From a virus, in IMG/VR virus record IMGVR_UViG_3300028800_000113, positions 1 through 55,323 of that record: DNA of 55,323 bases; one strand, given 5' to 3'. The notes under the pieces were generated by a model. The model saw only the letters and a program-made list of their open reading frames with translations. It searched no databases and was not told the DNA's origin. Position 1 is the stretch's first letter, and each line of letters starts with the position of its first letter. This document shows positions 1 to 55,323 of the stretch, one piece after another. Position numbers and translations under genes: made by a program.

Positions 1-241
1 CGCACGCGCCTGGCGCGGCGACATCGCCCTAATCGTCTGCATTTGCACCGACCCCCAAGAGTCACTCTCGGCGCGCAACATGGCGAAAATTCACGGTTTT
101 TCAATGCTTGTCGCTGTTAACACTTAATCGGGAACCTGTGAACTATAATTCAACCGACCGTGAGCAAATTTTGCTTGCGGGTGAATAAATTTTGACTAAG
201 GTTGTAGTTGTTAGTGCACACATGTAACGAACGGGTGGAGC
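1..241. other. Non-coding left edge
   Basis: No convincing gene. A TATAAT hexamer sits at 144-149 but I find no -35 at normal spacing. The stretch is locally AT-rich around 60-220. It probably holds the promoter for the small plus-strand gene at 242, but none of it matches the TTGACA-N16-TATTGT promoters found elsewhere in the window. Confidence 0.4.
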
Positions 242-424
242 GTGAAACAAATAACGGGGGCAGAGCGGGCGGCCTTGGTAGGCCCGAATTCAGGGGATGA
301 GACCGACGACGGAATCGCGATGGCGCTACTCGATGCGGCTCGCGAGCTGTCCGAGGTCAAAGAGCGGATTGAGACGCTGGTGAACACGCACGCGATGCGT
401 CGCGGTGTGAAGGTGGCGGCATAA
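242..424 (+). CDS. Small hypothetical protein (60 aa)
   Basis: GTG start preceded by GGTGGAG, and immediately followed by a strong terminator, so it is likely a single-gene transcript. The C-terminal half (from about residue 25) is a charged amphipathic helix, ARELSEVKERIETLV, ending in a basic RRGVK. It faintly resembles the C-terminal helix of the gene at 959 (RVRLVVEAMAKRSGI). No known family recognised; function unknown. Confidence 0.6.
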   Translation: MKQITGAERAALVGPNSGDETDDGIAMALLDAARELSEVKERIETLVNTHAMRRGVKVAA

Positions 425-446
425 CCGAGATGCGAGTGGGCGACTC

Positions 447-473
447 GGCCGCGCAAATGCGGCCTTTTTCTTT
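447..473 (+). terminator. Rho-independent terminator
   Basis: Perfect 6-bp stem GGCCGC/GCGGCC with loop GCAAAT, followed by TTTTTCTTT on the plus strand. It ends transcription of the 242-424 gene. There is no T-run in the minus direction, so it should not stop the convergent transcript. Confidence 0.9.
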
Positions 474-903
474 ACCAGTTCAGTTTTATTCCGGCGAAAC
501 CGGATGGCTGCCATCCCGCGTACCACGTGACACGCTTGCCGCTGTAGCTCACGAACGGCAGCGGGATCCCGACGTGGAGCACGCACCACTGCCAACCCGT
601 CTCGCCCAGGTCGTTGCGCTGGATGGTGCCGACCGGTGCGCGGCCGGTGACTGCGTAGTTTCTATCAGCCACACCGACGACGAAGCATCGGAAGTTCTGG
701 AGCGGATTGCGCAGGACGTTCCATGTGAACCAACGCCGCCACTGCGGCCACTCGGGGTGATACCAGTCGGCTTGGTCGACGGTCTGTTCAGTAGCGTTGC
801 CGAACCACCACACGGGGTTGATCTTTTTCCACGGTGAGACGGGCGTCCGGCCGGTGACGGTCGCGCTGGTTTGGTCGGCGTTGAATGTCCATGTTTCAGG
901 CAT
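472..903 (-). CDS. Conserved phage protein of unknown function (143 aa)
   Basis: ATG start preceded by GGCGAG. The protein is rich in Trp and aromatic residues, with a central RNPLQNFRCFVVGVADRN and a C-terminal YAGWQPSGFAGIK. This pattern (RNPxxNF..VIGVAD ... GWQPxGxFGIK) occurs in a family of uncharacterised phage proteins I recognise only by style. It is the last minus-strand gene at the left edge and its stop abuts the plus-strand terminator. No catalytic motif visible. Confidence 0.75.
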   Translation of the reverse strand: MPETWTFNADQTSATVTGRTPVSPWKKINPVWWFGNATEQTVDQADWYHPEWPQWRRWFTWNVLRNPLQNFRCFVVGVADRNYAVTGRAPVGTIQRNDLGETGWQWCVLHVGIPLPFVSYSGKRVTWYAGWQPSGFAGIKLNW

Positions 904-931
904 TGACTCGCCCTTTCGGCGCGGTTAGCTT
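903..931 (+). promoter_or_regulatory. Possible promoter for the 959 gene
   Basis: TTGACT (903-908), 17-nt spacer, TAGCTT (926-931), 27 nt upstream of the plus-strand ATG at 959. The -10 is weak. The site lies at the start of the divergent 472-903 gene. Confidence 0.4.
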
Positions 932-958
932 ATGTTCCTACGCAATAGGAGAATAGGT

Positions 959-1123
959 ATGCGTGAACAAAACGAGTACAACGAGCGGGCATTGATGGTG
1001 CTGGTGCGCGAGTCGCGGCGGATGGAGGACACCGCCGAGCGCGTGCGCCTAGTGGTCGAGGCGATGGCCAAGCGATCAGGAATTAGGGAGGCGCGAACGG
1101 AGGACGGATTCGAGGCGACTTAG
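959..1123 (+). CDS. Small helical hypothetical protein (54 aa)
   Basis: ATG preceded by an AGGAGA ribosome-binding site. Highly charged, helical sequence (RRMEDTAERVRLVVEAMAKR). The last 48 nt overlap the convergent 3' end of the minus-strand diphosphohydrolase gene, which is unusual. It may be a distant paralogue of the 60-aa gene at 242. Function unknown. Confidence 0.6.
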   Translation: MREQNEYNERALMVLVRESRRMEDTAERVRLVVEAMAKRSGIREARTEDGFEAT

Positions 1124-1504
1124 TATGGCCGAAGCGGCACCAGGCAGCGGGCGATCGTCAATTAGATTCCCCGTCTCCATTGCGTCGAGCAAGATGGCGC
1201 AACAGCCAATGACGTGCCCGAGGTGGTGGACGCCGCTATCGGGCGCGCACTCCTCTCCGTCAAGATAATCGGCGAGATGACGATACGCAGCGGCGATATA
1301 GGTCCGCGCCGGCACTTTCTTTTCGCGCCAGTTGTACGGGCCGTACTTTGTGGCACCGTCCACCATCGCATGTGCACCGTGAATGATCCCGGCCGAAGGT
1401 AACAGCGACAAATCGACCTTGCGGGCGCCGACGAGTGTTTTAGGGTTCACCTCGTCGTCGGGCGGGTTCGGCATCTTTCCCGACGTGCTGCAATGGGCGG
1501 TCAA
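1076..1504 (-). CDS. dATP/dGTP diphosphohydrolase-like protein
   Basis: Matches the phage dATP/dGTP diphosphohydrolase N-terminal family (formerly DUF5664, all-alpha MazG/MazZ fold): GARKVDLSLLP, then GATKYGPYNWR, RTYIAAAYRHLADYLDGEE, DSGVHHLGHVIGC and LLD. The acidic and His residues of the EE/HL segments fit metal-dependent pyrophosphohydrolysis of purine dNTPs, which would act on the nucleotide pool. The start used is TTG at 1504, overlapping the upstream stop (TTGA) with GGAG 8 nt ahead. An ATG at 1474 with GGGAAAG is the alternative (132 aa). No PurZ-like gene is present, so a 2-aminoadenine genome is not implied. Confidence 0.8.
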   Translation of the reverse strand: MTAHCSTSGKMPNPPDDEVNPKTLVGARKVDLSLLPSAGIIHGAHAMVDGATKYGPYNWREKKVPARTYIAAAYRHLADYLDGEECAPDSGVHHLGHVIGCCAILLDAMETGNLIDDRPLPGAASAILSRLESVLRSRLPNS

Positions 1505-1704
1505 ATCGAACGCTCCAACAGGTCGGCCGCTTCCTTGGCGACTTCAATGAGTGCCGTGGTCTGCGGGGCGATCGCCGCGCTTTCCGGGTGAATGGCTGCG
1601 CGCAGGCGCGTTGTGACCTGTGACGTTGTGTCGATGCACTGATTCGTGGCGCGGCACCTGCCATTGGTGCAGGTCGCGGGGTTACACATTCCAGATTCGT
1701 CCAC
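1501..1704 (-). CDS. Cys-rich small protein, paralogue of the 45014 gene
   Basis: 67 aa from GTG at 1704 (ATG at 1689 possible). Four cysteines near the N-terminus (CNPATCTNGRCRATNQC) suggest a small zinc or disulfide module. The C-terminal half, RLRAAIHPESAAIAPQTTAL, is nearly identical to RLRAAIHMESAAIAPQTSPL in the gene at 45014, so the two share a duplicated segment. The stop overlaps the downstream TTG start. Function unknown. Confidence 0.65.
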   Translation of the reverse strand: MDESGMCNPATCTNGRCRATNQCIDTTSQVTTRLRAAIHPESAAIAPQTTALIEVAKEAADLLERSI

Positions 1705-1796
1705 ATCGTCGACAGAACATTATCCAGCGCATGCGAAACCGAGGCGACCGCGCTACAATCTGGTGGCGATGACGGTGGAAAATGGCGCACCAGAGG

Positions 1797-2012
1797 CTAC
1801 GCATGTGCCCGCGCCTTCCGCGCCGCGATCTTCATCATGTTGGTCCCGTGCGCCCAATGGCCGTTCAAGGTGCGGAGGTTTGCCGTGCTTGGGTCGTCAA
1901 GGAACTTGGCAATCGCTTCGGTGATTTCGGAGTGGATCAGTTGCAACTCGAACCGGATGCCTTCCTCTTGGGCAAGAATGGCGGCGTCGTGCAGTTGACC
2001 CGGTGATTGCAT
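1797..2012 (-). CDS. Small hypothetical protein (71 aa)
   Basis: ATG at 2012 is 6 nt after GGGGAGGA and about 21 nt from a good -10. Acidic helical protein (EEGIRFELQLIHSEITEAIAKFL) with a basic C-terminus (KIAARKARAHA). First gene of a short minus-strand unit that may continue to the diphosphohydrolase. No family recognised. Confidence 0.7.
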   Translation of the reverse strand: MQSPGQLHDAAILAQEEGIRFELQLIHSEITEAIAKFLDDPSTANLRTLNGHWAHGTNMMKIAARKARAHA

Positions 2013-2033
2013 ACTATCCTCCCCGATGCGTTG

Positions 2034-2061
2034 ACAATACACCAAGGGCGGGGCGTGTCAA
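2034..2061 (-). promoter_or_regulatory. Phage promoter, TTGACA-N16-TATTGT
   Basis: On the minus strand: -35 TTGACA (2061-2056), 16-nt spacer ending GGTG, -10 TATTGT (2039-2034). The -35 contains the TGA stop of the metallophosphoesterase gene. It drives 1797-2012. Confidence 0.85.
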
Positions 2062-3290
2062 GTCGTCGAGCGCACAGGGGGGAAGTTCTGCTTGTTCCGC
2101 CCGATCTCGCCGCCGTCCCGGTGAAGCGTGATCGACTGCATCGAACTGCCTGCGCGGTAACCGTGACTATGTGCAAACGAATCGCGTGGCACCGGCTGGC
2201 GAAACGACTCGCAGATGAGCGAGCCGACTTCCTTTTTTGTCTCGTGGTGGATGTGGCCGAAGATGCACCAGCGATAAAGCGATGCGTTCCAGTATTCGGG
2301 GTGGTCCTCCGCCATCATTATGTACATGCGCTCGGGTTTCATGGTGTGCCCGTGCGTGGCACCGATGTAATTGACGCCGAACAAGTGGAAAAAGTGGTCG
2401 TTGTTGCCGTCCTCCGGATCAATCTCCACGCGAGGCTCGTTTTCGTAGAACATGCCGAGCGATATGTTTAGCCAGCTCGCCGACTCGGGGTCGTGGTTAC
2501 CCTTCAGATTCTTGACGATGACTTTCTTGTGCCGCTGCAGCGCGAAATCAATCGTGGTGCGCAGCGTGTTGACGCCGACCCAACGCACCTTCTGGCTTCG
2601 ACCATCGACGTCCAGTTGGTGACCGGAGGCGGGCGTAACGTTGCGCTGATCGTCGGCGTGGAAAAAATCACCCGTGTTGATAATGACAGCGGTATCGGCG
2701 GCCGGCGAAAGTCCGATAAGGCGCTGCAGAGTGCTTTCGATTCGCGCCGTGCCGATTTTCAGGTCGTTCGACTCGCCCGTTTCCTTCCCGAAGGCCATCA
2801 TGCCGGTATGCGGGTCGACGATCGGGTAGTAGTTGCACAGATCCGCGTCCGTATCTTTCGGCGGCGGGACGAGTTTGGCAAAGCCGCGGTATTGTTCGAA
2901 CTCTTGCTTGATCGCGGAAACAAGGTGCGCCGTGTGGGATGCGTCCTCTCGCGTCTTGACCCACTTTGCCAGTTCCCGCCCGTTGGGATCCACCAGGGCG
3001 GAGACGCCCTTGATGCTATGCCCCGCAGGCACCGCAAACGTCTCACCCGCCTCGGGGCGCTGCTCCACCGACTTGCCGCGGGGGCCATCGGTGACGCGCG
3101 CAATGCGGAAGCCCGGCATTGCAGCGGGCGTGTCTAGCAACATCCCGCGCTCGGCGGCCGATTTAAGGTGACCTTGGAAAGTGGACCTAGCCAGTCCCGA
3201 TACCTTAGCCGCGGCGCGCTCTGACCCATACTCTCGGTATAGGTCGGCGGCGGCTCGGCACTGTTCGTCGGTGTGACCGGCTTGTGCCAT
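2058..3290 (-). CDS. Metallophosphoesterase with N-terminal helix-turn-helix
   Basis: 410 aa. Residues 1-50 look like a helix-turn-helix (ERAAAKVSGLARSTFQGHL). The rest is a calcineurin-like phosphoesterase: DPH (159-161), GDFFHADD (207 on), KGNHDPE (263 on), a THGHT segment, and GHIHH near the C-terminus, i.e. the full metal-binding set. Such proteins are common in phages, often labelled DNA repair exonuclease or phosphatase, and are probably cytoplasmic nucleases or phosphodiesterases; the substrate is unknown. It sits downstream of the lysis genes, 2 nt after the membrane coiled-coil gene. Confidence 0.88.
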   Translation of the reverse strand: MAQAGHTDEQCRAAADLYREYGSERAAAKVSGLARSTFQGHLKSAAERGMLLDTPAAMPGFRIARVTDGPRGKSVEQRPEAGETFAVPAGHSIKGVSALVDPNGRELAKWVKTREDASHTAHLVSAIKQEFEQYRGFAKLVPPPKDTDADLCNYYPIVDPHTGMMAFGKETGESNDLKIGTARIESTLQRLIGLSPAADTAVIINTGDFFHADDQRNVTPASGHQLDVDGRSQKVRWVGVNTLRTTIDFALQRHKKVIVKNLKGNHDPESASWLNISLGMFYENEPRVEIDPEDGNNDHFFHLFGVNYIGATHGHTMKPERMYIMMAEDHPEYWNASLYRWCIFGHIHHETKKEVGSLICESFRQPVPRDSFAHSHGYRAGSSMQSITLHRDGGEIGRNKQNFPPVRSTT

Positions 3291-3291
3291 C

Positions 3292-3579
3292 CTAATTGCC
3301 GCGGTCCTTTGTCAGAAGCTCGAACAGATTGTCCAGGCGTTCCGACATATGCTTCACGTCGCTGCGCATCCCTTCGACCGCAACCACCGTGCGCCCTTCG
3401 GCGGCGACGAGCGCGTTATTCAAAGCTGCGTCACTGGCCTGTAGAACCGCGACATGTTTTTCCAGTTCGACTATTTTCTTGTCGCGCGTCGCGAACGCGC
3501 TATTGATCCACCGCACCAAGCCGACCGTGGCGCTAAGTACGACGGAAATAGCCGCCAGTGTGGTCCAGTCGAGTATCAT
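3292..3579 (-). CDS. Membrane-anchored coiled-coil protein
   Basis: 95 aa from ATG at 3579, overlapping the protease stop (ATGA). One N-terminal membrane segment (LAAISVVLSATVGLVRWI) is followed by a long heptad-rich coiled coil ending in HMSERLDNLFELL. The topology fits a bitopic inner-membrane protein. Its place in the lysis cassette suggests a role in lysis or envelope handling, but the Rz/Rz1 pair is elsewhere, so the function is open. Confidence 0.75.
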   Translation of the reverse strand: MILDWTTLAAISVVLSATVGLVRWINSAFATRDKKIVELEKHVAVLQASDAALNNALVAAEGRTVVAVEGMRSDVKHMSERLDNLFELLTKDRGN

Positions 3580-4376
3580 TTCGCGCCGCAACGCGCGAAC
3601 AGGTCCGCAGCGCCGTTCGTCTTGAGGAACGCCTTGATATCGGACAGCGGCACGGAGAAACTGAAGCCGCCGGCAGCCGTGCCGCGCACGTTCACGCCGA
3701 CGAACTCGCCCGAGCCGTCATAGAGCGCACCGCCAGAATTGCCGGGCGCGATGGGTGCCGAGTGCTGCACAAGGCCGTGCTCGCCGTTGTCCGTAAGATC
3801 GCCAAGACTGCCGGCGAGTTGTAGGTCGCGATACGACCGCTCGACACTCGACACGATGCCCTTGGTCACGGTCGAATAGAGCACTGCATAGGAATTGCCG
3901 ACGGCGTAGACCGTGTCGCCGCGAATCGGATCGGTGCACGCCAGAACGGCAGCCTGCGTCGCGGGCAACTTCGTCTGGACCTTGAGCAACGCCAGATCGA
4001 GCGCCTTGTCGGTGTCCACGACTTTATAGACGTAGCTGTTCGTCTGGACGATGCTCGGGCCGGCGTAGTATTCCTGGCTGACGGTGCCGGGACGGACGAT
4101 CTGGATCTTCTCTTTGGTGACCTTGCCGTCTTTGTCGACCTTGTCCTTTTCGACCGTCTCATATTGGCTAGTGACGCAATGCGCTGCGGTCAACACATAG
4201 TTGCGGTTCGTGTCGATCAGCGTTCCCGAACAACCCTTGTTGACCAGGAAGTTCGTCTGGTCGATCTGCCGGTTCATGTCCGCGATCTTCCAGCCATCGG
4301 CGCGGGCGTAGCCAACGACGGCAAGGAGCGCCAGCACGACGAGGACGGGGAGCAGCCACTTGTTGAATTCGCGCAT
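3576..4376 (-). CDS. Secreted or membrane-anchored trypsin-like serine protease
   Basis: 266 aa. An N-terminal hydrophobic segment (WLLPVLVVLALLAVVGYARA, 7-26) could be a signal peptide or anchor. The chymotrypsin-fold triad is intact: His66 in TAAHC, Asp127 in ALDLALL, Ser214 in PGNSGG. There is no PDZ domain, unlike HtrA/DegP. A Lys/Asp-rich insert (72-92) follows the His motif. The protein should act in the periplasm. It lies between the spanins and a membrane coiled-coil gene and overlaps the latter by 4 nt, so it is transcribed with the lysis genes. A trypsin-like protease in a phage lysis cassette is unusual. Confidence 0.9.
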   Translation of the reverse strand: MREFNKWLLPVLVVLALLAVVGYARADGWKIADMNRQIDQTNFLVNKGCSGTLIDTNRNYVLTAAHCVTSQYETVEKDKVDKDGKVTKEKIQIVRPGTVSQEYYAGPSIVQTNSYVYKVVDTDKALDLALLKVQTKLPATQAAVLACTDPIRGDTVYAVGNSYAVLYSTVTKGIVSSVERSYRDLQLAGSLGDLTDNGEHGLVQHSAPIAPGNSGGALYDGSGEFVGVNVRGTAAGGFSFSVPLSDIKAFLKTNGAADLFARCGAK

Positions 4377-4389
4377 TACTGTGTGTCCT

Positions 4390-4593
4390 TTACCAGCAGC
4401 CGAGACGATGGCCGGTTTCGTTGTGGATACGGATTTGCTCGACGGTCGCTTTAGTGTCGTGCTTCATCGAATAGGTAATCGCCCGCCACGCCGCGCACTG
4501 CGCAGCGGTGTCAGTTGTCGCGGTTGTACTGGTCGCGCATGCCGGGAGTAGCAGGAGACTTGCCAACGCTACGCACGGCAGCAGCGTGCGCAT
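4390..4593 (-). CDS. o-spanin lipoprotein (Rz1-like)
   Basis: 67 aa. The lipoprotein signal MRTLLPCVALASLLLLPAC has a clear lipobox (LLPAC). The mature part contains YSMKHDTKATVEQIRIHNET and ends LGCW, typical of Rz1-like outer-membrane spanin subunits. The start lies inside the i-spanin gene in another frame (83-nt overlap), a classic partly nested Rz/Rz1 arrangement. It partners with the 4511 product to fuse the two membranes at lysis. Confidence 0.88.
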   Translation of the reverse strand: MRTLLPCVALASLLLLPACATSTTATTDTAAQCAAWRAITYSMKHDTKATVEQIRIHNETGHRLGCW

Positions 4594-4876
4594 CGGTGCC
4601 GCGTTGAACCGCAGCCTGTTCGGCTTTGTCCCACTTGGCTTGCACAGATGCTTTTCCATCGTGGACTCCGATTCCATAAATGACGGTTGCCCCGCCGATG
4701 ATGACCGCGGCGACGAGCGCCCAATCGCGAATGTGGTTGATGTTGCGGCCGAGCCACGGGCCGATCAGCGGAACGGTTGTGGCCGACGCAGCGAGCGCCG
4801 TTGCGAACACGAATAGCAGGACGCAGAGCGTGATCGCGCCGAGGCCGAGTGCGTAGTGGGTCAGGATGGCGAGCAT
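4511..4876 (-). CDS. i-spanin (Rz-like)
   Basis: 121 aa with two hydrophobic segments: LGLGAITLCVLLFVFATALA near the N-terminus and ALVAAVIIGGATVIYGIGV (about 53-71). The second is followed by a charged helix (KASVQAKWDKAEQAAVQRGT). Two membrane segments are more than the usual one for Rz, so it may be a variant. The nested Rz1 gene supports the assignment. Starts directly after the 42-aa membrane protein (TGA-C-ATG). Confidence 0.8.
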   Translation of the reverse strand: MLAILTHYALGLGAITLCVLLFVFATALAASATTVPLIGPWLGRNINHIRDWALVAAVIIGGATVIYGIGVHDGKASVQAKWDKAEQAAVQRGTDAHAAAVRSVGKSPATPGMRDQYNRDN

Positions 4877-4877
4877 G

Positions 4878-5006
4878 TCAGCGCCTCATCAGTTGAAACA
4901 GCGCCAAGAACCCCTGCGCGCTCAACACGACAAGGCTGATGAACGCGCCGGCGCCGAGAACGAAAAGCGTGATTGCACCGATCATCGCGAGTAGGGGACT
5001 GGCCAT
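4878..5006 (-). CDS. Tiny membrane protein in lysis cassette (42 aa)
   Basis: Starts at ATG 5006 just after the endolysin stop. Almost wholly hydrophobic (MIGAITLFVLGAGAFISLVV), ending LMRR, with one or two membrane segments. Size and place suit a second holin, antiholin or pinholin partner for the SAR endolysin. That role is inferred from context only. Confidence 0.7.
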   Translation of the reverse strand: MASPLLAMIGAITLFVLGAGAFISLVVLSAQGFLALFQLMRR

Positions 5007-5010
5007 TTGT

Positions 5011-5541
5011 TCAATCCTCCCTCAAGCACCACGTCCGCTCGCCCCAAGTGCGATCGGTGCGGCGGTTAACGAGGCCCTTGAGAACCTTACCGGCGGCGCG
5101 GGTGTATTGGGTGATGGCGTTGCAGCCGGCCTCGACGCGCCCCTTGTTGAGATAATCGGCAATGGAGGGGTGGTAGACGCCGGCCTTGTCGTAATGGCCC
5201 TTGCACACCCGACCCGGCCCAATGTTGACGGCGAGGCTAATCAAAGCCGCTTGCCGGTGTGGCGGGAATTCGTTGAAGCCCGGCATGCAGGCTTGCAGCG
5301 GGGCGGCGTAACGCGGCGCCAGTTTGGCCAGTTCTTCGGTACACTTGGCGCGGCTAAATTTCATGCCGGGCTTTAGCCACGGCCAGTCGTAATTGGTGAT
5401 GCCGCCGCAGACCGTGGTCACGCCCGCCGGATCGAACGGGAGATGTTCGGCAACAAGATTCATTCCCTCCCAATGGCCATAAAGCAGGGCGGCGAGGGTG
5501 GCGGCGGTCGCGCCTAGGCCGGCCTTGCGGGCGACGCTCAT
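5011..5541 (-). CDS. SAR-type endolysin, GH24 lysozyme
   Basis: 176 aa from ATG 5541, overlapping the holin stop (ATGA). The N-terminus has a weakly hydrophobic, Ala/Gly-rich segment (AGLGATAATLAALLYG, 7-22) typical of a signal-anchor-release sequence. It is followed by the GH24 active site: Glu25 in HWEGM, Asp38 and Thr44 in FDPAGVTTVCGGIT. The TVC-G motif matches the P21 R21 type, where a Cys is used in redox control. It cleaves peptidoglycan after release from the membrane. Confidence 0.9.
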   Translation of the reverse strand: MSVARKAGLGATAATLAALLYGHWEGMNLVAEHLPFDPAGVTTVCGGITNYDWPWLKPGMKFSRAKCTEELAKLAPRYAAPLQACMPGFNEFPPHRQAALISLAVNIGPGRVCKGHYDKAGVYHPSIADYLNKGRVEAGCNAITQYTRAAGKVLKGLVNRRTDRTWGERTWCLRED

Positions 5542-5744
5542 TCGTCCCACCCCGGCTGCGCGACGAAGCGGAGAGCGAGGGTGGCGAGCGAGAGGCCGAT
5601 GGAACCCGACACGAACCAGCCGAAAGAAAGGCTATCCTGGAACGCCGGCCACACCGCGTAGAGGCCCGACAGGACGGCATTCAACGCCGCAGCCCTGACG
5701 CTCCAGAGGCGGTGTGCCTTTTGCCATTGCTGAATGGGGGCCAT
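5538..5744 (-). CDS. Holin-like membrane protein
   Basis: 68 aa with two predicted membrane helices (LNAVLSGLYAVWPAFQ and GWFVSGSIGLSLATLALRFV) and a polar N-terminus. It is the first gene of the lysis operon, overlaps the endolysin by 4 nt, and resembles two-helix phage holins. There is no Shine-Dalgarno: the -10 TATTGT ends 6 nt before the ATG, so the mRNA should begin at the start codon. Confidence 0.82.
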   Translation of the reverse strand: MAPIQQWQKAHRLWSVRAAALNAVLSGLYAVWPAFQDSLSFGWFVSGSIGLSLATLALRFVAQPGWDE

Positions 5745-5750
5745 GCGCGT

Positions 5751-5779
5751 ACAATACCGCACTTATGGAGTATTGTCAA
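5751..5779 (-). promoter_or_regulatory. Lysis operon promoter, TTGACA-N17-TATTGT
   Basis: Minus strand -35 TTGACA (5779-5774), 17-nt spacer starting ATACTCC, -10 TATTGT (5756-5751). The ATG of the holin gene is 6 nt downstream of the -10, predicting a leaderless transcript. Confidence 0.87.
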
Positions 5780-5831
5780 CGTAGGATTAAATACTGGTTG
5801 CGGAGGTCGGCCGATGCGACTAGGGTGAGGT

Positions 5832-6443
5832 ATGTTGAGAAGCACAGCCATCGATTGCCTGCACGCCGCTCTGGCCAGGGTCGCGCGACTCAAGGCGCGG
5901 CGATATCCCGACATGATCCGCGTCATCGAGAGCATGTCTGGCGCGACTGCGACCGGGGTCGGAATCGCAGATTATCTAGCTCTTTACGAACACGTCCTTT
6001 ACGCCCGTCCCCGTTACATTCTCGAACTTGGTGCCGGACTAAGCAGTGCGGTCATTGCCGCCGCGACGGTCGCTGCCGACTACCAGCCTCGGTTCGTGGC
6101 AGTCGAGGAAAACCCCGAATGGACCGCGCACCATCGCGTCATCATCGCGCCCGAACTGCTAGAACGAATCGAGTTGATTGAGCGCCGCGCGGAGGCGACA
6201 GCCAACGGCGCCCACTACATCAATTTGCCAATCTTACCTTATGATTTTGTGCATGTTGACGGTCCCGCTACGCCCGATGTCACCTGCGACATTATCGAAC
6301 TATCGCCGCATCTAGCGTCACGCTGCCGCATCATTTTCGACGGGCGCGAGGCGAGCGCACGGCACGCTCGCCCCCATCTTGAAGCGGCAGGATTTAGACT
6401 CCGCCGCGGTCCGCTCACGCTCAGCCACGAATTTTGGCGCTAG
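5832..6443 (+). CDS. Class I SAM-dependent methyltransferase-like protein
   Basis: 203 aa, ATG preceded by GTGAGG. Rossmann-type motif I YILELGAGLSS, acidic end of beta-2 in VAVEENPEW, and a DFVHVDGPATPDV strand resemble small-molecule or O-methyltransferases rather than DNA methyltransferases (no NPPF/DPPY). It is the only plus-strand gene between the lysis and tail-fibre genes, and its last 4 nt overlap the tail-fibre stop. Likely an accessory (moron) gene; the substrate is unknown, with host-surface or fibre modification possible. Confidence 0.8.
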   Translation: MLRSTAIDCLHAALARVARLKARRYPDMIRVIESMSGATATGVGIADYLALYEHVLYARPRYILELGAGLSSAVIAAATVAADYQPRFVAVEENPEWTAHHRVIIAPELLERIELIERRAEATANGAHYINLPILPYDFVHVDGPATPDVTCDIIELSPHLASRCRIIFDGREASARHARPHLEAAGFRLRRGPLTLSHEFWR

Positions 6444-8653
6444 TGCCACTGAATCGTAACGCCGTAGATCGGAATGATCTTGCCGTTGAGCGTCTTGACG
6501 CGCGCTTGTATCGACGACCCGCTGGTACAGGCTGTGTCAGCCGTTTCGGCAACTTTGCGGCCTGACTGGCCATTGCCCGCGCTCGACAAGGTCGCCGACG
6601 CCCAATTCGTGCCGCCGTTGCATGACACCTCGACGGTCAAATCGGTGTTGAGCGTCGGCGTTGCCGTGTTGTCATACTCGACCAGCACACGAGCATTGGC
6701 CGCGGCGCTCGTCGGAGTCTGCGCCGTCGTCACGATGGTCATGTCGTTGACCGGTGACGTGTATGCGTTCAGGTCCGACAATTGAACGGCGGACGTTCCG
6801 TAGTTGTTCTGTAACAAGACCGCCGCGACGTACCGAGCGGTAACCGAACCAGTCCGCGTAAAATCTGTTACCGATGACGGAATGGTGATGTCTGAGCCGA
6901 GTTCAGTCCAGGTCGTTCCGTCAGTCGAATAATAAAGTCCCATGCCGTTGGTGGGGCCAGCAGGACGAGCGAGTTGCTTCACCTCAATCTGCGTGACAGT
7001 GTAATTGGCACCAAGATCAAGTTTCGCCATAATGCGCGAGTTGATGCCGGCAGCACTCAAATCGCCGATGGTCGTCAGCGAGATATTCGTGCTGGTGTTA
7101 TTATCGTTGATGTTCGCTGCCGTGCCACCAAGAGGCGTCGATGGCGTTGCCGTCGTAAACCGCGTCAATGTCGGGGTCGACGCAACATAACTCGTCTGCG
7201 CGTTCGTTGATGTGCGCGTGCCGTTTGTGAGCGTGGCAATGCCAGCGGCGTCCATGAAGCCATCGGCAACCAAACCGACGGAACGACGATAGGTGCCGAA
7301 AAGCTTTGCCTGATAGATATAATTGAGCAGGAAATCTTGGCGCTCGGTGGTCGTCATCCCGCCACCGCCACTGGTCGCAGGAACGGACCAGTTGCCGCCC
7401 GCGTCGAGATACTTGCCGGCGGAGAAATCGCCTGCGCCTGGCGCAGGAGCTAGGCCCTTCGTGCCGCCCGATCCGGCGTCGCCAACCATTCCCGGCAGCA
7501 ACGCCGTGAGCGTCGCCGCAGTCGAATAGGTCGAACCATTGAGCTTCATCGTGCTCGTGGCGCTATCCAGGGTCTTGTTTGTCAACGATTCCGCACCCGC
7601 CAGAGTGGCGAGCGTACCCGTGGCGGGCAGCGTGACGTTCGTAGCACCTGTGGTCGTGAGCGTCAGAGCATTGGCACCCGCAGTGGTGAATGCCGCCGCG
7701 GTCGTGATGTCGCCGCCCATGTTCAGCGTGCGCGAGGCATCGTTGACCTTGACAGTGAGTGTGCGGCCGGCGGTCAGGGTCTCATTCGCAGTCACGGTCA
7801 GGTCGAACGCGCCCGTGCCGGCGTTGCGTATGGCGAGGCCCGTCAGACCTGTTGCAGTACCGCCATTGATGGTCGGAGCGGTCAGCGTCTTATTGGTGAG
7901 CGTATCGGTCGTAGCGCGGCCGACCAGCGTGTCGGTAGCCGCCGGAAGCGTGAGTACGCCCGACGCCGCTGCAGAAGCCTGCACGGTGGTCGTGCCGGAA
8001 CTGGACCCTTTGTGGATAACGGTGCCGCTGTTGAACGACTTCGCGCCGGTGACCGTCTCGACGTTACCGAGCGTCATCGCCGTGCCGGACGCGGCCGGGC
8101 CGGTCAGCGTCACGCCGTCGGGAATGGTCAGCGTCGCGCCCGTCGCCGGCGCGGTGATGGCGACCTTATTGATCGAGGTGGCAGTCGCGACGCCCAAGGT
8201 GGGCGTGACCAGAGTCGCGCCGGTCACGAGCACGACCGCACCTGTGCCGCTCGATCCGTCCGAAAGATCGGCGACGGCTGGCTGCGCGCGGGTGACATTG
8301 CCATCCGTGCCGACGCCGGTCAGGAACTGATGCGACACCGCGACGCTGGAGAACACACCGCCGAGGCTGCCAACGGTCGGGGCGGGAATGGTCGTGTTGC
8401 GCTTGAAGCGCGTGCCGACCGAATCGACGATGCAGCTCAACCCGTCGTCCGCGGTGGTCGTGTCGCTCAGATCGGCGTCGAAGCCCTGACCTGCAATGTC
8501 CACGCCGAAGGCATCGGAGTAGTCGTGACTGCGCACCTCGTCAGCGTTCGCCACGCGCAGGCGCACCCGGCCTTTGAAGTAGGACCGGTCGTCTGCCTTG
8601 CTGTTGGCAGTGCCGTCGACAAAAACGCTATTGATGGGGTGATCGGTGGCCAC
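6440..8653 (-). CDS. Tail fibre protein with discoidin-like domain
   Basis: 737 aa from GTG 8653, with GGAG 8 nt ahead. The N-terminal 90 residues share the FKxxxDTTTADDG style of the upstream gene. The middle is Thr/Ala/Gly-rich with repeats of the phage fibre type (DTLTNKTLTAPTINGG, ESLTNKTLDSAT). Residues about 540-650 (NNTSTNISLTTIGDL ... LDLGANYTVTQIEVKQLA) look like an F5/8 type C (discoidin) carbohydrate-binding domain. The C-terminus is a beta-rich tip. Probably the main host-adhesion fibre. Confidence 0.85.
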   Translation of the reverse strand: MATDHPINSVFVDGTANSKADDRSYFKGRVRLRVANADEVRSHDYSDAFGVDIAGQGFDADLSDTTTADDGLSCIVDSVGTRFKRNTTIPAPTVGSLGGVFSSVAVSHQFLTGVGTDGNVTRAQPAVADLSDGSSGTGAVVLVTGATLVTPTLGVATATSINKVAITAPATGATLTIPDGVTLTGPAASGTAMTLGNVETVTGAKSFNSGTVIHKGSSSGTTTVQASAAASGVLTLPAATDTLVGRATTDTLTNKTLTAPTINGGTATGLTGLAIRNAGTGAFDLTVTANETLTAGRTLTVKVNDASRTLNMGGDITTAAAFTTAGANALTLTTTGATNVTLPATGTLATLAGAESLTNKTLDSATSTMKLNGSTYSTAATLTALLPGMVGDAGSGGTKGLAPAPGAGDFSAGKYLDAGGNWSVPATSGGGGMTTTERQDFLLNYIYQAKLFGTYRRSVGLVADGFMDAAGIATLTNGTRTSTNAQTSYVASTPTLTRFTTATPSTPLGGTAANINDNNTSTNISLTTIGDLSAAGINSRIMAKLDLGANYTVTQIEVKQLARPAGPTNGMGLYYSTDGTTWTELGSDITIPSSVTDFTRTGSVTARYVAAVLLQNNYGTSAVQLSDLNAYTSPVNDMTIVTTAQTPTSAAANARVLVEYDNTATPTLNTDLTVEVSCNGGTNWASATLSSAGNGQSGRKVAETADTACTSGSSIQARVKTLNGKIIPIYGVTIQWH

Positions 8654-8685
8654 GTATATTCTCCACTAAAGACGAGTATTATCAA
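8654..8685 (-). promoter_or_regulatory. Promoter-like element before tail fibre gene
   Basis: Minus strand TTGATA (8685-8680) followed by ATACTCG, matching the start of the phage promoter family. The -10 is poor (around GAATAT) and overlaps the GGAG ribosome-binding site, so activity is uncertain. Confidence 0.45.
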
Positions 8686-8688
8686 CCG

Positions 8689-10023
8689 CTAGACGCGGAT
8701 ATATTCCTCGATGAAGGCGCCGCCTGTCGTGCCGTTGCCGCCGACAGGGGATGTGCCGCCGATTCCAATCGTCACTGGCTCGGTGGCCGAAAGATCGGCT
8801 ACGTCGACCCATCCGGCACCGGAGCCGCCGGCACCGGCGCCGTCACCGCCGCTGCCGTTGCCGCCTCTACCGAGATTGCGACCGGGGGAAGCCGCAGAGC
8901 CGAAAGGTCCGCCGGAATGACCACCGCTCGTACCGGACCCTGCGGCGGAGCCGAAATCCTCCATGCCTGTAGTCAAGCCACCGGCCGCGCCGGCGGCGGC
9001 GACATCGCCCGCATGGCCGCCTTCAGCCGTCAGATGCGTGCCGAAGGTTGTCGGTCCACCCGACCCGCCGGGACTGCTGCCACCGCCGCCGCCGCCGCCG
9101 CCGATCAGATAGACTTTGACGCCGAAGCAATTCGCGTCGTGGACGAAATTACCCGTGGATAGAAATTGTGTGAATTTGATTTTAAATTCGCCGGACGCCT
9201 TATTCCACGACGATCCGTTGAAAACGATGTCCGCGTTCTGCGCCTTGTCGTACGCTTTCCAGCCGTTCGTCGGCACGTAGTAGACCCACGCACCGCTCTC
9301 GTAGCGCGCGATCTGTGCGGCCTTGCCAGCCCACGCGCCGGTCGGCGATGAGCCGACGATGTACTCGACGTTTGCAGTCGGAGAGACCGGCGGCGCGTTT
9401 GTCGTCTGATTCTCGATTATCCAGCGCACTTTCGCACCGCCGCCGGACATGGCAGACGGAAGCACCGACCCTGTCGTCAAAGCTTGCGAACCGAACCCGG
9501 CGGTAAGCGTTCCGCCCGACGTCTTGTGGTAATAGGTGTCGGTGGACTCGTCGTAGACGAATTGTCCGATGCGAACCGCCTGGAAAACCCAACCGCGGGC
9601 GAGATAGACGCCGATCTGTCCATCCTTGCCCGCCCAATCGGCACCGGTCGCTGCGGTCGGGATGTAATAGGTATCGCCACTCACGGGGGACACGGGCTGC
9701 GTGGTCGTCGTGGTCGAGAGCACAGCGTAAGGCGTGGGGATTGCGGCAACGGCCTTGTATCGCTTCGCGTCCGCCGTAACCGCGCAAGTAGTGCCGTCGT
9801 GCGCGGTCGTGGTGTCGGTCGAGTCGTACTGGAAAAGAATGCCTTTCCACTGGATGTAGAGCGGCAGCGTGCCGTCGGCCGGATCGACGACAGTAAAGTT
9901 TTGCGTATCCTCGGTGTCCGAGAAGACCCAAATGAATCGCTTGGTGACGGCTGTGCGCTGCAGCGCCTTGTCGGCTGCGCTACCGACCGGCCATGCCGCG
10001 ACTGTGTCTAATGCGCTGCTCAT
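8689..10023 (-). CDS. Tail tip/adhesin protein with DUF2793-like repeats and Gly-rich C-terminus
   Basis: 444 aa. Two copies of a DUF2793-like module: PVSGDTYYIPTAATGADWAG with QIGVYLARGWVFQAV, and PTANVEYIVGSSPTGAWAG with QIARYESGAWVYYVP. These are found in phage tail proteins near fibres. From about residue 305 the protein is extremely Gly-rich (an eight-Gly run, then GGSGG, GGNGSGG and similar), like polyglycine-rich adhesin tips and suited to polyglycine-II packing. Likely a receptor-binding accessory to the tail fibre encoded next. No Shine-Dalgarno is seen. Confidence 0.82.
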   Translation of the reverse strand: MSSALDTVAAWPVGSAADKALQRTAVTKRFIWVFSDTEDTQNFTVVDPADGTLPLYIQWKGILFQYDSTDTTTAHDGTTCAVTADAKRYKAVAAIPTPYAVLSTTTTTQPVSPVSGDTYYIPTAATGADWAGKDGQIGVYLARGWVFQAVRIGQFVYDESTDTYYHKTSGGTLTAGFGSQALTTGSVLPSAMSGGGAKVRWIIENQTTNAPPVSPTANVEYIVGSSPTGAWAGKAAQIARYESGAWVYYVPTNGWKAYDKAQNADIVFNGSSWNKASGEFKIKFTQFLSTGNFVHDANCFGVKVYLIGGGGGGGGSSPGGSGGPTTFGTHLTAEGGHAGDVAAAGAAGGLTTGMEDFGSAAGSGTSGGHSGGPFGSAASPGRNLGRGGNGSGGDGAGAGGSGAGWVDVADLSATEPVTIGIGGTSPVGGNGTTGGAFIEEYIRV

Positions 10024-10036
10024 GGTGTATTATCAA
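10024..10036 (-). promoter_or_regulatory. TTGATAATACACC element abutting a start codon
   Basis: On the minus strand GGTTGATAATACACC runs straight into the ATG at 10023, and its TGA is the stop of the tail-tip gene. It matches the promoter-family -35 half-site. Read as a -10 (GATAAT, 5 nt before ATG) it would give a leaderless mRNA, but I see no good -35 for that reading. Confidence 0.45.
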
Positions 10037-12549
10037 CCCACATTCACGGAAGCAAGCGTGAACGGCTTTTCGTCCACGCTCGGATTCCAGTTGGATTCAA
10101 TCGAGGCGTCGTATTCGGTCAGGGCGAGGGTTACGGTCGAAAAATCGTCGGAGAAGCCGACGCCCGTCACCATGTAATTGCCGATCGCCATCGGCCATAG
10201 TTGGCTATCCCACGTCCCAACCGATCCGATGAGTTCGTCCGCCGCGACTGCGAGAATGTTCGCGTCAACGGGAACGGTGATCGTTTTACCAAGGCGCGAG
10301 CTGTCGACATACGCCTTGAGCAACCGTTCGGCGCGGCGATAGTCACGGGTGAAATCCAGCGACAGTGTGCCCGGCAAAACCTCTCCGTCCGTCGCCTGAA
10401 GATCGTAGCGGTCAAGGATCGGGCCGTTGACGGTCTGGTAATTCTGCTCCTCGGCCACAAAGACGACTTGCGCGCGATTGATGAGGTCGCGCTTGGCCTT
10501 CGCCGCCTGGTACGTGAACCCGCCGGCAATGATGCCGTCGTGAATGGTGAACGTCGGCGTCTTTGGCCGCGACGACGAAACCCACACCTTGCCGCCGCTC
10601 ATCAGCACGTAACCGCGGTTCGCACTGAGCAGTCGCGGCAGCACGCTATACGGCTTTTCGTTCAGAATGATCGCGCCGTCGATGGTGTATCGCTTGATAA
10701 GCGTGCCATCTGCGCAGCCGACCAGTTCATCGTCATATGTGGCTGCGTCTGCTACGCGGTCCCAATCGATCTTGTCTTTCGGGATACGACCGCCGAATTC
10801 GCGCGTCAGATACCACGCCTGCACGAGAGAGGCGTTATTGGACCACTTCCACGTCGTTTCGTCGTCAAGCAGTTGCTGCGGATCGCGCGGGTCATAGACC
10901 TTGACCCCGTCCACCGACAGGTACGGATCGGGGCGCGCAACCTGTCCCCACAGGGCGTTGAATGCATCTTGCGTCGAGCCGCCGAAATTGTACTCGCCGA
11001 CATACGTGGCAATTCCGCGCTGGCGGAAAATCGTGGTCGACGATCCGGTGTAAAGCGTGAAACTAGCCACAAAGATCGAATGCGTGCCGGCGTCCCCGTT
11101 CTGCTCCTCGATGCTGACTTCGTAATAGCGATACGCTGTGGAGTTGCTGAATGTGCCGGTAAAAGCCGCGTTCGCCGAATAGCTAGCGGCTACGCTGACG
11201 TAAAGGTCGGTCCACGTCGAGTTGTCGTTCGAAGCCCTCAAACGGACGATAACACTTGCACTGGATAAGGCGGCGTCGGTTGGCGCTGTCACACAGAAGC
11301 CGGTAGCCGTCACCGAATGCCCGGAGCCGAGGTCAGCGCCAACTACTGCGGTCAGATTTCCGGTGCCTTCGTAGGACGCGCTTTGCAGCGCGACTTTGAT
11401 CGTTTCGTTGAGCGCCGCAGCACCATTGGTCATCGTACCGATGACGGAAGCGTTGGCGAACGAAACTAGCGAGAGGCTGACGTTCGGATACCGCGCCAAA
11501 ATGAGCGGGTCGGCGTCTTGATCGACAGCACCGAATCGCAGCGACACCCGCATGTTGCCGGGATAGTTCGGCTGTCCGGGTGAAGACAGTGGCGTTTGAA
11601 TCGAGTTCGGCGCCAGGTCCGAAAATAGAAGCGTGTCGGTGCCAATGGTGATGCTGCGAACGGCGGAAATTTCTCCGTCATTAATCAAAATGCCGTGCGT
11701 CAGATACGGCGGCGTCACCTGTTCGAAAAAGAGCGCGCCGCCAACGTAGGCATTACCAACGATGATGCGCTTATACGGAAGCGACTGGCGTTCGGTGACC
11801 TGCACCGACGCTTGCGTACTCTGACCGCCGAGGACGCCGCTGCTACCGCTGGATAGCGACGAATCGCTACCAAGAGATCCCAAGCCTGTGTGCGGCTGGA
11901 GGAATGATGCCGCGAGCGAGAAGCCGACAGAGAGAACCGAAAGCGCCACGAAACCGACTGCACCAGCGACGAATGTAGACGCGCCAGTCACGCCGACCAC
12001 CGCCAAGATGGCAACACCGATGGTGACCGGATCGTAATTCGCGGCGTAAGTCGGTGCGACGCCGCCCATCTTCATGGCGGGTCCGTGAACCGGCGGTTGT
12101 TCTGCGTCATTGAGCACCGACCACGCAATCGGCACGTTCTCGGCCTGCACCGTTGTAAAGCCGCGCTCGTTGCGGGCAACGAACCAGTCGCGCGCCCGGC
12201 AAATGGCGGTGGCCTGAACCGCCGCGCCTTCGGTGATCGTCCACACCAACCCCACGTCGCCGGGCTTCGCCCATCGCGGGTCGATACGCTTCCAGCCGTG
12301 CCGACGCGCTGCGCCTTGGAGCAATCCCTGCATCCCGCCGTTGGCGGAGATGTAACGCAGCGCGCCGAAGCGGGAGTGATACCGGCCCCTATACGCAGCG
12401 ACCGGGTCGTATCCCAACGCATCCTTGACGATGTCCGCAGCCCACAGCGCGCAATCGTCCACGCCCCAACGCATGACCGATCGCCCGGCGCGATCCATGC
12501 CGGCCAAAACTGCTTTCTCTAAGGCGGCTCGCGTCAAGTCGGGGTCCAC
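10033..12549 (-). CDS. Tail-tip protein with fused N-terminal NlpC/P60-like domain
   Basis: About 838 aa. The N-terminal ~150 residues (RWGVDDCALWAADIVKDALG, then GDVGLVWTITEG) resemble the NlpC/P60-like DUF6950 proteins usually encoded separately before the tail-tip gene; the Cys of DDC is the likely nucleophile. After a hydrophobic linker (ILAVVGVTGASTFVAGAVGF) comes a J-like tail-tip/hub protein (SLPYKRIIVGNAYVGG ... FNALWGQVARPD). The start is uncertain: GTG 12549 is used, TTG 12537 (TTGA overlap) is as likely, and upstream GTG 12633 would overlap the previous gene by 100 nt. It forms the distal tail tip, and the peptidase may open the cell wall. Confidence 0.82.
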   Translation of the reverse strand: MDPDLTRAALEKAVLAGMDRAGRSVMRWGVDDCALWAADIVKDALGYDPVAAYRGRYHSRFGALRYISANGGMQGLLQGAARRHGWKRIDPRWAKPGDVGLVWTITEGAAVQATAICRARDWFVARNERGFTTVQAENVPIAWSVLNDAEQPPVHGPAMKMGGVAPTYAANYDPVTIGVAILAVVGVTGASTFVAGAVGFVALSVLSVGFSLAASFLQPHTGLGSLGSDSSLSSGSSGVLGGQSTQASVQVTERQSLPYKRIIVGNAYVGGALFFEQVTPPYLTHGILINDGEISAVRSITIGTDTLLFSDLAPNSIQTPLSSPGQPNYPGNMRVSLRFGAVDQDADPLILARYPNVSLSLVSFANASVIGTMTNGAAALNETIKVALQSASYEGTGNLTAVVGADLGSGHSVTATGFCVTAPTDAALSSASVIVRLRASNDNSTWTDLYVSVAASYSANAAFTGTFSNSTAYRYYEVSIEEQNGDAGTHSIFVASFTLYTGSSTTIFRQRGIATYVGEYNFGGSTQDAFNALWGQVARPDPYLSVDGVKVYDPRDPQQLLDDETTWKWSNNASLVQAWYLTREFGGRIPKDKIDWDRVADAATYDDELVGCADGTLIKRYTIDGAIILNEKPYSVLPRLLSANRGYVLMSGGKVWVSSSRPKTPTFTIHDGIIAGGFTYQAAKAKRDLINRAQVVFVAEEQNYQTVNGPILDRYDLQATDGEVLPGTLSLDFTRDYRRAERLLKAYVDSSRLGKTITVPVDANILAVAADELIGSVGTWDSQLWPMAIGNYMVTGVGFSDDFSTVTLALTEYDASIESNWNPSVDEKPFTLASVNVG

Positions 12550-13091
12550 TGCAAGTTTTGGTTCACCAATGCCGGAATCATGTCGAGGCCGGTATCGCCC
12601 GGAAATTTCCAGTGCTGATTCTCCGGCGTCCACGCTTCCTCGACGGCGCGGTCGAGGATGTAAAAGCCTGTGTGCGCCACGATGTTGATGGTCGCGGTGC
12701 CATCGTCGGCGAGCACGAACGATTGCGTATCGAGTTCGGAGTCGACCAACTGCACCGGATCGGCGACGATATTGCCGTTGTCATCCAAGCAGCCGAGCCA
12801 CACGAGGCCAGCGCGGTTGTGAACGTCGTCTGCCAACTTGGCCAGAATGTCGGCGTCAACGCCGCTAAGCGCGAACGTGATGTCCTGCGCTTCGATCTGG
12901 CTCGACTGCTTGACCGGCGTCACGCTGCCGAGTGGCCCGACGCCTACCCAAGTGTGACCATTCCAGGTCAGCGAACCGACGTTCGAGCAGAAATAGCCGG
13001 TGCCGCTCGGGTGATCGACTTCAACGAACAGGACGCGCGGTGCGCCTTGCTTCAACGCCTGCGCCATACGCTCGGTGACGGGACGACTCAC
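12534..13091 (-). CDS. Minor tail / baseplate-hub protein
   Basis: 185 aa, GTG start overlapping the previous stop (GTGA). Beta-rich (RVLFVEVDHPSGTGYFCSNV) with a segment ITFALSGVDADILAKL of the kind found in tail-hub proteins between tape measure and tail tip of siphophages. Position and length suit the lambda gpL-like region. It has two Cys but no L-type Fe-S cluster motif. Confidence 0.72.
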   Translation of the reverse strand: MSRPVTERMAQALKQGAPRVLFVEVDHPSGTGYFCSNVGSLTWNGHTWVGVGPLGSVTPVKQSSQIEAQDITFALSGVDADILAKLADDVHNRAGLVWLGCLDDNGNIVADPVQLVDSELDTQSFVLADDGTATINIVAHTGFYILDRAVEEAWTPENQHWKFPGDTGLDMIPALVNQNLQWTPT

Positions 13092-13822
13092 GGCACCAAA
13101 TCCAGCGCCTCGACGAGCGAAAAGGAAATCGACCCCATGAATCCGGCTGCAAATTCCATTTCGCCCGAGTCGTCCGTCGTCAGCCGAAACACCGACGCCG
13201 CGGTGCGTAACGAAACCGTGTCGCCGACCGACACGCCGGCGCGCAAAGGGGGTTCAATCTGAATACCGATCTGACCGGATGCGTCCGTATTGCCACCGAT
13301 CATCGCGTGGTAGCGGTGCGGAAAACCGGCCGGCACTCCGTTCGGCTTGATCTCCAGCGGATCGCCGCGGCGCAGCGCATTGACCACGGAGGCCGGAAAG
13401 CCTTTCAAGACCAGATAGCGGCTGCCCTTGGCGGCGACCTGCGCGACGTAGACCGTCGGCGGCATCAGCCCATCGACGAAGCCTGTGCTGTCCGAAAAGA
13501 GCGTGCCGTCGCTGAACCGGCTGCTTGCAGGTGCTGTGTTGCGATTGTACCAGCAGTCCAACTTGGTCGGGTCGGCAAAGCGCAACAGTCCGGCGCGACC
13601 GCGCAATCGCGAAAAGAACGCCTCGGCGTCTTGCCGATTGGGATCCTGCAGCGGCGCCGTGGTCATGTCGACCATCCACAACTGCGCGTGCGGACCCTTG
13701 ATGCTTACCGCGCCTTGCCACGGGCGATTGGCAACCTGCGACATTGAGCGCAGCCGATACTTACCGGGGACGGCAAGTCCCCAATCGTACCAGGCGGCGG
13801 GAAAGTCGTAGATCGTGGTCAT
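13088..13822 (-). CDS. Minor (distal) tail protein
   Basis: 244 aa, directly after the tape measure gene. Contains QNPNRQDAEAF-like and RLRGRAGLLRFAD segments and PGKYRLRSMSQV near the start. Its length and place match the distal tail protein / lambda gpM-like slot. Beta-rich, no enzyme motifs. It overlaps the next gene by 4 nt. Confidence 0.75.
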   Translation of the reverse strand: MTTIYDFPAAWYDWGLAVPGKYRLRSMSQVANRPWQGAVSIKGPHAQLWMVDMTTAPLQDPNRQDAEAFFSRLRGRAGLLRFADPTKLDCWYNRNTAPASSRFSDGTLFSDSTGFVDGLMPPTVYVAQVAAKGSRYLVLKGFPASVVNALRRGDPLEIKPNGVPAGFPHRYHAMIGGNTDASGQIGIQIEPPLRAGVSVGDTVSLRTAASVFRLTTDDSGEMEFAAGFMGSISFSLVEALDLVP

Positions 13823-13824
13823 CG

Positions 13825-16317
13825 CTACCGTTTCGGCGGCAAGTAATTGCCGGGCGAGTTCTGGCTAAGCTTCTGGACAGCGGCGACGGTCTTTTGCTGC
13901 GTGTCAGCCGCGCTCTGTGCGATCTGCTGACGCAACCGCGCCTCGACGTTCGGGTCGGCGTTGTTGAACACGTACTGCGGGGCGACGTTGACCACGGTCG
14001 GTTGGCTGCCGCTTGATGTGGCGACGCCGAGCTTGCCGTTCTTGGTGCGAGTAAGCGGCATGACCGCTTCCGGGCCAGCCTCGCCCATCAAACCAGCACC
14101 GTCCGCGAACTTCATCGGGCCGTTACCGGCGGAGAACAGCGTCGGGCTGCTGACGATCTGACCGGAATAGGCGCTGATACCGCGACCGGCGAACACATTG
14201 CCGTTGGCGGAAGCCCATTGAAAATTGCCAGCGTCACCGGTTGCGCCTTGGAAGCCGGTGCCGGAACCGCTGCCACCAATTCCGAGCAACCCAAGCAAGC
14301 CGCCGCCACCGCCGAAGGCTTTGCCCCACAGATTATCGATCGCCATGTTCATCAACTTGTCGGCGATCTTGTTCAGCGCATTGGAGCCGGCCGTCTCAAA
14401 CGCTTGCCACGCCGTCGCGCCCGCCTGCAGTTGGGTCCGCATGTCGGTCGCGAAGCCGTGCAGCGCGTCTTGGGCGGTGTTAGCCAGGCCGGCGAACGCA
14501 TTATTCAGACGGATCGCCTGCGCTTCCGAACTGGCCAATGCGGCAGGAACATCGTTTCCGTACAGACCCTTTAACTGCTGTGCGATCTGCACGTCTTCCG
14601 GCGTTAGAAACGCGGTCTGCCTGCCAAAATTGATGCTCGAATTGACGTTCGCACGCTCCGCTGCCTGCGCCTGCTTGCCCATTGCATCGGCAGACGCCAG
14701 CAAATCGGCGGTCTGCTGTTGCGTCAGAGGATGGCCAAGGCGGATGTTCTCGTAGACCTTGGCCATCACCGCGGCATACGAGGCTGCCTTACCCGTCGCC
14801 ATGTCGACCGTGGCGGCCTGGATGGTGTAGGAGTCGGCCGACTTGTCGATCGCCGTGATGCCGAGCTGCGTTTCGTAAGTGTATTTCTGGATCGCGGCGA
14901 CCTGCGCGCCAGTCAGTCCGGCGCCTTGCTGTTGCGCCTTGGCGACCTGGTCCATTTTCTGCGTGACCATGTCGGAGATGGTCGCGAGCGGGCCAAGCGC
15001 ACCAACGTAAAGGCCGATCTGCTGGATCGCCGCGTCGAGATTGACGGCGCTTACGGCGCGATTAAAATTATTGATCGCTTCCGTACTACCCTGCGTACCG
15101 AATGCGTTGTTCGCGTTTTCGGCATCAAGTTTCTTGAGGGACGCGGTTAGCTTGTCGGCAACCGTGGCACCGGAGCCGAGTGCGGAGACAAGCGCAGCGG
15201 CTTGAGCGGCGGTAACTTGCGCAGTAGGTCCAGGCGCAGGCGCATCCAATCCACTCGTAGCGGGCGGATACGCCGGCACCGGCCCGACCATGTCGTTGAT
15301 CTTCGACGCGGCGGTCGGCGCGTGGACGTTGTTCATGCCGGGGATTGCGCTCGCCATGCGGAAGGCGTTTGCAATCGCCGTAAAGACCCCGTTACCGGAC
15401 CACTCCTTCAGCGTGCGCGAAATATCGAGCAACGTATCGTAGAACTGCTTCTCATCCTCCAGCACTTCCGACGTAAATATCGACGCAAAGTTATTCTTGG
15501 CGAGAGTCGACGCTTCGTCGATTTCGATTTTCAAATCGTTCCATTGCTGGACCTGCTGCTGCGTCAGGATGTCAGCCTGATTAAGTCCATCCACCAGCCC
15601 ATTCATGCCGCCAGCCGTAGCGGTCGAGTCGAGCACGCGACCGACAGCAATGCCGTTGCGACCGCCGCTCGCCGAGCGGGCAATTATGTTTTTCTGTTCC
15701 TGGTCGGCGTTATGATATGCCTGCGCAAGCAAATTCCACGCAGTCGTCGTGTCCTTGGTCGCGGACAACTGACTGACAAGCGTCGGACTGATCTTGCTCA
15801 GTTCGGTGTAGAGCGGGCCGGTGCCCTGTCGCAACTGCTCAACCGACACGGTGAACATGTCCAGGCTTTGCGTCATCATCTCCGACGAAATGCCGACGCG
15901 GTCGCCTGCGATCTGCAACCCCTGCAGTTGCGTGGTCGTGATGCCGGCAGTATCGGCGATATTCGTCAGACTTTGGGCGAGTTCGCCCATCCGGTTAGCG
16001 GACTCGATCATCTTGTCGATCGCAACGACGATGGCACCGACACCGGCTGCGGCAGCAATTCCCTCCGGTCCCATGACCGTCAGCAGCGAACCCATGATGC
16101 CGAAGTTACTGGCCATGCCCGTGGCGCGCGCTTCCAATACGCCAAGGACTTCAGACATTTTGCCAAGGTCGCGCTCGGCAACACTCGACGCACTACCGCC
16201 CATCTTGGTCGCGGCGGACTCGGCCTTGCCTGCGGACGCGGCAAACTTATCCAAGTCAACCGTCGCCTTTTGGGCGCCGGATGAGTCGATGACGATTCCG
16301 AGTGTCGCGTCGCTCAT
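13825..16317 (-). CDS. Tail tape measure protein
   Basis: 830 aa, the longest helical protein in the tail module. It follows the chaperone frameshift pair and overlaps it by 4 nt (ATGA). The N-terminus (ATLGIVIDSSGAQKATVDLD) and a hydrophobic stretch (GPEGIAAAAGVGAIVVAIDK) are typical. Long Ala/Gln-rich helices and a Gly-rich break (GGGGGLLGLLGIGGSGSG) precede a C-terminus with GLMGEAGPEAVMPL, a hallmark of tape measures. At roughly 0.15 nm per residue it predicts a tail near 125 nm (estimate). Confidence 0.93.
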   Translation of the reverse strand: MSDATLGIVIDSSGAQKATVDLDKFAASAGKAESAATKMGGSASSVAERDLGKMSEVLGVLEARATGMASNFGIMGSLLTVMGPEGIAAAAGVGAIVVAIDKMIESANRMGELAQSLTNIADTAGITTTQLQGLQIAGDRVGISSEMMTQSLDMFTVSVEQLRQGTGPLYTELSKISPTLVSQLSATKDTTTAWNLLAQAYHNADQEQKNIIARSASGGRNGIAVGRVLDSTATAGGMNGLVDGLNQADILTQQQVQQWNDLKIEIDEASTLAKNNFASIFTSEVLEDEKQFYDTLLDISRTLKEWSGNGVFTAIANAFRMASAIPGMNNVHAPTAASKINDMVGPVPAYPPATSGLDAPAPGPTAQVTAAQAAALVSALGSGATVADKLTASLKKLDAENANNAFGTQGSTEAINNFNRAVSAVNLDAAIQQIGLYVGALGPLATISDMVTQKMDQVAKAQQQGAGLTGAQVAAIQKYTYETQLGITAIDKSADSYTIQAATVDMATGKAASYAAVMAKVYENIRLGHPLTQQQTADLLASADAMGKQAQAAERANVNSSINFGRQTAFLTPEDVQIAQQLKGLYGNDVPAALASSEAQAIRLNNAFAGLANTAQDALHGFATDMRTQLQAGATAWQAFETAGSNALNKIADKLMNMAIDNLWGKAFGGGGGLLGLLGIGGSGSGTGFQGATGDAGNFQWASANGNVFAGRGISAYSGQIVSSPTLFSAGNGPMKFADGAGLMGEAGPEAVMPLTRTKNGKLGVATSSGSQPTVVNVAPQYVFNNADPNVEARLRQQIAQSAADTQQKTVAAVQKLSQNSPGNYLPPKR

Positions 16318-16637
16318 GTGCGGCTAAACATCGACCTGAAAAGCGCGGGGGTGATTGGTTCGGGCGTCGGTTCTGGCGGACTGTTCAACATATCCAGCCG
16401 CTTGCTCTCCATGAGGTCGAGCAAGTCCAGTTCCCATGTGGCAAGCCGCTCGTTTCTCAGGCGGCACCAGGCGTCGATTTCGGTGTGGCTTATAGGAAGC
16501 GCGGAGTAGCCGTTGCCGGAACGGCCGCGACGTTCAATTTGCCAGAACGCTCGCCATACCCTCTCGGCCGCTGCGGGTATCCGCGAATGCCGTTGCTCTA
16601 TTGCTCGGCAGAGGGCGCGACCGAGCCTTTGGTAAAA
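16314..16637 (-). CDS. Tail assembly chaperone frameshift extension (gpT-like part of gpGT)
   Basis: This open frame has no start codon of its own and is in the -1 frame relative to the upstream chaperone. It encodes ERVWRAFWQIERRGRSGNGY and LATWELDLLDLMESKRLDM and ends 2 nt into the tape measure start. A run of four T (16637-16634, GCT-TTT-ACC) lets tRNA-Phe re-pair on UUU after a -1 slip, and the -1 frame is open from there. As in lambda G/GT, a minority of ribosomes would make the fused chaperone. No canonical XXXYYYZ heptamer is present, so the slip site is tentative. Confidence 0.75.
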   Translation of the reverse strand, partial: FYQRLGRALCRAIEQRHSRIPAAAERVWRAFWQIERRGRSGNGYSALPISHTEIDAWCRLRNERLATWELDLLDLMESKRLDMLNSPPEPTPEPITPALFRSMFSRT

Positions 16638-17014
16638 GCCGCGCGGTTCTCGGCCTTGGCACGCACCTGTTCCAGAATGAACGGGTATGCCTTGTAGACG
16701 GCGGCGACGTTATCGACCGTGCACTCCTTTTCCTCGCCACCGAACTTGGGGTTCGGCGTCCACGAAATCGTGGCGCGCGAGAGAACGGTGACGATGTTCT
16801 TTTCAATGTCCGCGGCGCTCATGGGCGCGGCATCTTCGGCGGCGAGGCGGGCGTTGGTGATGTCGCGATATGCCGCTTTCTGCCGATCGCTGTCTGGACC
16901 GGCAACCCGGATCGTAAACCCGAGCGGGGTGCGACGATCCGGGCCTTTGATGTCGATATCGATTCCGGCTTCCTGCGTGGACGCGAGCGTATCAAACTCG
17001 GAGAGATCAACCAA
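16598..17014 (-). CDS. Tail assembly chaperone (gpG-like)
   Basis: 138 aa starting at TTG 17014 behind AGGTG. The sequence (DIDIKGPDRRTPLGFTIRVA, then DRQKAAYRDITNARLAAEDA) is typical of siphophage tail assembly chaperones that bind the tape measure before tube assembly. It lies between the tail tube region and the tape measure, where such genes always lie. Confidence 0.85.
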   Translation of the reverse strand: MVDLSEFDTLASTQEAGIDIDIKGPDRRTPLGFTIRVAGPDSDRQKAAYRDITNARLAAEDAAPMSAADIEKNIVTVLSRATISWTPNPKFGGEEKECTVDNVAAVYKAYPFILEQVRAKAENRAAFTKGSVAPSAEQ

Positions 17015-17029
17015 ACAACACCTGTGGGG

Positions 17030-17437
17030 TTAGAGCGTGACGCCGGTGTCCTGGATCGAGACGTGCAGGAGCGTGGTCGACTTCGCGATGCCGACCTGGA
17101 TCTTCTGCATCCCGGTCACGACGTCCGCCTCGGGACAAATTGCGCCGGGCGTGCCGGACAGGAAGTAGGGGACGCCGGCGGTCAGCGTGCCGCCGATGGT
17201 CGTGTCACCGCCCTTGACCACGGCGATGGGCTGACCGGAACTGGCGGAGTTGAGCGCGAAGCCGTCGACCTGGCGCGTGCCGGTGCCGTTCGAGTCGGAC
17301 AGTTTGTAGGTGCTCGTCGCGGCGTCCTTGTAGACGGCCTGACCCTGCGTGATGGTGGCGCCGGCGACACCGGAGCGATCGACGTTCGCTCCGGTGCCCG
17401 CTGCTACGTTCGCGGCAGTGATTGCGATGTCCGCCAT
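17030..17437 (-). CDS. Structural protein, capsid/tail decoration-like (135 aa)
   Basis: ATG 17437 begins 3 nt after the tail tube stop. Contains ITAANVAAGTGANVDRSG and GTLTAGVPYFLSGTPGAICP, patterns shared with DUF2190-like small beta decoration proteins. Located between tail tube and chaperone genes, so it may decorate the tail rather than the head. Virion structural, exact role unknown. Confidence 0.65.
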   Translation of the reverse strand: MADIAITAANVAAGTGANVDRSGVAGATITQGQAVYKDAATSTYKLSDSNGTGTRQVDGFALNSASSGQPIAVVKGGDTTIGGTLTAGVPYFLSGTPGAICPEADVVTGMQKIQVGIAKSTTLLHVSIQDTGVTL

Positions 17438-17439
17438 GG

Positions 17440-17913
17440 TTACGCCGCCGCCAGTTCTGCGATGTTGCTGTTGATCTCGACGGTGCTGTTGATGTTGCGC
17501 ACCGTGTTCGGGCCGCCGCCGTTGTGGGTGTAGTCGGTCACGAGGCCGACGAAGAAATGCGTGGTGCCGTTGGTGCCCTGCGAGTCGTCCCACACGACCT
17601 TGAACGCGTAGTTGTCCTTGGCGTCACGCGCCGCCTTGAGCGCCGCCTGACCGGCATCGCCATTGACGAACGAAAACACGTTCTTCATCTGGCCGGCGTT
17701 CTTCGTGCCCTTCTGCTTCAGGTCACGATCGCGATTGATGAGCGCCGTGGTGATGAGGTTCGCGGTATCGCCGAACGGGCCACAGGTTTCCCAACCGTCG
17801 ACCTCGACCCAACTCTGTCCGTTGAAGTCGGCGACAGCGAAATCGGCAGACTGCGTGGCCTTCACGCCGCCGATGTAGATTTTCGCCCCTGCGACGGGGA
17901 AAAGATCGGACAT
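17440..17913 (-). CDS. Major tail tube protein
   Basis: 157 aa from ATG 17913 with GGAG 6 nt ahead (an in-frame TTG at 17919 is less likely). FPVAGAKIYIGGVKATQSAD and TALINRDRDLKQKGTKNAGQ are typical of long-tail tube subunits; it is beta-rich throughout. The product polymerises around the tape measure. It has its own promoter at 17964-17992, consistent with high demand. Confidence 0.85.
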   Translation of the reverse strand: MSDLFPVAGAKIYIGGVKATQSADFAVADFNGQSWVEVDGWETCGPFGDTANLITTALINRDRDLKQKGTKNAGQMKNVFSFVNGDAGQAALKAARDAKDNYAFKVVWDDSQGTNGTTHFFVGLVTDYTHNGGGPNTVRNINSTVEINSNIAELAAA

Positions 17914-17960
17914 ATTCAACTCCGTCTAAGGGATCGCGCGCCATCACGGCGGGCTATGGG

Positions 17961-17988
17961 TTGACAATACACCATCCCGAGGCATAAT
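17961..17988 (+). promoter_or_regulatory. Plus-strand arm of an interlocked divergent promoter
   Basis: -35 TTGACA (17961-17966), 16-nt spacer starting ATACACC, -10 CATAAT (17983-17988). Drives the secreted moron at 18034. Its -35 overlaps the -10 of the minus-strand promoter and its -10 overlaps the minus-strand -35. Confidence 0.8.
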
Positions 17989-17992
17989 GCAA
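17964..17992 (-). promoter_or_regulatory. Minus-strand arm of an interlocked divergent promoter
   Basis: -35 TTGCAT (17992-17987), 17-nt spacer ending GGTG, -10 TATTGT (17969-17964). Drives the tail tube gene. The two arms share the same roughly 30 bp, so RNA polymerase cannot occupy both at once. Confidence 0.72.
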
Positions 17993-18033
17993 GGGGGCTT
18001 GCCGCGCGCCCGGAAAATGGCCATAATGGGGGT

Positions 18034-18330
18034 ATGAAACGGTTTATTATCCTCTTGTGTCTGCTGAGCGCGCCGGCGTGGGCCGATGACCGGTCAACCT
18101 GCCTCATGGCTGCGGCGGCGCACCTTCCGGCGGTGCCGGGGCTTCAGATCACGTCCTCGCAGGCGCAAGAGCTGACCGTTCGGCCGCAGGATAAGAAAAC
18201 CATCCGGTCGCAGTTCATCGTGACGATTGATTTCACCGCCGCGGCGCAGACCATGCAGTCGCAGTCGCTATGCACCCTCGCAGCGTGGGGCGTTCAGCGC
18301 CCCTTTATCGAGCCGTGGCCGCGCAGTTAG
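18034..18330 (+). CDS. Secreted small protein, moron (98 aa)
   Basis: Classic Sec signal peptide MKRFIILLCLLSAPAWADD with an AWA|D cleavage site. The mature part of about 81 residues has a Cys near each end (STCLMAAAAHLPAV and QSLCTLAAWG), which could form one disulfide. RBS GGGG before ATG. It is the only plus-strand gene inside the head/tail operon and has its own promoter and a 4-nt convergent overlap with the tail terminator gene. Such a periplasmic phage protein could act in superinfection exclusion or host-envelope alteration; the family is not recognised. Confidence 0.82.
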   Translation: MKRFIILLCLLSAPAWADDRSTCLMAAAAHLPAVPGLQITSSQAQELTVRPQDKKTIRSQFIVTIDFTAAAQTMQSQSLCTLAAWGVQRPFIEPWPRS

Positions 18331-18746
18331 GGATACACCTTCCACGGGATGACCACGGGGATCTCGTCATACGCACCGGACACGATGTCACCTTGAACCA
18401 TCGGCTCGTCGACGATGCGGAATTCGATTCCGGAGTAGGTCCACTTGGTGCCGAAGGCAAACGCGTTGCGGATGCTGTTGGCGAGGTCGGACGCGGCGCC
18501 AATGCCTTGGCCAATGGGCCAGCAAACCGTGGCGAGCAGAATGCCCATGCGGATCGGCTCGTGGCCGCCGCTGAGTCGACCCGAGACTGGCTGGTTCTTA
18601 GCCACCACGAGGCGGACGTAAGGATGTGTGCTGTCAGGCGTGAACGTCGTGTTCGGATACGATACCTGAGTGCCGCTCGGCAACGTGACCGTGCCGAACT
18701 GCGTAATCAGGCCGTCAACGATCTTGCCCTCAATGGACGTGCTCAT
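18327..18746 (-). CDS. Tail terminator-like protein (DUF4128)
   Basis: 139 aa. HPYVRLVVAKNQPVSGRLSG and RMGILLATVCWPIGQGIGAA match the DUF4128 family, found in the tail-terminator slot (gpU-like) between tail completion and tube genes of siphophages. It caps the tail tube during assembly. ATG at 18746, just after the 53-aa gene's stop. Confidence 0.82.
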   Translation of the reverse strand: MSTSIEGKIVDGLITQFGTVTLPSGTQVSYPNTTFTPDSTHPYVRLVVAKNQPVSGRLSGGHEPIRMGILLATVCWPIGQGIGAASDLANSIRNAFAFGTKWTYSGIEFRIVDEPMVQGDIVSGAYDEIPVVIPWKVYP

Positions 18747-18748
18747 TG

Positions 18749-18910
18749 CTAAGTGACCTCGATATTTTCAACCGAATTCAAAAGTCGCTGGAGACGTTGG
18801 GCGACGAGCGAGCGTTGACCGGGTTCGGGCAGACCACCGTCGATGCGGCTCGGCTGACCTTGGTCGCGCTCCAGATCGCGCTCGTCGCTAAGATGCAGAA
18901 CCGCCCGCAC
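18749..18910 (-). CDS. Small hypothetical protein (53 aa)
   Basis: GTG start at 18910, with GGAGGAGG about 12 nt upstream, overlapping the tail completion gene by 23 nt in another frame. Charged N-terminus (HLSDERDLERDQGQPSRIDG) then a helix (LVAQRLQRLLNSVENIEV). It fills the otherwise empty gap between two structural genes. Function unknown. Confidence 0.6.
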   Translation of the reverse strand: MRAVLHLSDERDLERDQGQPSRIDGGLPEPGQRSLVAQRLQRLLNSVENIEVT

Positions 18911-19346
18911 GCTGGAGCAATTCCTCCTCCGCCTTCTTGACGATTTCCGGCCACCGTTGCGCGGCGAGCGTCACGAAAAGGCGAGCGGGCGTTTTCGAAG
19001 TCCCCATCTCAACATAATTCGCGTAATTCGCCACATAGCCGCAGTAGACTTTGCCACCAAGCGGCGTGCCATTGATGACCAGGTTCACGGTATCTGCGCT
19101 GTATGCGAAGGAACCCGCCGCGGCGTTCGCTGGTTTCGGGTCGCGCATGGTCGGCATCGAATCGTTCGACGCCATGAGCGATGCGCGCAAAAAGCCGGTG
19201 TCGACCGGCATGTTGCCGCCCTCGGCGCGCGTCTTCTGCATCTCCTCGACGACAGTCTGCGCGGCTTGGTGGAAAACAGCCTCCGCCGCCGCCTTCGAAT
19301 TGGCGACCCACGCCGATACCTGTGCGGAGAAGTTACTGTCCGCCAC
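18888..19346 (-). CDS. Tail completion protein, HK97 gp10-like
   Basis: 152 aa. MPVDTGFLRASLMASND followed by GYVANYANYVEMGTSKTPAR is the classic HK97-gp10 family signature (DTGxLRxS ... YAxxxExGT). It joins the head-to-tail interface. Overlaps the gpF-like gene by 14 nt. Confidence 0.9.
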   Translation of the reverse strand: MADSNFSAQVSAWVANSKAAAEAVFHQAAQTVVEEMQKTRAEGGNMPVDTGFLRASLMASNDSMPTMRDPKPANAAAGSFAYSADTVNLVINGTPLGGKVYCGYVANYANYVEMGTSKTPARLFVTLAAQRWPEIVKKAEEELLQRAGGSAS

Positions 19347-20388
19347 CGTCTACCGCCTCCGCCTTGAACTGATTCACAGCCTTGCCGATGAAGTCGATTT
19401 TCACACGCTCATAACAGCGGCAGTTTATTTGTGACGGGTACGGGGCATGCATCTGCGGCCCGAACGGCGTGGCAAATGGCTCGTTCCACTTGCGGCCGTC
19501 GGAGTTCATCCCCGGCACTGCGCGATGCGTCGGCCGCACCCGATCATCGCCGGCCGTCACCGGGAATCGGGTAATCAGTTCGACGTCGACTTTCCCGTCG
19601 TCGATCGCCTGCTGGTACGCCTCCGTCTGCGCGGCACCAAGCGCCTGCATCGTTTCGGTGCGGGCGATGTTGTCACCGCGCCATTTCAAAGCACGGTTAG
19701 CAAACGACACGCCGGCCTTGACCTGCATGTCCGCCGGAACGGCCGTGCCATCCTCGATAGCTTTCAGAACAACGCGGTCGAACCGCTTGTCGCGCAGCCC
19801 GTAATCGAGCGCCGCGCGCAGGTCAGCCGGATCAGTCGACGCCAGTTTGGCCTTGTAGTTTTCCAGCCACTGAATCTGGTTTGAGTGCAGCCCGATGATG
19901 CCGCCGATGCGCTGGCGCGTTACGGGGTCAATGCGGCCGATAAGATCGAGCGCAGTCGTCCGCGGGTTACTGCCGGCCACAAGGCCCTGTTCCAAAGCAC
20001 CGCGAATGGCAACGCGCTGGTCGTCAACAATCTCGGTGATGAGGTTGCCGGATAGGTCGCGAATGATCTGCTCGGCGCGCGGGTTGCGAACGTCGAACAG
20101 GACGTGCAGCGCGTAGCCGGCGGCTTGGTCAATCGCCGGCGCCGCGGCGGCCACCGCAAGCCCGCCCGTATTGAAAATCTGTTGGTGGACGAGCGCCAAC
20201 GCCGAAAAGTTTGCCGGTTCGAGGCCGACCAAGCGCAGCGCGCCGGGCACGTCGCCATTTTCCAGCAGACGCACGAGCGCGTTGATGTCGATCCGCTTTA
20301 TCTTGTCCTTGATCGCGCTTAGGAACGCCGCTTTCATCTGCGGCTCCCATGTGTCGGCGAGGCGTTCGAGGTCGAGTGTGCCCGCCAT
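19333..20388 (-). CDS. Head morphogenesis / minor capsid protein, Mu gpF-like
   Basis: 351 aa. The C-terminal third carries the phage Mu F/SPP1 gp7 signature: NIARTETMQALGAAQTEAY, DDRVRPTHRAVPGM and YPSQINCRCY. The N-terminal two thirds are helical. Such proteins are injected or portal-associated head components. Unusually it lies far downstream of the portal gene, after the connectors. Confidence 0.88.
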   Translation of the reverse strand: MAGTLDLERLADTWEPQMKAAFLSAIKDKIKRIDINALVRLLENGDVPGALRLVGLEPANFSALALVHQQIFNTGGLAVAAAAPAIDQAAGYALHVLFDVRNPRAEQIIRDLSGNLITEIVDDQRVAIRGALEQGLVAGSNPRTTALDLIGRIDPVTRQRIGGIIGLHSNQIQWLENYKAKLASTDPADLRAALDYGLRDKRFDRVVLKAIEDGTAVPADMQVKAGVSFANRALKWRGDNIARTETMQALGAAQTEAYQQAIDDGKVDVELITRFPVTAGDDRVRPTHRAVPGMNSDGRKWNEPFATPFGPQMHAPYPSQINCRCYERVKIDFIGKAVNQFKAEAVDGGGQ

Positions 20389-20391
20389 AGC

Positions 20392-20742
20392 CTAGCCGCC
20401 GACGAGGCCAAGCAACTCGGCCAATAACGCGTCGTATGCCTCTGCGGACAGCGTGAGTTTCGTACTCGCGCCCGCTTTGACGTGACTACAATCGCGCGGA
20501 GCGTCCTGCATCGACCCTTTTTGCGGAGCCATGTTGCAATAGTTGTTGCAGTGATCGTCGCCCGGAGTACAGCGCCCCGGCTGTCCCTTGTCGCGCGCGT
20601 AGCCGCAAATATATCTGCCTGCCACAGTTTCCGGATTTCCACGCAGATAGACAGAAACGGTTCCGTCATCCTCCCGCGTGAAATTGATGTATCCGGGGTA
20701 CAACGGGTCACCGTTCGTGTGGGCTGAAATCAGTGTGGACAT
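20392..20742 (-). CDS. Hypothetical protein with Cys-rich centre (116 aa)
   Basis: YPGYINFTREDDGTVSVYLR at the N-terminus, then Cys residues in ICGY, GRCTPGDDHCNNYCNM and RDCSH, suggesting metal binding, then a helical C-terminus (SAEAYDALLAELLGLVGG). Sits between connector and gpF-like genes and overlaps the 57-aa gene by 13 nt. Family not recognised. Confidence 0.7.
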   Translation of the reverse strand: MSTLISAHTNGDPLYPGYINFTREDDGTVSVYLRGNPETVAGRYICGYARDKGQPGRCTPGDDHCNNYCNMAPQKGSMQDAPRDCSHVKAGASTKLTLSAEAYDALLAELLGLVGG

Positions 20743-20903
20743 CGGATGTTCCGATAATGTTTGAGAATGCGACGACGCCTCTCGTTGTTTGACAGGTTCA
20801 GGTCGTCAAACTCGCGCTGACGAGCGATAGCGTCGTCTGAAAGCACTAAACCTTCGACGGCGCATATCGCGGCAAACGCCTTTCTGCCTATTGCGATGGG
20901 CAT
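20730..20903 (-). CDS. Small hypothetical protein (57 aa)
   Basis: ATG overlaps the stop of the head-closure gene (TAATG). N-terminal mixed segment (MPIAIGRKAFAAICAVEG), then a charged, basic helix (NNERRRRILKHYRNIRC). Co-translated with the neighbouring head genes. Function unknown. Confidence 0.7.
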   Translation of the reverse strand: MPIAIGRKAFAAICAVEGLVLSDDAIARQREFDDLNLSNNERRRRILKHYRNIRCPH

Positions 20904-21274
20904 TACACCGTCCTCGCCTGAATCTCGTACATGACCACGGTGCCGGCCGGTTTCAGCGGATTCACGTTGACAATGTTCAAGGTCGCGCCGTCCGGCGTCA
21001 CGAGCGTATCGGTGACGCCTGGCACCACGGCAACACCCGGTGCCACGAGCACCTTTTTGTCCGTGGCGAGGATGACAGTACCGTTGACGTCCTTTTGGGC
21101 GTAGTCGGTCACCACCATCGTCGCGGGATAGTCGGTCGTGGTCGTGGTGCCCGACGAAGGATCCCACGCATTGCCGCCGGTCGTTGCCGAGCGGCGAATG
21201 GCGCCGACAGCCCCAAACCTGCCAATGAGGCGCGTGGCGGTCGCGGCGGACTTCGTGTAGTCGAAACTAGACAC
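20903..21274 (-). CDS. Head-closure / head-tail joining protein
   Basis: 123 aa, beta-rich (DYPATMVVTDYAQKDVNGTV, VTPDGATLNIVNVNPLKPAG). It follows the DnaT-like adaptor and precedes tail completion genes, the slot of head-closure stoppers. PLKPAGTVVMYEIQARTV at the C-terminus is typical of this group. Confidence 0.75.
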   Translation of the reverse strand: MSSFDYTKSAATATRLIGRFGAVGAIRRSATTGGNAWDPSSGTTTTTDYPATMVVTDYAQKDVNGTVILATDKKVLVAPGVAVVPGVTDTLVTPDGATLNIVNVNPLKPAGTVVMYEIQARTV

Positions 21275-21800
21275 GGATCGCTTCGCCGGTCAGTCGGTTG
21301 GGCAGGCCCTTTGACGACAGGAACGGCCATAGCAAGTCTTGCACCACGGCGAGCACCGGTCGGTAATCCGAGGGGTCAGTGAACAACAGCGCATATTCGA
21401 CACGAATGGGGCCGATGGCCTCACTATTGACGATGTCGGACTGCGTGACGACCGGACTCATGGCGAACGGCGTTGCCGCTTCCACGAGCGCAACCTCGCA
21501 GCAAGCATATTGATACTCGTAGGGGATTTCGTTGGGGAGAACAGGCCAGCCTTCGCGATCCGTCACGGCATACCGCGGAAACGGCATGGTCTGGAGCCGG
21601 CGGTTAACCTTCTGGCCGTCATAAACGAAAGCATCGACCAGAAACCGGCTGGCGCGGACAATCGCTTCACTTAGCTGATCGTCAGAATATGTGGAGATAT
21701 CCTTGCCGCGGTCGCTGCAATACGTTTTCAGGAACGCCAACGACACGATGGCGTTGGCGGTGCTCATACCCGTGCCGTCTTCAACGACTAGCGTCACCAT
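21267..21800 (-). CDS. Head-tail connector, DnaT-like adaptor family
   Basis: 177 aa. Motifs VEDGTGMSTANAIVSLAFLK and AIVRASRFLVDAFVYDGQKV ... QTMPFPRYAVTDREGWPV match phage proteins labelled DnaT-like ssDNA-binding, which act as head-tail adaptors (HK97 gp6-like). The start overlaps the 50-aa gene by 20 nt. Confidence 0.82.
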   Translation of the reverse strand: MVTLVVEDGTGMSTANAIVSLAFLKTYCSDRGKDISTYSDDQLSEAIVRASRFLVDAFVYDGQKVNRRLQTMPFPRYAVTDREGWPVLPNEIPYEYQYACCEVALVEAATPFAMSPVVTQSDIVNSEAIGPIRVEYALLFTDPSDYRPVLAVVQDLLWPFLSSKGLPNRLTGEAIRV

Positions 21801-21933
21801 GTCGAATCCACTTGGCTAGTTCTTTCGCCTGCGCGGCGTCGGCGACCTGCGCACACCGCTCGCGCTCCTCCAGTATCGCGTCCCGAATCAATTGCTTGAG
21901 TTCCGCCAGGAGTTGTTCGCGCTCTGGCGACAT
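21781..21933 (-). CDS. Small coiled-coil protein (50 aa)
   Basis: ATG 21933 (GTG 21939 possible). MSPEREQLLAELKQLIRDAI is the start of a single long amphipathic helix continuing to KELAKWIRHG. It follows a promoter and a terminator-like hairpin and overlaps the adaptor gene by 20 nt. No clear Shine-Dalgarno. Function unknown. Confidence 0.65.
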   Translation of the reverse strand: MSPEREQLLAELKQLIRDAILEERERCAQVADAAQAKELAKWIRHGDASR

Positions 21934-21945
21934 GGGCACTGCAAT

Positions 21946-21990
21946 ACAAAAGCGCCCCGGCGGTTACAGACGCAACGTGACCGCCGGGGC
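21946..21990 (-). terminator. Intrinsic terminator or attenuator
   Basis: Perfect 11-bp stem (21980-21990 with 21954-21964), 15-nt loop, then GC and TTTT in the minus direction (21951-21946). It lies about 30 nt downstream of the 22025-22052 promoter's start site and just before the 50-aa gene, so it could attenuate that promoter as well as stop upstream read-through. Confidence 0.75.
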
Positions 21991-22024
21991 AGAGGTGGCA
22001 GGGAGGGAAGCAACGAACAAGAGC

Positions 22025-22052
22025 ACTATACACCCTTGCGGGGGATTGTCAA
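22025..22052 (-). promoter_or_regulatory. Phage promoter, TTGACA-N16-TATAGT
   Basis: Minus strand -35 TTGACA (22052-22047), 16-nt spacer ending GGTG, -10 TATAGT (22030-22025). The TAG stop of the 60-aa gene is inside the -10. It drives the head-tail connector genes through the hairpin at 21946-21990. Confidence 0.83.
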
Positions 22053-22208
22053 CGTCTCGCGCTGCTTCGGCGGTGCCGGCGGAGGTGGAGGCGGGGGCGG
22101 CACCGGGGCCGACTCGCGCCAGCCGTGGCTGCGCCAATTCACCACCTCATCGGGGTGAACATCCGCAGTCTTGCCGGTATCCATGTGGGTCATCGGAACT
22201 GTGGGCAT
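22026..22208 (-). CDS. Small Pro-rich protein (60 aa)
   Basis: ATG 22208 with AGGAG 6 nt ahead. N-terminal PTVPMTHMDTGKTADVHPDE and WRSHGWRES, then a run of eight prolines and a basic end. A longer in-frame product from ATG 22307, overlapping the HExxH gene stop (ATGGCTGA), would add 33 residues with a hydrophobic LSINFALWGMIGC segment; I prefer the start with the strong ribosome-binding site. Function unknown. Confidence 0.65.
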   Translation of the reverse strand: MPTVPMTHMDTGKTADVHPDEVVNWRSHGWRESAPVPPPPPPPPAPPKQRETLTIPRKGV

Positions 22209-22299
22209 CGAGGCTCCTAGTTTTGTGTAAGGTATTTGTGACGCTGACGGCACCGCGCATCCGATCATGCCCCAGAGGGCGAAGTTGATGGAGAGGGCG

Positions 22300-22569
22300 T
22301 CAGCCATGCCGCCAGCCGTTACAGTGGGCATCCTCGTGGCGGATAACCTGTTCACGTTGCTGGCCGGAGGCGATGATCTCAAGACAGCCTCCTTGACCCC
22401 ATACCTGACAGCCGTAGATCGTGCGATCCGTCTCGATGCCAAGCGATCTGCATATCTGTCCGGTTTGCCACAGTGGCCGCTCGATCCGCACCAAAGGCCC
22501 CGTGTACGGCAACATGTTCGCAGGGGGTGCGAGGATCGACACGAGCGACATAGCAAGCAGCGTCCTCAC
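22300..22569 (-). CDS. Tiny secreted HExxH protein, putative metallopeptidase
   Basis: 89 aa, GTG start overlapping the previous stop (GTGA). The N-terminus (TLLAMSLVSILAPPANM) looks like a signal peptide or anchor. At the C-terminus QVIRHEDAHCNGW contains HExxH, the zinc-binding motif of gluzincins, in the context HExAHCNGW that recurs in small phage and plasmid proteins. No third ligand is obvious. Located between head decoration and connector genes. A periplasmic or virion-associated peptidase is possible but unproven. Confidence 0.72.
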   Translation of the reverse strand: MRTLLAMSLVSILAPPANMLPYTGPLVRIERPLWQTGQICRSLGIETDRTIYGCQVWGQGGCLEIIASGQQREQVIRHEDAHCNGWRHG

Positions 22570-22859
22570 TGCGCCCCCGCAAAGTCCGGCTGCGCCACCC
22601 ACTCGCTCGGAAGCGCATAGAGCGCCCCGGTATTCAGCGCGGGGCCGGCAATCCGGATGAACCAGAAGCCGGCCTGATAGCTGTGCGTCACGGTGCCGTC
22701 GCCGGCGGTCGTGTCCTGCGATGGGTCCCAGACCTGTACGTTCGGGATGCACACATCGGCCCGCCATGCGCCCGCATCGGTATCCACGATGAAGAAGGCA
22801 CCAACGGCAGGGTCGGACTTGGCGCTGGCCTCGTCGGTGAACTTGTAGAGAGGCGTCAT
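22566..22859 (-). CDS. Small structural-region protein (97 aa)
   Basis: ATG overlaps the preceding stop. Beta-rich with FFIVDTDAGAWRADVCIPNV and SYQAGFWFIRIAGPAL. The compact beta character and 4-nt overlap with the lectin-like gene suggest a partner or chaperone of that virion protein. Family not recognised. Confidence 0.65.
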   Translation of the reverse strand: MTPLYKFTDEASAKSDPAVGAFFIVDTDAGAWRADVCIPNVQVWDPSQDTTAGDGTVTHSYQAGFWFIRIAGPALNTGALYALPSEWVAQPDFAGAQ

Positions 22860-24064
22860 GACGTGAGCCCCGCTGTGGTGGTCGGATCGACGGAAAGGAA
22901 GGCGAACTTGCGGGCGAGGCCGTTGAGGGCGCGATCACCTGCTGCGCGGTTGCCGTGGTAGGCGGGATACGTAACCGAACCCCAACTTGTAGCCGAATAT
23001 GACGGTGTGCCACCGTTTGCCACGGCACCAAACGAGGCAGCATCAAATTTGAATGCTGATTTAGTAATTCCAGACCATATTCCAGAACCGCCAATAGTGG
23101 CGTCAACCTGCGTCGTGCCATTGTATATAGATGTTTTATTAGTACCCCCGAAGAACATACCGTTTCCAGCGACATTGCTCCATCGGAGCATACTCGGCCC
23201 GGTACCCCCCGCCACCCCATTCGTCTCGACATACGCTCCCTTCGCTGCCAGTGCAGCCGCGAGCGCAGGCCCGATGAGTTGCCGAATGTCGGCCCCGACC
23301 GAGGCAGAGGCACCGGCAGTGACGACTGGGCTGGGAATGTCGAAGGAGTTCTCCACGAGGGAGTTGAGGATGAAGTAGACTACACCCCCGGCATTCGCTG
23401 TTATTTGCAATCGATCAGAAGTTGAGCCGGGTGTACCCGCAACCCCGTAGCGTTGATAATTTGTTGTGCTTGTAACTACTACTACACCAGACCAAGAGCC
23501 TGTACCCGATATGGAAACAAGAGGTGATCCCACTTTATACGCAAAAGCCGAAGAAACGTGCGTGTTTGTGTTGCCTGTCCCTCCAGAGGAATACGCATAT
23601 GCTGCTATTGTCCCAAGGCTATTATCGAGCTTATAAACCTTACCGCTCGTGACAATGTTTTGTAGACCTGATGCTAGTAATGTTGCAGTATCGTCTACAA
23701 CTGACAAGACAGCAGCAGCATCGCCGCCTTTAGCCATATTCGTCAGATCGGTCGGATTGGCGTTGTAGTTCGTGCACTTGTTGGTGATGCTTTGCAGAAG
23801 CGGTGCCCCGCTCCCATCCGGCATCACCAGCGTCTGGTTGCTTGGTGCTGAGACGTAGACGCCCGAAGCGTTCTGGTACCAGCGCGTCCCGGTGCGCGTG
23901 TTGGAGAAGCAGGCACTCTCAGGAAGATTGCCGTAACCCTTGGCCCAGTAGAGCCTGGCATCGTCATGCGCGGCGAAGGTGACGAAAGGTGCCAGCGAGC
24001 CGTATTTGGCCGAGACCCAACCGGGGATGGACCCCAACAATATCTGCCTCAACGCCGGCCGCAT
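22856..24064 (-). CDS. Putative virion surface protein with lectin-like fold (402 aa)
   Basis: Ser/Thr/Gly-rich, beta-rich. N-terminal RWYQNASGVYVSAPSNQTL resembles structural proteins that carry a sample-specific surface domain. The C-terminal YPAYHGNRAAGDRALNGLAR resembles the end of LamG-like phage head-spike or receptor proteins. The middle third (about 23050-23700) is visibly more AT-rich than its surroundings, hinting at domain exchange. Likely a head or tail decoration that binds a surface glycan; this is inference. Confidence 0.65.
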   Translation of the reverse strand: MRPALRQILLGSIPGWVSAKYGSLAPFVTFAAHDDARLYWAKGYGNLPESACFSNTRTGTRWYQNASGVYVSAPSNQTLVMPDGSGAPLLQSITNKCTNYNANPTDLTNMAKGGDAAAVLSVVDDTATLLASGLQNIVTSGKVYKLDNSLGTIAAYAYSSGGTGNTNTHVSSAFAYKVGSPLVSISGTGSWSGVVVVTSTTNYQRYGVAGTPGSTSDRLQITANAGGVVYFILNSLVENSFDIPSPVVTAGASASVGADIRQLIGPALAAALAAKGAYVETNGVAGGTGPSMLRWSNVAGNGMFFGGTNKTSIYNGTTQVDATIGGSGIWSGITKSAFKFDAASFGAVANGGTPSYSATSWGSVTYPAYHGNRAAGDRALNGLARKFAFLSVDPTTTAGLTS

Positions 24065-24624
24065 TACACGGCCACCGAATGCAGGGTGATCTTCTTCACG
24101 GACTGAGCCGAAGGCGTATAGCCGCCGTTCGTCACGAGATAGCCGAATAGCTTGCCGCCCGCAGGAACCGTGACCTGCTTGTTGATGCCGCTCGTTTCGA
24201 CATAGCAGGTCGAGCCGAGATCGACGGGCGTTCCAAGATCGACATATCCTGCGAACGACGCCCGATCACCGGACAGTAAATCCCACGCCGCATTGTCCGC
24301 ATATGCGCTCGGAGGCGTGACACTGTAGAGGTAGAGTCGGAAGCTAGTCTCGCCGGAGGGAACGGCCGAAACATCCTGTTCAAGCTTTGCGGTCGTGATG
24401 ATGACCTGACCGCCAGCCGATGGCCCGATTCCGTCAAATTCAAGCGCACCGCCTTCGACATCGTTGGCCGTATAAGCCGTGGTGTCATTCGGGCGGGCGA
24501 AGGATGCAACTGCTGCAAAGCCTTGGGCAACAACAGCCACCCGATGCGCGAACGTCCCGTCGCCCATGTCGACGAGTTTGTCCGTCGCACCAGCAACATT
24601 GGAGTTAAACGTCTTGTCCGTCAT
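24064..24624 (-). CDS. Putative virion structural/decoration protein (186 aa)
   Basis: Beta-rich protein right after the major coat gene. GGQVIITTAKLEQDVSAVPS, FRLYLYSVTPPSAYADNA and GKLFGYLVTNGGYTPSAQ match small structural proteins found next to coat genes in several phages. GGAG is 8 nt before the ATG. It has its own promoter, consistent with high copy number. Confidence 0.75.
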   Translation of the reverse strand: MTDKTFNSNVAGATDKLVDMGDGTFAHRVAVVAQGFAAVASFARPNDTTAYTANDVEGGALEFDGIGPSAGGQVIITTAKLEQDVSAVPSGETSFRLYLYSVTPPSAYADNAAWDLLSGDRASFAGYVDLGTPVDLGSTCYVETSGINKQVTVPAGGKLFGYLVTNGGYTPSAQSVKKITLHSVAV

Positions 24625-24649
24625 CGACTCGGCTCCGCGTTAAGAGGAA

Positions 24650-24678
24650 CCGGGCCGTCGCACAATACGGCGGCCCGG
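24650..24678 (-). terminator. Hairpin downstream of the coat gene
   Basis: 11-bp inverted repeat (24650-24660 with 24668-24678, one G-U) and loop CACAATA. It follows the coat stop, but the trailing sequence is only weakly T-rich (TTCCTCTT). The loop holds the -10 hexamer of the next promoter. Confidence 0.5.
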
Positions 24679-24689
24679 AGTATTATCAA
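24662..24689 (-). promoter_or_regulatory. Phage promoter variant, TTGATA-N16-TATTGT
   Basis: Minus strand -35 TTGATA (24689-24684), 16-nt spacer ATACTCC..., -10 TATTGT (24667-24662), the latter in a hairpin loop. Drives the 24064-24624 structural gene. Confidence 0.72.
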
Positions 24690-24692
24690 CCG

Positions 24693-25838
24693 TTAGCCGA
24701 GCAGCGTAACGATGTGCTCGTCCTTGGACGACGCGGTGCCCCACGCCATCGACACTTCGTATTTGACCTGGCGATACATCTTGTAGAGCGCCAGTTCGAA
24801 CACGAGGCCGGTGATCGGGTCGGTGATCGTGGTGCGATCGACCGCCATGTCGCCACCCTGCGGAAGCGCCGGGGCGCGAGCCGCAAGAATGAGCGCAGTG
24901 CGCGCGAACGCCACGTTCGGCGAGTAGGCCGAGCCGACCGTGACCGCCGAATTGTCGGCGACCGCGGTGAGCAGGCCCGGCTTGGCGATCGTGACGTTGC
25001 CACCCGACAGCGCGCCGACGACCACATACTTGTGGGTGTCGCCCGCGATCGTGATGACGTCGCCCGCCAGGATCGTGCCCGTGCCGGTGTCGACCGGAAT
25101 CACGGTGTCACCGACCGCAGCCGCCGCGTTGTTCACGAGGTAGCCGCTGCCCGTGCCGGCAGTGTGCGAAACGAAACCGCCCGAGTTGCGGAGCGCGAAG
25201 CCCTGCAGTCGGTCGGTCATGCCGTTGCGCAGCATGTCGGACGAACCCGCCTCGTTCACCTTGAACAAGACGTTCTGCTTGCCGCGGAGGTTCGCCATCG
25301 CAGCCGAACCGAGCGCGAGCTGCAGGTCCGACTTCGGGGCGCCGTTGGCTTCCAGGATCTGGAGAACGCCAGCGGTGTCCGACAGATCGCCGGCGGTGCC
25401 GAACGGCGCGGTGCCGGCGGTGCCGTAGGCGCGCGAGGCGTGAGTGACGGCGGTCAGGGCCAGGTCGGCCTCGATCGCGTTCGTCAGGTTACGCATCGCC
25501 TCGGCGAACTGGTCGACCATGACCGGGTTCAGCGAACTGCCGATGGACAACTGCTCCTCACCGGACCACAGGACCGGCGAAGCCTTGGACTTGGTGATGA
25601 CGATGTCCTTGTAGCCGACCGTGGTGCCGCCCGTATTCGCGGGGAGCTGGCCGGGCACAATGTCTTCCAGCGGGCCGGCGGTGCCGACCGGCGAGCGGAC
25701 GGTCTGACCAACGGCGGCGCGTTCGGCGGACGCATCGCGCTTGCAGGCCGGGATGATGCCGACCATCTCACGCGAAACGACGTTCAGAGCCTCGTAGACG
25801 ACCGGGATGATGCCAGTCAAAGTGTTGCTTGAAGCCAT
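24693..25838 (-). CDS. Major capsid protein, P22 coat-like
   Basis: 381 aa. The N-terminus LTGIIPVVYEALNVVSREMV is the hallmark of the P22 gp5-like coat family, followed by GYKDIVITKSKASPVLWSGE. An Ig-like insertion is suggested around residues 225-300 (DTVIPVDTGTGTILAGDVIT). RBS GAAAGGGA before the ATG. Forms the icosahedral shell with the scaffold encoded upstream (26545-27339). Confidence 0.9.
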   Translation of the reverse strand: MASSNTLTGIIPVVYEALNVVSREMVGIIPACKRDASAERAAVGQTVRSPVGTAGPLEDIVPGQLPANTGGTTVGYKDIVITKSKASPVLWSGEEQLSIGSSLNPVMVDQFAEAMRNLTNAIEADLALTAVTHASRAYGTAGTAPFGTAGDLSDTAGVLQILEANGAPKSDLQLALGSAAMANLRGKQNVLFKVNEAGSSDMLRNGMTDRLQGFALRNSGGFVSHTAGTGSGYLVNNAAAAVGDTVIPVDTGTGTILAGDVITIAGDTHKYVVVGALSGGNVTIAKPGLLTAVADNSAVTVGSAYSPNVAFARTALILAARAPALPQGGDMAVDRTTITDPITGLVFELALYKMYRQVKYEVSMAWGTASSKDEHIVTLLG

Positions 25839-25855
25839 TTATTTCCCTTTCAGGG

Positions 25856-25883
25856 TTGACAGTGATGAACGGAGGTGTATTGT
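25856..25883 (+). promoter_or_regulatory. Promoter of the HNH gene, TTGACA-N16-TATTGT
   Basis: -35 TTGACA (25856-25861), 16-nt spacer ending GGTG, -10 TATTGT (25878-25883). Plus strand, 72 nt before the HNH start, divergent from the coat gene whose ribosome-binding site it abuts. Confidence 0.85.
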
Positions 25884-25921
25884 AAGTGGATCATCCGATC
25901 CGAGCGCCCCGTTGCATCCGC

Positions 25922-25950
25922 AAACCTGGGCCGTAGCGACTCACAGGTTT
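25922..25950 (+). promoter_or_regulatory. Hairpin masking the HNH ribosome-binding site
   Basis: AAACCTG (25922-25928) pairs perfectly with CAGGTTT (25944-25950), ending 4 nt before the ATG and containing the only AGG-like Shine-Dalgarno. It should reduce translation. Confidence 0.55.
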
Positions 25951-25954
25951 CCCC

Positions 25955-26548
25955 ATGAGCAAACCTTGCTTGGTATCCGACTGCTCGAACGACGCTGCTC
26001 ATGCCGCGAACGGCAAACGCGGAATGTGCTCAATGCACTATCAGCGTTGGAAAAAGCACGGCGATCCGCATCGCGTCGACAAAGTCGCAAGTCCGGCTAA
26101 GGACTGGCTCCTTGCTCACGTCAAATTTCAGTCATCCGACTGTCTGACGTGGCCGTTCCACGTCGGAGACGATGGCTATGGTCGCGTCCATCGTTTCGAC
26201 AATGGTCGTCTGACCACCGCATCTCACATGATGTGCGAACTGGCACACGGTCCTTGTCCACCGAAATACGAAGCCGCGCATTCCTGCGGCAAAGGACACT
26301 TGGCGTGCGTCAATCCGCAACATCTCTATTGGGCGACGGCGGTTCGTAATCACGCCGACAAAATCGAACACGGAACTACGAACCGCGGTGAACGCCAAGG
26401 GTCTCACAAACTGACAGAAGCCGACGTTCTCCGCATTCGAGAATTGGCCGGAACAAGACCGCAGACAGAAATCGGCGCTATGTTCAACGTAAGTCAAACG
26501 CACGTCAGCAGCATCGTTACCGGACGATGCTGGGGTTGGCTCGACTAG
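25955..26548 (+). CDS. HNH homing endonuclease
   Basis: 197 aa. N-terminal Cys cluster (CLVSDCSNDAAH ... GMCSMHYQRW) then an HNH core: SHMMCELAHGPCP, AAHSCGKGHLACVNPQHLYW and RNHADK. The C-terminus is a helix-turn-helix (TEIGAMFNVSQTHVSSIVTG). It is free-standing and antisense to the capsid operon between scaffold and coat genes, with its own promoter. The last 4 nt overlap the scaffold stop. Likely a selfish element that cuts coat-region DNA of competing phages. Confidence 0.92.
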   Translation: MSKPCLVSDCSNDAAHAANGKRGMCSMHYQRWKKHGDPHRVDKVASPAKDWLLAHVKFQSSDCLTWPFHVGDDGYGRVHRFDNGRLTTASHMMCELAHGPCPPKYEAAHSCGKGHLACVNPQHLYWATAVRNHADKIEHGTTNRGERQGSHKLTEADVLRIRELAGTRPQTEIGAMFNVSQTHVSSIVTGRCWGWLD

Positions 26549-27339
26549 TCGACCAGCGCGACCTTATCGGCCATCGCCTTCGCCTTGCCGCCCGGATCGA
26601 GTGCTTCGAACGCCGTGCGGCTCATCGACTTGCCGCCACCCGTGCCGTTGGATTCGCGAGTGCCGCTGCCGGAATTCCCGGTCCCTTTCAGGATGGCGTC
26701 GCGATTGGCATAGGAGTCGACAAGCATTTCCAGTGACTCGTCGAAGTCGGCGATCTCGCCGGGCTTCGAACGAGAAAACAGTTTGTTGCCGGCCGCGTCG
26801 TAGCCGACGATCTTGCCGTCCTCGACCTTGAACCGCTGGCCAAACATGGCCTGCACCAGATCGCTCGGGACGGCGACTTTGTCGGCGATGAACTTGGAGC
26901 GGCTGAACGCGCCGCCGACCTTCTCGCCGTAAAGGTCGCTCTGGATCTTGTTGTAGTTGGTCTCCAGTTCCTTCACGCGCTCGTTGGCGGCCTTGACGGC
27001 GTTGGCGACCTGATCCTCGGCAGCCTTTTTCGCAGCGGCCTTGATCTCGTCGACCTTGCCTGCGGCAACGAGCTGACCGGAGTCCAGATTGGCGGTGATC
27101 TCCAGCGCCTTGCGCGCGGCCTCGGCGTCGGTAATTCCGTCGAACGCTTTCAGTTTGGCCTCGGCGGCTTCCTTCGCTTCACGGTGCGATTTCGCCTCGC
27201 CGTTCAACCGCGAAATGGTCGCAACGGTCGTGGGCGCGTCGAAGGCGATCGTCTTTCCGTCATCGGCGAGATACACCGGCTTGCCATCCTGCACTTCGGC
27301 GTAGGTCTTGCCGTCAACTTCCAGGGTCTTGAGCTTCAT
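26545..27339 (-). CDS. Scaffolding-type protein (DUF6651-like)
   Basis: 264 aa, highly charged with long helices (KSHREAKEAAEAKLKAF, EIKAAAKKAAEDQVANAV, RVKELETNYNKIQSDL) and no Cys. Position between portal and coat, size and helical content are typical of capsid scaffolds; the N-terminal KLKTLEVDGKTYAEVQDGK fits the DUF6651 phage family as I recall it. AAGGAG precedes the ATG. Confidence 0.82.
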   Translation of the reverse strand: MKLKTLEVDGKTYAEVQDGKPVYLADDGKTIAFDAPTTVATISRLNGEAKSHREAKEAAEAKLKAFDGITDAEAARKALEITANLDSGQLVAAGKVDEIKAAAKKAAEDQVANAVKAANERVKELETNYNKIQSDLYGEKVGGAFSRSKFIADKVAVPSDLVQAMFGQRFKVEDGKIVGYDAAGNKLFSRSKPGEIADFDESLEMLVDSYANRDAILKGTGNSGSGTRESNGTGGGKSMSRTAFEALDPGGKAKAMADKVALVD

Positions 27340-27361
27340 CTAAACTCCTTGGTCATCCGAC

Positions 27362-28903
27362 CTATTGCGCCCCTTGCATCCGCGTTGGGGCAGGAACACC
27401 GGGAGCGGGTGCCCCCGGAATCTGTTGGGGCGTACCGACTTCCGGTGCCTCCTCGACGTCACCCGGCAATTCATCCAGGAGACGTTCGTCCTCGGTGTCG
27501 ACGTCGAACTCAGGCGAGAGAATTCCGCGCCGACGCATTTCGTGCCAAAATGTGCGCTGCGACAGGTCGCCGGACGCGCGCATGGCCAGCAAAGTCGGCT
27601 GGCTCTTGTCGTCTTCCAAGCCAACGTCGAAGTCGGTGTTGATCGTGACCTTGGCGCGCTGGTCTTCCTTCAACCACATCGCCGTAAGCGCGAGCGCCTT
27701 TTCCAGCGCATCCTTGAGATTGATCGCCCAAGCCTGGATGGCAGAGTTGCCCTTTTGCGCGGCGAACGCCGTCGTGATGACGGTCAGATTGCCGGTCTGC
27801 GCGGTGAGCGGCTGGCGCCCCAACTCGCGAAGGTTCTGAATCGTCTCTTTGATATCGTCGGCCAGGAACCGCAGCGACGTGGCGGACGGTTCAATGAATC
27901 CCCAATGCGAAATGCCGTGACCGCCGCTCCCCGACGGGACGGCGTACAAGACAGCCTTCGGACCCAACTTGACCGGAAGCGGGAAACCGTCCGGGCCGGT
28001 CTCGGGTGTCACGCCGTCGCCCGACAACATCGGAAACGCGGTCGCTTCCTTGATCGATTTAAGCCCGCTTTCCTGCTGGAAAAGTTCGATCTGCAGGTCG
28101 GCCGCGTCCTGCATCGACGGCACAAGTTGCCAAGGCGAACCGCAGTGGCGACCGGTCGTAAACGGCACAAGCGGGATAACGCCGATCGTCACCGGGCCGG
28201 ATTCGATCTCGACCCAAATGCGGCCGACGTTGGCGTCGCCCTGTTGCTCCTCGAACAACTGCCACGTCGCGTCAGCGTATCCGCCGCCCGCGAGTGGCGC
28301 GCGGTTGAACACGCGCACGCGCTTGAACGTGACTTCGCCGAACCCGTCGCGCTCAACCACATCCTCGCGAATGCGGACGTGCGTCAGAATCTCGACACCG
28401 CCGACGATGTCGCTATAGACCGCAATGACGCGCTTCGCCGGGATGTGAACCCAATAGGGGCGAGCGCCAATTGCCTTTTCGTCGGCAATCGTTGCCTGCG
28501 CCGGCACGTCCTTGGTGTAGTCGACCAGGATCCAAGTGATCGCGTGCGAGATACCGTTAAAGAACGTCGACTGCGCAAAGACGTGGAGGTGGTTGCCCTT
28601 GCCGTCGATGTCCTCGACCAGCTCCGTCACCCGCGGGGACGCGCTGTCCTCGGTGACGCCCATCTCCTCGGTGAACGGCTTGGCTGCCAGGTTCTCGACG
28701 ATGTCGCGGAAGACGTTCGTAAACTTGGCGTTCTTTCGCCGGAATTCGTAATCCTCGGCCGTCTCGTTCTGAAATTTGGGCAGATACTTTTGCCCGGCCG
28801 CACGCATGGTCGCAGCGCCGCCGAGAATGGCGTCGACCATGTCCCAATACGGCTCCATCGCCGTATAAGCCGAACTCGGGGTATCTGGCTTCGGAGCGGC
28901 CAT
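27362..28903 (-). CDS. Portal protein (DUF4055 family)
   Basis: 513 aa. TAEDYEFRRKNAKFTNVFRD, HVFAQSTFFNGISHAITWIL and SATSLRFLADDIKETIQNLR match DUF4055 portal proteins. The C-terminus is Pro-rich and acidic. It forms the dodecameric DNA gate at one capsid vertex and docks the terminase encoded just upstream (TAATG overlap). Confidence 0.88.
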   Translation of the reverse strand: MAAPKPDTPSSAYTAMEPYWDMVDAILGGAATMRAAGQKYLPKFQNETAEDYEFRRKNAKFTNVFRDIVENLAAKPFTEEMGVTEDSASPRVTELVEDIDGKGNHLHVFAQSTFFNGISHAITWILVDYTKDVPAQATIADEKAIGARPYWVHIPAKRVIAVYSDIVGGVEILTHVRIREDVVERDGFGEVTFKRVRVFNRAPLAGGGYADATWQLFEEQQGDANVGRIWVEIESGPVTIGVIPLVPFTTGRHCGSPWQLVPSMQDAADLQIELFQQESGLKSIKEATAFPMLSGDGVTPETGPDGFPLPVKLGPKAVLYAVPSGSGGHGISHWGFIEPSATSLRFLADDIKETIQNLRELGRQPLTAQTGNLTVITTAFAAQKGNSAIQAWAINLKDALEKALALTAMWLKEDQRAKVTINTDFDVGLEDDKSQPTLLAMRASGDLSQRTFWHEMRRRGILSPEFDVDTEDERLLDELPGDVEEAPEVGTPQQIPGAPAPGVPAPTRMQGAQ

Positions 28904-30156
28904 TAGTGTCCTTGATATACGCCGAACTGCGCTGTTGGCTTACCGTGCCGCACCGCTTCAAGCGCGTAGCGCAGCGAGTCGATGGTGTGGTTTTTCTTGT
29001 CGTCGAGAATGGACGTGATCTCGTCTGTTTTCGGGTCGATTTTGTACGTGTAACTTGCGAGTTCATCCCCGACGTGTCGGCAATCCGGATGCACAACAAT
29101 GTCGTATGACTTCAAGAACTCGATGCCGTCCTCAACCGATCCGGCACCTTTCAGAGCCGATCGCATCAGCGGAAATCCGGCATCCCGCATGTACGAAATC
29201 GTTTCGGGTCTGGCGCTATCTGCTCGAATCGGGACGCGCCGGATTAGCGATTTCCAATTCGGGTCAACGGCCTTTTGCTCACTCCACGCCGGGTCGACCT
29301 TGTCGAAAAGCCGCGGCGTCTGATTTATGCCGCACCCGAGCGCCCATGCTTCACGCCAAACGTAGAGCGTGCGACCTTCGATAAAGCAGACCACAAGAAC
29401 CGTCGGGTCGACCGAAAAGCCCCAATCGGCGCCGCCGTACAGAATGGTCCCCGCCTTCGGCGGCTCGAACCATTCGATCTTCCAGTTCTTGAATACTCGC
29501 GCTTCCGACTTTTGCTCGTAATCGCCGAGCCAGATGTGCGCGTAGTTTTCCTTGTCGCGGCGCTGGTCGAAATCCTTTTCCTCAACCAGTTCCGTCTCGT
29601 GAAACCAAGGATTGTCTTGCCAGTTGGCGCGCACGACCGTACTGCGTGGCGGCAACTCAGGTCCACGCAACAACGCGTCGACCGGATCCTTTGGACTCTT
29701 TGGGTTCCACGAGAACCATAATTCGGAGTTTGGCTTGCGGAGAGTCGGCCGCAGCATCCGCAGCGACGTTTTGGAAAGCGTCTGCGCTTCCTCGACCCAC
29801 GCTACGTCGTAACCTTCCAGCGACTTAATCGATTCCGCAGTATGATTTTGCATACCCTGGAAAATGATAAGACCGTCGCCGGGTGTCTTGATCTCCGCCT
29901 TCTGGACGTCGAATTTATTGCCGACGCCAAGTTTCTGTATCTTCAACTCAATCGTGCGCTTGGCCGATTGCGCCAGCGACTTTTGAACTTCACGAATGCA
30001 AACCGCGCGTAGACCCGGCTGCACCAGCGCCTTTTCCACCAACATCTCGGCGAAAAAGTGCGACTTGCCTGACCCTCGACCGCCGTGTGCACCCTTATAC
30101 CGACTCGGGTTCAGCAGGGGCAGGAACGCCCGTGGCGTCTGGATGTCCAGGATCAA
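28903..30156 (-). CDS. terL: Terminase large subunit (PBSX/Terminase_3 type)
   Basis: 417 aa, TTG start within the 3' end of the small subunit gene (62-nt overlap). Walker A GGRGSGKS (25-32), Walker B YDVAWVEEA (116-124), WFSWNPKSP coupling region, and an RNase H-like nuclease with Asp244 in GGADWGFSVDP and DSLRYALEA near the end. It pumps DNA into the capsid and cuts concatemers. Confidence 0.94.
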   Translation of the reverse strand: MILDIQTPRAFLPLLNPSRYKGAHGGRGSGKSHFFAEMLVEKALVQPGLRAVCIREVQKSLAQSAKRTIELKIQKLGVGNKFDVQKAEIKTPGDGLIIFQGMQNHTAESIKSLEGYDVAWVEEAQTLSKTSLRMLRPTLRKPNSELWFSWNPKSPKDPVDALLRGPELPPRSTVVRANWQDNPWFHETELVEEKDFDQRRDKENYAHIWLGDYEQKSEARVFKNWKIEWFEPPKAGTILYGGADWGFSVDPTVLVVCFIEGRTLYVWREAWALGCGINQTPRLFDKVDPAWSEQKAVDPNWKSLIRRVPIRADSARPETISYMRDAGFPLMRSALKGAGSVEDGIEFLKSYDIVVHPDCRHVGDELASYTYKIDPKTDEITSILDDKKNHTIDSLRYALEAVRHGKPTAQFGVYQGH

Positions 30157-30589
30157 TTACAGTCCGCACAATTGCAGTAATCGGTTGACCGGGATCGGCC
30201 GGTGCCTTGGGCACAGCGCCCTTGCCAATCGCGCCCTGTTCCTCGGCGATCTGGCGCATCACGGCGCGGGCCTCGGCGGGCTGGTTATTGCCGGCGTACC
30301 ATTCGGCCTGCTGGCTCAGTGCGATCAGGCGGGCCTTTTGCTCGGCGAACGGCGCGACTTCGGCCAGGTCAGCATCGGGGCCAAGCAGGCGCCGACGCTC
30401 GGTATAGAATTCGTCGGCCAATCCGGGCGGCAACAGCGCCACGCGCGGGTGGCATGCGTTGACGTCGTCCTCGGTGCAGGCGGTGTCAGGAAAGCGCATC
30501 CTGAACGCGTCACAAATCACCCGCGGCGTATCGAACGCGGCGAGGCGGAGAACTATGAACCGCTTTTGCGCCGCTGTGTGTTCCGCCAC
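30095..30589 (-). CDS. terS: Terminase small subunit (DUF2280)
   Basis: 164 aa from GTG 30589. RFIVLRLAAFDTPRVICDAF then a helical LPPGLADEFYTERRRLL match the DUF2280 phage family, taken to be the DNA-recognition subunit of terminase. The tail is Ala/Pro-rich. It is separated from its promoter by about 290 nt of non-coding sequence. No strong Shine-Dalgarno. Confidence 0.85.
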   Translation of the reverse strand: MAEHTAAQKRFIVLRLAAFDTPRVICDAFRMRFPDTACTEDDVNACHPRVALLPPGLADEFYTERRRLLGPDADLAEVAPFAEQKARLIALSQQAEWYAGNNQPAEARAVMRQIAEEQGAIGKGAVPKAPADPGQPITAIVRTVIDPGHPDATGVPAPAEPESV

Positions 30590-30593
30590 TTCA

Positions 30594-30880
30594 TTTGCTG
30601 CAGCTAAAAGTAACCCTCTCGCCTTCGGCGTACCTGATGCTCGCTGGCAGGCTCCCCGTCGGGTCCGAGCCGGCGGATCAGCACCTTGCGAATGAGGCGA
30701 TCAAACCCCGCGCTATCTACCCGAACAGTCCCCGCCACGGGACGTCACGCGAGGTGGGTAGTGCCCTTCCGTCCGACGCCCCGCCGGTACGACAAAAGCC
30801 CCTGATTTCAATGCCTTATGGCTATCGGGCTTGTCGGCTCCGCCGGGTTGGCGCCGGGCGGAAAGGTATTTGCGAGGTGG
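30594..30880. other. Long leader upstream of terminase genes
   Basis: About 287 nt without a credible minus-strand ORF, between a promoter and terS. GC-rich with many short inverted repeats. A plus-strand frame is open across it but has no ribosome-binding site. It may hold the packaging start (cos/pac) or a structured 5' leader; nothing proves either. Confidence 0.5.
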
Positions 30881-30909
30881 ATAATACACGAAGATGGGAG
30901 GATTGTCAA
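30881..30909 (-). promoter_or_regulatory. Head-operon promoter, TTGACA-N17-TATTAT
   Basis: Minus strand -35 TTGACA (30909-30904), 17-nt spacer, -10 TATTAT (30886-30881). The -35 includes the TGA stop of the 30906-31100 gene. It likely starts transcription of the whole head-tail operon. Confidence 0.85.
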
Positions 30910-31100
30910 CCGACAACCGCATCCACCAGCCGCTCGATCTCCTCGCGCGACATTTCGGGGTGCTCGATGCCCATCTCGCCGATGACCCATGATCGGCGTT
31001 GAGCGCGACGATGTGCTGCCTGTTCCGCCGGCGATAGTGCGTTGAACCGATCGACTGCCGCTTTGACCAGGGCGTCGAGTTCGGGGTTGGGCTTGCTCAT
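30906..31100 (-). CDS. Small conserved phage protein (64 aa)
   Basis: KAAVDRFNALSPAEQAAHRR then RRSWVIGEMGIEHPEMSREE and a closing helix. I recall the LSPxExAxHRRAQRxSWV style from other phage small proteins, without known function. Last gene of the operon that starts at 32584. Its stop lies in the -35 of the next promoter. Confidence 0.7.
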   Translation of the reverse strand: MSKPNPELDALVKAAVDRFNALSPAEQAAHRRAQRRSWVIGEMGIEHPEMSREEIERLVDAVVG

Positions 31101-31252
31101 CGTCGCGGCCCCCGCCACGCCGCCACAACGTCCGGCCAGGCGTCATCGACCGCGACCATCGCGCCAAGGATCATCACCGCGGGCACGTACAGGAACGCGC
31201 CAACGACAGCGAGCGGCCGGCGAATCCAGGGGTTGCGGATGTCGGCGATCAT
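31097..31252 (-). CDS. Small membrane protein (51 aa)
   Basis: Overlaps both neighbours by 4 nt (ATGA). One membrane segment (LAVVGAFLYVPAVMILGAMV) flanked by RNPWIRR and a basic end (RGPRR). Translationally coupled to another membrane protein upstream. Function unknown. Confidence 0.68.
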   Translation of the reverse strand: MIADIRNPWIRRPLAVVGAFLYVPAVMILGAMVAVDDAWPDVVAAWRGPRR

Positions 31253-31398
31253 GGCATGCGCGCCGTAGCCGCCGCGATGTAGACGATTGCCTCAACGACT
31301 ATCGCCAGCGTCGACGTGATGGCGAAAGGAATCCACCACCACGCATCGGGCGTGCCGAAATCGTGCCAAACGGCAGACGCGATCCAGAGGGAAATCAT
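31249..31398 (-). CDS. Small membrane protein (49 aa)
   Basis: MISLWIASAVWHDFGTPDAW, then a hydrophobic segment (WIPFAITSTLAIVVEAIVYI). ATGA overlaps at both ends place it in the same translational chain as 31097 and 31395. Function unknown. Confidence 0.68.
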   Translation of the reverse strand: MISLWIASAVWHDFGTPDAWWWIPFAITSTLAIVVEAIVYIAAATARMP

Positions 31399-31823
31399 GG
31401 CCGCCCCTGATTGGCCGCCATGTGCTCTGGCCAGAACGCGCTCACGAACGATGGATAGTAGTCGTCGGAGTTGTCGGTTCCGACTTCCAAAACCGTCTTG
31501 CCGGTCACCACGTCGATCATTTCGAGAGTGTCGTTCGTGTTACCGTATCGGTCGTCGGGTTTCTTACGGACCAGCACGCGGCAGGGCTGGAACACGTTGC
31601 GCAATTCGTCGGTCGGAGAGACGAACAGTTTGCCGAGATAACTTCGGTAGCCGTCGCTCGGATCCTCCGTGGCGGTATAGACGACGCCGTCGAGTCGAAA
31701 GCGGATGCAGTTCGCGTCCTCTAAATCATCACGCCATTCATACATCTTTACCTTTTCGACGAACGTATCAACCGCGTCCAGAACGTGCTCGCCAACAAGG
31801 CTCATCAGTTCGACGTCGCTCAT
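31395..31823 (-). CDS. Hypothetical protein (142 aa)
   Basis: Acidic protein with GGAG before the ATG. CIRFRLDGVVYTATEDPSDG, YLGKLFVSPTDELRNVFQPC and LEMIDVVTGKTVLEVGTDNS suggest a small alpha/beta fold. No family recognised. Part of the 32584-30906 operon. Confidence 0.72.
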   Translation of the reverse strand: MSDVELMSLVGEHVLDAVDTFVEKVKMYEWRDDLEDANCIRFRLDGVVYTATEDPSDGYRSYLGKLFVSPTDELRNVFQPCRVLVRKKPDDRYGNTNDTLEMIDVVTGKTVLEVGTDNSDDYYPSFVSAFWPEHMAANQGRP

Positions 31824-32008
31824 CGCTGGCTCCTGTTGCTTGGCAGCCCATTGACCAAATTCGACCGCACGCCCCACGAGTCCTCGCCGAACTCGACCGG
31901 CTCGACGCGAACCTGGTGGCCTCGCTTCGCCCAATACGCGGCGATCGTGCGGCAGAGCGCATTGGCGCCGGCGCGGGAAAGGAGGTCGGGAATTTCACTG
32001 TACGGCAC
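31820..32008 (-). CDS. Small conserved phage protein (62 aa)
   Basis: GTG start inside the end of the preceding gene (TTG 32023 also possible). LLSRAGANALCRTIAAYWAK then HQVRVEPVEFGEDSWGVRSN and LVNGLP. The mixture of a short helix and beta strands is familiar from phage accessory regions. Function unknown. Confidence 0.68.
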   Translation of the reverse strand: MPYSEIPDLLSRAGANALCRTIAAYWAKRGHQVRVEPVEFGEDSWGVRSNLVNGLPSNRSQR

Positions 32009-32318
32009 GGGCGCCCTTTCCAATCACGTCGTCCAAGTCAACGCCGACGAGTTGCGCGACCTTGCGAAGAATCTGCATCTTCTCGTCGATCTCGCATTCC
32101 GGCTCGCCGTTGCGCTCGTCGTATTCCTTGGCGCGCTTGAGCAGTTCCTTCATTTCGAGAACCTGACGTTTCAGTTCCTCGAATTCGGCGCGGGATATGA
32201 CAGGCTCACCGATCGGCATGACCTTGAACGGCTGCACAGGCTTTGTGGTTGGTTCGAACCACGGCGCGGGTGTCCACATATCGCGGTAGTGGTCACCGAC
32301 CATTGACACGACGCACAT
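31995..32318 (-). CDS. Hypothetical protein with coiled coil (107 aa)
   Basis: N-terminal MCVVSMVGDHYRDMWTP is a recognisable start of phage proteins of unknown function. The second half is a charged helix (EEFEELKRQVLEMKELLKRA ... EIDEKMQILRKVAQLVGVDL). The start overlaps the upstream stop (TAATG). Confidence 0.75.
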   Translation of the reverse strand: MCVVSMVGDHYRDMWTPAPWFEPTTKPVQPFKVMPIGEPVISRAEFEELKRQVLEMKELLKRAKEYDERNGEPECEIDEKMQILRKVAQLVGVDLDDVIGKGARAVQ

Positions 32319-32584
32319 TATTGAACGCTCCTGTCGGCACGAGCGGCCTGTTCCTCTGCCTCTATGGATTGCTCAACCGCCTCGTCGTACTCGACGATGC
32401 AGATCGGCGGCATGTCCTTGGGGCCGACGCGGTGACCAGCCGGCGTGAAGTAACCGTGGTTCGGATCCGGTGCGACCTGGTAGCCGAGGGTCAGGAAGAT
32501 GTCCTGCAGCGTCTCGGCGAGGTGGGATTTGGCGACCGTGTTGCGGCCTTCGATGTAGATGGTCAGTTCGTCGGGCTGTGGCAT
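32318..32584 (-). CDS. Hypothetical protein (88 aa), leaderless start
   Basis: DELTIYIEGRNTVAKSHLAE then TLGYQVAPDPNHGYF, with an acidic C-terminus (EQSIEAEEQAARADRSVQ). First gene of its operon. The -10 TATTGT ends 6 nt before the ATG, so transcription should begin at the A of ATG, and there is no Shine-Dalgarno. Confidence 0.75.
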   Translation of the reverse strand: MPQPDELTIYIEGRNTVAKSHLAETLQDIFLTLGYQVAPDPNHGYFTPAGHRVGPKDMPPICIVEYDEAVEQSIEAEEQAARADRSVQ

Positions 32585-32590
32585 GGCGTG

Positions 32591-32619
32591 ACAATAAGCC
32601 AAGAACGGAGTATTGTCAA
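32591..32619 (-). promoter_or_regulatory. Phage promoter, TTGACA-N17-TATTGT
   Basis: Minus strand -35 TTGACA (32619-32614), 17-nt spacer ATACTCC..., -10 TATTGT (32596-32591). Predicts a leaderless mRNA for 32584 and drives genes down to 30906. Confidence 0.87.
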
Positions 32620-32639
32620 CGGAAATCGCGAGTCAACCG

Positions 32640-32837
32640 TTACGTCTTGAACGGATTGCTGTAGAGCGTACCGTCCGGGAAATGATAGCGACCGCACTTT
32701 TCACACGCCCACCGAGCGTAGAACGGCTGCGGGTCGGCCGGCGCGTCGACGGCAAACGCACTGGTGGCAGTTTCCCGGTAAACCGGTTGTAGATATGGTG
32801 TCGGGCCGTTGTCGTGACCACAGTGGAGACACCGCAT
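32640..32837 (-). CDS. Zinc-ribbon protein (65 aa)
   Basis: Two CxxC knuckles, CLHCGHD at the N-terminus and CEKCGRYHF near the C-terminus, fit a zinc ribbon. The start overlaps the preceding stop (TGATG). Likely nucleic-acid or protein binding; target unknown. Confidence 0.78.
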   Translation of the reverse strand: MRCLHCGHDNGPTPYLQPVYRETATSAFAVDAPADPQPFYARWACEKCGRYHFPDGTLYSNPFKT

Positions 32838-33109
32838 CACTCGCTCCCACGTTGCTGCACCTTATATACCCACGCCCGACTGCACCGCGCCAGCTCCGCC
32901 ACGCGCGCCGGTTCGATTCCCTCGCGCAACAGCCCAGCCACCAGGATCGCCACATCGCTGCCCCTTGGTCGCGGCGCGCGGGGCCGATCGGGTCGATGGC
33001 GCCGCAGGGTAGTGTAGACCGTGGATAGGGACGTGGCGAGGCGGGTGGCGATGGCGGCGGGGGAATGGCCGGCGTCGGAGAGGGCGAGGATGGTGTCGCG
33101 GGTGGTCAT
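32837..33109 (-). CDS. DNA-binding protein with two helix-turn-helix motifs
   Basis: 90 aa. HSPAAIATRLATSLSTVYTT and EPARVAELARCSRAWVYKVQ each look like a complete helix-turn-helix, joined by a basic Arg/Pro linker (RPDRPRAPRPRG). A tandem HTH without other domains fits a transcription regulator. It is in the operon started by the 33386-33413 promoter and is a candidate to recognise the repeated promoter half-sites. This link is inference. Confidence 0.8.
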   Translation of the reverse strand: MTTRDTILALSDAGHSPAAIATRLATSLSTVYTTLRRHRPDRPRAPRPRGSDVAILVAGLLREGIEPARVAELARCSRAWVYKVQQRGSE

Positions 33110-33357
33110 CACCAGCCGTTCGCTGTACGACTCGCAGCCTCAGAATTACAAACCTTGGCCGACGTCGGCAGAGGCCGCCACGCAGTCATGTACGGCCATT
33201 GATGCGGGATACGCTGCTTGAAGTGATAGTCGCGAAAGCATTCGCCATCCCACCAACACATATCGATCTGCGGGCCTGCTGTGGTTATGAGGAACGCGTT
33301 GCCGTTCTTTGGAGCCGTTTCCGGCGGCTGCCACCTATCGTTTGACCCATCCGTCAT
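33109..33357 (-). CDS. DUF551-like protein (82 aa)
   Basis: DRWQPPETAPKNGNAFLITT, WWDGECFRDY and MTAWRPLP match the W..P...P..G ... W.G..F ... THW.PLP pattern of DUF551 phage proteins. First gene of its operon, ATG about 28 nt after the -10. Function unknown. Confidence 0.78.
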   Translation of the reverse strand: MTDGSNDRWQPPETAPKNGNAFLITTAGPQIDMCWWDGECFRDYHFKQRIPHQWPYMTAWRPLPTSAKVCNSEAASRTANGW

Positions 33358-33385
33358 GTTATAATTCCCGTGGATATTCGCCACA

Positions 33386-33413
33386 ACAATACACCGTCAC
33401 AACGCACTGTCAA
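33386..33413 (-). promoter_or_regulatory. Phage promoter, TTGACA-N16-TATTGT
   Basis: Minus strand -35 TTGACA (33413-33408), spacer GTGCGTTG...GGTG (16 nt), -10 TATTGT (33391-33386). The helicase stop codon TGA lies in the -35. Confidence 0.87.
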
Positions 33414-34999
33414 CCGCTATTTGCAGCGGCAGGCAACGGGACAATAATCTCCGCCCCGTCCGCCGTGACCTGCCTCGCGCTGGTCCGCGAAGCACCATTC
33501 GGCAACAGAATGGCCGAGCCGTCCGCACGGATCCACCGCGCCTCTCGCACGCGCTCCGCCAGCCCCGCCGCCAAGGCAACGCCATCCGCAACAACCGCGC
33601 CGTCCTGCTCCCACACGCGCCGAATCGCCTGCCACCCGCCCGACCTATCGGTGCCACCCTTCCACGACGCAATCAGCGCCGCGCCCGACGGCACGTCGAA
33701 CAACTTCGCAGTGGTCGGCTCGGAGCGTTCCGACCGCATGTCGAACGCGCAATGCGGACAGTCCAGCGTGCCCTTAGCGACGGGGACCAGGCACGCCGGA
33801 CAATTCTTGGTCATCACCGCGTCGCATTTCCAGCAGCGCGCCGCGGCGGCAGCGTTGCGCGTGCCGCACTCGTCGCAGGAGACCAACCGCGCTTTGGTTT
33901 CGCGGGGACGGATGAAGTCAAGTGGGCCGTGAGTCGAAATGTTCCCGCCCCAGTCAAAAAGTAGACCATCAGACTTGCCGGCGGCGATCGACGACTCGAT
34001 GTTGCCACCAACGGTGCGCAAGAGCCGACCGCACACTTGAATATATTTTCCGAGGCTCTTGGTGGCGAAGCGCATGGCGAGCAAGTCGACGCGTGGATTA
34101 TCAAACCCCGTTGTCAGCACATCTTTGTTGACGATCGCCTGCAGTTCGCCGCGGCGGAATGCCTCGATATTACGTGTTCGCTCGGCGTCCGGCATGTCAC
34201 CTATAACCAGGCCGGCGCGAATGCCCCACTCGTTAAGGCGCTGACACATTGCGCGTGCGGCCTTGACGGACGCCTCGAAAATGAGCCACGCGCGACGCTC
34301 GCTGCGGTATGGAATCAACTGGCAAATGTGATTATCCATTTGCGCGAGCATCTGCGTGTCTTGCGAATCACCCGTGTACTCGCCTTGTCGCGTCTTAAGC
34401 GCAGACAAGTCCATCGTATCCGTGACGCTGGCCGAGAACGCAGGGACAAGGTAGCCGTCGCGGATGCCGTCAATGATGGAATATCGGTAGACGACCTTAT
34501 CGAACGGCGCTTCCTCGCCTTCCACAAGCGACCCGCCTTGCAAACGGAATACCGTGCCGGAAAAGCCGGCTTGGCGCGCATGTGGAAAACCGCGCAGGAA
34601 TTGGCGGTACATGCCGGCCTGCGAATGTGGGATCAGGTGGCACTCGTCAATAAAGATATTGTCGATGTGGCCGAAGGCGGCAGCGTTGCGATATACGCTG
34701 TTAATCATCGCCACGATAACGGGAGCGCGCCATGTGCGCTCACCAAGCGAATCGCCGTTCAAGCCGCAACGCACGCCAAGCGACTGCAGAGCCGCGTAGT
34801 CCTGAAATGCCAACTCTTTCTTGTGGACGAGCACGATCGATCGTTCGCCGCGCTCGCACGCGCGCCGACACAGTTCCGCGATACTCAGAGACTTACCGGA
34901 TCCAACACACGCGTCGACCAGTGGGCGCAACGTGCCGCAGCGCCACGCCATTTCGATGGCGTCGGCTATTTCGATTTGGTGGCGCCGAAGGGTAATCAC
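33410..34999 (-). CDS. SF2 DEAD/DEAH-type helicase with zinc-ribbon tail
   Basis: 529 aa. Q-like LRRHQIEIADAI, Walker A ACVGSGKS (30-37), DECH box IDECHLI, motif III-like FSGTVFRL, motif V LTTGFDNPRVD and motif VI QVCGRLLRT. Residues about 390-440 hold CDECG, CWKCD, CPAC and CPHC, i.e. two zinc ribbons. Likely unwinds DNA during replication or recombination. Preceded by an HNH-AP2 gene with 4-nt overlap. Confidence 0.92.
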   Translation of the reverse strand: MITLRRHQIEIADAIEMAWRCGTLRPLVDACVGSGKSLSIAELCRRACERGERSIVLVHKKELAFQDYAALQSLGVRCGLNGDSLGERTWRAPVIVAMINSVYRNAAAFGHIDNIFIDECHLIPHSQAGMYRQFLRGFPHARQAGFSGTVFRLQGGSLVEGEEAPFDKVVYRYSIIDGIRDGYLVPAFSASVTDTMDLSALKTRQGEYTGDSQDTQMLAQMDNHICQLIPYRSERRAWLIFEASVKAARAMCQRLNEWGIRAGLVIGDMPDAERTRNIEAFRRGELQAIVNKDVLTTGFDNPRVDLLAMRFATKSLGKYIQVCGRLLRTVGGNIESSIAAGKSDGLLFDWGGNISTHGPLDFIRPRETKARLVSCDECGTRNAAAAARCWKCDAVMTKNCPACLVPVAKGTLDCPHCAFDMRSERSEPTTAKLFDVPSGAALIASWKGGTDRSGGWQAIRRVWEQDGAVVADGVALAAGLAERVREARWIRADGSAILLPNGASRTSARQVTADGAEIIVPLPAAANSG

Positions 35000-35541
35000 T
35001 GCGAGGAGCGCATTTCCGGCGGAATTTCCGCCAAGCGAGCGTATTCCCCAAAATGCTCCACGGCCCCTCTATTGTAAGCGGCAACCGCGTCCTCAAGCCT
35101 CTCATGTAGACCAAGCCACACCCGACGCTTCTCTACGCTCAAAGACGCCTGCCACTTACCCGTAGCCCGATGTAGACTTACGCCTTTCACACCGCTCGTG
35201 TTTTGTGGAGACTTTCGTTTATTCGCGTGGTTCTGAGTCGCAGTCGCCGGACGCAAATTGGCAAAACGGTTGTCAGTTGTGTCGAGGTTCTTGTGGTCTA
35301 TATTTCGCGGCATCTCACCGGTCATATAGAAATAGGCAAGCCTGTGAGCGTAGTACCGCTTGCCGTAAAGCGTAATCGCGCGATAGCCGTGGTGCGCGTT
35401 GCAACCGGCTATGTTACCCGCATTCTGAGTGTTCCATATACGGTCATAGTGCGAGCGAACCTCTCGCGGTCGCCACCTGAACTCACCGGTTTCCGGATTG
35501 TAGTCGACCAGGCGACGGACGTATTCGATAGTCAGAGTCAT
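34996..35541 (-). CDS. HNH endonuclease with AP2 DNA-binding domain
   Basis: 181 aa. The HNH core is YYAHRLAYFYMTGEMPRNID, HKNLDTTDNRFANLR and ATQNHANK; the C-terminal AP2 domain is SGVKGVSLHRATGKWQASLS to EDAVAAYNRGAVEHFGE. This architecture is typical of phage homing endonucleases. Its promoter -10 lies 7 nt before the ATG, so the mRNA is probably leaderless, and it is the first gene of the helicase operon, making the helicase dependent on the endonuclease's promoter. Confidence 0.93.
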   Translation of the reverse strand: MTLTIEYVRRLVDYNPETGEFRWRPREVRSHYDRIWNTQNAGNIAGCNAHHGYRAITLYGKRYYAHRLAYFYMTGEMPRNIDHKNLDTTDNRFANLRPATATQNHANKRKSPQNTSGVKGVSLHRATGKWQASLSVEKRRVWLGLHERLEDAVAAYNRGAVEHFGEYARLAEIPPEMRSSQ

Positions 35542-35548
35542 ACCGCGT

Positions 35549-35576
35549 AGGATACACTACCGCAACGCACTGTCAA
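35549..35576 (-). promoter_or_regulatory. Phage promoter, TTGACA-N16-TATCCT
   Basis: Minus strand -35 TTGACA (35576-35571), spacer GTGCGTTG...AGTG (16 nt), -10 TATCCT (35554-35549). It lies within the 3' end of the 35557 gene and 7 nt before the HNH-AP2 start. Confidence 0.8.
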
Positions 35577-35739
35577 CTTCTAAGTACGGCAGGCCCGACT
35601 GAAACGCCACGGGCTGCAACTGCCGCTGCCACAGGCACGGCGGCTTTTCCTCGTCGTGGTCCCACGACAGCCGGCACCGACGACACTGGTAATCGCCGGT
35701 TGACAGGCGGATGGCGTCACAGTGGCTAGTTGCGCTCAT
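35557..35739 (-). CDS. Small Cys-containing protein (60 aa)
   Basis: HCDAIRLSTGDYQCRRCRLS then WDHDEEKPPC: three to four Cys around a CRRC knuckle suggest zinc binding. The C-terminus is encoded by the -35 region of the next promoter. ATGA overlap with the upstream gene. Function unknown. Confidence 0.72.
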   Translation of the reverse strand: MSATSHCDAIRLSTGDYQCRRCRLSWDHDEEKPPCLWQRQLQPVAFQSGLPYLEVDSALR

Positions 35740-35951
35740 CGAACAGGTCGCCTTGTCGCGAGATCATCGTCGCCATCCTCCGCCTCCTCGAACCGATGCA
35801 AGAACCCGATCGCGCTCACCAACTCGCCGCGGCGCAATCGCGGCACGTTCGGCTGGCTGTCCGGAATGCGCCAGATCGGCCGCTCGACGCATTTGGTGCG
35901 GCGGATCGGACGGCCGGAAGGGTGCGGATGCTTAGGTATTGGGCGCCCCAT
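35736..35951 (-). CDS. Small basic protein (71 aa)
   Basis: ATG 35951, overlapping the 35932 gene by 20 nt. N-terminal half is Pro/Arg-rich (PIPKHPHPSGRPIRRTKCVE), then LRRGELVSAIGFLHRFEEAE and an acidic stretch. No family recognised. Confidence 0.62.
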   Translation of the reverse strand: MGRPIPKHPHPSGRPIRRTKCVERPIWRIPDSQPNVPRLRRGELVSAIGFLHRFEEAEDGDDDLATRRPVR

Positions 35952-36462
35952 TAGTGAGCTGCGACAGCGCATCCTCGGCAGCGGCGACGCCACTCTCGAC
36001 ACCAGCCAAAAAATCCTCGTGGCCCTTGAACGCCTGGTCGCCGCGCGTCTCAACCGCGTCCAAACGAGCCGCGAGCGCATCGGCACGCGCCTCCAGCGCC
36101 TTGGGGATCGCATGCGACCGCGCCGCGATGGTGCGGAATTTGTCGACCAATGCCATTGCTTTGGATCCTTCGTTGAGTGCGGTTGCGATGACGCGTGCGG
36201 AACGGATGCGGTCTGTGGCGCGGTCAAGGGACGTGGTGAGGGCGTCGTCTGTGGTCCAAGTCGGATTGCCGGCCAGTACGTCAAGCGTAAACACCACATC
36301 GCGGGCGAACGGGCCGTAATGTACCGAGGCCGGCGCAGCAGAGTTGAACGTGTGAGTCTGTGTCGGCAATGAGCGAACAAGCGGCGAGATGACGCGCACC
36401 GAGTCGCCGTTGGCCCCCGAAATGCGCAGGACGTTGCCGCTGTTTAGAAGCAGTTGGGTCAT
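35932..36462 (-). CDS. Hypothetical protein (176 aa)
   Basis: N-terminal beta region (LLLNSGNVLRISGANGDSVR, VHYGPFARDVVFTLDVLAG) then a long helical half (AIPKALEARADALAARLDAV ... AGVESGVAAAEDALSQLTNG). It looks like a small structural or regulatory coiled-coil protein. ATGA overlap with the upstream membrane gene. Family unknown. Confidence 0.75.
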   Translation of the reverse strand: MTQLLLNSGNVLRISGANGDSVRVISPLVRSLPTQTHTFNSAAPASVHYGPFARDVVFTLDVLAGNPTWTTDDALTTSLDRATDRIRSARVIATALNEGSKAMALVDKFRTIAARSHAIPKALEARADALAARLDAVETRGDQAFKGHEDFLAGVESGVAAAEDALSQLTNGAPNT

Positions 36463-36647
36463 TTCACCGCTTCCGAAATGGCGGTGTAGATCGACCACGC
36501 CATGATCTGCCACACCGTAACCCACCCAATGATGGCTTGGACGACAAGCCAGCCCGGCGTTTCAGCAGGCATTGGACCGCAATGCCAGAACCAAATCAAA
36601 AGCGCGCCGCACATAACCGCCAAAACGCCTCGCCAGAATTGCATCAT
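36459..36647 (-). CDS. Small membrane protein (62 aa)
   Basis: Two membrane segments: FWRGVLAVMCGALLIWFW and WLVVQAIIGWVTVWQIMAW, separated by HCGPMPAETPG. Overlaps both neighbours by 4 nt. Function unknown. Confidence 0.72.
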   Translation of the reverse strand: MMQFWRGVLAVMCGALLIWFWHCGPMPAETPGWLVVQAIIGWVTVWQIMAWSIYTAISEAVK

Positions 36648-36922
36648 CCTACCCCCAATGCCCGCTCGACCACGCGCAAGATGCGCTGCGGCGGCTCGAT
36701 CGGCTTCTTTAAGAACAGCCCGTCATGGAGCCAGTAACGGACGCGCCACAGGGCGTCCTCGTAGTTTTCTACCGTTCCTTCGTCTGGCATCGCCTTGGTC
36801 AACCGGTCATTCTCGTCCAGTGCATCGTCGCGCTCGTTCTGCGCGGTGTTGCGCTCGAACGCCGCGGCTAGATCGCGTTCGAGGCGGGCAACATCCGCTT
36901 CAAGTACAGCGATGTCGCTCAT
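36644..36922 (-). CDS. Coiled-coil hypothetical protein (92 aa)
   Basis: The first 50 residues are a strong coiled coil (DIAVLEADVARLERDLAAAF ... NERDDALDENDRLTKAM), followed by VENYEDALWRVRYWLHDG. Co-translated with neighbours (ATGA). Function unknown. Confidence 0.72.
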   Translation of the reverse strand: MSDIAVLEADVARLERDLAAAFERNTAQNERDDALDENDRLTKAMPDEGTVENYEDALWRVRYWLHDGLFLKKPIEPPQRILRVVERALGVG

Positions 36923-37149
36923 TTCTTCACCCGCTTCTTGACGACACGCCGCTTGACGCCCTGCTTGTGCATGGCGACCACGGCATCGAGCGCCTTCGGG
37001 ATGCGATGGCAGCGCAACAGCGAGACGATCGACTGCATCTCGTCGCGGATGTCCATGAGGACGGCGAGACGTGCGTCGGACGCAGGTATCGTGCCGTTGT
37101 CGTTGGTGTGTATCGTCCACCGCGCGTTTTTGTATCGCGTATCGGTCAT
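36919..37149 (-). CDS. Hypothetical protein with basic tail (76 aa)
   Basis: TDTRYKNARWTIHTNDNGTI then a helix (RLAVLMDIRDEMQSIVSLLR) and a very basic C-terminus (KQGVKRRVVKKRVKK) that could bind nucleic acid. TGATG overlap with the 28-aa gene upstream. Confidence 0.72.
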   Translation of the reverse strand: MTDTRYKNARWTIHTNDNGTIPASDARLAVLMDIRDEMQSIVSLLRCHRIPKALDAVVAMHKQGVKRRVVKKRVKK

Positions 37150-37235
37150 CACCAGGCCCCAAAGCCAACCGCCGCCAGCAACAGGCACACGGCGAAGATG
37201 GCGCTACCGGCTAGATTTGCGAGTTCGTAGAGCAT
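37149..37235 (-). CDS. Tiny membrane protein (28 aa)
   Basis: MLYELANLAGSAIFAVCLLL with a hydrophobic end (AAVGFGAW). GGAG about 11 nt upstream, first ORF after the 37264 promoter, TGATG overlap with the next gene. It may be a membrane peptide or simply a translational lead-in. Confidence 0.6.
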   Translation of the reverse strand: MLYELANLAGSAIFAVCLLLAAVGFGAW

Positions 37236-37263
37236 CAGGACACGCGCTCCTGTTTGGTCGTCA

Positions 37264-37291
37264 ACTATACGCCGCGTGGGTGTATTGTCAA
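37264..37291 (-). promoter_or_regulatory. Phage promoter, TTGACA-N16-TATAGT
   Basis: Minus strand -35 TTGACA (37291-37286), spacer ATACACCC...(16 nt), -10 TATAGT (37269-37264). The TAG stop of the 37288 gene lies just upstream (TAGG-TTGACA). Drives 37235 down to 35557. Confidence 0.87.
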
Positions 37292-37626
37292 CCTAATTCC
37301 GTGGCAGCGCGCCACTTGACCTTACACGCCAGCGTCGCCGGGTCTCGATCGCCCCCATTGGCCGCGGCCCATGCCGGAAAGCGCCAGTCCGCCCGCTCGA
37401 TCACATCCAGCCCCTCTTGCACCGACCCGAACCGCACCCCGCCGAGCTGCCAGCCGGTCGGCCGGTGCGTGACGTAATAGCCGCCCAACGAATGCACATG
37501 CCAGCGGCTCGTGTCGTGGTCGTAAATGTGCGCCAAGGTGACGGCGAGGGGACAGGTTGCGTCGGGCGTAGCGCCCATGACCTGCAGGGGCGGGTTCATG
37601 TCGCGAGTGCGGAGCGTTACCGTCAC
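37288..37626 (-). CDS. Hypothetical protein (112 aa)
   Basis: GTG start overlapping the DUF1937 stop (GTGA). VTLAHIYDHDTSRWHVHSLG, YYVTHRPTGWQLGGVRF and DVIERADWRFPAW suggest a compact beta domain rich in His and Trp. Family not recognised. Confidence 0.7.
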   Translation of the reverse strand: MTVTLRTRDMNPPLQVMGATPDATCPLAVTLAHIYDHDTSRWHVHSLGGYYVTHRPTGWQLGGVRFGSVQEGLDVIERADWRFPAWAAANGGDRDPATLACKVKWRAATELG

Positions 37627-38000
37627 TGAATGCACGTTACACCCACATCCACCGGATCCAGATAATGCACCGGCTTGCCGGCCGCTGTGAACACGTCGAT
37701 CTCGTGCTGCACGCCAAACGAATCGCCCCAACCAGGCAGCATGCCGACGACCATCGCGGCGCTCGCGTCCATCATGGCGCGGTCGAACGGCAACCAGATC
37801 GCGTGGTCGAGGGGATCGATGCGCCCGTGAACGGCGATCGGGTGCGTGTGCGAGATCGGACAATAGACGCGCACGCCGGCGCGCAACAACACCGCCGCCA
37901 GGCGCGATGCGTCGACGAACGCAGCCTCGATGCCGTCGGCGTATTTGGTGTACGGCGTGCCGAGGTAGACGAGGGGGTAGGTCGCCAGTAGGTCAAGCAC
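37623..38000 (-). CDS. DUF1937 protein, nucleoside 2-deoxyribosyltransferase-like
   Basis: 125 aa from GTG 38000. LVYLGTPYTKYADGIEAAF, GVRVYCPISHTHPIAVHGRI, WLPFDRAMMDASAAMVVGM and GVQHEIDVFTAAGKPVHYLD match DUF1937, related to nucleoside 2-deoxyribosyltransferases. It may act on nucleotides or nucleosides in the infected cell; activity unproven. Confidence 0.85.
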   Translation of the reverse strand: MLDLLATYPLVYLGTPYTKYADGIEAAFVDASRLAAVLLRAGVRVYCPISHTHPIAVHGRIDPLDHAIWLPFDRAMMDASAAMVVGMLPGWGDSFGVQHEIDVFTAAGKPVHYLDPVDVGVTCIQ

Positions 38001-38154
38001 GCATCGTCTCCGTCGCCCAATAGACAGCGAGTCCGATTAAGCCGCCGGCAAGCGCACTGTGTAGGACCGCAGACCACGTTGAGACATCGCGAATCGCAAG
38101 GGCGATACATGCCGCCGCCACTGCGCTATCGATCCATAGCCAAAACACTCGCAT
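37993..38154 (-). CDS. Small membrane protein (53 aa)
   Basis: Two hydrophobic segments (WIDSAVAAACIALAI and LHSALAGGLIGLAVYWA). GGGAGG before the ATG; TGATG overlap with the upstream gene and 8-nt overlap with DUF1937. Function unknown. Confidence 0.7.
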   Translation of the reverse strand: MRVFWLWIDSAVAAACIALAIRDVSTWSAVLHSALAGGLIGLAVYWATETMRA

Positions 38155-38243
38155 CACGCGCGCCTCCCTTTGTTCGGCAATTCCAACGGGCAGTATTGCC
38201 GGCCGTGGGCTGTTTGCATCCAGTCGCCGATCCTAGCGTTCAT
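38154..38243 (-). CDS. Tiny protein (29 aa)
   Basis: MNARIGDWMQTAHGRQYCPL then ELPNKGRRA. The DWMQTxxGRQxxPL pattern is a fragment of a wider phage family. The same CPLELP string occurs in the gene at 38460. Stop/start TGATG overlap downstream. May be a truncated domain. Confidence 0.55.
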   Translation of the reverse strand: MNARIGDWMQTAHGRQYCPLELPNKGRRA

Positions 38244-38463
38244 CGTGCGCTCCCGCCGGACAGTCACGATCCGGCAGCGGCAAGCCGCGCCGTTTGCACT
38301 CCGCCGCAAGATCGATGAATTCATTCGACCGCGTCGCCCATGCGGAGGTATGGTTCACGATGGCGCTGTGACCGCGATGATCTTTGCTCCACTCGGCGAA
38401 CGGAGCACGATGCGCCTCGCCGCGGGCAGCCGCAGTCCGCTGCAGTAATTGTTCGTTGGTCAC
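38233..38463 (-). CDS. Hypothetical protein (76 aa)
   Basis: GTG start with GGGGAGG ahead and GTGA overlap with the upstream stop. TNEQLLQRTAAARGEAHRAP, FAEWSKDHRGHSAIVNHTSA and FIDLAAECKRRGLPLPDRDC; His/Arg-rich, helical. Function unknown. Confidence 0.68.
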   Translation of the reverse strand: MTNEQLLQRTAAARGEAHRAPFAEWSKDHRGHSAIVNHTSAWATRSNEFIDLAAECKRRGLPLPDRDCPAGAHDER

Positions 38464-38732
38464 GCCTGCCTCCCCATGCACACAGCCGGCCTCACCGGCA
38501 ACTCCAACGGACAATTGCTCCGCGGATACACTCGCACCACCCGATCAACCTGCACCGGACGCGGCGGGCCAAAGTGCCGTGTGGCCGGATCGTATCGGCG
38601 CATCGTTGCCCACCCATCCGAGCCGTCGTGAAACGGCGTCACAGTGGTCTTGGGCACGATGACGCGATAGAGGCTCGGGCGACCGTCGCTGGAATTGACG
38701 TCGACCAGGGCGCCGCGTTTCAACGGTCGCAT
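38460..38732 (-). CDS. Hypothetical protein (90 aa)
   Basis: MRPLKRGALVDVNSSDGRPS, SLYRVIVPKTTVTPFHDG and a C-terminal YPRSNCPLELPVRPAVCMG. SH3-like beta strands at the start. It shares a CPLELP element with the 29-aa gene at 38154, and the DNA around it is similar too. Function unknown. Confidence 0.7.
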   Translation of the reverse strand: MRPLKRGALVDVNSSDGRPSLYRVIVPKTTVTPFHDGSDGWATMRRYDPATRHFGPPRPVQVDRVVRVYPRSNCPLELPVRPAVCMGRQA

Positions 38733-38733
38733 C

Positions 38734-39066
38734 CTACTTGCCGCGCTTCTTACCGGCCGCGCGACGTGCCGCCCGCCTTGTTTGAGGCGTGCTCTCTCCA
38801 GCCGCGTTGCTTTGTGCCGTCGCCACAGGCGTCACGATTTCGATTCGCACCAAACCGCGCACCGTCTCGACCGGCCATTTGCCGGACCTGATATCGCCGA
38901 TCGGATCGGCGCCTTGGCGCACGATGTAGCCTTCGTCCTCGTCAGCGACGAGCACATGCGGCTGCGGCACGCCGTCGAGCGTGACATTCACGGCGCAACC
39001 GGCCTGCATGATGGTATTCCAGATGCGGAAGCCGATGTCCGTCTGGTCGACTGAGATTCGTTTCAT
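38734..39066 (-). CDS. Hypothetical protein with basic tail (110 aa)
   Basis: QTDIGFRIWNTIMQAGCAVN then VTLDGVPQPHVLVADEDEGY and VRGLVRIEIVTPVATAQSNA, ending in a strongly basic tail (RRAARRAAGKKRGK). Beta core plus basic tail suggests nucleic-acid contact. Function unknown. Confidence 0.72.
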   Translation of the reverse strand: MKRISVDQTDIGFRIWNTIMQAGCAVNVTLDGVPQPHVLVADEDEGYIVRQGADPIGDIRSGKWPVETVRGLVRIEIVTPVATAQSNAAGESTPQTRRAARRAAGKKRGK

Positions 39067-39085
39067 GTCCTGTCCATTTGTTGTG

Positions 39086-39181
39086 TTACCACCGCAGCAC
39101 GCCGGCCAGCGTCGCGCCGAGCACGAGCAACAGCGCCAATTGGCCCATTGTGATCGCGGATGCCCACGCAAAGTTACGCAT
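39086..39181 (-). CDS. Tiny membrane protein (31 aa)
   Basis: MRNFAWASAITMGQLALLLV continuing LGATLAGVLRW: one membrane helix. Overlaps the upstream SH3-like gene's 3' end by 8 nt. No strong ribosome-binding site. Confidence 0.55.
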   Translation of the reverse strand: MRNFAWASAITMGQLALLLVLGATLAGVLRW

Positions 39182-39317
39182 CCACCGCCTCCAGCACATT
39201 GACCGGCCACGTCACATAGCCGCCCCACTGAGTCCGGATCCACGCCCAACCGTCCTCGACGGCGAGCACGGTGCCGATGCCGAACAGCCAGCGGACGCGG
39301 GTGCCGGGCTTAAGCAT
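39174..39317 (-). CDS. Small SH3/KOW-like protein (47 aa)
   Basis: MLKPGTRVRWLFGIGTVLAV, EDGWAWIRTQWGG and YVTWPVNVLEAV form the strand pattern of a small SH3-like barrel. TGATG overlap with the upstream membrane gene. Function unknown. Confidence 0.7.
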   Translation of the reverse strand: MLKPGTRVRWLFGIGTVLAVEDGWAWIRTQWGGYVTWPVNVLEAVDA

Positions 39318-39481
39318 CAGTGCAGAAACACGTTGTAGAAGCCGCCGGCGCAGAGCAGGCCGTGCGTGATGAAAAGCGCGATGAACGTACCGGCGCGATC
39401 GGTCCAATCCTTGTCGCTTTTGGCGAGTGTGAGAGTCGCACCGGCGACGCTAATGACAATGAATGTGAGTTGGGGCCACAT
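39317..39481 (-). CDS. Small membrane protein (54 aa)
   Basis: Two membrane helices (LTFIVISVAGATLTLA and TFIALFITHGLLCAGGFYNV) around SDKDWTDR. ATG 39481 with GGAG 6 nt ahead, first gene after the 39507 promoter. Function unknown. Confidence 0.75.
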   Translation of the reverse strand: MWPQLTFIVISVAGATLTLAKSDKDWTDRAGTFIALFITHGLLCAGGFYNVFLH

Positions 39482-39506
39482 GGGCGCTCCTATTACGTTG
39501 GCCCGC

Positions 39507-39534
39507 ATGATACGCTAGTTTCGTGTATTGTCAA
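39507..39534 (-). promoter_or_regulatory. Phage promoter, TTGACA-N16-TATCAT
   Basis: Minus strand -35 TTGACA (39534-39529), spacer ATACACG... (16 nt), -10 TATCAT (39512-39507). It overlaps the 3' end of the 39515 gene and drives genes from 39481 to 37288. Confidence 0.85.
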
Positions 39535-39736
39535 CGCAAATATGGCAAGTGGCCACGGCCTCGCCGTTGACCGTCACCAAGTTCGGCTCGTCGTAGTCCA
39601 CGTCATCCGGGAGACAGTTGAATTGAGCGGCAATGGTGCGGGCGATCCAGTCCCATGCCGCGGCGGCGTCCGGGGCCAGCGTGCCGGCGAGGGGGTGGCC
39701 GTTGGTGCGGGTGAGGGCGAGGTGGGTGCGAGGCAT
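39515..39736 (-). CDS. Hypothetical protein (73 aa)
   Basis: ATG 39736 with GGGAGGG ahead. AAAWDWIARTIAAQFNCLPD, DVDYDEPNLVTVNGEAVATC and HICVDN; small alpha/beta protein. Its last codons are encoded by the -35 and spacer of the next promoter. Function unknown. Confidence 0.7.
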   Translation of the reverse strand: MPRTHLALTRTNGHPLAGTLAPDAAAAWDWIARTIAAQFNCLPDDVDYDEPNLVTVNGEAVATCHICVDNTRN

Positions 39737-39740
39737 GGCG

Positions 39741-39962
39741 TCAGCCCTCCCGTCCAACGAGCCACGCGCGCATGCGTTCTGCAGCGGCGATCGGCGACAT
39801 CGGATGCGGGCCGATACCCTTCGCGTCGGTGATGGTGACGTTCTCCACGATCATGTCGCGACCTTCCATTATGGCCGGCACGCGGTCGTATCGTACTTCG
39901 ACGGTCGCGCCAGCCCGGCGCATCCTATCCACGAGAACCTGAATCTCTTTTGTGCTGACCAC
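39741..39962 (-). CDS. Hypothetical protein (73 aa)
   Basis: GTG 39962 with GGAG 12 nt ahead; a TTG a little upstream, at the predicted transcription start, is an alternative. TKEIQVLVDRMRRAGATVEV then RYDRVPAIMEGRDMIVENVT and AERMRAWLVG. First gene after the 39994 promoter. Function unknown. Confidence 0.68.
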   Translation of the reverse strand: MVSTKEIQVLVDRMRRAGATVEVRYDRVPAIMEGRDMIVENVTITDAKGIGPHPMSPIAAAERMRAWLVGREG

Positions 39963-39993
39963 GGCGGCGCTCGTCTCCGTTTCCAATAGGCAC

Positions 39994-40033
39994 ATCATAC
40001 ACCGACGCGGCGCACTGTCAACTGCATTGTCAA
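39994..40033 (-). promoter_or_regulatory. Phage promoter with tandem -35 elements
   Basis: Minus strand -35 TTGACA (40021-40016), spacer GTGCGCCG...GGTG (16 nt), -10 TATGAT (39999-39994). A second TTGACA half-site lies 12 bp upstream (40033-40028), the only such pair in the window. Confidence 0.82.
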
Positions 40034-40086
40034 CGGATAATCGCACAACCGGGGAGTATACCTAGGAGCCACAGGCAACCGGCTGA

Positions 40087-40161
40087 GTCTGTGTATATCG
40101 AAAAATGCCCATTTCATCGGTTCTTTTTCCGATTCGGAACAGTTAGAACATATACACAGAC
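40087..40161. repeat. 12-bp perfect inverted repeat
   Basis: GTCTGTGTATAT at 40087-40098 and its exact reverse complement at 40150-40161, 51 nt apart. The interval includes a small ATCGG/CCGAT hairpin with a T-rich loop (about 40116-40133). Confidence 0.85.
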
Positions 40162-40466
40162 CGTTTGAAGAGTTCTACAGAAATAGGTCAATATTACTTA
40201 CCTGTCTACTCATAATAGCAGTGTATACGTATAATCGCAGCGTACTGTGCGCCCCGTAGCCTATGTAGGCGGCCGTTCCGTTCATAAATTGTAATTCGCG
40301 CCAAATTCGCTATATGGGGGTTGACTTTAAGTCTGTACACACGCTTATAGCGCGCTGTTCTACGCTATGTAGACCTTCCGGTTGTGCTCGGAAAATTGCG
40401 AATAGAACAATAATTACAGTACGTTGACTGTCAACAGTTACTAGCGCAACGGAACACGTTAGAACA
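40135..40466. repeat. Direct repeat CGGAACA(C)GTTAGAACA
   Basis: One copy at 40135-40150 (16 bp) and one at 40450-40466 (17 bp, one extra C), framing the non-coding region. Related GTTCTAC words occur at about 40172 and 40358. Confidence 0.75.
40407..40434 (-). promoter_or_regulatory. Orphan promoter, TTGACA-N16-TATTGT
   Basis: Minus strand -35 TTGACA (40434-40429), 16-nt spacer, -10 TATTGT (40412-40407). The -35 is part of the palindrome GTTGACTGTCAAC. No gene begins for roughly 440 nt downstream, so it may make a non-coding RNA or prime replication. Confidence 0.72.
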
Positions 40467-40519
40467 ATTGAATATGAACGGGCTGTTCCGGTGCGTGTAC
40501 GGCTGTGTACCGGACGGCC

Positions 40520-41248
40520 TCAAGCGGCTTTCTTGTCGGCTACGACTTTCCAATAAGCCTCTTGCCGTAACTCCGCCAATCGCCTCGCACTCAGTCCGAC
40601 TAACGAGCGTCCCGCCAGTTGTCGCATCATATTTTCTATTTTCTCGGCCATCACGGCGCGGGCAGTGTACGCCGGACCATTGGGTGCATTGCTCCATCGT
40701 TTGCGAGCGGCTATTCGCAGATTGTTGATGTGCGATTCGGAGAGCACCTTGCCTTTTTGGTTCTTACCGAAATTTGGGTTTTTGTGAGTGAACTCGCCGT
40801 TCGCCCACTTCGCTTTCATGGTCGCGCTCAGTCGCGCCTTGGCCGCCTCGGACATGGGCTTACCTTGTCGGCGCCAGCTCATCATGTCGCGCGCTTCGTC
40901 CGACCAAACGTAGCCGGGAACACCGGAGCCGCCGTCCGCTCGATTGGTGCATCCGTGCGGGTTGATGATGCGGAGCTGGCGTATCCAGCGCCGCTCGGCC
41001 TCGCGCCAGTCGCCACCCACGGGCACGACCTGGATGACGTGCATCTTGAGCGCGCCATCGGGGCAGGCTGCGATGCGCTTGGCGGTAGCCGTCTTGTCGC
41101 CGCGGCGCCCGGTGTATGCGTGGTAATGCAGCCGATCGTCCGGGTGAACGGATTTGCCGCAGTAGAACGCCTCTCCGTTGGACGTATCCACGAGCCAATA
41201 AATCGTGGTGGGTGAATCGGCGACGCGCCGCGGCAAGGCAGCCTCCAT
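40520..41248 (-). CDS. GIY-YIG homing endonuclease (SegA-like)
   Basis: 242 aa. The N-terminal GIY-YIG domain has TIYWLVD (15-21), EAFYCGKS (26-33), Arg39 and His41. It is followed by a NUMOD3-like DNA-binding repeat (SEAAKARLSATMKAKWANGE) and a second helix region (SESHINNLRIAARKRW). Preceded by a phage-type promoter. With two HNH genes this makes three mobile endonucleases in the window. Confidence 0.92.
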   Translation of the reverse strand: MEAALPRRVADSPTTIYWLVDTSNGEAFYCGKSVHPDDRLHYHAYTGRRGDKTATAKRIAACPDGALKMHVIQVVPVGGDWREAERRWIRQLRIINPHGCTNRADGGSGVPGYVWSDEARDMMSWRRQGKPMSEAAKARLSATMKAKWANGEFTHKNPNFGKNQKGKVLSESHINNLRIAARKRWSNAPNGPAYTARAVMAEKIENMMRQLAGRSLVGLSARRLAELRQEAYWKVVADKKAA

Positions 41249-41272
41249 TTTGGGTGGTGTGGACGATGGTGC

Positions 41273-41301
41273 ACAATAATACACTTGACGCGGATTGTCA
41301 A
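41273..41301 (-). promoter_or_regulatory. Promoter of the GIY-YIG gene, TTGACA-N17-TATTGT
   Basis: Minus strand -35 TTGACA (41301-41296), 17-nt spacer, -10 TATTGT (41278-41273). Interlocked with the plus-strand promoter at 41285-41313. Confidence 0.8.
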
Positions 41302-41313
41302 CCGTAGTACGGT
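41285..41313 (+). promoter_or_regulatory. Promoter of the rightward small-gene operon
   Basis: -35 TTGACG (41285-41290), 17-nt spacer, -10 TACGGT (41308-41313). Divergent from and overlapping the GIY-YIG promoter. It precedes about 20 plus-strand genes (41335-45486) with no other promoter of this family. Confidence 0.62.
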
Positions 41314-41334
41314 GCTTGAAATGGAGCCGTAGCC

Positions 41335-41568
41335 ATGAGCGATCTACTGACAAAACGTCCGATCGGCCACGACGAAGCGAGCGAATCGCTGCGCCGTTTT
41401 GAAAACGTGTTCTGGCGTAAGGATGCCGAAGGGCCGCGCGCCAGCATCCCGGCCAACCCCGATCGCGATGATGACCTGATCTTACATGCGTACATCGAGC
41501 AGCAGCGGGCGAAGGACGCGGAAAGGCACAGAGCGGACCAAGCGGTCTTGTGGCAAGGGCCGCGGTAA
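41335..41568 (+). CDS. Hypothetical protein (77 aa)
   Basis: GGAG before the ATG; first gene of the rightward operon. Charged: PIGHDEASESLRRFENVFWR, PNPDRDDDLILHAYIEQQRA-like. No family recognised. Confidence 0.7.
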   Translation: MSDLLTKRPIGHDEASESLRRFENVFWRKDAEGPRASIPANPDRDDDLILHAYIEQQRAKDAERHRADQAVLWQGPR

Positions 41569-41573
41569 TCGCC

Positions 41574-41750
41574 ATGTCGACCCTCGTCAAAAAACACTTT
41601 TCCGTCCGACTGGAGGACGAACAGATGACCCGGCTTCACGCCGCAACCGATCGCGCCGCGGATCCGTATGCGCCGACCATCACGCGCATCGTCGAGCGTG
41701 GAATCGAATTGGCGCTGGCCGAGCTGGAACGAAAGGCTGCGGACCAATGA
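41574..41750 (+). CDS. Ribbon-helix-helix-like protein (58 aa)
   Basis: MSTLVKKHFSVRLEDEQMTR (beta strand then helix) followed by TITRIVERGIELALAELERK (helix) matches the ribbon-helix-helix layout of small phage and plasmid repressors (Arc/CopG). It could be the regulator of the repeated promoters. The segment PYAPTITR is repeated in the next ORF. Confidence 0.72.
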   Translation: MSTLVKKHFSVRLEDEQMTRLHAATDRAADPYAPTITRIVERGIELALAELERKAADQ

Positions 41751-41833
41751 CCACGAACCCCTACGCCCCGACCATCACGCGTGTAGGGCCGGCACTGACG
41801 GAGCTGTCGCAACAGGCGGGGACGGCCCAATGA
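41747..41833 (+). CDS. 28-aa ORF, partial duplicate of the preceding gene
   Basis: ATGA overlaps at both ends. MTTNPYAPTITRVGPALTEL shares PYAPTITR with the gene before it, and the DNA shares CCGACCATCACGCG. Probably a truncated tandem duplicate; it may be translated only as a coupling peptide. Confidence 0.5.
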   Translation: MTTNPYAPTITRVGPALTELSQQAGTAQ

Positions 41834-41982
41834 AAGGCATCACCGACGACGAACTCCGCGCCGATGGCTGGTCGGAGATCGACATAGACCGGCTCAACTT
41901 CAACCCCGCGACACAGAAGCTTGACGGCAAGAACGTGCGGGACCGGGAAGCCGTCGAGGCTGCGATTAGGAACAAGGAGTAG
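41830..41982 (+). CDS. Small hypothetical protein (50 aa)
   Basis: ATGA overlap. KGITDDELRADGWSEIDIDR, then DRLNFNPATQKLDGKNVRDR and EAVEAAIRNKE. Acidic. Function unknown. Confidence 0.66.
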   Translation: MKGITDDELRADGWSEIDIDRLNFNPATQKLDGKNVRDREAVEAAIRNKE

Positions 41983-41986
41983 GCCC

Positions 41987-42196
41987 GTGGCCAAGAAAAT
42001 ACCTGATGACGTGAAATGGTTCAGGGCAGATCGCGTGGGCCACAACGATGGCAGCCCGGTCGCGAGGGCAAACCCGCGTCGGCTTACCTACCTCGCCCAC
42101 GGCAAAGGACACGTCATGGTTCGCCACCCCGGCTGTTCGCCGTTTGCGATCAGCGAAAAGCTGTGGCGCTCGTTTCCGCTTGTGGAGAAGGAATAG
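41987..42196 (+). CDS. Small hypothetical protein (69 aa)
   Basis: GTG start with AAGGAG ahead (alternative longer starts lack a ribosome-binding site). IPDDVKWFRADRVGHNDGSP and HGKGHVMVRHPGCSPFAISE, ending in VEKE. Basic and His-rich. Its stop and the downstream ribosome-binding site form a 16-bp cassette repeated at 45253. Confidence 0.68.
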   Translation: MAKKIPDDVKWFRADRVGHNDGSPVARANPRRLTYLAHGKGHVMVRHPGCSPFAISEKLWRSFPLVEKE

Positions 42197-42200
42197 GCCC

Positions 42201-42410
42201 ATGACGCCATCGCAGATCGCCGCCATGGAAGCGAAGTGCCAGCGGGCTGATTGGGAGCGGCAAGTGCTCTCTAGTGAGCAAAAGGCCGACCACAAGACCG
42301 ACCACGAGCCGCGTTGTGATTGTGGCTGGCTTTTCGAAATTTGCGACTACCCGACCTGCCCGTGCGCCCGGGTGACCGATGATCCTATCACCGGCACGGC
42401 GTCAACCTGA
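42201..42410 (+). CDS. Small Cys-rich protein (69 aa)
   Basis: C-terminal CDCGWLFEICDYPTCPC places five Cys in 17 residues after a helical N-terminus (PSQIAAMEAKCQRADWERQV), suggesting zinc binding. Function unknown. Confidence 0.68.
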   Translation: MTPSQIAAMEAKCQRADWERQVLSSEQKADHKTDHEPRCDCGWLFEICDYPTCPCARVTDDPITGTAST

Positions 42411-42440
42411 ACCAAATCTGCGAACGCGAAGGAGCGGGAA

Positions 42441-42626
42441 ATGAGCAAAGAACTTTTCATCGCCGCGCATGAGGAACTGATCGAGCGGTATCTCGAACGG
42501 CATCCGAATGCGACCGAGGCCGAGGCTTACGACCGGACTGCGGATGGCGCTTACGACCGCATGACGGACAACCTTGCGGACATGGCTGACCATCTGCGTC
42601 GGCGCGCCAAGGACGAGTGGCGCTAA
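42441..42626 (+). CDS. Small helical protein (61 aa)
   Basis: Strong GGAG site in the 28-bp repeat. IAAHEELIERYLERHPNATE then EAYDRTADGAYDRMTDNLAD with an internal AYDR/AYDR repeat. Acidic, all-helical. Function unknown. Confidence 0.72.
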   Translation: MSKELFIAAHEELIERYLERHPNATEAEAYDRTADGAYDRMTDNLADMADHLRRRAKDEWR

Positions 42627-42645
42627 CTGATCGGTGGGACTGACA

Positions 42646-42741
42646 ATGTTTTGCGGCACCCTTGGAATACTAATTCTACTTCCGATTTGGATGGCACTCA
42701 TTGCGTTGCCCTGGTGGGCCATGTGGTACTGCTATGATTGA
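42646..42741 (+). CDS. Tiny membrane protein (31 aa)
   Basis: MFCGTLGILILLPIWMALIA, then LPWWAMWYCYD: a single hydrophobic, Trp-rich helix. GGTGGGA precedes the ATG. Function unknown. Confidence 0.6.
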   Translation: MFCGTLGILILLPIWMALIALPWWAMWYCYD

Positions 42742-42788
42742 AGCGGCGATTAGGGAACGCGAACACCGATGATCCCGCGTGCGGCCTC

Positions 42789-42890
42789 ATGAACTGCACG
42801 TACCTGGACGATAAATGCAGAGGGCGGTTGGGATTGGTCTGGGGCCGCCACCAATTCAGCAGGTTGCGAACGCGAAGGAGCGGGAAATGA
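42789..42890 (+). CDS. Possible 33-aa ORF
   Basis: MNCTYLDDKCRGRLGLVWGR then a basic tail; ATGA overlap with the 42887 gene and no clear ribosome-binding site. It fills an otherwise empty 145-nt gap. Low confidence. Confidence 0.35.
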   Translation: MNCTYLDDKCRGRLGLVWGRHQFSRLRTRRSGK

Positions 42891-43108
42891 GCGAGGCCAA
42901 CTACGAAATCACGGTCAGGGCCGCTCCCTATAGCGACGGGAGTGGATACGCCGCTAAGGCCGTCATCACGCCAGGCGACGATGGCGAGGCTGCGGTGCAG
43001 ATCGATGTCACATACCGCATCACAGCAGAACAGTGGTCGGAGCTGAAGCAGGTGATCGACGACGCGCTTGGCCTGTCGAACAAATTCGTAAACGCGCGAG
43101 CCGCGTGA
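42887..43108 (+). CDS. Hypothetical protein (73 aa)
   Basis: SEANYEITVRAAPYSDGSGY and KAVITPGDDGEAAVQIDVTY form beta strands followed by a helix (TAEQWSELKQVIDDALGL). The start lies in the 28-bp repeat. Function unknown. Confidence 0.73.
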   Translation: MSEANYEITVRAAPYSDGSGYAAKAVITPGDDGEAAVQIDVTYRITAEQWSELKQVIDDALGLSNKFVNARAA

Positions 43109-43145
43109 GCGAACGCTTAAACCACGAACAACGCTGAGGTCTGAG

Positions 43146-43529
43146 ATGGACATCGTGAACGAGTTTTTCCATAAGCACTACCCGGCCGACTACGACACAT
43201 CATGGGAGATGGACTATTGCGTCGGCGGTCCTGAGCGCCGCTACACGGGCGAAGCGGGGTTTGGTGCCAAGATATTCCCACACATGGTCTGCGCTGATGG
43301 CTTTGAGATGAGCGTACAGGGCCATTGGGGAGCGTACAGCCGACCGCGCGGCGACTTCGAGCGCCACTATGCGTCTGTCGAAGTTGGCTACCCGAGTGAG
43401 CGCGAGGAATTGCTCATGCCCTACATCGATGGTGACTCCGATACCGACCCGACTCAAACCGTCTACGGCTACGTGCCGGTCGATGTTGTCGCGGAGGTCA
43501 TCAAGAAGCACGGCGGACTGCGCGGTTAA
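43146..43529 (+). CDS. Hypothetical protein (127 aa)
   Basis: ADYDTSWEMDYCVGGPERRY, then FPHMVCADGFEMSVQGHWGA and ASVEVGYPSEREELLMPYID. Aromatic and acidic, alpha/beta. The fold resembles small phage proteins seen in early regions; family not recognised. Confidence 0.76.
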   Translation: MDIVNEFFHKHYPADYDTSWEMDYCVGGPERRYTGEAGFGAKIFPHMVCADGFEMSVQGHWGAYSRPRGDFERHYASVEVGYPSEREELLMPYIDGDSDTDPTQTVYGYVPVDVVAEVIKKHGGLRG

Positions 43530-43559
43530 ACTTAGATTAATGCTGCACAGGAGGACGAC

Positions 43560-43823
43560 ATGGCTGAATACAAGGTCGAGATTAGCCACGACGAATATCT
43601 GAAAGCTCTCGCGCTTTTCACGATGGCACACGAGCACTACGTGAAGGCCGGAACCTTTAGTGAGGCCCTGAACAGGATCATCATGGTCGAATCCAAGAAA
43701 TATCCCGGCGGCCATGTGGACGAGGCGATCTACTCCGATGATCGCGGGTCGGTCGAGGATTTCAACGAGGCGCTAAAGCGCGAAGGGATCAAGGTGAAAA
43801 ATGCCGAGGAAGCGCAAGCCTAA
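43560..43823 (+). CDS. Hypothetical protein (87 aa)
   Basis: AGGAGG before the ATG. YKVEISHDEYLKALALFTMA and YVKAGTFSEALNRIIMVESK, helical, acidic end. The C-terminus overlaps the 43801 ORF. Function unknown. Confidence 0.74.
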   Translation: MAEYKVEISHDEYLKALALFTMAHEHYVKAGTFSEALNRIIMVESKKYPGGHVDEAIYSDDRGSVEDFNEALKREGIKVKNAEEAQA

Positions 43824-43935
43824 ACTCCCCTACGAGACGGCCACTAGCGGGGCCGCGGCGCGGAATGAAGAGACGGGATTGCGGACCAGGAGCACCAATT
43901 CAGAAAGGCCAGCGAGATGGGCATCAAATTTGTAG
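43801..43935 (+). CDS. Short basic ORF (44 aa)
   Basis: AAGGTG precedes the ATG. MPRKRKPKLPYETATSGAAA resembles the N-terminus of a phage family with an LPYxTATSGxAAR motif, but here the frame ends early, so it may be a truncated or frameshifted copy. It overlaps both neighbours. Confidence 0.5.
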   Translation: MPRKRKPKLPYETATSGAAARNEETGLRTRSTNSERPARWASNL

Positions 43936-44087
43936 CACCGAGAAAATGGACCAAACGCGAGGACGACAACCTTCGTTGGTGGTTTCCTCGCGGGGGCTTT
44001 GAGGCCTGCGTGTCGCACAACAAGAAGCGAACTGGAACAGCGATTTACAATCGACTCCGGTTGCTTGGCCTAGTTTGTCGTCGCTGA
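43917..44087 (+). CDS. Myb/SANT-like DNA-binding protein (56 aa)
   Basis: APRKWTKREDDNLRWWFPRG then SHNKKRTGTAIYNRLRLLGL has the W-x-x-x-E-D-x-x-L start and basic recognition helix of a short Myb/SANT or GcrA-like domain. Likely a transcription factor. Confidence 0.68.
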   Translation: MGIKFVAPRKWTKREDDNLRWWFPRGGFEACVSHNKKRTGTAIYNRLRLLGLVCRR

Positions 44088-44112
44088 GCTGCCATTAAGA
44101 CAGGAGGCGGAG

Positions 44113-44322
44113 ATGACCGACTGCACCACATGCAAGCACAATACCTACGGCGACAATCCCGACAAGCGGTGGGTCGATTGCTGCCACCCGAAGACGCTGG
44201 CGAAGAAGCCGCGTCCTGAGCCTGGCGAGCCGGTCTGGGTAAATCTGATGACGGCTGACATGCTCGCTCAGCAGGTGCGGGCAATGAACTTGGGCGAGTG
44301 CCCCACATACGAGGTGGCGTGA
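44113..44322 (+). CDS. Small Cys-rich protein (69 aa)
   Basis: AGGAGG site. TDCTTCKHNTYGDNPDKRWV then DCCHPKTLAKK: a CxxC plus CC arrangement typical of small zinc-binding phage proteins. C-terminal LAQQVRAMNLGECPTYEVA. Function unknown. Confidence 0.75.
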   Translation: MTDCTTCKHNTYGDNPDKRWVDCCHPKTLAKKPRPEPGEPVWVNLMTADMLAQQVRAMNLGECPTYEVA

Positions 44323-44409
44323 GTACTTGGTTCAGCGCGTGACAACCACGTACCGGCCTACGCTGCCACGCCGGAAGCAAGTGGCAGCATCATTCGGAGC
44401 TAGAACCCG

Positions 44410-44559
44410 ATGAGCGCAGAAGCTGTAAAGCAGATGATCGACAAGGCGGCGAAAGCCGACAAGTCGGAGGATGCCCTGAGATTTTCTCAGGCTGCGTGTA
44501 ATGCCGCCAATGCGATGTGCGCGCTGGCCAGCGAGAAGACGATCAAGCCGAACGAGTGA
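44410..44559 (+). CDS. Small helical protein (49 aa)
   Basis: MSAEAVKQMIDKAAKADKSE then DALRFSQAACNAANAMCALA. The pattern looks like a conserved phage peptide (short helix-turn-helix pair, Ala-rich). No clear ribosome-binding site. Function unknown. Confidence 0.65.
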   Translation: MSAEAVKQMIDKAAKADKSEDALRFSQAACNAANAMCALASEKTIKPNE

Positions 44560-44659
44560 TCTTCTGCCGCTCTCGGAAACGGGGGCGGCAGCCACACGCT
44601 TGTCGTGTCGGCAACGCGGAGGTCGAAATATGCCGACGAAGCTAGAGTGGAATTGAGAA

Positions 44660-44758
44660 ATGTCGTGGTGGGAACTTTATAGGTACTGCGACGGCTTCTT
44701 CGGCTGGCAGTGGTACTTGGTCTTGGTTTGCAACGAACGCGGCGATCCCATCGCCTGA
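44660..44758 (+). CDS. Tiny aromatic protein (32 aa)
   Basis: MSWWELYRYCDGFFGWQWYL then VLVCNERGDPIA: aromatic, partly hydrophobic. Weak ribosome-binding site. Possibly a real membrane-associated peptide. Confidence 0.5.
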   Translation: MSWWELYRYCDGFFGWQWYLVLVCNERGDPIA

Positions 44759-44780
44759 ACACACGCTTAATGGGTAGAGA

Positions 44781-45017
44781 ATGAACATGAAGCCCGCAGA
44801 ATTTCCGAACGAACTGACCCAAGCAGCCTTTCGCGAAAACGAGTTGCTGGCCCGTATCGAGCGCCTGACGGCAGAGAACGAGAAACTTAGCGCGGCGCTG
44901 AAGCCGTTTGCAGATGCCGTCTATAATGACAACGGCGACATGACCATCACGCCGTGCGACAGGCAATTCTATGTGAAGGCGTATTTCACGCGCCGCACGC
45001 TTAAGGCCGCCCCATGA
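44781..45017 (+). CDS. Coiled-coil protein (78 aa)
   Basis: FRENELLARIERLTAENEKL forms a leucine-zipper-like coiled coil, followed by AVYNDNGDMTITPCDRQFY. ATGA overlap with the next gene. Function unknown. Confidence 0.74.
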   Translation: MNMKPAEFPNELTQAAFRENELLARIERLTAENEKLSAALKPFADAVYNDNGDMTITPCDRQFYVKAYFTRRTLKAAP

Positions 45018-45265
45018 CCCCCGCCGAACGCCTCCGCGCCGCGATCCACATGGAGAGCGCAGCCATCGCACCGCAGACCTCCCCGCTCCTTGAGGCGGCT
45101 AAGGAGGTGCTTGCGGAGAATGAGAAGATGCGCTTATTCCTTGGCGAGATCGCGGCGATGGGTCCGGCAGACGAAGAATGGGATGCCGACACACTTGCGG
45201 GGGCAGTCGCCGTGGCAAAGCGCGGGTTGGCGGTTCATCAGCAGTTAACACCGGAGAAGGAATAG
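45014..45265 (+). CDS. Helical protein, paralogue of the 1501 gene (83 aa)
   Basis: TPAERLRAAIHMESAAIAPQ matches the minus-strand gene at 1501 (RLRAAIHPESAAIAPQ). The C-terminal part here (EVLAENEKMRLFLGEIAAMG) is a different coiled coil. The shared module is therefore combined with different partners. Function unknown. Confidence 0.74.
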   Translation: MTPAERLRAAIHMESAAIAPQTSPLLEAAKEVLAENEKMRLFLGEIAAMGPADEEWDADTLAGAVAVAKRGLAVHQQLTPEKE

Positions 45266-45270
45266 GCCAG

Positions 45271-45486
45271 ATGCTCGACGCGACGGAGAAAGCCGAGATT
45301 GAAATGCTGCGCGACATCAAAGCGACGCATGGCGGGTGGCGGCCGTGGAACGGATTTGCCGGTCGAGCGGAGCGCCTTGCCGCCCGTGGGCTGATCGTCA
45401 AGGCCGGCATTACGGCAATGCCACCGCACGTCTGCTATGTCATCACCGAAGCCGGTGAAAAAGCCTTGGCCGAGATAGCGGGCTAG
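45271..45486 (+). CDS. Winged-helix-like small protein (71 aa)
   Basis: LDATEKAEIEMLRDIKATHG, AERLAARGLIVKAGI and HVCYVITEAGEKALAEIAG give a helix-helix-wing pattern ending ITEAGEKAL, as in winged-helix proteins. Last gene of the rightward operon, convergent with the primase gene 25 nt away. Confidence 0.72.
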   Translation: MLDATEKAEIEMLRDIKATHGGWRPWNGFAGRAERLAARGLIVKAGITAMPPHVCYVITEAGEKALAEIAG

Positions 45487-45511
45487 CCCGCAAGGTTTTC
45501 ATCACAACAAC

Positions 45512-48106
45512 CTACCCCGCCACCCTGATCTCCACGCGCGTCCGGCCGTTCGCATCCCGCCCCACCATGTAGCGCACGGCGCCCTTGGTCGTGCCGAGAT
45601 CCGGCCCGCGATACCAAACGCGCTTTTTCTTTCCCTCGACATACGCGGTCATCGGCCGGAATCCTAGGCGCTTCATATAGACGCCGTGGGTATTGGTGCG
45701 CAGGTTCGACCACGAGCACGCATCGACCAGGTCCGACGCGGTGACGAACGCGAGTCCCTCGCCACTGAACCATTCCGCGAACTTGATCTCGATGTCCGAC
45801 TCGCCGCGCGCCGCTTCCTGGTGCTCGGCGGCAATGCCCCAAACCGACGCAGGCAGGTCGAACGACACGCCAGCGGTGTGGAGCGCGGCAGCCTCGCCGA
45901 CGATCTGGCCAATGTTCGCGGACAGCCATTCAAGGTCGATCGCACTGTGAACTGCGACGGGCAGGAACCGGCGGTTGCCGGTGGGGTCCGTCAACGGCTC
46001 GTCGCCGTTCACCGTGCCGATGAAGATATTGCGCCGCGGGCGCGACGTGACGGCGCGAGCGTAAGCCGTGCGCCCTTCGTCGACTTGGCGGCTGACCATC
46101 GCCTTGACGACGTTGGCGTTGACGGAGCCGCGCATGCCCATTTCGCCAATCTCGGCGACGGTCTTGCCGGCGAGCGCCAGGACCAACTCTTTCGATTCTG
46201 CGCCGAGCAACACAGTGTCGGTGAACCAAGGGCTGGAGCGGGACAGAATGGTGGCAAGGGGCGTCACACCAAGGTCGGCGATGACCGCGGCCATTGTCGA
46301 CTTGCCGGGGCCTTGCGGGCCGTGGAATACGGCCATCGTATCGTGCTTGGCGCCGGGTTCGCGCGCCCTGCGCACAAGGCCGCCCAGGATGTTGCGCGAC
46401 ACAGCTTGGTGATACGGGTCGCATTCGGTGTGGCAGGCGTGGGAAAGCCAAGTCGAGAGGCGCGGCTTGCGGTCCCAAGCGCGTTCGAGTTCGGTAAGGC
46501 GGTCCAGCACAGGGTCAACCGAATTCGCCACGGCCAGCGATATTAAGCTCTCCCAAAAGAACTCTTTCGCAGGCGTGAATCGCGTCTTGGTCCGGTTGGC
46601 GCGCGTGCGCAGACGGGCGATGATGAGGTCGTCGACATAGGTCCAGTCCGGAAAGCGCAGGTCATCAATGCCGCCCTGAATTTCCATTCGCTCCAGCCAC
46701 GCGTTGTAGCGGATCGAGATGTTCAGGATATTGAGCAGGACGGCGACGTTGTCGCTGTTCGTGTTTTCAATCTGCCCCTTGGCATCGTAAATCCAGTCGT
46801 CTTGCTTGACGAACGCGCGCTCGACCCGATCAGCATACGCCGCCGCGGTGGTTTTGATGCGCGAGTCGGGCAGGGTGCAGCCGAGCGTGCGAATGCGCCG
46901 GCAGACACAGTCGAACGTGTCCTGGTGAACCAGCGATAGCAAGGCAAGGGCGTCGGTGTAGCGGCTGCCCTTGAACGACTTGGGGCTTTCGGCCGCGGCG
47001 AGGATGCGCGCGACAGCTTCCTTCAAGGGGCGATAGAGGCCGTGACCAGAGGCGGCGTCGGGCAGGGTGGGGGAGTCGGGATCCGCTGGCCGGGACGGCA
47101 GGTCGCGCGTGCTGGTCAGAAACTCGTCGAGGATCGGCGCGGCGATGTCGGTCAAGGCTTGCTGACCCGCTACCATCGGCATTGCTTGCGAACCGGGAGG
47201 AAGCGAGGCGCCGGCCGCCGCGGCGAGCTGTGCAACCTCGTTGAACATGGCGGCGGAGGACTTACGCACCTGGCCACGCCAGCCGGCGGCGTGGGCGCGC
47301 GACATAATCGAGTTGATGGTCATGCAGCCGGGGGACGGCTCGGCGGCGAACGACTGCCACTTGCTGTGTTCAATGTCTGGCGTCACGGTCTCGTTATGCG
47401 TCAACCGCCAGAGTTCGAGACCGTCGTCGCCGAATTCCAGTTTCGCGGCCATACCGGCGCCGACCCATGCGGTATAGTCGGCGAACTCGTCGCGCTCGGC
47501 GAGCCACGTAAAGAGGGCGGCGACGTCCGTGGCGTCGCGCGTGCCGACGTTGGCAGCGGGCGTGGTCGTTGCGCGGCGGGCACAGTGGCGGAGCAGGGCC
47601 TCGGGTGCGGGATGGGGCGGCGCGTCGGACAGGAGTAGGTAGGGACGTCCGTCATGGTGCGACCCGGCGGCGACCGCGAAGCCATTGCCGGCGCGAATAT
47701 CCACGCAGCCAGCGGCCGGCGGCTGGCGCAGTTGGGTCGCGTCTGTGTCGACGGGGACCGCGAAATAGTCGTGCCATCCACCCGAGGCGGACTGGACGTG
47801 GGGTTGGTGCTTGGCGGGGTCGATGCCCCATTCGATAAAGAGGCGGCAGCGTTCCGCCCACGCGGCGTCGCGGCCGATTTTTTTAATATCCGTGTCGACG
47901 ATGATGAGCCGCGAAGGGCCGGCGACCACGCCGAAATTGCAGTTATGGTCGCGAGACCAGGCGGCCCATTGCTCTGGCGATGCACTGTGGTCGTGCGCGA
48001 AGGAGGCAACGATACCGGTCGGGTTCTTTGACCCGGCGGGAATCGGAAATAGGGCGCACTTGTGCGCGCCATAGTAGGTGAGGGCGGCTTGCGTGGCTGT
48101 GGTCAT
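45512..48106 (-). CDS. Bifunctional primase-polymerase / VirE-type helicase
   Basis: 864 aa. The N-terminal ~200 residues match Prim-Pol: LFPIPAGSKNPTG, NCNFGVVAGPSRLIIVDTDI and HVQSASGGWHDYF. From about residue 400 it matches the virulence-associated E helicase family: Walker A FHGPQGPGKST (about 594-602), IGEMGMRG and TGNRRFLPVAV. It primes and unwinds phage DNA. In the same minus-strand run as the methyltransferases (4-nt overlap). Confidence 0.9.
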   Translation of the reverse strand: MTTATQAALTYYGAHKCALFPIPAGSKNPTGIVASFAHDHSASPEQWAAWSRDHNCNFGVVAGPSRLIIVDTDIKKIGRDAAWAERCRLFIEWGIDPAKHQPHVQSASGGWHDYFAVPVDTDATQLRQPPAAGCVDIRAGNGFAVAAGSHHDGRPYLLLSDAPPHPAPEALLRHCARRATTTPAANVGTRDATDVAALFTWLAERDEFADYTAWVGAGMAAKLEFGDDGLELWRLTHNETVTPDIEHSKWQSFAAEPSPGCMTINSIMSRAHAAGWRGQVRKSSAAMFNEVAQLAAAAGASLPPGSQAMPMVAGQQALTDIAAPILDEFLTSTRDLPSRPADPDSPTLPDAASGHGLYRPLKEAVARILAAAESPKSFKGSRYTDALALLSLVHQDTFDCVCRRIRTLGCTLPDSRIKTTAAAYADRVERAFVKQDDWIYDAKGQIENTNSDNVAVLLNILNISIRYNAWLERMEIQGGIDDLRFPDWTYVDDLIIARLRTRANRTKTRFTPAKEFFWESLISLAVANSVDPVLDRLTELERAWDRKPRLSTWLSHACHTECDPYHQAVSRNILGGLVRRAREPGAKHDTMAVFHGPQGPGKSTMAAVIADLGVTPLATILSRSSPWFTDTVLLGAESKELVLALAGKTVAEIGEMGMRGSVNANVVKAMVSRQVDEGRTAYARAVTSRPRRNIFIGTVNGDEPLTDPTGNRRFLPVAVHSAIDLEWLSANIGQIVGEAAALHTAGVSFDLPASVWGIAAEHQEAARGESDIEIKFAEWFSGEGLAFVTASDLVDACSWSNLRTNTHGVYMKRLGFRPMTAYVEGKKKRVWYRGPDLGTTKGAVRYMVGRDANGRTRVEIRVAG

Positions 48107-48924
48107 GCGGCGAGCCGCGGCGGGGCTGGTACGTGCTGCACAAACGGGAGCGGCGAGACGGACGGCAATTTGACCAGTTCCCGTTTCGGAAATTCAGCGC
48201 ACACAATTTCCACGGTCGGCGAAACTCCGTGCCACCCGTCCTTGTGGTAGTCGCAGTCAACACCGCATCCGTTGGTCAATTCAACGCCCGTCTGTTTGAC
48301 AAAATCCAAATATTTGTCGTGTTTGCGCTCGGTAAAATGCTGCTTTCCGCTGAACTGAAACGGTGCTGACATCTGCGGAATGATGAAAACCCCGTAGTCC
48401 GCCAGGTCGGCGGCGATATCGATGACATGGTACTCGAACTCGGCGCCAGTGAATTGCGGTCCTTTGCGCCCGTTCCGCGCCGTCGAACCAAACGGCGGAT
48501 TGGAAATTGCGACGTCAAACCGTCCGAGAATCAGGGCGGGGACGTCAAATACGTCGGCACAAATCCACGTTGCTTCCGGCAGAATCTTCCGCCCCACTGC
48601 GATATAGTCGGGATTCTTTTCGATGCAGACGATCGACGGCATTCGTTCGCCGAATCGGCAACGTGACCAGTGAGCAAAAGACAATGTGCCGATGCCGGCG
48701 CATAAATCGATGATGCGGTGCCCACAGACGTCGATCGCAAAGTCACCAGCCAACCCAGGCGGCGTAAAGAATGCACCGGCAGTGCTGTTGATGTGGGTCG
48801 CGGATTCTTGCCAGTTCTCGATAACGAACCAGCGTTCGTCGATGGTGAGGCTGTCTTTTGTCAGAACGTCGCACGCTTGCTGATGTGCCTTGGCGGCGGC
48901 TTTGCTTAGTTTTGCCACTACCAC
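48103..48924 (-). CDS. N6-adenine DNA methyltransferase
   Basis: 273 aa. FFTPPGLAGDF, motif I IDLCAGIGTLSFA, IVCIEKNPDY and the catalytic NPPFG in DVAISNPPFGSTA define a gamma-like adenine methyltransferase with no obvious large target-recognition domain. Likely protects phage DNA from restriction. First of three methyltransferases in a row when read from the primase side. Confidence 0.87.
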   Translation of the reverse strand: MVVAKLSKAAAKAHQQACDVLTKDSLTIDERWFVIENWQESATHINSTAGAFFTPPGLAGDFAIDVCGHRIIDLCAGIGTLSFAHWSRCRFGERMPSIVCIEKNPDYIAVGRKILPEATWICADVFDVPALILGRFDVAISNPPFGSTARNGRKGPQFTGAEFEYHVIDIAADLADYGVFIIPQMSAPFQFSGKQHFTERKHDKYLDFVKQTGVELTNGCGVDCDYHKDGWHGVSPTVEIVCAEFPKRELVKLPSVSPLPFVQHVPAPPRLAA

Positions 48925-49187
48925 ACATCCTCACTGAACAGCCACTTGCTTTGCATGGCCCCCACCACCAACTGCCCCGCCTGTTCCGCTACTCGCCTCC
49001 CTTCCTCCCGCGTCACAAACCGCCCCGCACTTGTCAGGAAGCCGGGCACCGCAAGCGTCGCCACGGGCAAGTGGCAGTGCCGCTTGGGCCTGGGTAGGGA
49101 AACGATGCGGCCCGAGGGGAGGCGGTGGGCGACGCACTCAATACGTTCGATAGACGCGTCCGATTCGGGATTGGTCCTGGCGGTCAT
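48918..49187 (-). CDS. Conserved phage protein (89 aa)
   Basis: ATG 49187 overlaps the upstream methyltransferase stop. VAHRLPSGRIVSLPRPKRHC, VPGFLTSAGRFVTREEGRRV and EQAGQLVVGAMQSKWLFSED match a phage family with the pattern PxPxRHxxx ... GFL...GRFVxRxEaxxiAxxAGQ. Function unknown. Lies between two methyltransferases. Confidence 0.76.
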   Translation of the reverse strand: MTARTNPESDASIERIECVAHRLPSGRIVSLPRPKRHCHLPVATLAVPGFLTSAGRFVTREEGRRVAEQAGQLVVGAMQSKWLFSEDVW

Positions 49188-49741
49188 TGCTTTGACGGCT
49201 CGCGTAGCAGTTCGTACTTGGTGACGGATGCGCTGCGCGGTCCCCAAACAGTCCAGATGCAATTGAAGTAGGGCGAGCCGGATCCGGTGAAGTCGGGACG
49301 AAAGCACATCGCATAGACCGCTTCCGGCACGCGGCGATTCCAGAGCGGGACGCGGCGCGCGGCGTGCCACAAGTTCGAGTTCAGCAGCATCGCGATAAAC
49401 GGGACGTCCAGGTCCAGCGCGTGCTCGATGAACCGCGTCACCAGTTTGCCGAAAGGCGGGTTGGTGATGATGGCCTGCGCGCGGGATTGCGTGGTGGCGA
49501 GAAAATCCACGCCGCCTTCGCCATAACCGCGGTCAATCAAATCGGTGCCGATGACGCGATAGCCGGCGCGGGTGAGGGGCGTGGCAATTCCGCCATCGCC
49601 ACACGCAGGCTCCCAAATCTGTGCCGGGAATTGGCGAATCTTCGGAATGAGCGCCAGCGTCGGCTCGGGCGGAGTCGGATAGAAGTCGTGCGCGCGCCGC
49701 TCGCCGCCGTTGTTTGCGGCTAGGAGGATGCCGTGGGTCAT
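49184..49741 (-). CDS. DNA methyltransferase-like protein
   Basis: 185 aa. RAHDFYPTPPEPTLAL, IWEPACGDGGIATPL and AIITNPPFGKLVTRF are the SAM-binding and catalytic motifs of N6-adenine methyltransferases of the DFYPTPP type. Compact with no target domain. ATGA overlaps at both ends. Confidence 0.86.
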   Translation of the reverse strand: MTHGILLAANNGGERRAHDFYPTPPEPTLALIPKIRQFPAQIWEPACGDGGIATPLTRAGYRVIGTDLIDRGYGEGGVDFLATTQSRAQAIITNPPFGKLVTRFIEHALDLDVPFIAMLLNSNLWHAARRVPLWNRRVPEAVYAMCFRPDFTGSGSPYFNCIWTVWGPRSASVTKYELLREPSKQ

Positions 49742-50487
49742 GCGGCGGCTCGACGTGGCTGTAGGACATCCGCCACCCGCTGCGCGGCGATCGTGAAGTA
49801 ACCAAAGTCGCGCTCGATCCCGATGGCGCGGCGGCCGGTGTTGAGTGCCGCAATGGCGGTGGTGCCACTGCCGATACAGTTGTCGAGGACCAGGGCGCCG
49901 GGGTGCGTGTAAGTGCGGATCAGATATTCAAAGAGCGCAACGGGCTTTTGGGTGGGGTGGATACCAGTCTCGCGTTTAAAGAACTGAATGCTACGAGGAT
50001 AACGAGTGCCGTCGTTCTGCGTCTGTATCTTGACCACATTGCCGGTTACGTCACCGCTGCTGCCTTTACCGCTGACGTAAGGTTTGCCGACGGTCATTTG
50101 CGGGTTGTAAGTCGGCGTCTCGCGATAAAATACGCAGGCGTCCTCGTGAACCTTCAGCGGCTGTTTCTTTGCGAGTAAAAAGTTGACGCCCTGTTCTTTT
50201 TCCCACACCCACGAATATCGGAATTCGCCGAGGTTCGAATGGATGAGCGCCGTGGTAAACGGCTGGCTCGCAGTGAGCACGATCGCTGCATTCGGCTTCG
50301 CAATGCGTCGGTACTGCGCCCACAGCGGCTCAAACGGGATGACCGAATCCCAAGCGCACGCAGTCGTTCCATACGGCAAGTCACAAAGAATCATATCCAC
50401 GGACGCGGATGGCAGCGTGGCCATCACGTCGAGGCAGTCGCCTTGGATTAGCTTGACGGTGGGGGAGGGTGACTTTGCCAACTGCAT
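49738..50487 (-). CDS. Site-specific DNA methyltransferase (beta class, N4-C/N6-A)
   Basis: 249 aa. KLIQGDCLDVMATLPSASVD, catalytic ILCDLPYGTT, HPTQKPVALFEYLI and motif I VLDNCIGSGTTAIAALNTG in the permuted order of beta-class enzymes. The DLPY variant replaces DPPY. First gene of the methyltransferase operon. The ATG lies 9 nt after the -10, so the leader is at most 2-3 nt. Confidence 0.9.
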   Translation of the reverse strand: MQLAKSPSPTVKLIQGDCLDVMATLPSASVDMILCDLPYGTTACAWDSVIPFEPLWAQYRRIAKPNAAIVLTASQPFTTALIHSNLGEFRYSWVWEKEQGVNFLLAKKQPLKVHEDACVFYRETPTYNPQMTVGKPYVSGKGSSGDVTGNVVKIQTQNDGTRYPRSIQFFKRETGIHPTQKPVALFEYLIRTYTHPGALVLDNCIGSGTTAIAALNTGRRAIGIERDFGYFTIAAQRVADVLQPRRAAA

Positions 50488-50496
50488 CGTCAGCGC

Positions 50497-50525
50497 ACAA
50501 TACCGCGCTAACGGTGTATTGTCAA
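50497..50525 (-). promoter_or_regulatory. Methyltransferase operon promoter, TTGACA-N17-TATTGT
   Basis: Minus strand -35 TTGACA (50525-50520), spacer ATACACCG... (17 nt), -10 TATTGT (50502-50497). Near-leaderless start for 49738-50487; it also serves the downstream primase. Confidence 0.87.
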
Positions 50526-50543
50526 CCTAACCGCAAAGTGAAA

Positions 50544-50572
50544 GGGGCGGCCCTATATCTAGTAGCCGCCCC
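50544..50572. terminator. Bidirectional terminator
   Basis: GGGGCGGC (50544-50551) pairs with GCCGCCCC (50565-50572), 13-nt loop. It is followed by TTTCACTTT in the minus direction and CGTTTTAG in the plus direction. It ends the 50577 gene just before the next promoter. Confidence 0.82.
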
Positions 50573-50576
50573 CGTT

Positions 50577-51098
50577 TTAGGTCAATTCCTTGCGGATCGC
50601 TTTGATTACCTCGTCGGAAATCTTGACCCCCTGCTCGCGCAGTTTGGTTACGACTGTATCGATATAGCTGGTGGGGTGCCAACTCAGGCCATCCCGCTCC
50701 AGCTCTTTACTGAGCCTGGCATGGAGACCTTCGCGCACATCATAGCCGCGATCGGCTATGCCCTGTACGATTCGCGTAAGGTGCCGGGCCTGCTCGATCG
50801 TCGTGTCGGGATATTGGCCTACTGTGATGTTAGGGCGCGACGCTTCCAGTCTATATGTGGCGCTGAACGCCACTTCGCCGCTCGGATAGAGGATTGTCCG
50901 AAGGCCCGATTGGCGGTCATCGCCGATGTTGTAGCGTTTGCCGTTTCTCTTGGCTAATGCCGACATCTTCTCGATCAATTCTTTCGTGACCTTGCTCGGC
51001 CCGCTTGGCGGCGGAGGCGGAGGCGGCGATTTCTTACGACGTTTAACCCGGTAGATCATAGGTGCCCCATCGCTTGAGATATTCGATACGCAGTACAT
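50577..51098 (-). CDS. Orphan integrase arm-binding-like (DUF4102) protein
   Basis: 173 aa from ATG 51098 with GGAG ahead. After a seven-Pro linker, residues about 57-130 match the N-terminal arm-DNA-binding domain of tyrosine integrases: GDDRQSGLRTILYPSG, FSATYRLEASRPNITVGQYP and TIEQARHLTRIVQGIADRGY. The catalytic R-H-R-Y domain is absent. The C-terminus (YIDTVVTKLREQGVKISDEV) is unrelated. It may be a DNA-binding regulator or a remnant; the intact frame and ribosome-binding site argue for function. Confidence 0.78.
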   Translation of the reverse strand: MYCVSNISSDGAPMIYRVKRRKKSPPPPPPPSGPSKVTKELIEKMSALAKRNGKRYNIGDDRQSGLRTILYPSGEVAFSATYRLEASRPNITVGQYPDTTIEQARHLTRIVQGIADRGYDVREGLHARLSKELERDGLSWHPTSYIDTVVTKLREQGVKISDEVIKAIRKELT

Positions 51099-51168
51099 GA
51101 CGCACTCCTGTTGAAATGCCCGCATAAGGCATACTAATCGGTTCCTCTACTTTTCGTTCCGAACGTGG

Positions 51169-51196
51169 TTGACAATTCTCACGACAGGTGTATTGT
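51169..51196 (+). promoter_or_regulatory. Phage promoter, TTGACA-N16-TATTGT
   Basis: -35 TTGACA (51169-51174), 16-nt spacer ending AGGTG, -10 TATTGT (51191-51196). Starts the rightward early/replication operon at 51237. Confidence 0.88.
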
Positions 51197-51236
51197 TTTG
51201 CACACCGAATTCTCAACCTTCAGGAGCGCGGATAAT

Positions 51237-51866
51237 ATGCCGTTCGTTTTCACTGTCAACCCAAAATCCGTAGATATTACATACGAGGTCGACACCGTTA
51301 AGGAGGGTATGGACATCCTCAACAGCGAGGAAATGGTCGAAGCCCGTCGCCAGATCGGTTCAGAAGACGCCGAATCAACCCCCGCCGCGGACAATACCAC
51401 GGCGCCGCCGGCTGCGCCCGCCGCCGAGGCCCCCACGACCGCAAAGAAACGCGACCGTCCGGCCAAGAACCAGCCCGCCCCGGAAACTGCCACGGCTCCG
51501 CCGCCGGCTCCGATTCCGACTGCCGCCCCGACGCCGCCTGTGCCCCCGGTCCCGCCACTGGTCACGGCGCCCGCTGTCGACGATGGCTCGATCCCGCCGT
51601 TCCTGAAGCGTGACGGGGCGGCGGCTGTGCCTGCCCCTGTTGCCCCGCCGCCGGCGCCGTCCATCACACTCGGCCCCAAGATTCGCGCGCATATCGAGGC
51701 GCAGGCCGGTGACGATGCGACCAAGAAACAGTACCTCGACTGGCTCGCGTCGCCGGGCATCGGCCTGGTCATCCCAAACGTCAGTTGGGACGAGGCGATG
51801 GGCGTCCTGCAATACACGACCGACGCGCAGTGCGGCGGCGTGGCCAAGGCGCTCGGCGTTTCGTAG
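51237..51866 (+). CDS. Pro/Ala-rich early protein (209 aa)
   Basis: GGAG before the ATG. N-terminal MPFVFTVNPKSVDITYEVDT and a helix (LNSEEMVEARRQIG), then about 100 residues of Pro/Ala-rich linker, and a C-terminal domain (IRAHIEAQAGDDATKKQYLD, GLVIPNVSWDEAMGVLQYTT). Two folded ends joined by a flexible linker suggest a tether or scaffold for replication proteins. Family unknown. Confidence 0.76.
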   Translation: MPFVFTVNPKSVDITYEVDTVKEGMDILNSEEMVEARRQIGSEDAESTPAADNTTAPPAAPAAEAPTTAKKRDRPAKNQPAPETATAPPPAPIPTAAPTPPVPPVPPLVTAPAVDDGSIPPFLKRDGAAAVPAPVAPPPAPSITLGPKIRAHIEAQAGDDATKKQYLDWLASPGIGLVIPNVSWDEAMGVLQYTTDAQCGGVAKALGVS

Positions 51867-51894
51867 TTGACAGTGCGCGTGTAGGGTGTAGTGT
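51867..51894 (+). promoter_or_regulatory. Phage promoter, TTGACA-N16-TAGTGT
   Basis: -35 TTGACA (51867-51872) starts right after the TAG of the Pro-rich gene; spacer GTGCGCGT...GGTG (16 nt); -10 TAGTGT (51889-51894). Precedes the 51944 gene. Confidence 0.78.
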
Positions 51895-51943
51895 AAGCGG
51901 GTCGCCTCGGTGGGGCGGCCCGTAGCACTAGAGGAGAGGCGCA

Positions 51944-52099
51944 ATGCCAACGTACACTGCGAAGCCGCCGACCGAGCAGCAAAAGGCGCAATGTCAGTTA
52001 TGCCGCGACGGATGGGCGCGCGTTACGTCATCGCAAGGCGGTCACGCTTTCCACGAACTGCCCGAGCCAGCCGGATCATTTCGGTGCGAGGTGCAGTGA
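51944..52099 (+). CDS. Small zinc-binding-like protein (51 aa)
   Basis: GAGGAGA before the ATG. QKAQCQLCRDGWARVTSSQG, then HAFHELPEPAGSFRCEVQ: CxxC with later His and Cys suggests a single zinc site. TGATG overlap with the next gene. Function unknown. Confidence 0.72.
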   Translation: MPTYTAKPPTEQQKAQCQLCRDGWARVTSSQGGHAFHELPEPAGSFRCEVQ

Positions 52100-52392
52100 T
52101 GCTCTACCTCATCGAAGTCTCGCACCACGGCGGCGTCTATTTCCCCGAGCGGACCCTACACGACTGCACCAAGGCCGCGACCGTTCGCGCCGTCCGCTCC
52201 GAACCCAAGGACATCCGCCGTATCCTTTGCCTCGACCCCAACGGGCGTTGGCACGACGCCACGGTCGAGATTGCGCAGGCGATCTTGGACGATCTGGACC
52301 GCGAGCCGCATTTGGACCTGCAGAACTTTTTGGAGAATGCGTTGGGGTGCCGGGTCGTTGCGTCGGTGTTGAGGGAAATGGAGTTTGCATGA
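52099..52392 (+). CDS. Hypothetical protein (97 aa)
   Basis: MLYLIEVSHHGGVYFPERTL, EPKDIRRILCLDPNGRWHDA and a helical end (QNFLENALGCRVVASVLREM). Overlaps the DUF2800 gene by 4 nt. Function unknown; the tight coupling suggests a role with the nuclease. Confidence 0.75.
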   Translation: MLYLIEVSHHGGVYFPERTLHDCTKAATVRAVRSEPKDIRRILCLDPNGRWHDATVEIAQAILDDLDREPHLDLQNFLENALGCRVVASVLREMEFA

Positions 52393-53501
52393 CACACGCC
52401 GAACGAAGTCATGCAATTTGGGCGCCGAGCATGGGCGACCGTTGGGCCGAGGAGGGCGGATGCACCGCCGCACCCTTGGCCATTGCCCAACTACCCGAAC
52501 AGGAATCCGGCGAAGCGGCACAAAAAGGCACCGCCGCGCACGAGGAAATCGAGCGTTGCTTTGGCGCATTGAACGGCGAATTCGTTGACCCCGCCACGAT
52601 GCCGATTGAGCCCGTGGACCCGGATCACCCGTCCGCCTACGGCGTGGCGCTGATGATCGCGTATGTGCGCGGCTTGCCACCGGGGCGCATATGGGTTGAG
52701 AAGCGCGTTCACCTGACCAAGCACATTCACGGCACGCCAGACGTTCGCCACTGGCACGAGGAGTCCGCGACCCTCACTGTTCCCGACTACAAAGACGGGT
52801 TCATCGGCGTGGACGCTATGAGCGCGCAGTTTCGCATCTACGCGGCGGGTGCAATCTGGCCGCTCGACGAGCCGGGTTTGCCTGCGAAATGGGTCCGGTA
52901 CGCCTGCGTTCAACCGAATGATTTTCGTCCAGGGCCGCGCGTAAAGCAGGATGTCGAAAGCATCGACGCGCTCTACGCTTGGATACAGCGCGTGGCGGCG
53001 ATTCCAAACGGGCCTTATGAATTCCGACCCGGCGAACACTGCCGCTATTGCCCCTTGTTCGGGCGATGCGAGCCGACGCGCGACTTGCTGGCGCACCTTG
53101 GCGTCGCCATGCAGCACACACCGGACGAAGTGCCGGCCGCCACGCGGGCCACGTTCTTGACGTTGCAAAAGCCGATCGAAGATTGGTTTAAGGGCGCGTC
53201 GAAAGCTTGGACCAAGGACGCGATGGCCGGCAAGGCCGCGCCCGGTCTTAAACTGGTGCAAACGATGAAGCACCGCGCGTGGAAGAATGAAGCGGAGGCG
53301 CGGCGCCTGATCCTGGAAAAGTTCGGCCCCGATGCGCTCGACGTGCCGACGCCGGCGAGTGTGGAGAAGTTGGGCCTCGACGTGGCGGCGCTGACCGAGC
53401 GGCCGGACGGTGGCCCCGCGCTGGCATTTGCGTCGGACAAGCGCGCGGAGTGGCGGACCAAGTCGGCGTCGGAGATGTTCGCGGGAGTGACGGGGAAATG
53501 A
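52389..53501 (+). CDS. DUF2800 protein, PD-(D/E)XK-type nuclease
   Basis: 370 aa. HAIWAPSMGDRWAEEGGCTA, KGTAAHEEIERCF, HGTPDVRHWHEESATLTVPD followed by YKDGFIGVDAMSAQFRIYAA give the nuclease core (D...D-x-K), and CRYCPLFGRC adds a Cys cluster as in Cas4/RecB-like enzymes. DUF2800 proteins occur beside phage ssDNA-binding and polymerase genes and likely process DNA ends in replication or recombination. Confidence 0.87.
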   Translation: MTHAERSHAIWAPSMGDRWAEEGGCTAAPLAIAQLPEQESGEAAQKGTAAHEEIERCFGALNGEFVDPATMPIEPVDPDHPSAYGVALMIAYVRGLPPGRIWVEKRVHLTKHIHGTPDVRHWHEESATLTVPDYKDGFIGVDAMSAQFRIYAAGAIWPLDEPGLPAKWVRYACVQPNDFRPGPRVKQDVESIDALYAWIQRVAAIPNGPYEFRPGEHCRYCPLFGRCEPTRDLLAHLGVAMQHTPDEVPAATRATFLTLQKPIEDWFKGASKAWTKDAMAGKAAPGLKLVQTMKHRAWKNEAEARRLILEKFGPDALDVPTPASVEKLGLDVAALTERPDGGPALAFASDKRAEWRTKSASEMFAGVTGK

Positions 53502-53776
53502 CCAAATATGCAGACGCCGATCTGGTTGCGTGTCACGCTGCCGGTATGACAGTCGATGAGGCGCACGCCCATCTAGACAGGCTTGCGCGTGTTGACCGCA
53601 ACACACTAGCCCGCGCCATTTACGAGGCGATGCAGAAAAAGGCCAACGAGATCGAGCCGGGTCACATGGACGACGACGGGTGGGACCAGGAAGGCGAGGA
53701 CGCGGAGAAGTGTCGCGAATGTTTCAGGGCGGGTGCGGACGCTGCTTTGGCGGCGTTGGTTGACAATACACCATAA
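53498..53776 (+). CDS. Hypothetical protein (92 aa)
   Basis: ATGA overlap with DUF2800. DADLVACHAAGMTVDEAHAH, helical middle (TLARAIYEAMQKKANEI), acidic part and ECFRAGADAALAALVDNTP. The last four codons are encoded by the -35 and spacer of the next promoter. Function unknown. Confidence 0.74.
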   Translation: MTKYADADLVACHAAGMTVDEAHAHLDRLARVDRNTLARAIYEAMQKKANEIEPGHMDDDGWDQEGEDAEKCRECFRAGADAALAALVDNTP

Positions 53777-53788
53777 CAGGCGTATCGT
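53760..53788 (+). promoter_or_regulatory. Phage promoter, TTGACA-N17-TATCGT
   Basis: -35 TTGACA (53760-53765), spacer ATACACC... (17 nt), -10 TATCGT (53783-53788). It lies in the end of the 53498 gene. The SPFH ATG is 8 nt after the -10, giving a leader of about 1-2 nt. Confidence 0.84.
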
Positions 53789-53796
53789 GCCGCCCC

Positions 53797-54363
53797 ATGC
53801 ACGGCACCATTGTCGAACTGATTCTCCAAAACCTGATGTCGCTTTTCCCATTCGTGATGGTGAAAAGCTATCAGGAGGGGATACGCTGGACGCTCGGGCG
53901 GAACCCCAAGGCGATGCGCCCCGGCCCGCACTGGAAAATCTGGTTGCTGCATTCGTTCGACGTCTACGATATGTGCGACGACGTGATCGACCTGCCGGTG
54001 CAATCGGTCATCACCAAGGACGAAAAGCTCGTTTGTTTCTCGGTGAACATCGGGTTCCGGGTGGTCGACGTCGTGGCGCACGGCTGCAATGTGCAGGACT
54101 TCGTCGAAAGCACCGCCGGCCTTTCCATGACACACCTGGCGCAGCGGATCCGCGAAAAAGATTTGAAAGACCTGACCGAGCCGGGCGGTCTGCGCGACCT
54201 GGAAAAGTCGCTGGAAGGCACCTTGACCACGCGGATGAAGCGGTGGGGGACGGAGGTCTTTTCAGTCGGGTTCACCAATTTCGCCGAGGTGCCGCGGCAG
54301 ATGCGGATATTCCTCGACAGCCACCGGAACGCCCATCCGCTCGCGGCCGTGGTCGGGCGTTGA
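53797..54363 (+). CDS. SPFH/band-7 domain membrane protein
   Basis: 188 aa. N-terminal hydrophobic helix (IVELILQNLMSLFPFVMV), then a stomatin/prohibitin-type SPFH domain: SYQEGIRWTLGRNPKAMRPG, VIDLPVQSVITKDEKLVCFS and VNIGFRVVDVV, with LEGTLTTRMKRWGTEVFSVG at the end. It lacks the long coiled-coil tail of flotillins. Such proteins oligomerise on the inner membrane (HflK/C, stomatins). In a phage replication operon it could anchor DNA replication or block host proteases or superinfection; this is inference. Leaderless start. Confidence 0.87.
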   Translation: MHGTIVELILQNLMSLFPFVMVKSYQEGIRWTLGRNPKAMRPGPHWKIWLLHSFDVYDMCDDVIDLPVQSVITKDEKLVCFSVNIGFRVVDVVAHGCNVQDFVESTAGLSMTHLAQRIREKDLKDLTEPGGLRDLEKSLEGTLTTRMKRWGTEVFSVGFTNFAEVPRQMRIFLDSHRNAHPLAAVVGR

Positions 54364-54387
54364 CAGTGCGCGGGAATGGTGTATAGT
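54360..54387 (+). promoter_or_regulatory. Phage promoter, TTGACA-N16-TATAGT
   Basis: -35 TTGACA (54360-54365) includes the TGA stop of the SPFH gene; spacer GTGCGCGG...GGTG (16 nt); -10 TATAGT (54382-54387). Drives the ssDNA-binding protein gene. Confidence 0.87.
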
Positions 54388-54434
54388 GGCCGGCATCGTA
54401 AACTTCGTACCCTTTGAACCCTAGGAAACCTGTC

Positions 54435-55223
54435 ATGGCTCACAAGACCGTGCGTTCGCCTTCCTTCCATTCCCCGACCATCCGCGGCGCGTATTTCTAC
54501 ATCCACGAGAAGCGCACCAAGGACGGGTCCGGCGCTCCGATCCCCGCCGAAAATCAGAAATACGAATTCGTCGGCCTCATCCCCAAACTGTCCGGCGACG
54601 CGACCAAGTGCGCGAATTATCTCCTGTTCGCCAACGCGGCGATGGCGCTCGTCTCGCAGGTGCCCGAGTGGAACGGCCAGTGGCCCGCCGGCGCGAACTG
54701 GCCGGTCAAGGACGGCGACCAGAAAGCCGCGAAGTACCCGTGGATGGCGAACCATTGGGTTATCAATTTCAGCGGCAACCACGCGCCGAAGGTCGCCATG
54801 CTCCAGAACGGGCAGGTCACCGAGATTCCGGCGCGTCGGATCGGTACCACGGATGCGTACAAGTCCGGCGACTACTGCGTCGTGTCGACTTACGCATTCA
54901 CCTACGACAACAAATCCAAGGGCGTGAAGTTCGACATGGAAGGCGTGCTGTTCGTCGGTGCCGGTGAAGCGATCGGCACGGCGCAGCGTTCGGCGGACCA
55001 AATCTTCGCGGGCGTCAACGCCGCCCCGGCTGGCCTGCCGATGCCCACGGCGCAGGGCTACGCGCAGCCTGGTCCGACTTCGGGCGCTCCGATGCCTCCG
55101 CGGCCCACTGCCGCCATGCCGCCTCCGGTTGCGGCGCCCCCGACCGCTCCCGCCGCGCCCACCTACGCAGCGCCTCCGATGCCACCGGCGGCTCCAGCCC
55201 TGCCGCCGTTCCCGCCGCGGTAA
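54435..55223 (+). CDS. ssDNA-binding protein (DUF2815 family)
   Basis: 262 aa, AGGAAA before the ATG. SPSFHSPTIRGAYFYIHEKR, KLSGDATKCANYLLFANAAM, IGTTDAYKSGDYCVVSTYAF and DNKSKGVKFDMEGVLFVGAG match DUF2815, an OB-fold ssDNA-binding group found with DUF2800 and PolA genes in phages. The C-terminal 60 residues are Pro/Ala-rich with no acidic tip, unlike bacterial SSB. Its own promoter suggests high expression. Confidence 0.86.
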   Translation: MAHKTVRSPSFHSPTIRGAYFYIHEKRTKDGSGAPIPAENQKYEFVGLIPKLSGDATKCANYLLFANAAMALVSQVPEWNGQWPAGANWPVKDGDQKAAKYPWMANHWVINFSGNHAPKVAMLQNGQVTEIPARRIGTTDAYKSGDYCVVSTYAFTYDNKSKGVKFDMEGVLFVGAGEAIGTAQRSADQIFAGVNAAPAGLPMPTAQGYAQPGPTSGAPMPPRPTAAMPPPVAAPPTAPAAPTYAAPPMPPAAPALPPFPPR

Positions 55224-55323
55224 CGCAACAACTATCTCGAACCGCGTTCTTGTTCCTCGCCACGCAGGCGTGGCCTGATCTTGCGGCAGGGATGGTGGCC
55301 CCGGCCGGTTCACGCCGGTCGGG
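55224..55323 (+). other. Non-coding right edge with hairpins
   Basis: GCCACG/CGTGGC (55259-55264 with 55269-55274) is a 6-bp stem with loop CAGG, a modest terminator candidate without a T-run. A second GC-rich hairpin (about 55298-55323) is cut by the window end. The DNA polymerase expected next in this gene order is not present. Confidence 0.5.

What the first reader, a model, noticed from the sequence alone, without database searches (positions are those of the whole stretch)
2034..54387. A family of about 20 near-identical promoters on both strands controls the whole phage
Seen directly: TTGACA-N16/17-TATTGT (or TATAGT, TATTAT, TATCAT, TATGAT, TATCCT, TATCGT, TAGTGT) at 2034, 5751, 17961, 22025, 24662, 25856, 30881, 32591, 33386, 35549, 37264, 39507, 39994, 40407, 41273, 50497, 51169, 51867, 53760 and 54360. 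Two spacer classes recur after the -35: ATACACC/ATACTCC and GTGCG, and most spacers end GGTG. The left part (GTTGACAATACACC) is the reverse complement of the right part (GGTGTATTGTCAAC), so each promoter is made of two facing half-sites. A repeated asymmetric 13-14-bp site containing TGTCAA recalls the stoperators of mycobacteriophage L5 (GGTGGMTGTCAAG). I infer a dedicated DNA-binding regulator may read these half-sites.
Basis: partly seen in the sequence, partly recalled or inferred. Interest (0 to 1): 0.85.

Follow-up and report, generated by a model that had tools for sequence, protein, structure and literature searches.

The report
Phage-wide operators built onto -35 boxes
This uncultured temperate phage and its relatives carry roughly 10 to 30 copies each of a short palindrome-like DNA switch fused to the start signal of many of their gene groups, with one half fixed and the other half different from phage to phage, which looks like a whole-genome off-switch whose key has changed many times.

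Summary
In detail: 18 TTGACA-N16/17-TATNNT sites, 0.01 expected. A trained matrix finds 25 operator sites, 23 outside gene interiors. A near-identical contig carries an integrase just beyond the window's end, so the phage looks temperate. Of 17 related records, 13 gave, in a search without seed sequence, a repeated 15-bp quasi-palindrome centred on the last base of the -35 box and scoring above their shuffles. Its GTTGAC half is constant and doubles as the -35; the other half is phage-specific (ATACACC here; ATAAACC, GTTCACA, ATCGGCA, TTCCGCA, TACANCG elsewhere). Over 16 phages TAnnnT follows at spacer 16/17 in 152 of 355 sites (6 on the mirror strand), unevenly between phages. Best reading: a phage-encoded repressor occludes the -35 of most phage promoters, and the free half carries its specificity. 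L5 stoperators are an analogy: Trixie sites lack a -10, and its repressor has no match here. The regulator is unproved; two conserved candidates remain, a 90-aa tandem-HTH protein and a free-standing integrase arm-type domain whose gene has operators beside it in 14 of 14 phages. The RHH and Myb-like candidates have no match in 16 relatives.

The parts
5767..5781 (-). operator CGTTGAC-A-ATACTCC on the -35; -10 TATTGT at spacer 17; ATG of 5538-5744 six bases after the -10
8673..8687 (-). operator GGTTGAT-A-ATACTCG, upstream of 6440-8653; no TAnnnT at 16/17
10024..10038 (-). operator GGTTGAT-A-ATACACC, at the start of 8689-10023; no TAnnnT at 16/17
2029..2043 (+). operator CGTTGAC-A-ATACACC that lies on the -10 of the - strand promoter at 2034-2061 (a full second operator at a -10)
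17959..17973 (+). operator GGTTGAC-A-ATACACC; CATAAT at spacer 16
22040..22054 (-). operator-promoter CGTTGAC-A-ATCCCCC, -10 TATAGT, spacer 16
24677..24691 (-). operator-promoter GGTTGAT-A-ATACTCC, -10 TATTGT, spacer 16
25854..25868 (+). promoter TTGACAGTGATGAA, -10 TATTGT (not among the 25 matrix sites)
30897..30911 (-). operator-promoter GGTTGAC-A-ATCCTCC, -10 TATTAT, spacer 17; a facing operator match at 30876-30890 (+) covers its -10
32607..32621 (-). operator-promoter CGTTGAC-A-ATACTCC, -10 TATTGT, spacer 17; ATG of 32318-32584 six bases after the -10
33401..33415 (-). operator-promoter GGTTGAC-A-GTGCGTT, upstream of the genes 33109-33384 and tandem HTH 32837-33109
35564..35578 (-). promoter TTGACAGTGCGTTG, -10 TATCCT (not among the 25 matrix sites)
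37279..37293 (-). operator-promoter GGTTGAC-A-ATACACC, -10 TATAGT
39522..39536 (-). operator-promoter CGTTGAC-A-ATACACG, -10 TATCAT
40009..40035 (-). two overlapping operators, AGTTGAC-A-GTGCGCC (promoter, -10 TATGAT) and CGTTGAC-A-ATGCAGT
40407..40434 (-). promoter TTGACAGTCAACGT..TATTGT; the matrix scores the same palindrome (CGTTGACTGTCAACA) on the + strand at 40422-40436
41289..41303 (-). operator-promoter GGTTGAC-A-ATCCGCG, -10 TATTGT
50513..50527 (-). operator-promoter GGTTGAC-A-ATACACC, -10 TATTGT, upstream of 49738-50487
51167..51181 (+). operator-promoter GGTTGAC-A-ATTCTCA, -10 TATTGT, reads into 51237-51866
51247..51261 (-). operator-promoter GGTTGAC-A-GTGAAAA, -10 TATTAT, reads toward the Arm gene 50577-51098
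51865..51879 (+). operator-promoter AGTTGAC-A-GTGCGCG, -10 TAGTGT
53758..53772 (+). operator-promoter GGTTGAC-A-ATACACC, -10 TATCGT, upstream of 53797-54363
54358..54372 (+). operator-promoter CGTTGAC-A-GTGCGCG, -10 TATAGT, upstream of the ssDNA-binding protein gene 54435-55223
50577..51098 (-). candidate regulator 1: free-standing arm-type DNA-binding domain protein (PF13356), divergent from 51237-51866
32837..33109 (-). candidate regulator 2: 90-aa tandem helix-turn-helix protein, close to the helicase gene
31820..32008 (-). 62-aa protein of unknown function, found in 11 of 11 large relatives; operators upstream in 12 of 15

Best explanation
Shown: 25 sites in the window share a 15-bp quasi-palindromic element centred on the last base of the -35 hexamer (about -38 to -24), 16 of them followed by TAnnnT at spacer 16 or 17; related phages have the same design with the constant half GTTGAC and a different second half. 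Inferred: a phage-encoded DNA-binding protein (a dimer, or a single chain with two binding modules) recognises the element, covers the -35 and keeps sigma70 RNA polymerase off, so that one protein silences most transcription units of the prophage and, at the divergent 50577/51237 junction, probably its own gene. Loss of the protein would release many near-consensus promoters together. Because the left half must stay a -35 box, mainly the right half is free to change, so it carries the phage's own (immunity-like) specificity. A weaker inverted half on the -10 may add to occlusion. The reader protein is either the free-standing arm-type domain protein (50577-51098) or the tandem-HTH protein (32837-33109); I rate them about equal, with a slight preference for the arm protein because of its gene position.
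For: Enrichment and placement. Palindrome search without a seed sequence: 15 of 17 records exceed all 5 of their own shuffles, 13 of these with the motif in the -35 register; window 77.3 vs shuffle maximum 36.2; seven phages outside the group 27 to 41. Oriented matrices, seeded with GTTGAC: 11 to 31 sites in 16 records and 6 in a 9-kb record; from 13/16 to 22/22 outside gene interiors, where 19 to 30% of the DNA lies. TAnnnT at spacer 16: 105, 17: 47 of 355 sites; mirror strand 3 and 3; a same-strand gene start within 300 bp for 278 of 355, an opposite-strand start only for 34. Palindromes that lack TTGACA exist (G001 40571, 16500, 46609), so the element is more than a -35. In a 6.5-Mb Rhodoplanes genome bin all 6 exact GTTGACAATCNGCA lie on one 28-kb stretch of the prophage contig. 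An integrase lies in the flank (L099 4077-5141, PF00589 E 2.4e-18). Arm gene: operators within 350 bp upstream in 14 of 14 phages, 23 vs 2.2 expected. Overlap with the -35 fits occlusion (general knowledge of sigma70 promoters).
Against: No binding or transcription data. With 6-bp arms and other gaps, this register was best in 9 of 17 records, tied in 1, not best in 7. G436 and G437 did not exceed shuffles, G428 did so narrowly (42.3 vs 39.8), and in G440 and G441 the unseeded motif was A/T-rich and in another register. 203 of 355 sites have no TAnnnT at 16/17, and the share is low in some phages (2 of 31 in G030, 3 of 17 in G002), so some sites may be promoterless or use other -10s. Neither candidate's sequence tracks operator change clearly. 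The XRE gene beside the integrase matched only in the window's flanks and G002, not in G001, G027 or G030, so the lysogeny repressor is not settled. Activation is not excluded.
Confidence: 0.7

Rival explanations
1. The regulator is an activator or sigma-appropriation factor that binds at about -30 (as T4 MotA does, recalled) and turns on the promoters during lytic growth.
For: The element is centred at about -30; phages have their own versions; sites are upstream of many gene groups.
Against: The -35 half stays TTGAC and TAnnnT sits at optimal spacing in 152 of 355 sites, i.e. promoters that should work unaided; face-to-face operator pairs in G434 and palindromes without TTGACA fit repression better.
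Confidence: 0.14
2. They are plain host sigma70 promoters; the 3' flank of the -35 is a host promoter preference, not an operator.
For: Near-consensus -35 and -10; a G before the -10 recurs in several phages.
Against: The right half differs between phages while the -35 stays; palindromes without TTGACA; the motif is confined to the prophage contig in the Rhodoplanes bin; seven phages outside the group, three of them with rhizobial or Caulobacter hosts, scored 27 to 41.
Confidence: 0.07
3. One reading: the primary unit is two facing half-sites, one on the -35 and one on the -10.
For: Own-matrix scores on -10 windows beat swapped matrices (sum of z 14.1 vs a mean of 7.8 for foreign ones, 0 of 20000 permutations; window rank 1 of 13); hits above 5 bits sit at +19 to +21 in 32 of 33, 24 of 33 inverted. 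At 2034 the -10 carries a full operator.
Against: The -10 matches are weak in many sites (7 of 18 window sites above 0.5 bits), and the own matrix ranks first in only 2 of 13 phages; the palindrome on the -35 is what the unseeded search returns in 13 of 17 records.
Confidence: 0.08
4. Stoperators: sites that block elongation rather than initiation, as in Cluster A mycobacteriophages.
For: Number per genome, orientation with transcription, a TTGACA half and a CACC half.
Against: Trixie, run through a like pipeline: 0 of 25 sites with TAnnnT at 16/17 against 152 of 355 here.
Confidence: 0.04

Closest known systems
Cluster A mycobacteriophage (L5, Trixie, TipsytheTRex) immunity repressor and its operators/stoperators (PMC9283540, PMC6550527: passages read)
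   Same: 20 to 30 sites per genome, oriented with transcription, TTGACA in one half, motif differs between subclusters; the repressor uses two HTH-like modules in one chain.
   Different: Theirs, per those passages: asymmetric 13-bp sites, most not at promoters, elongation block. Here: 15-bp quasi-palindrome on the -35, often with a -10; the Trixie repressor has no match in the six-frame ORFs of 19 records at E < 1.
Phage P1 C1 repressor and its operators (PMC8546580 passages; first 50 kb of NC_005856)
   Same: 22 dispersed operators; some overlap a -35 (Ossb, Oc4 in the record's annotation).
   Different: C1 sites are asymmetric 17-mers of another sequence and their position relative to the promoter varies; C1 was not searched for here.
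Bacillus prophage SPbeta MrpR and SPBRE (PMC10516654: passages read)
   Same: A master repressor bound at repeated intergenic elements; MrpR has a tyrosine-recombinase fold but lacks key catalytic residues, a precedent for an integrase-derived repressor.
   Different: MrpR holds core-binding and catalytic domains; the candidate here models as an arm-type domain only; the DNA elements were not compared.
Paired-domain / Tc3- and Mos1-type bipartite HTH, and the CRISPR-repeat-binding protein 2lvs
   Same: Two HTH units joined by an Arg/Pro-rich linker in one chain, the architecture of the tandem-HTH candidate.
   Different: Fold matches are weak (best E 0.025); the 90-aa protein has no room for a transposase domain.

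Membership tests
Cluster A (L5-type) stoperator system | 20-30 repeated sites per genome | tested here: met
   25 in the window; 11 to 31 in 16 records (some incomplete), 6 in a 9-kb record
[quoted passage not shown]
   Window: TAnnnT at spacer 16/17 in 16 of 25. Pooled: 152 of 355 vs 6 on the mirror strand; Trixie 0 of 25. In some relatives the share is low (2 of 31 in G030)
Cluster A (L5-type) stoperator system | Asymmetric site without dyad symmetry | tested here: inconclusive
   The palindrome model scored 77.3 on the window and 79.1 on Trixie, so that score alone does not separate the two
Cluster A (L5-type) stoperator system | Repressor homologous to the Cluster A Rep | tested here: not met
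   Trixie gp75 by blastp vs six-frame ORFs of 19 records: none at E < 1; the window's flanks were not in that set
P1 C1 operator system | C1 homologue and ATTGCTCTAATAAATTT-type operators | not tested
   The operator sequence differs by eye; C1 not searched
SPbeta MrpR | Repressor with tyrosine-recombinase core-binding and catalytic domains | tested here: not met
   The arm candidate models as an arm-type domain only; the other candidate is a tandem HTH
CI/LexA (S24)-type immunity repressor | HTH + S24 peptidase protein conserved with the operators | tested here: inconclusive
   G002 has one (PF00717 E 3.7e-24); as a query it found nothing better than E 3.7 in the window, its flanks and G001; other CI types and the other records were not searched
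Arm-type DNA-binding domain (PF13356) | Profile and fold match | tested here: met
   PF13356 E 3.1e-7; 3ju0, 3rmp, 3jtz E <= 6.6e-4
Regulator of these operators | Binds the operator | not testable with these tools
   needs protein and DNA

The most novel reading that the evidence does not exclude
In an uncultured group of temperate phages, apparently of Alphaproteobacteria, a stray integrase arm-type domain (or a paired-domain-like tandem HTH) has become the master repressor of the whole phage, reading operators fused to most of its -35 boxes. Keeping one half fixed as the -35 while the other half drifts has produced about a dozen distinct immunity-like specificities within one phage group.
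Probability: 0.4. Interest if true: 0.78.

Novelty: new variant of a known kind. Interest (0 to 1): 0.62.

Why it matters
Dispersed operators under one repressor are known from a few phages (Cluster A mycobacteriophages, P1, SPbeta). Here the operator is fused to the -35 across a whole uncultured phage group, with one half constrained by RNA polymerase and the other free to diverge. That gives a natural series of operator specificities with candidate regulators, useful for testing how immunity specificity evolves, and points to a possibly unrecognised repressor family. In four searches of the held open-access library I saw no report of this system in the listings; that library lacks most subscription papers.

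Tried and rejected
Dyad between -35 and -10 as the main element: kept as a secondary one. Candidates dropped: RHH 41574 and the frames at the Myb-like 43917 (no match in the 16 other records); XRE beside the integrase (matches in the window's flanks and G002, not in G001, G027, G030); the S24 repressor of G002 (no match in the window, its flanks and G001); the OmpR/CtrA-type C-terminal domain protein (profile search: 9 of 11 large records, not in G432 and G434; PF00486 in three members). Telling arm from HTH by covariation: column tests gave HTH R88 with r1 (familywise p 0.27) and arm H142 with r1 (0.049, but that follows one clade); parsimony steps summed over operator positions were arm 30, helicase 33, small protein 35, HTH 37, without a null; Mantel on 12 common phages: arm r 0.30, p 0.019, falling to 0.09 without G441, while genes with no reason to read operators did as well or better (prim-pol 0.27, terminase 0.32 on their own sets). 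None decides. An exact viral scan for a full -35/-10 dyad found nothing. The arm search in 397 genomes of the order of the Rhodoplanes bin gave 65 matching genomes; the bin's own match (1.3e-53) stood far above the rest (2.6e-12 or weaker), most of which lie in open frames of integrase length. In 50,697 phage records the tandem HTH of G002 found no relative and the arm protein of G027 only integrases. G437 was left out of the pooled counts and tests, and G434 of the covariation tests for the arm and of the trees and Mantel tests. The control shuffles used fewer starts and iterations. Gene calls come from my own simple caller, so starts are approximate. The protein L106 2768-4744 looked like a DNA polymerase by eye but had no Pfam match at E 0.01, nor had the putative VRR-NUC protein.

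Full report
What was claimed. About 20 near-identical promoters on both strands, each made of two facing half-sites, resembling L5 stoperators and perhaps read by a dedicated regulator.

Observation. TTGACA-N16/17-TATNNT occurs 18 times in the window against 0.01 expected. Of 25 matrix sites, 20 have a same-strand gene start within 300 bp.

What the phage is. A tailed phage with a tape-measure protein, a P22-type coat protein, portal and terminase (coat relatives annotated as P22 coat protein), a prim-pol/VapE helicase, a ResIII-type helicase and an Enc34-type ssDNA-binding protein. The contig stops inside the genome. G004 overlaps its left end at 100% and G007 its right end at 97-98% apart from a diverged stretch around 54.4-55.2 kb. 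Beyond the ends they carry two different integrases: L099 4077-5141 (PF00589 E 2.4e-18) and L106 7256-8419 (E 2.8e-4, below Pfam's cut-off). I take the phage as temperate, of about 62 kb (my estimate from the overlaps). The 20 kb tested has no near DNA match among 50,697 phage records. Relatives sit in genome bins titled Rhodoplanes and Afipia.

The element in relatives. A per-genome matrix fit showed that in two relatives the repeated element is a palindrome centred on the last base of the -35: GGTTGAC-A-RTMAACC in G001 and TGTTGAC-A-GTTCACA in G002. I gathered 17 records by prim-pol, arm, HTH and helicase searches (window, G001, G002, G027, G030, G428, G430-G438, G440, G441). G439 shows the same sites as G438 and G028 the same HTH as G002; neither was analysed. 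A palindrome model without seed sequence exceeded all 5 shuffles in 15 of 17, with the motif in the -35 register in 13; G428 only narrowly; G440 and G441 gave an A/T-rich motif in another register; G436 and G437 failed. With 6-bp arms and other gaps, this register was best in 9, tied in 1, not best in 7. Oriented matrices, seeded with GTTGAC, gave sites mostly outside gene interiors: window 23/25, G001 23/27, G002 17/17, G027 13/14, G030 26/31, G428 13/16, G430 9/11, G431 21/23, G432 20/21, G433 22/22, G434 21/23, G435 26/27, G436 12/13, G437 6/6, G438 24/29, G440 29/31, G441 24/25. The left half xGTTGAC is constant (in part by the seeding); the right half is not. In G030, G432, G434 and G435 no relative of the window's coat or portal protein was found, yet the operators are there.

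Promoter context. Over 355 sites of 16 phages, TAnnnT stands at spacer 16 in 105 and 17 in 47, against 3 and 3 on the mirror strand; a same-strand gene start lies within 300 bp for 278, an opposite-strand start only for 34. By phage the share with TAnnnT runs from 2 of 31 (G030) to 14 of 21 (G432); window 16 of 25. The element thus overlaps the -35, where a bound protein would block sigma70. In G001 some palindromes lack TTGACA. In the 6.5-Mb Rhodoplanes bin all 6 exact GTTGACAATCNGCA lie within 28 kb of the prophage contig.

The -10 half-site. Scoring the -10 windows with own and foreign operator matrices, own matrices win overall (135 promoters of 13 phages, 0 of 20000 permutations; the window ranks 1 of 13), with full second operators left out; matches above 5 bits sit at +19 to +21 in 32 of 33, 24 of 33 inverted (second operators included). 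By phage the effect is uneven (own matrix first in 2 of 13).

Who reads it. Families found in all 11 large relatives are the helicase (a recruiting query), the tandem HTH and a 62-aa protein that lie near it, and the distant arm-type protein. The tandem HTH models as two three-helix units with a linker (mean pLDDT 90.7); its best but weak fold matches are Mos1, Pax-6 and Tc3 bipartite HTHs and 2lvs (E 0.025 to 0.15). The arm protein matches arm-type domains of HAI7, P4-like and HPI integrases (E 1.8e-4 to 6.6e-4; model mean pLDDT 73.1). Operators lie within 350 bp upstream of the arm gene in 14 of 14 phages (23, expected 2.2), of its divergent neighbour in 13 of 13, of the ssDNA-binding protein in 12 of 12, of the 62-aa protein in 12 of 15, of the tandem HTH in 5 of 16. 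The arm/51237 junction recalls the divergent repressor/early junction of other temperate phages. The arm copy found in G434 is short (79 aa), in a contig that also lacks the prim-pol, nuclease and SSB families, so it does not decide. Covariation tests were inconclusive.

Known kinds. Cluster A phages: passages read in PMC9283540 and PMC6550527. Trixie, put through a like pipeline seeded with TTGACA, gave 25 sites, most of the form TTGACAttcacc, none with TAnnnT at 16/17, and its repressor has no match here. Both systems share a TTGACA half and a CACC-type half, which I take as convergence; the palindrome model scored similarly on both, so symmetry alone does not separate them. P1 C1: 22 operators, a 17-bp asymmetric consensus (PMC8546580 passages), some overlapping a -35 in the first 50 kb of the annotated record. 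SPbeta MrpR: a recombinase-fold master repressor (PMC10516654 passages).

Verdict. Regulation by occlusion and the identity of the regulator are inferences.

Noticed in passing
5744, 32584 (-); also 35541, 50487, 53797: At two promoters the ATG starts exactly six bases after the -10 (transcript would be leaderless); three others are within 7-9 bases.
   Followed up: partly
L099 4077-5141 and L106 7256-8419: Contigs almost identical to the window elsewhere carry different integrases and neighbouring genes just beyond the window's ends: a swapped integration module.
   Followed up: partly
L099 5315-5539 (-), overlapping window 1-33: A small XRE-type regulator near the integrase, with a relative in G002.
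   Followed up: partly
L099 2074-2448; G001 10467-11141; G002 27640-28269: Phage proteins with an OmpR-type C-terminal DNA-binding domain (PF00486); by eye like the cell-cycle regulator CtrA; family seen in 9 of 11 large records.
   Followed up: partly
window 41335-45486 (+): A block of 14 called small genes on the + strand without tblastn matches in G001 or G002 and without an operator site on its strand at its head.
   Followed up: no
window 51237-51866 (+): Proline/alanine-rich 209-aa protein of unknown function, found in 10 of 11 large relatives and divergent from the arm gene.
   Followed up: partly
G434 (L226-L228): Face-to-face full operators with centres about 19 bp apart.
   Followed up: no
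L167/G001 tandem HTH: An 11-residue insertion inside the first HTH of the G001 protein.
   Followed up: no
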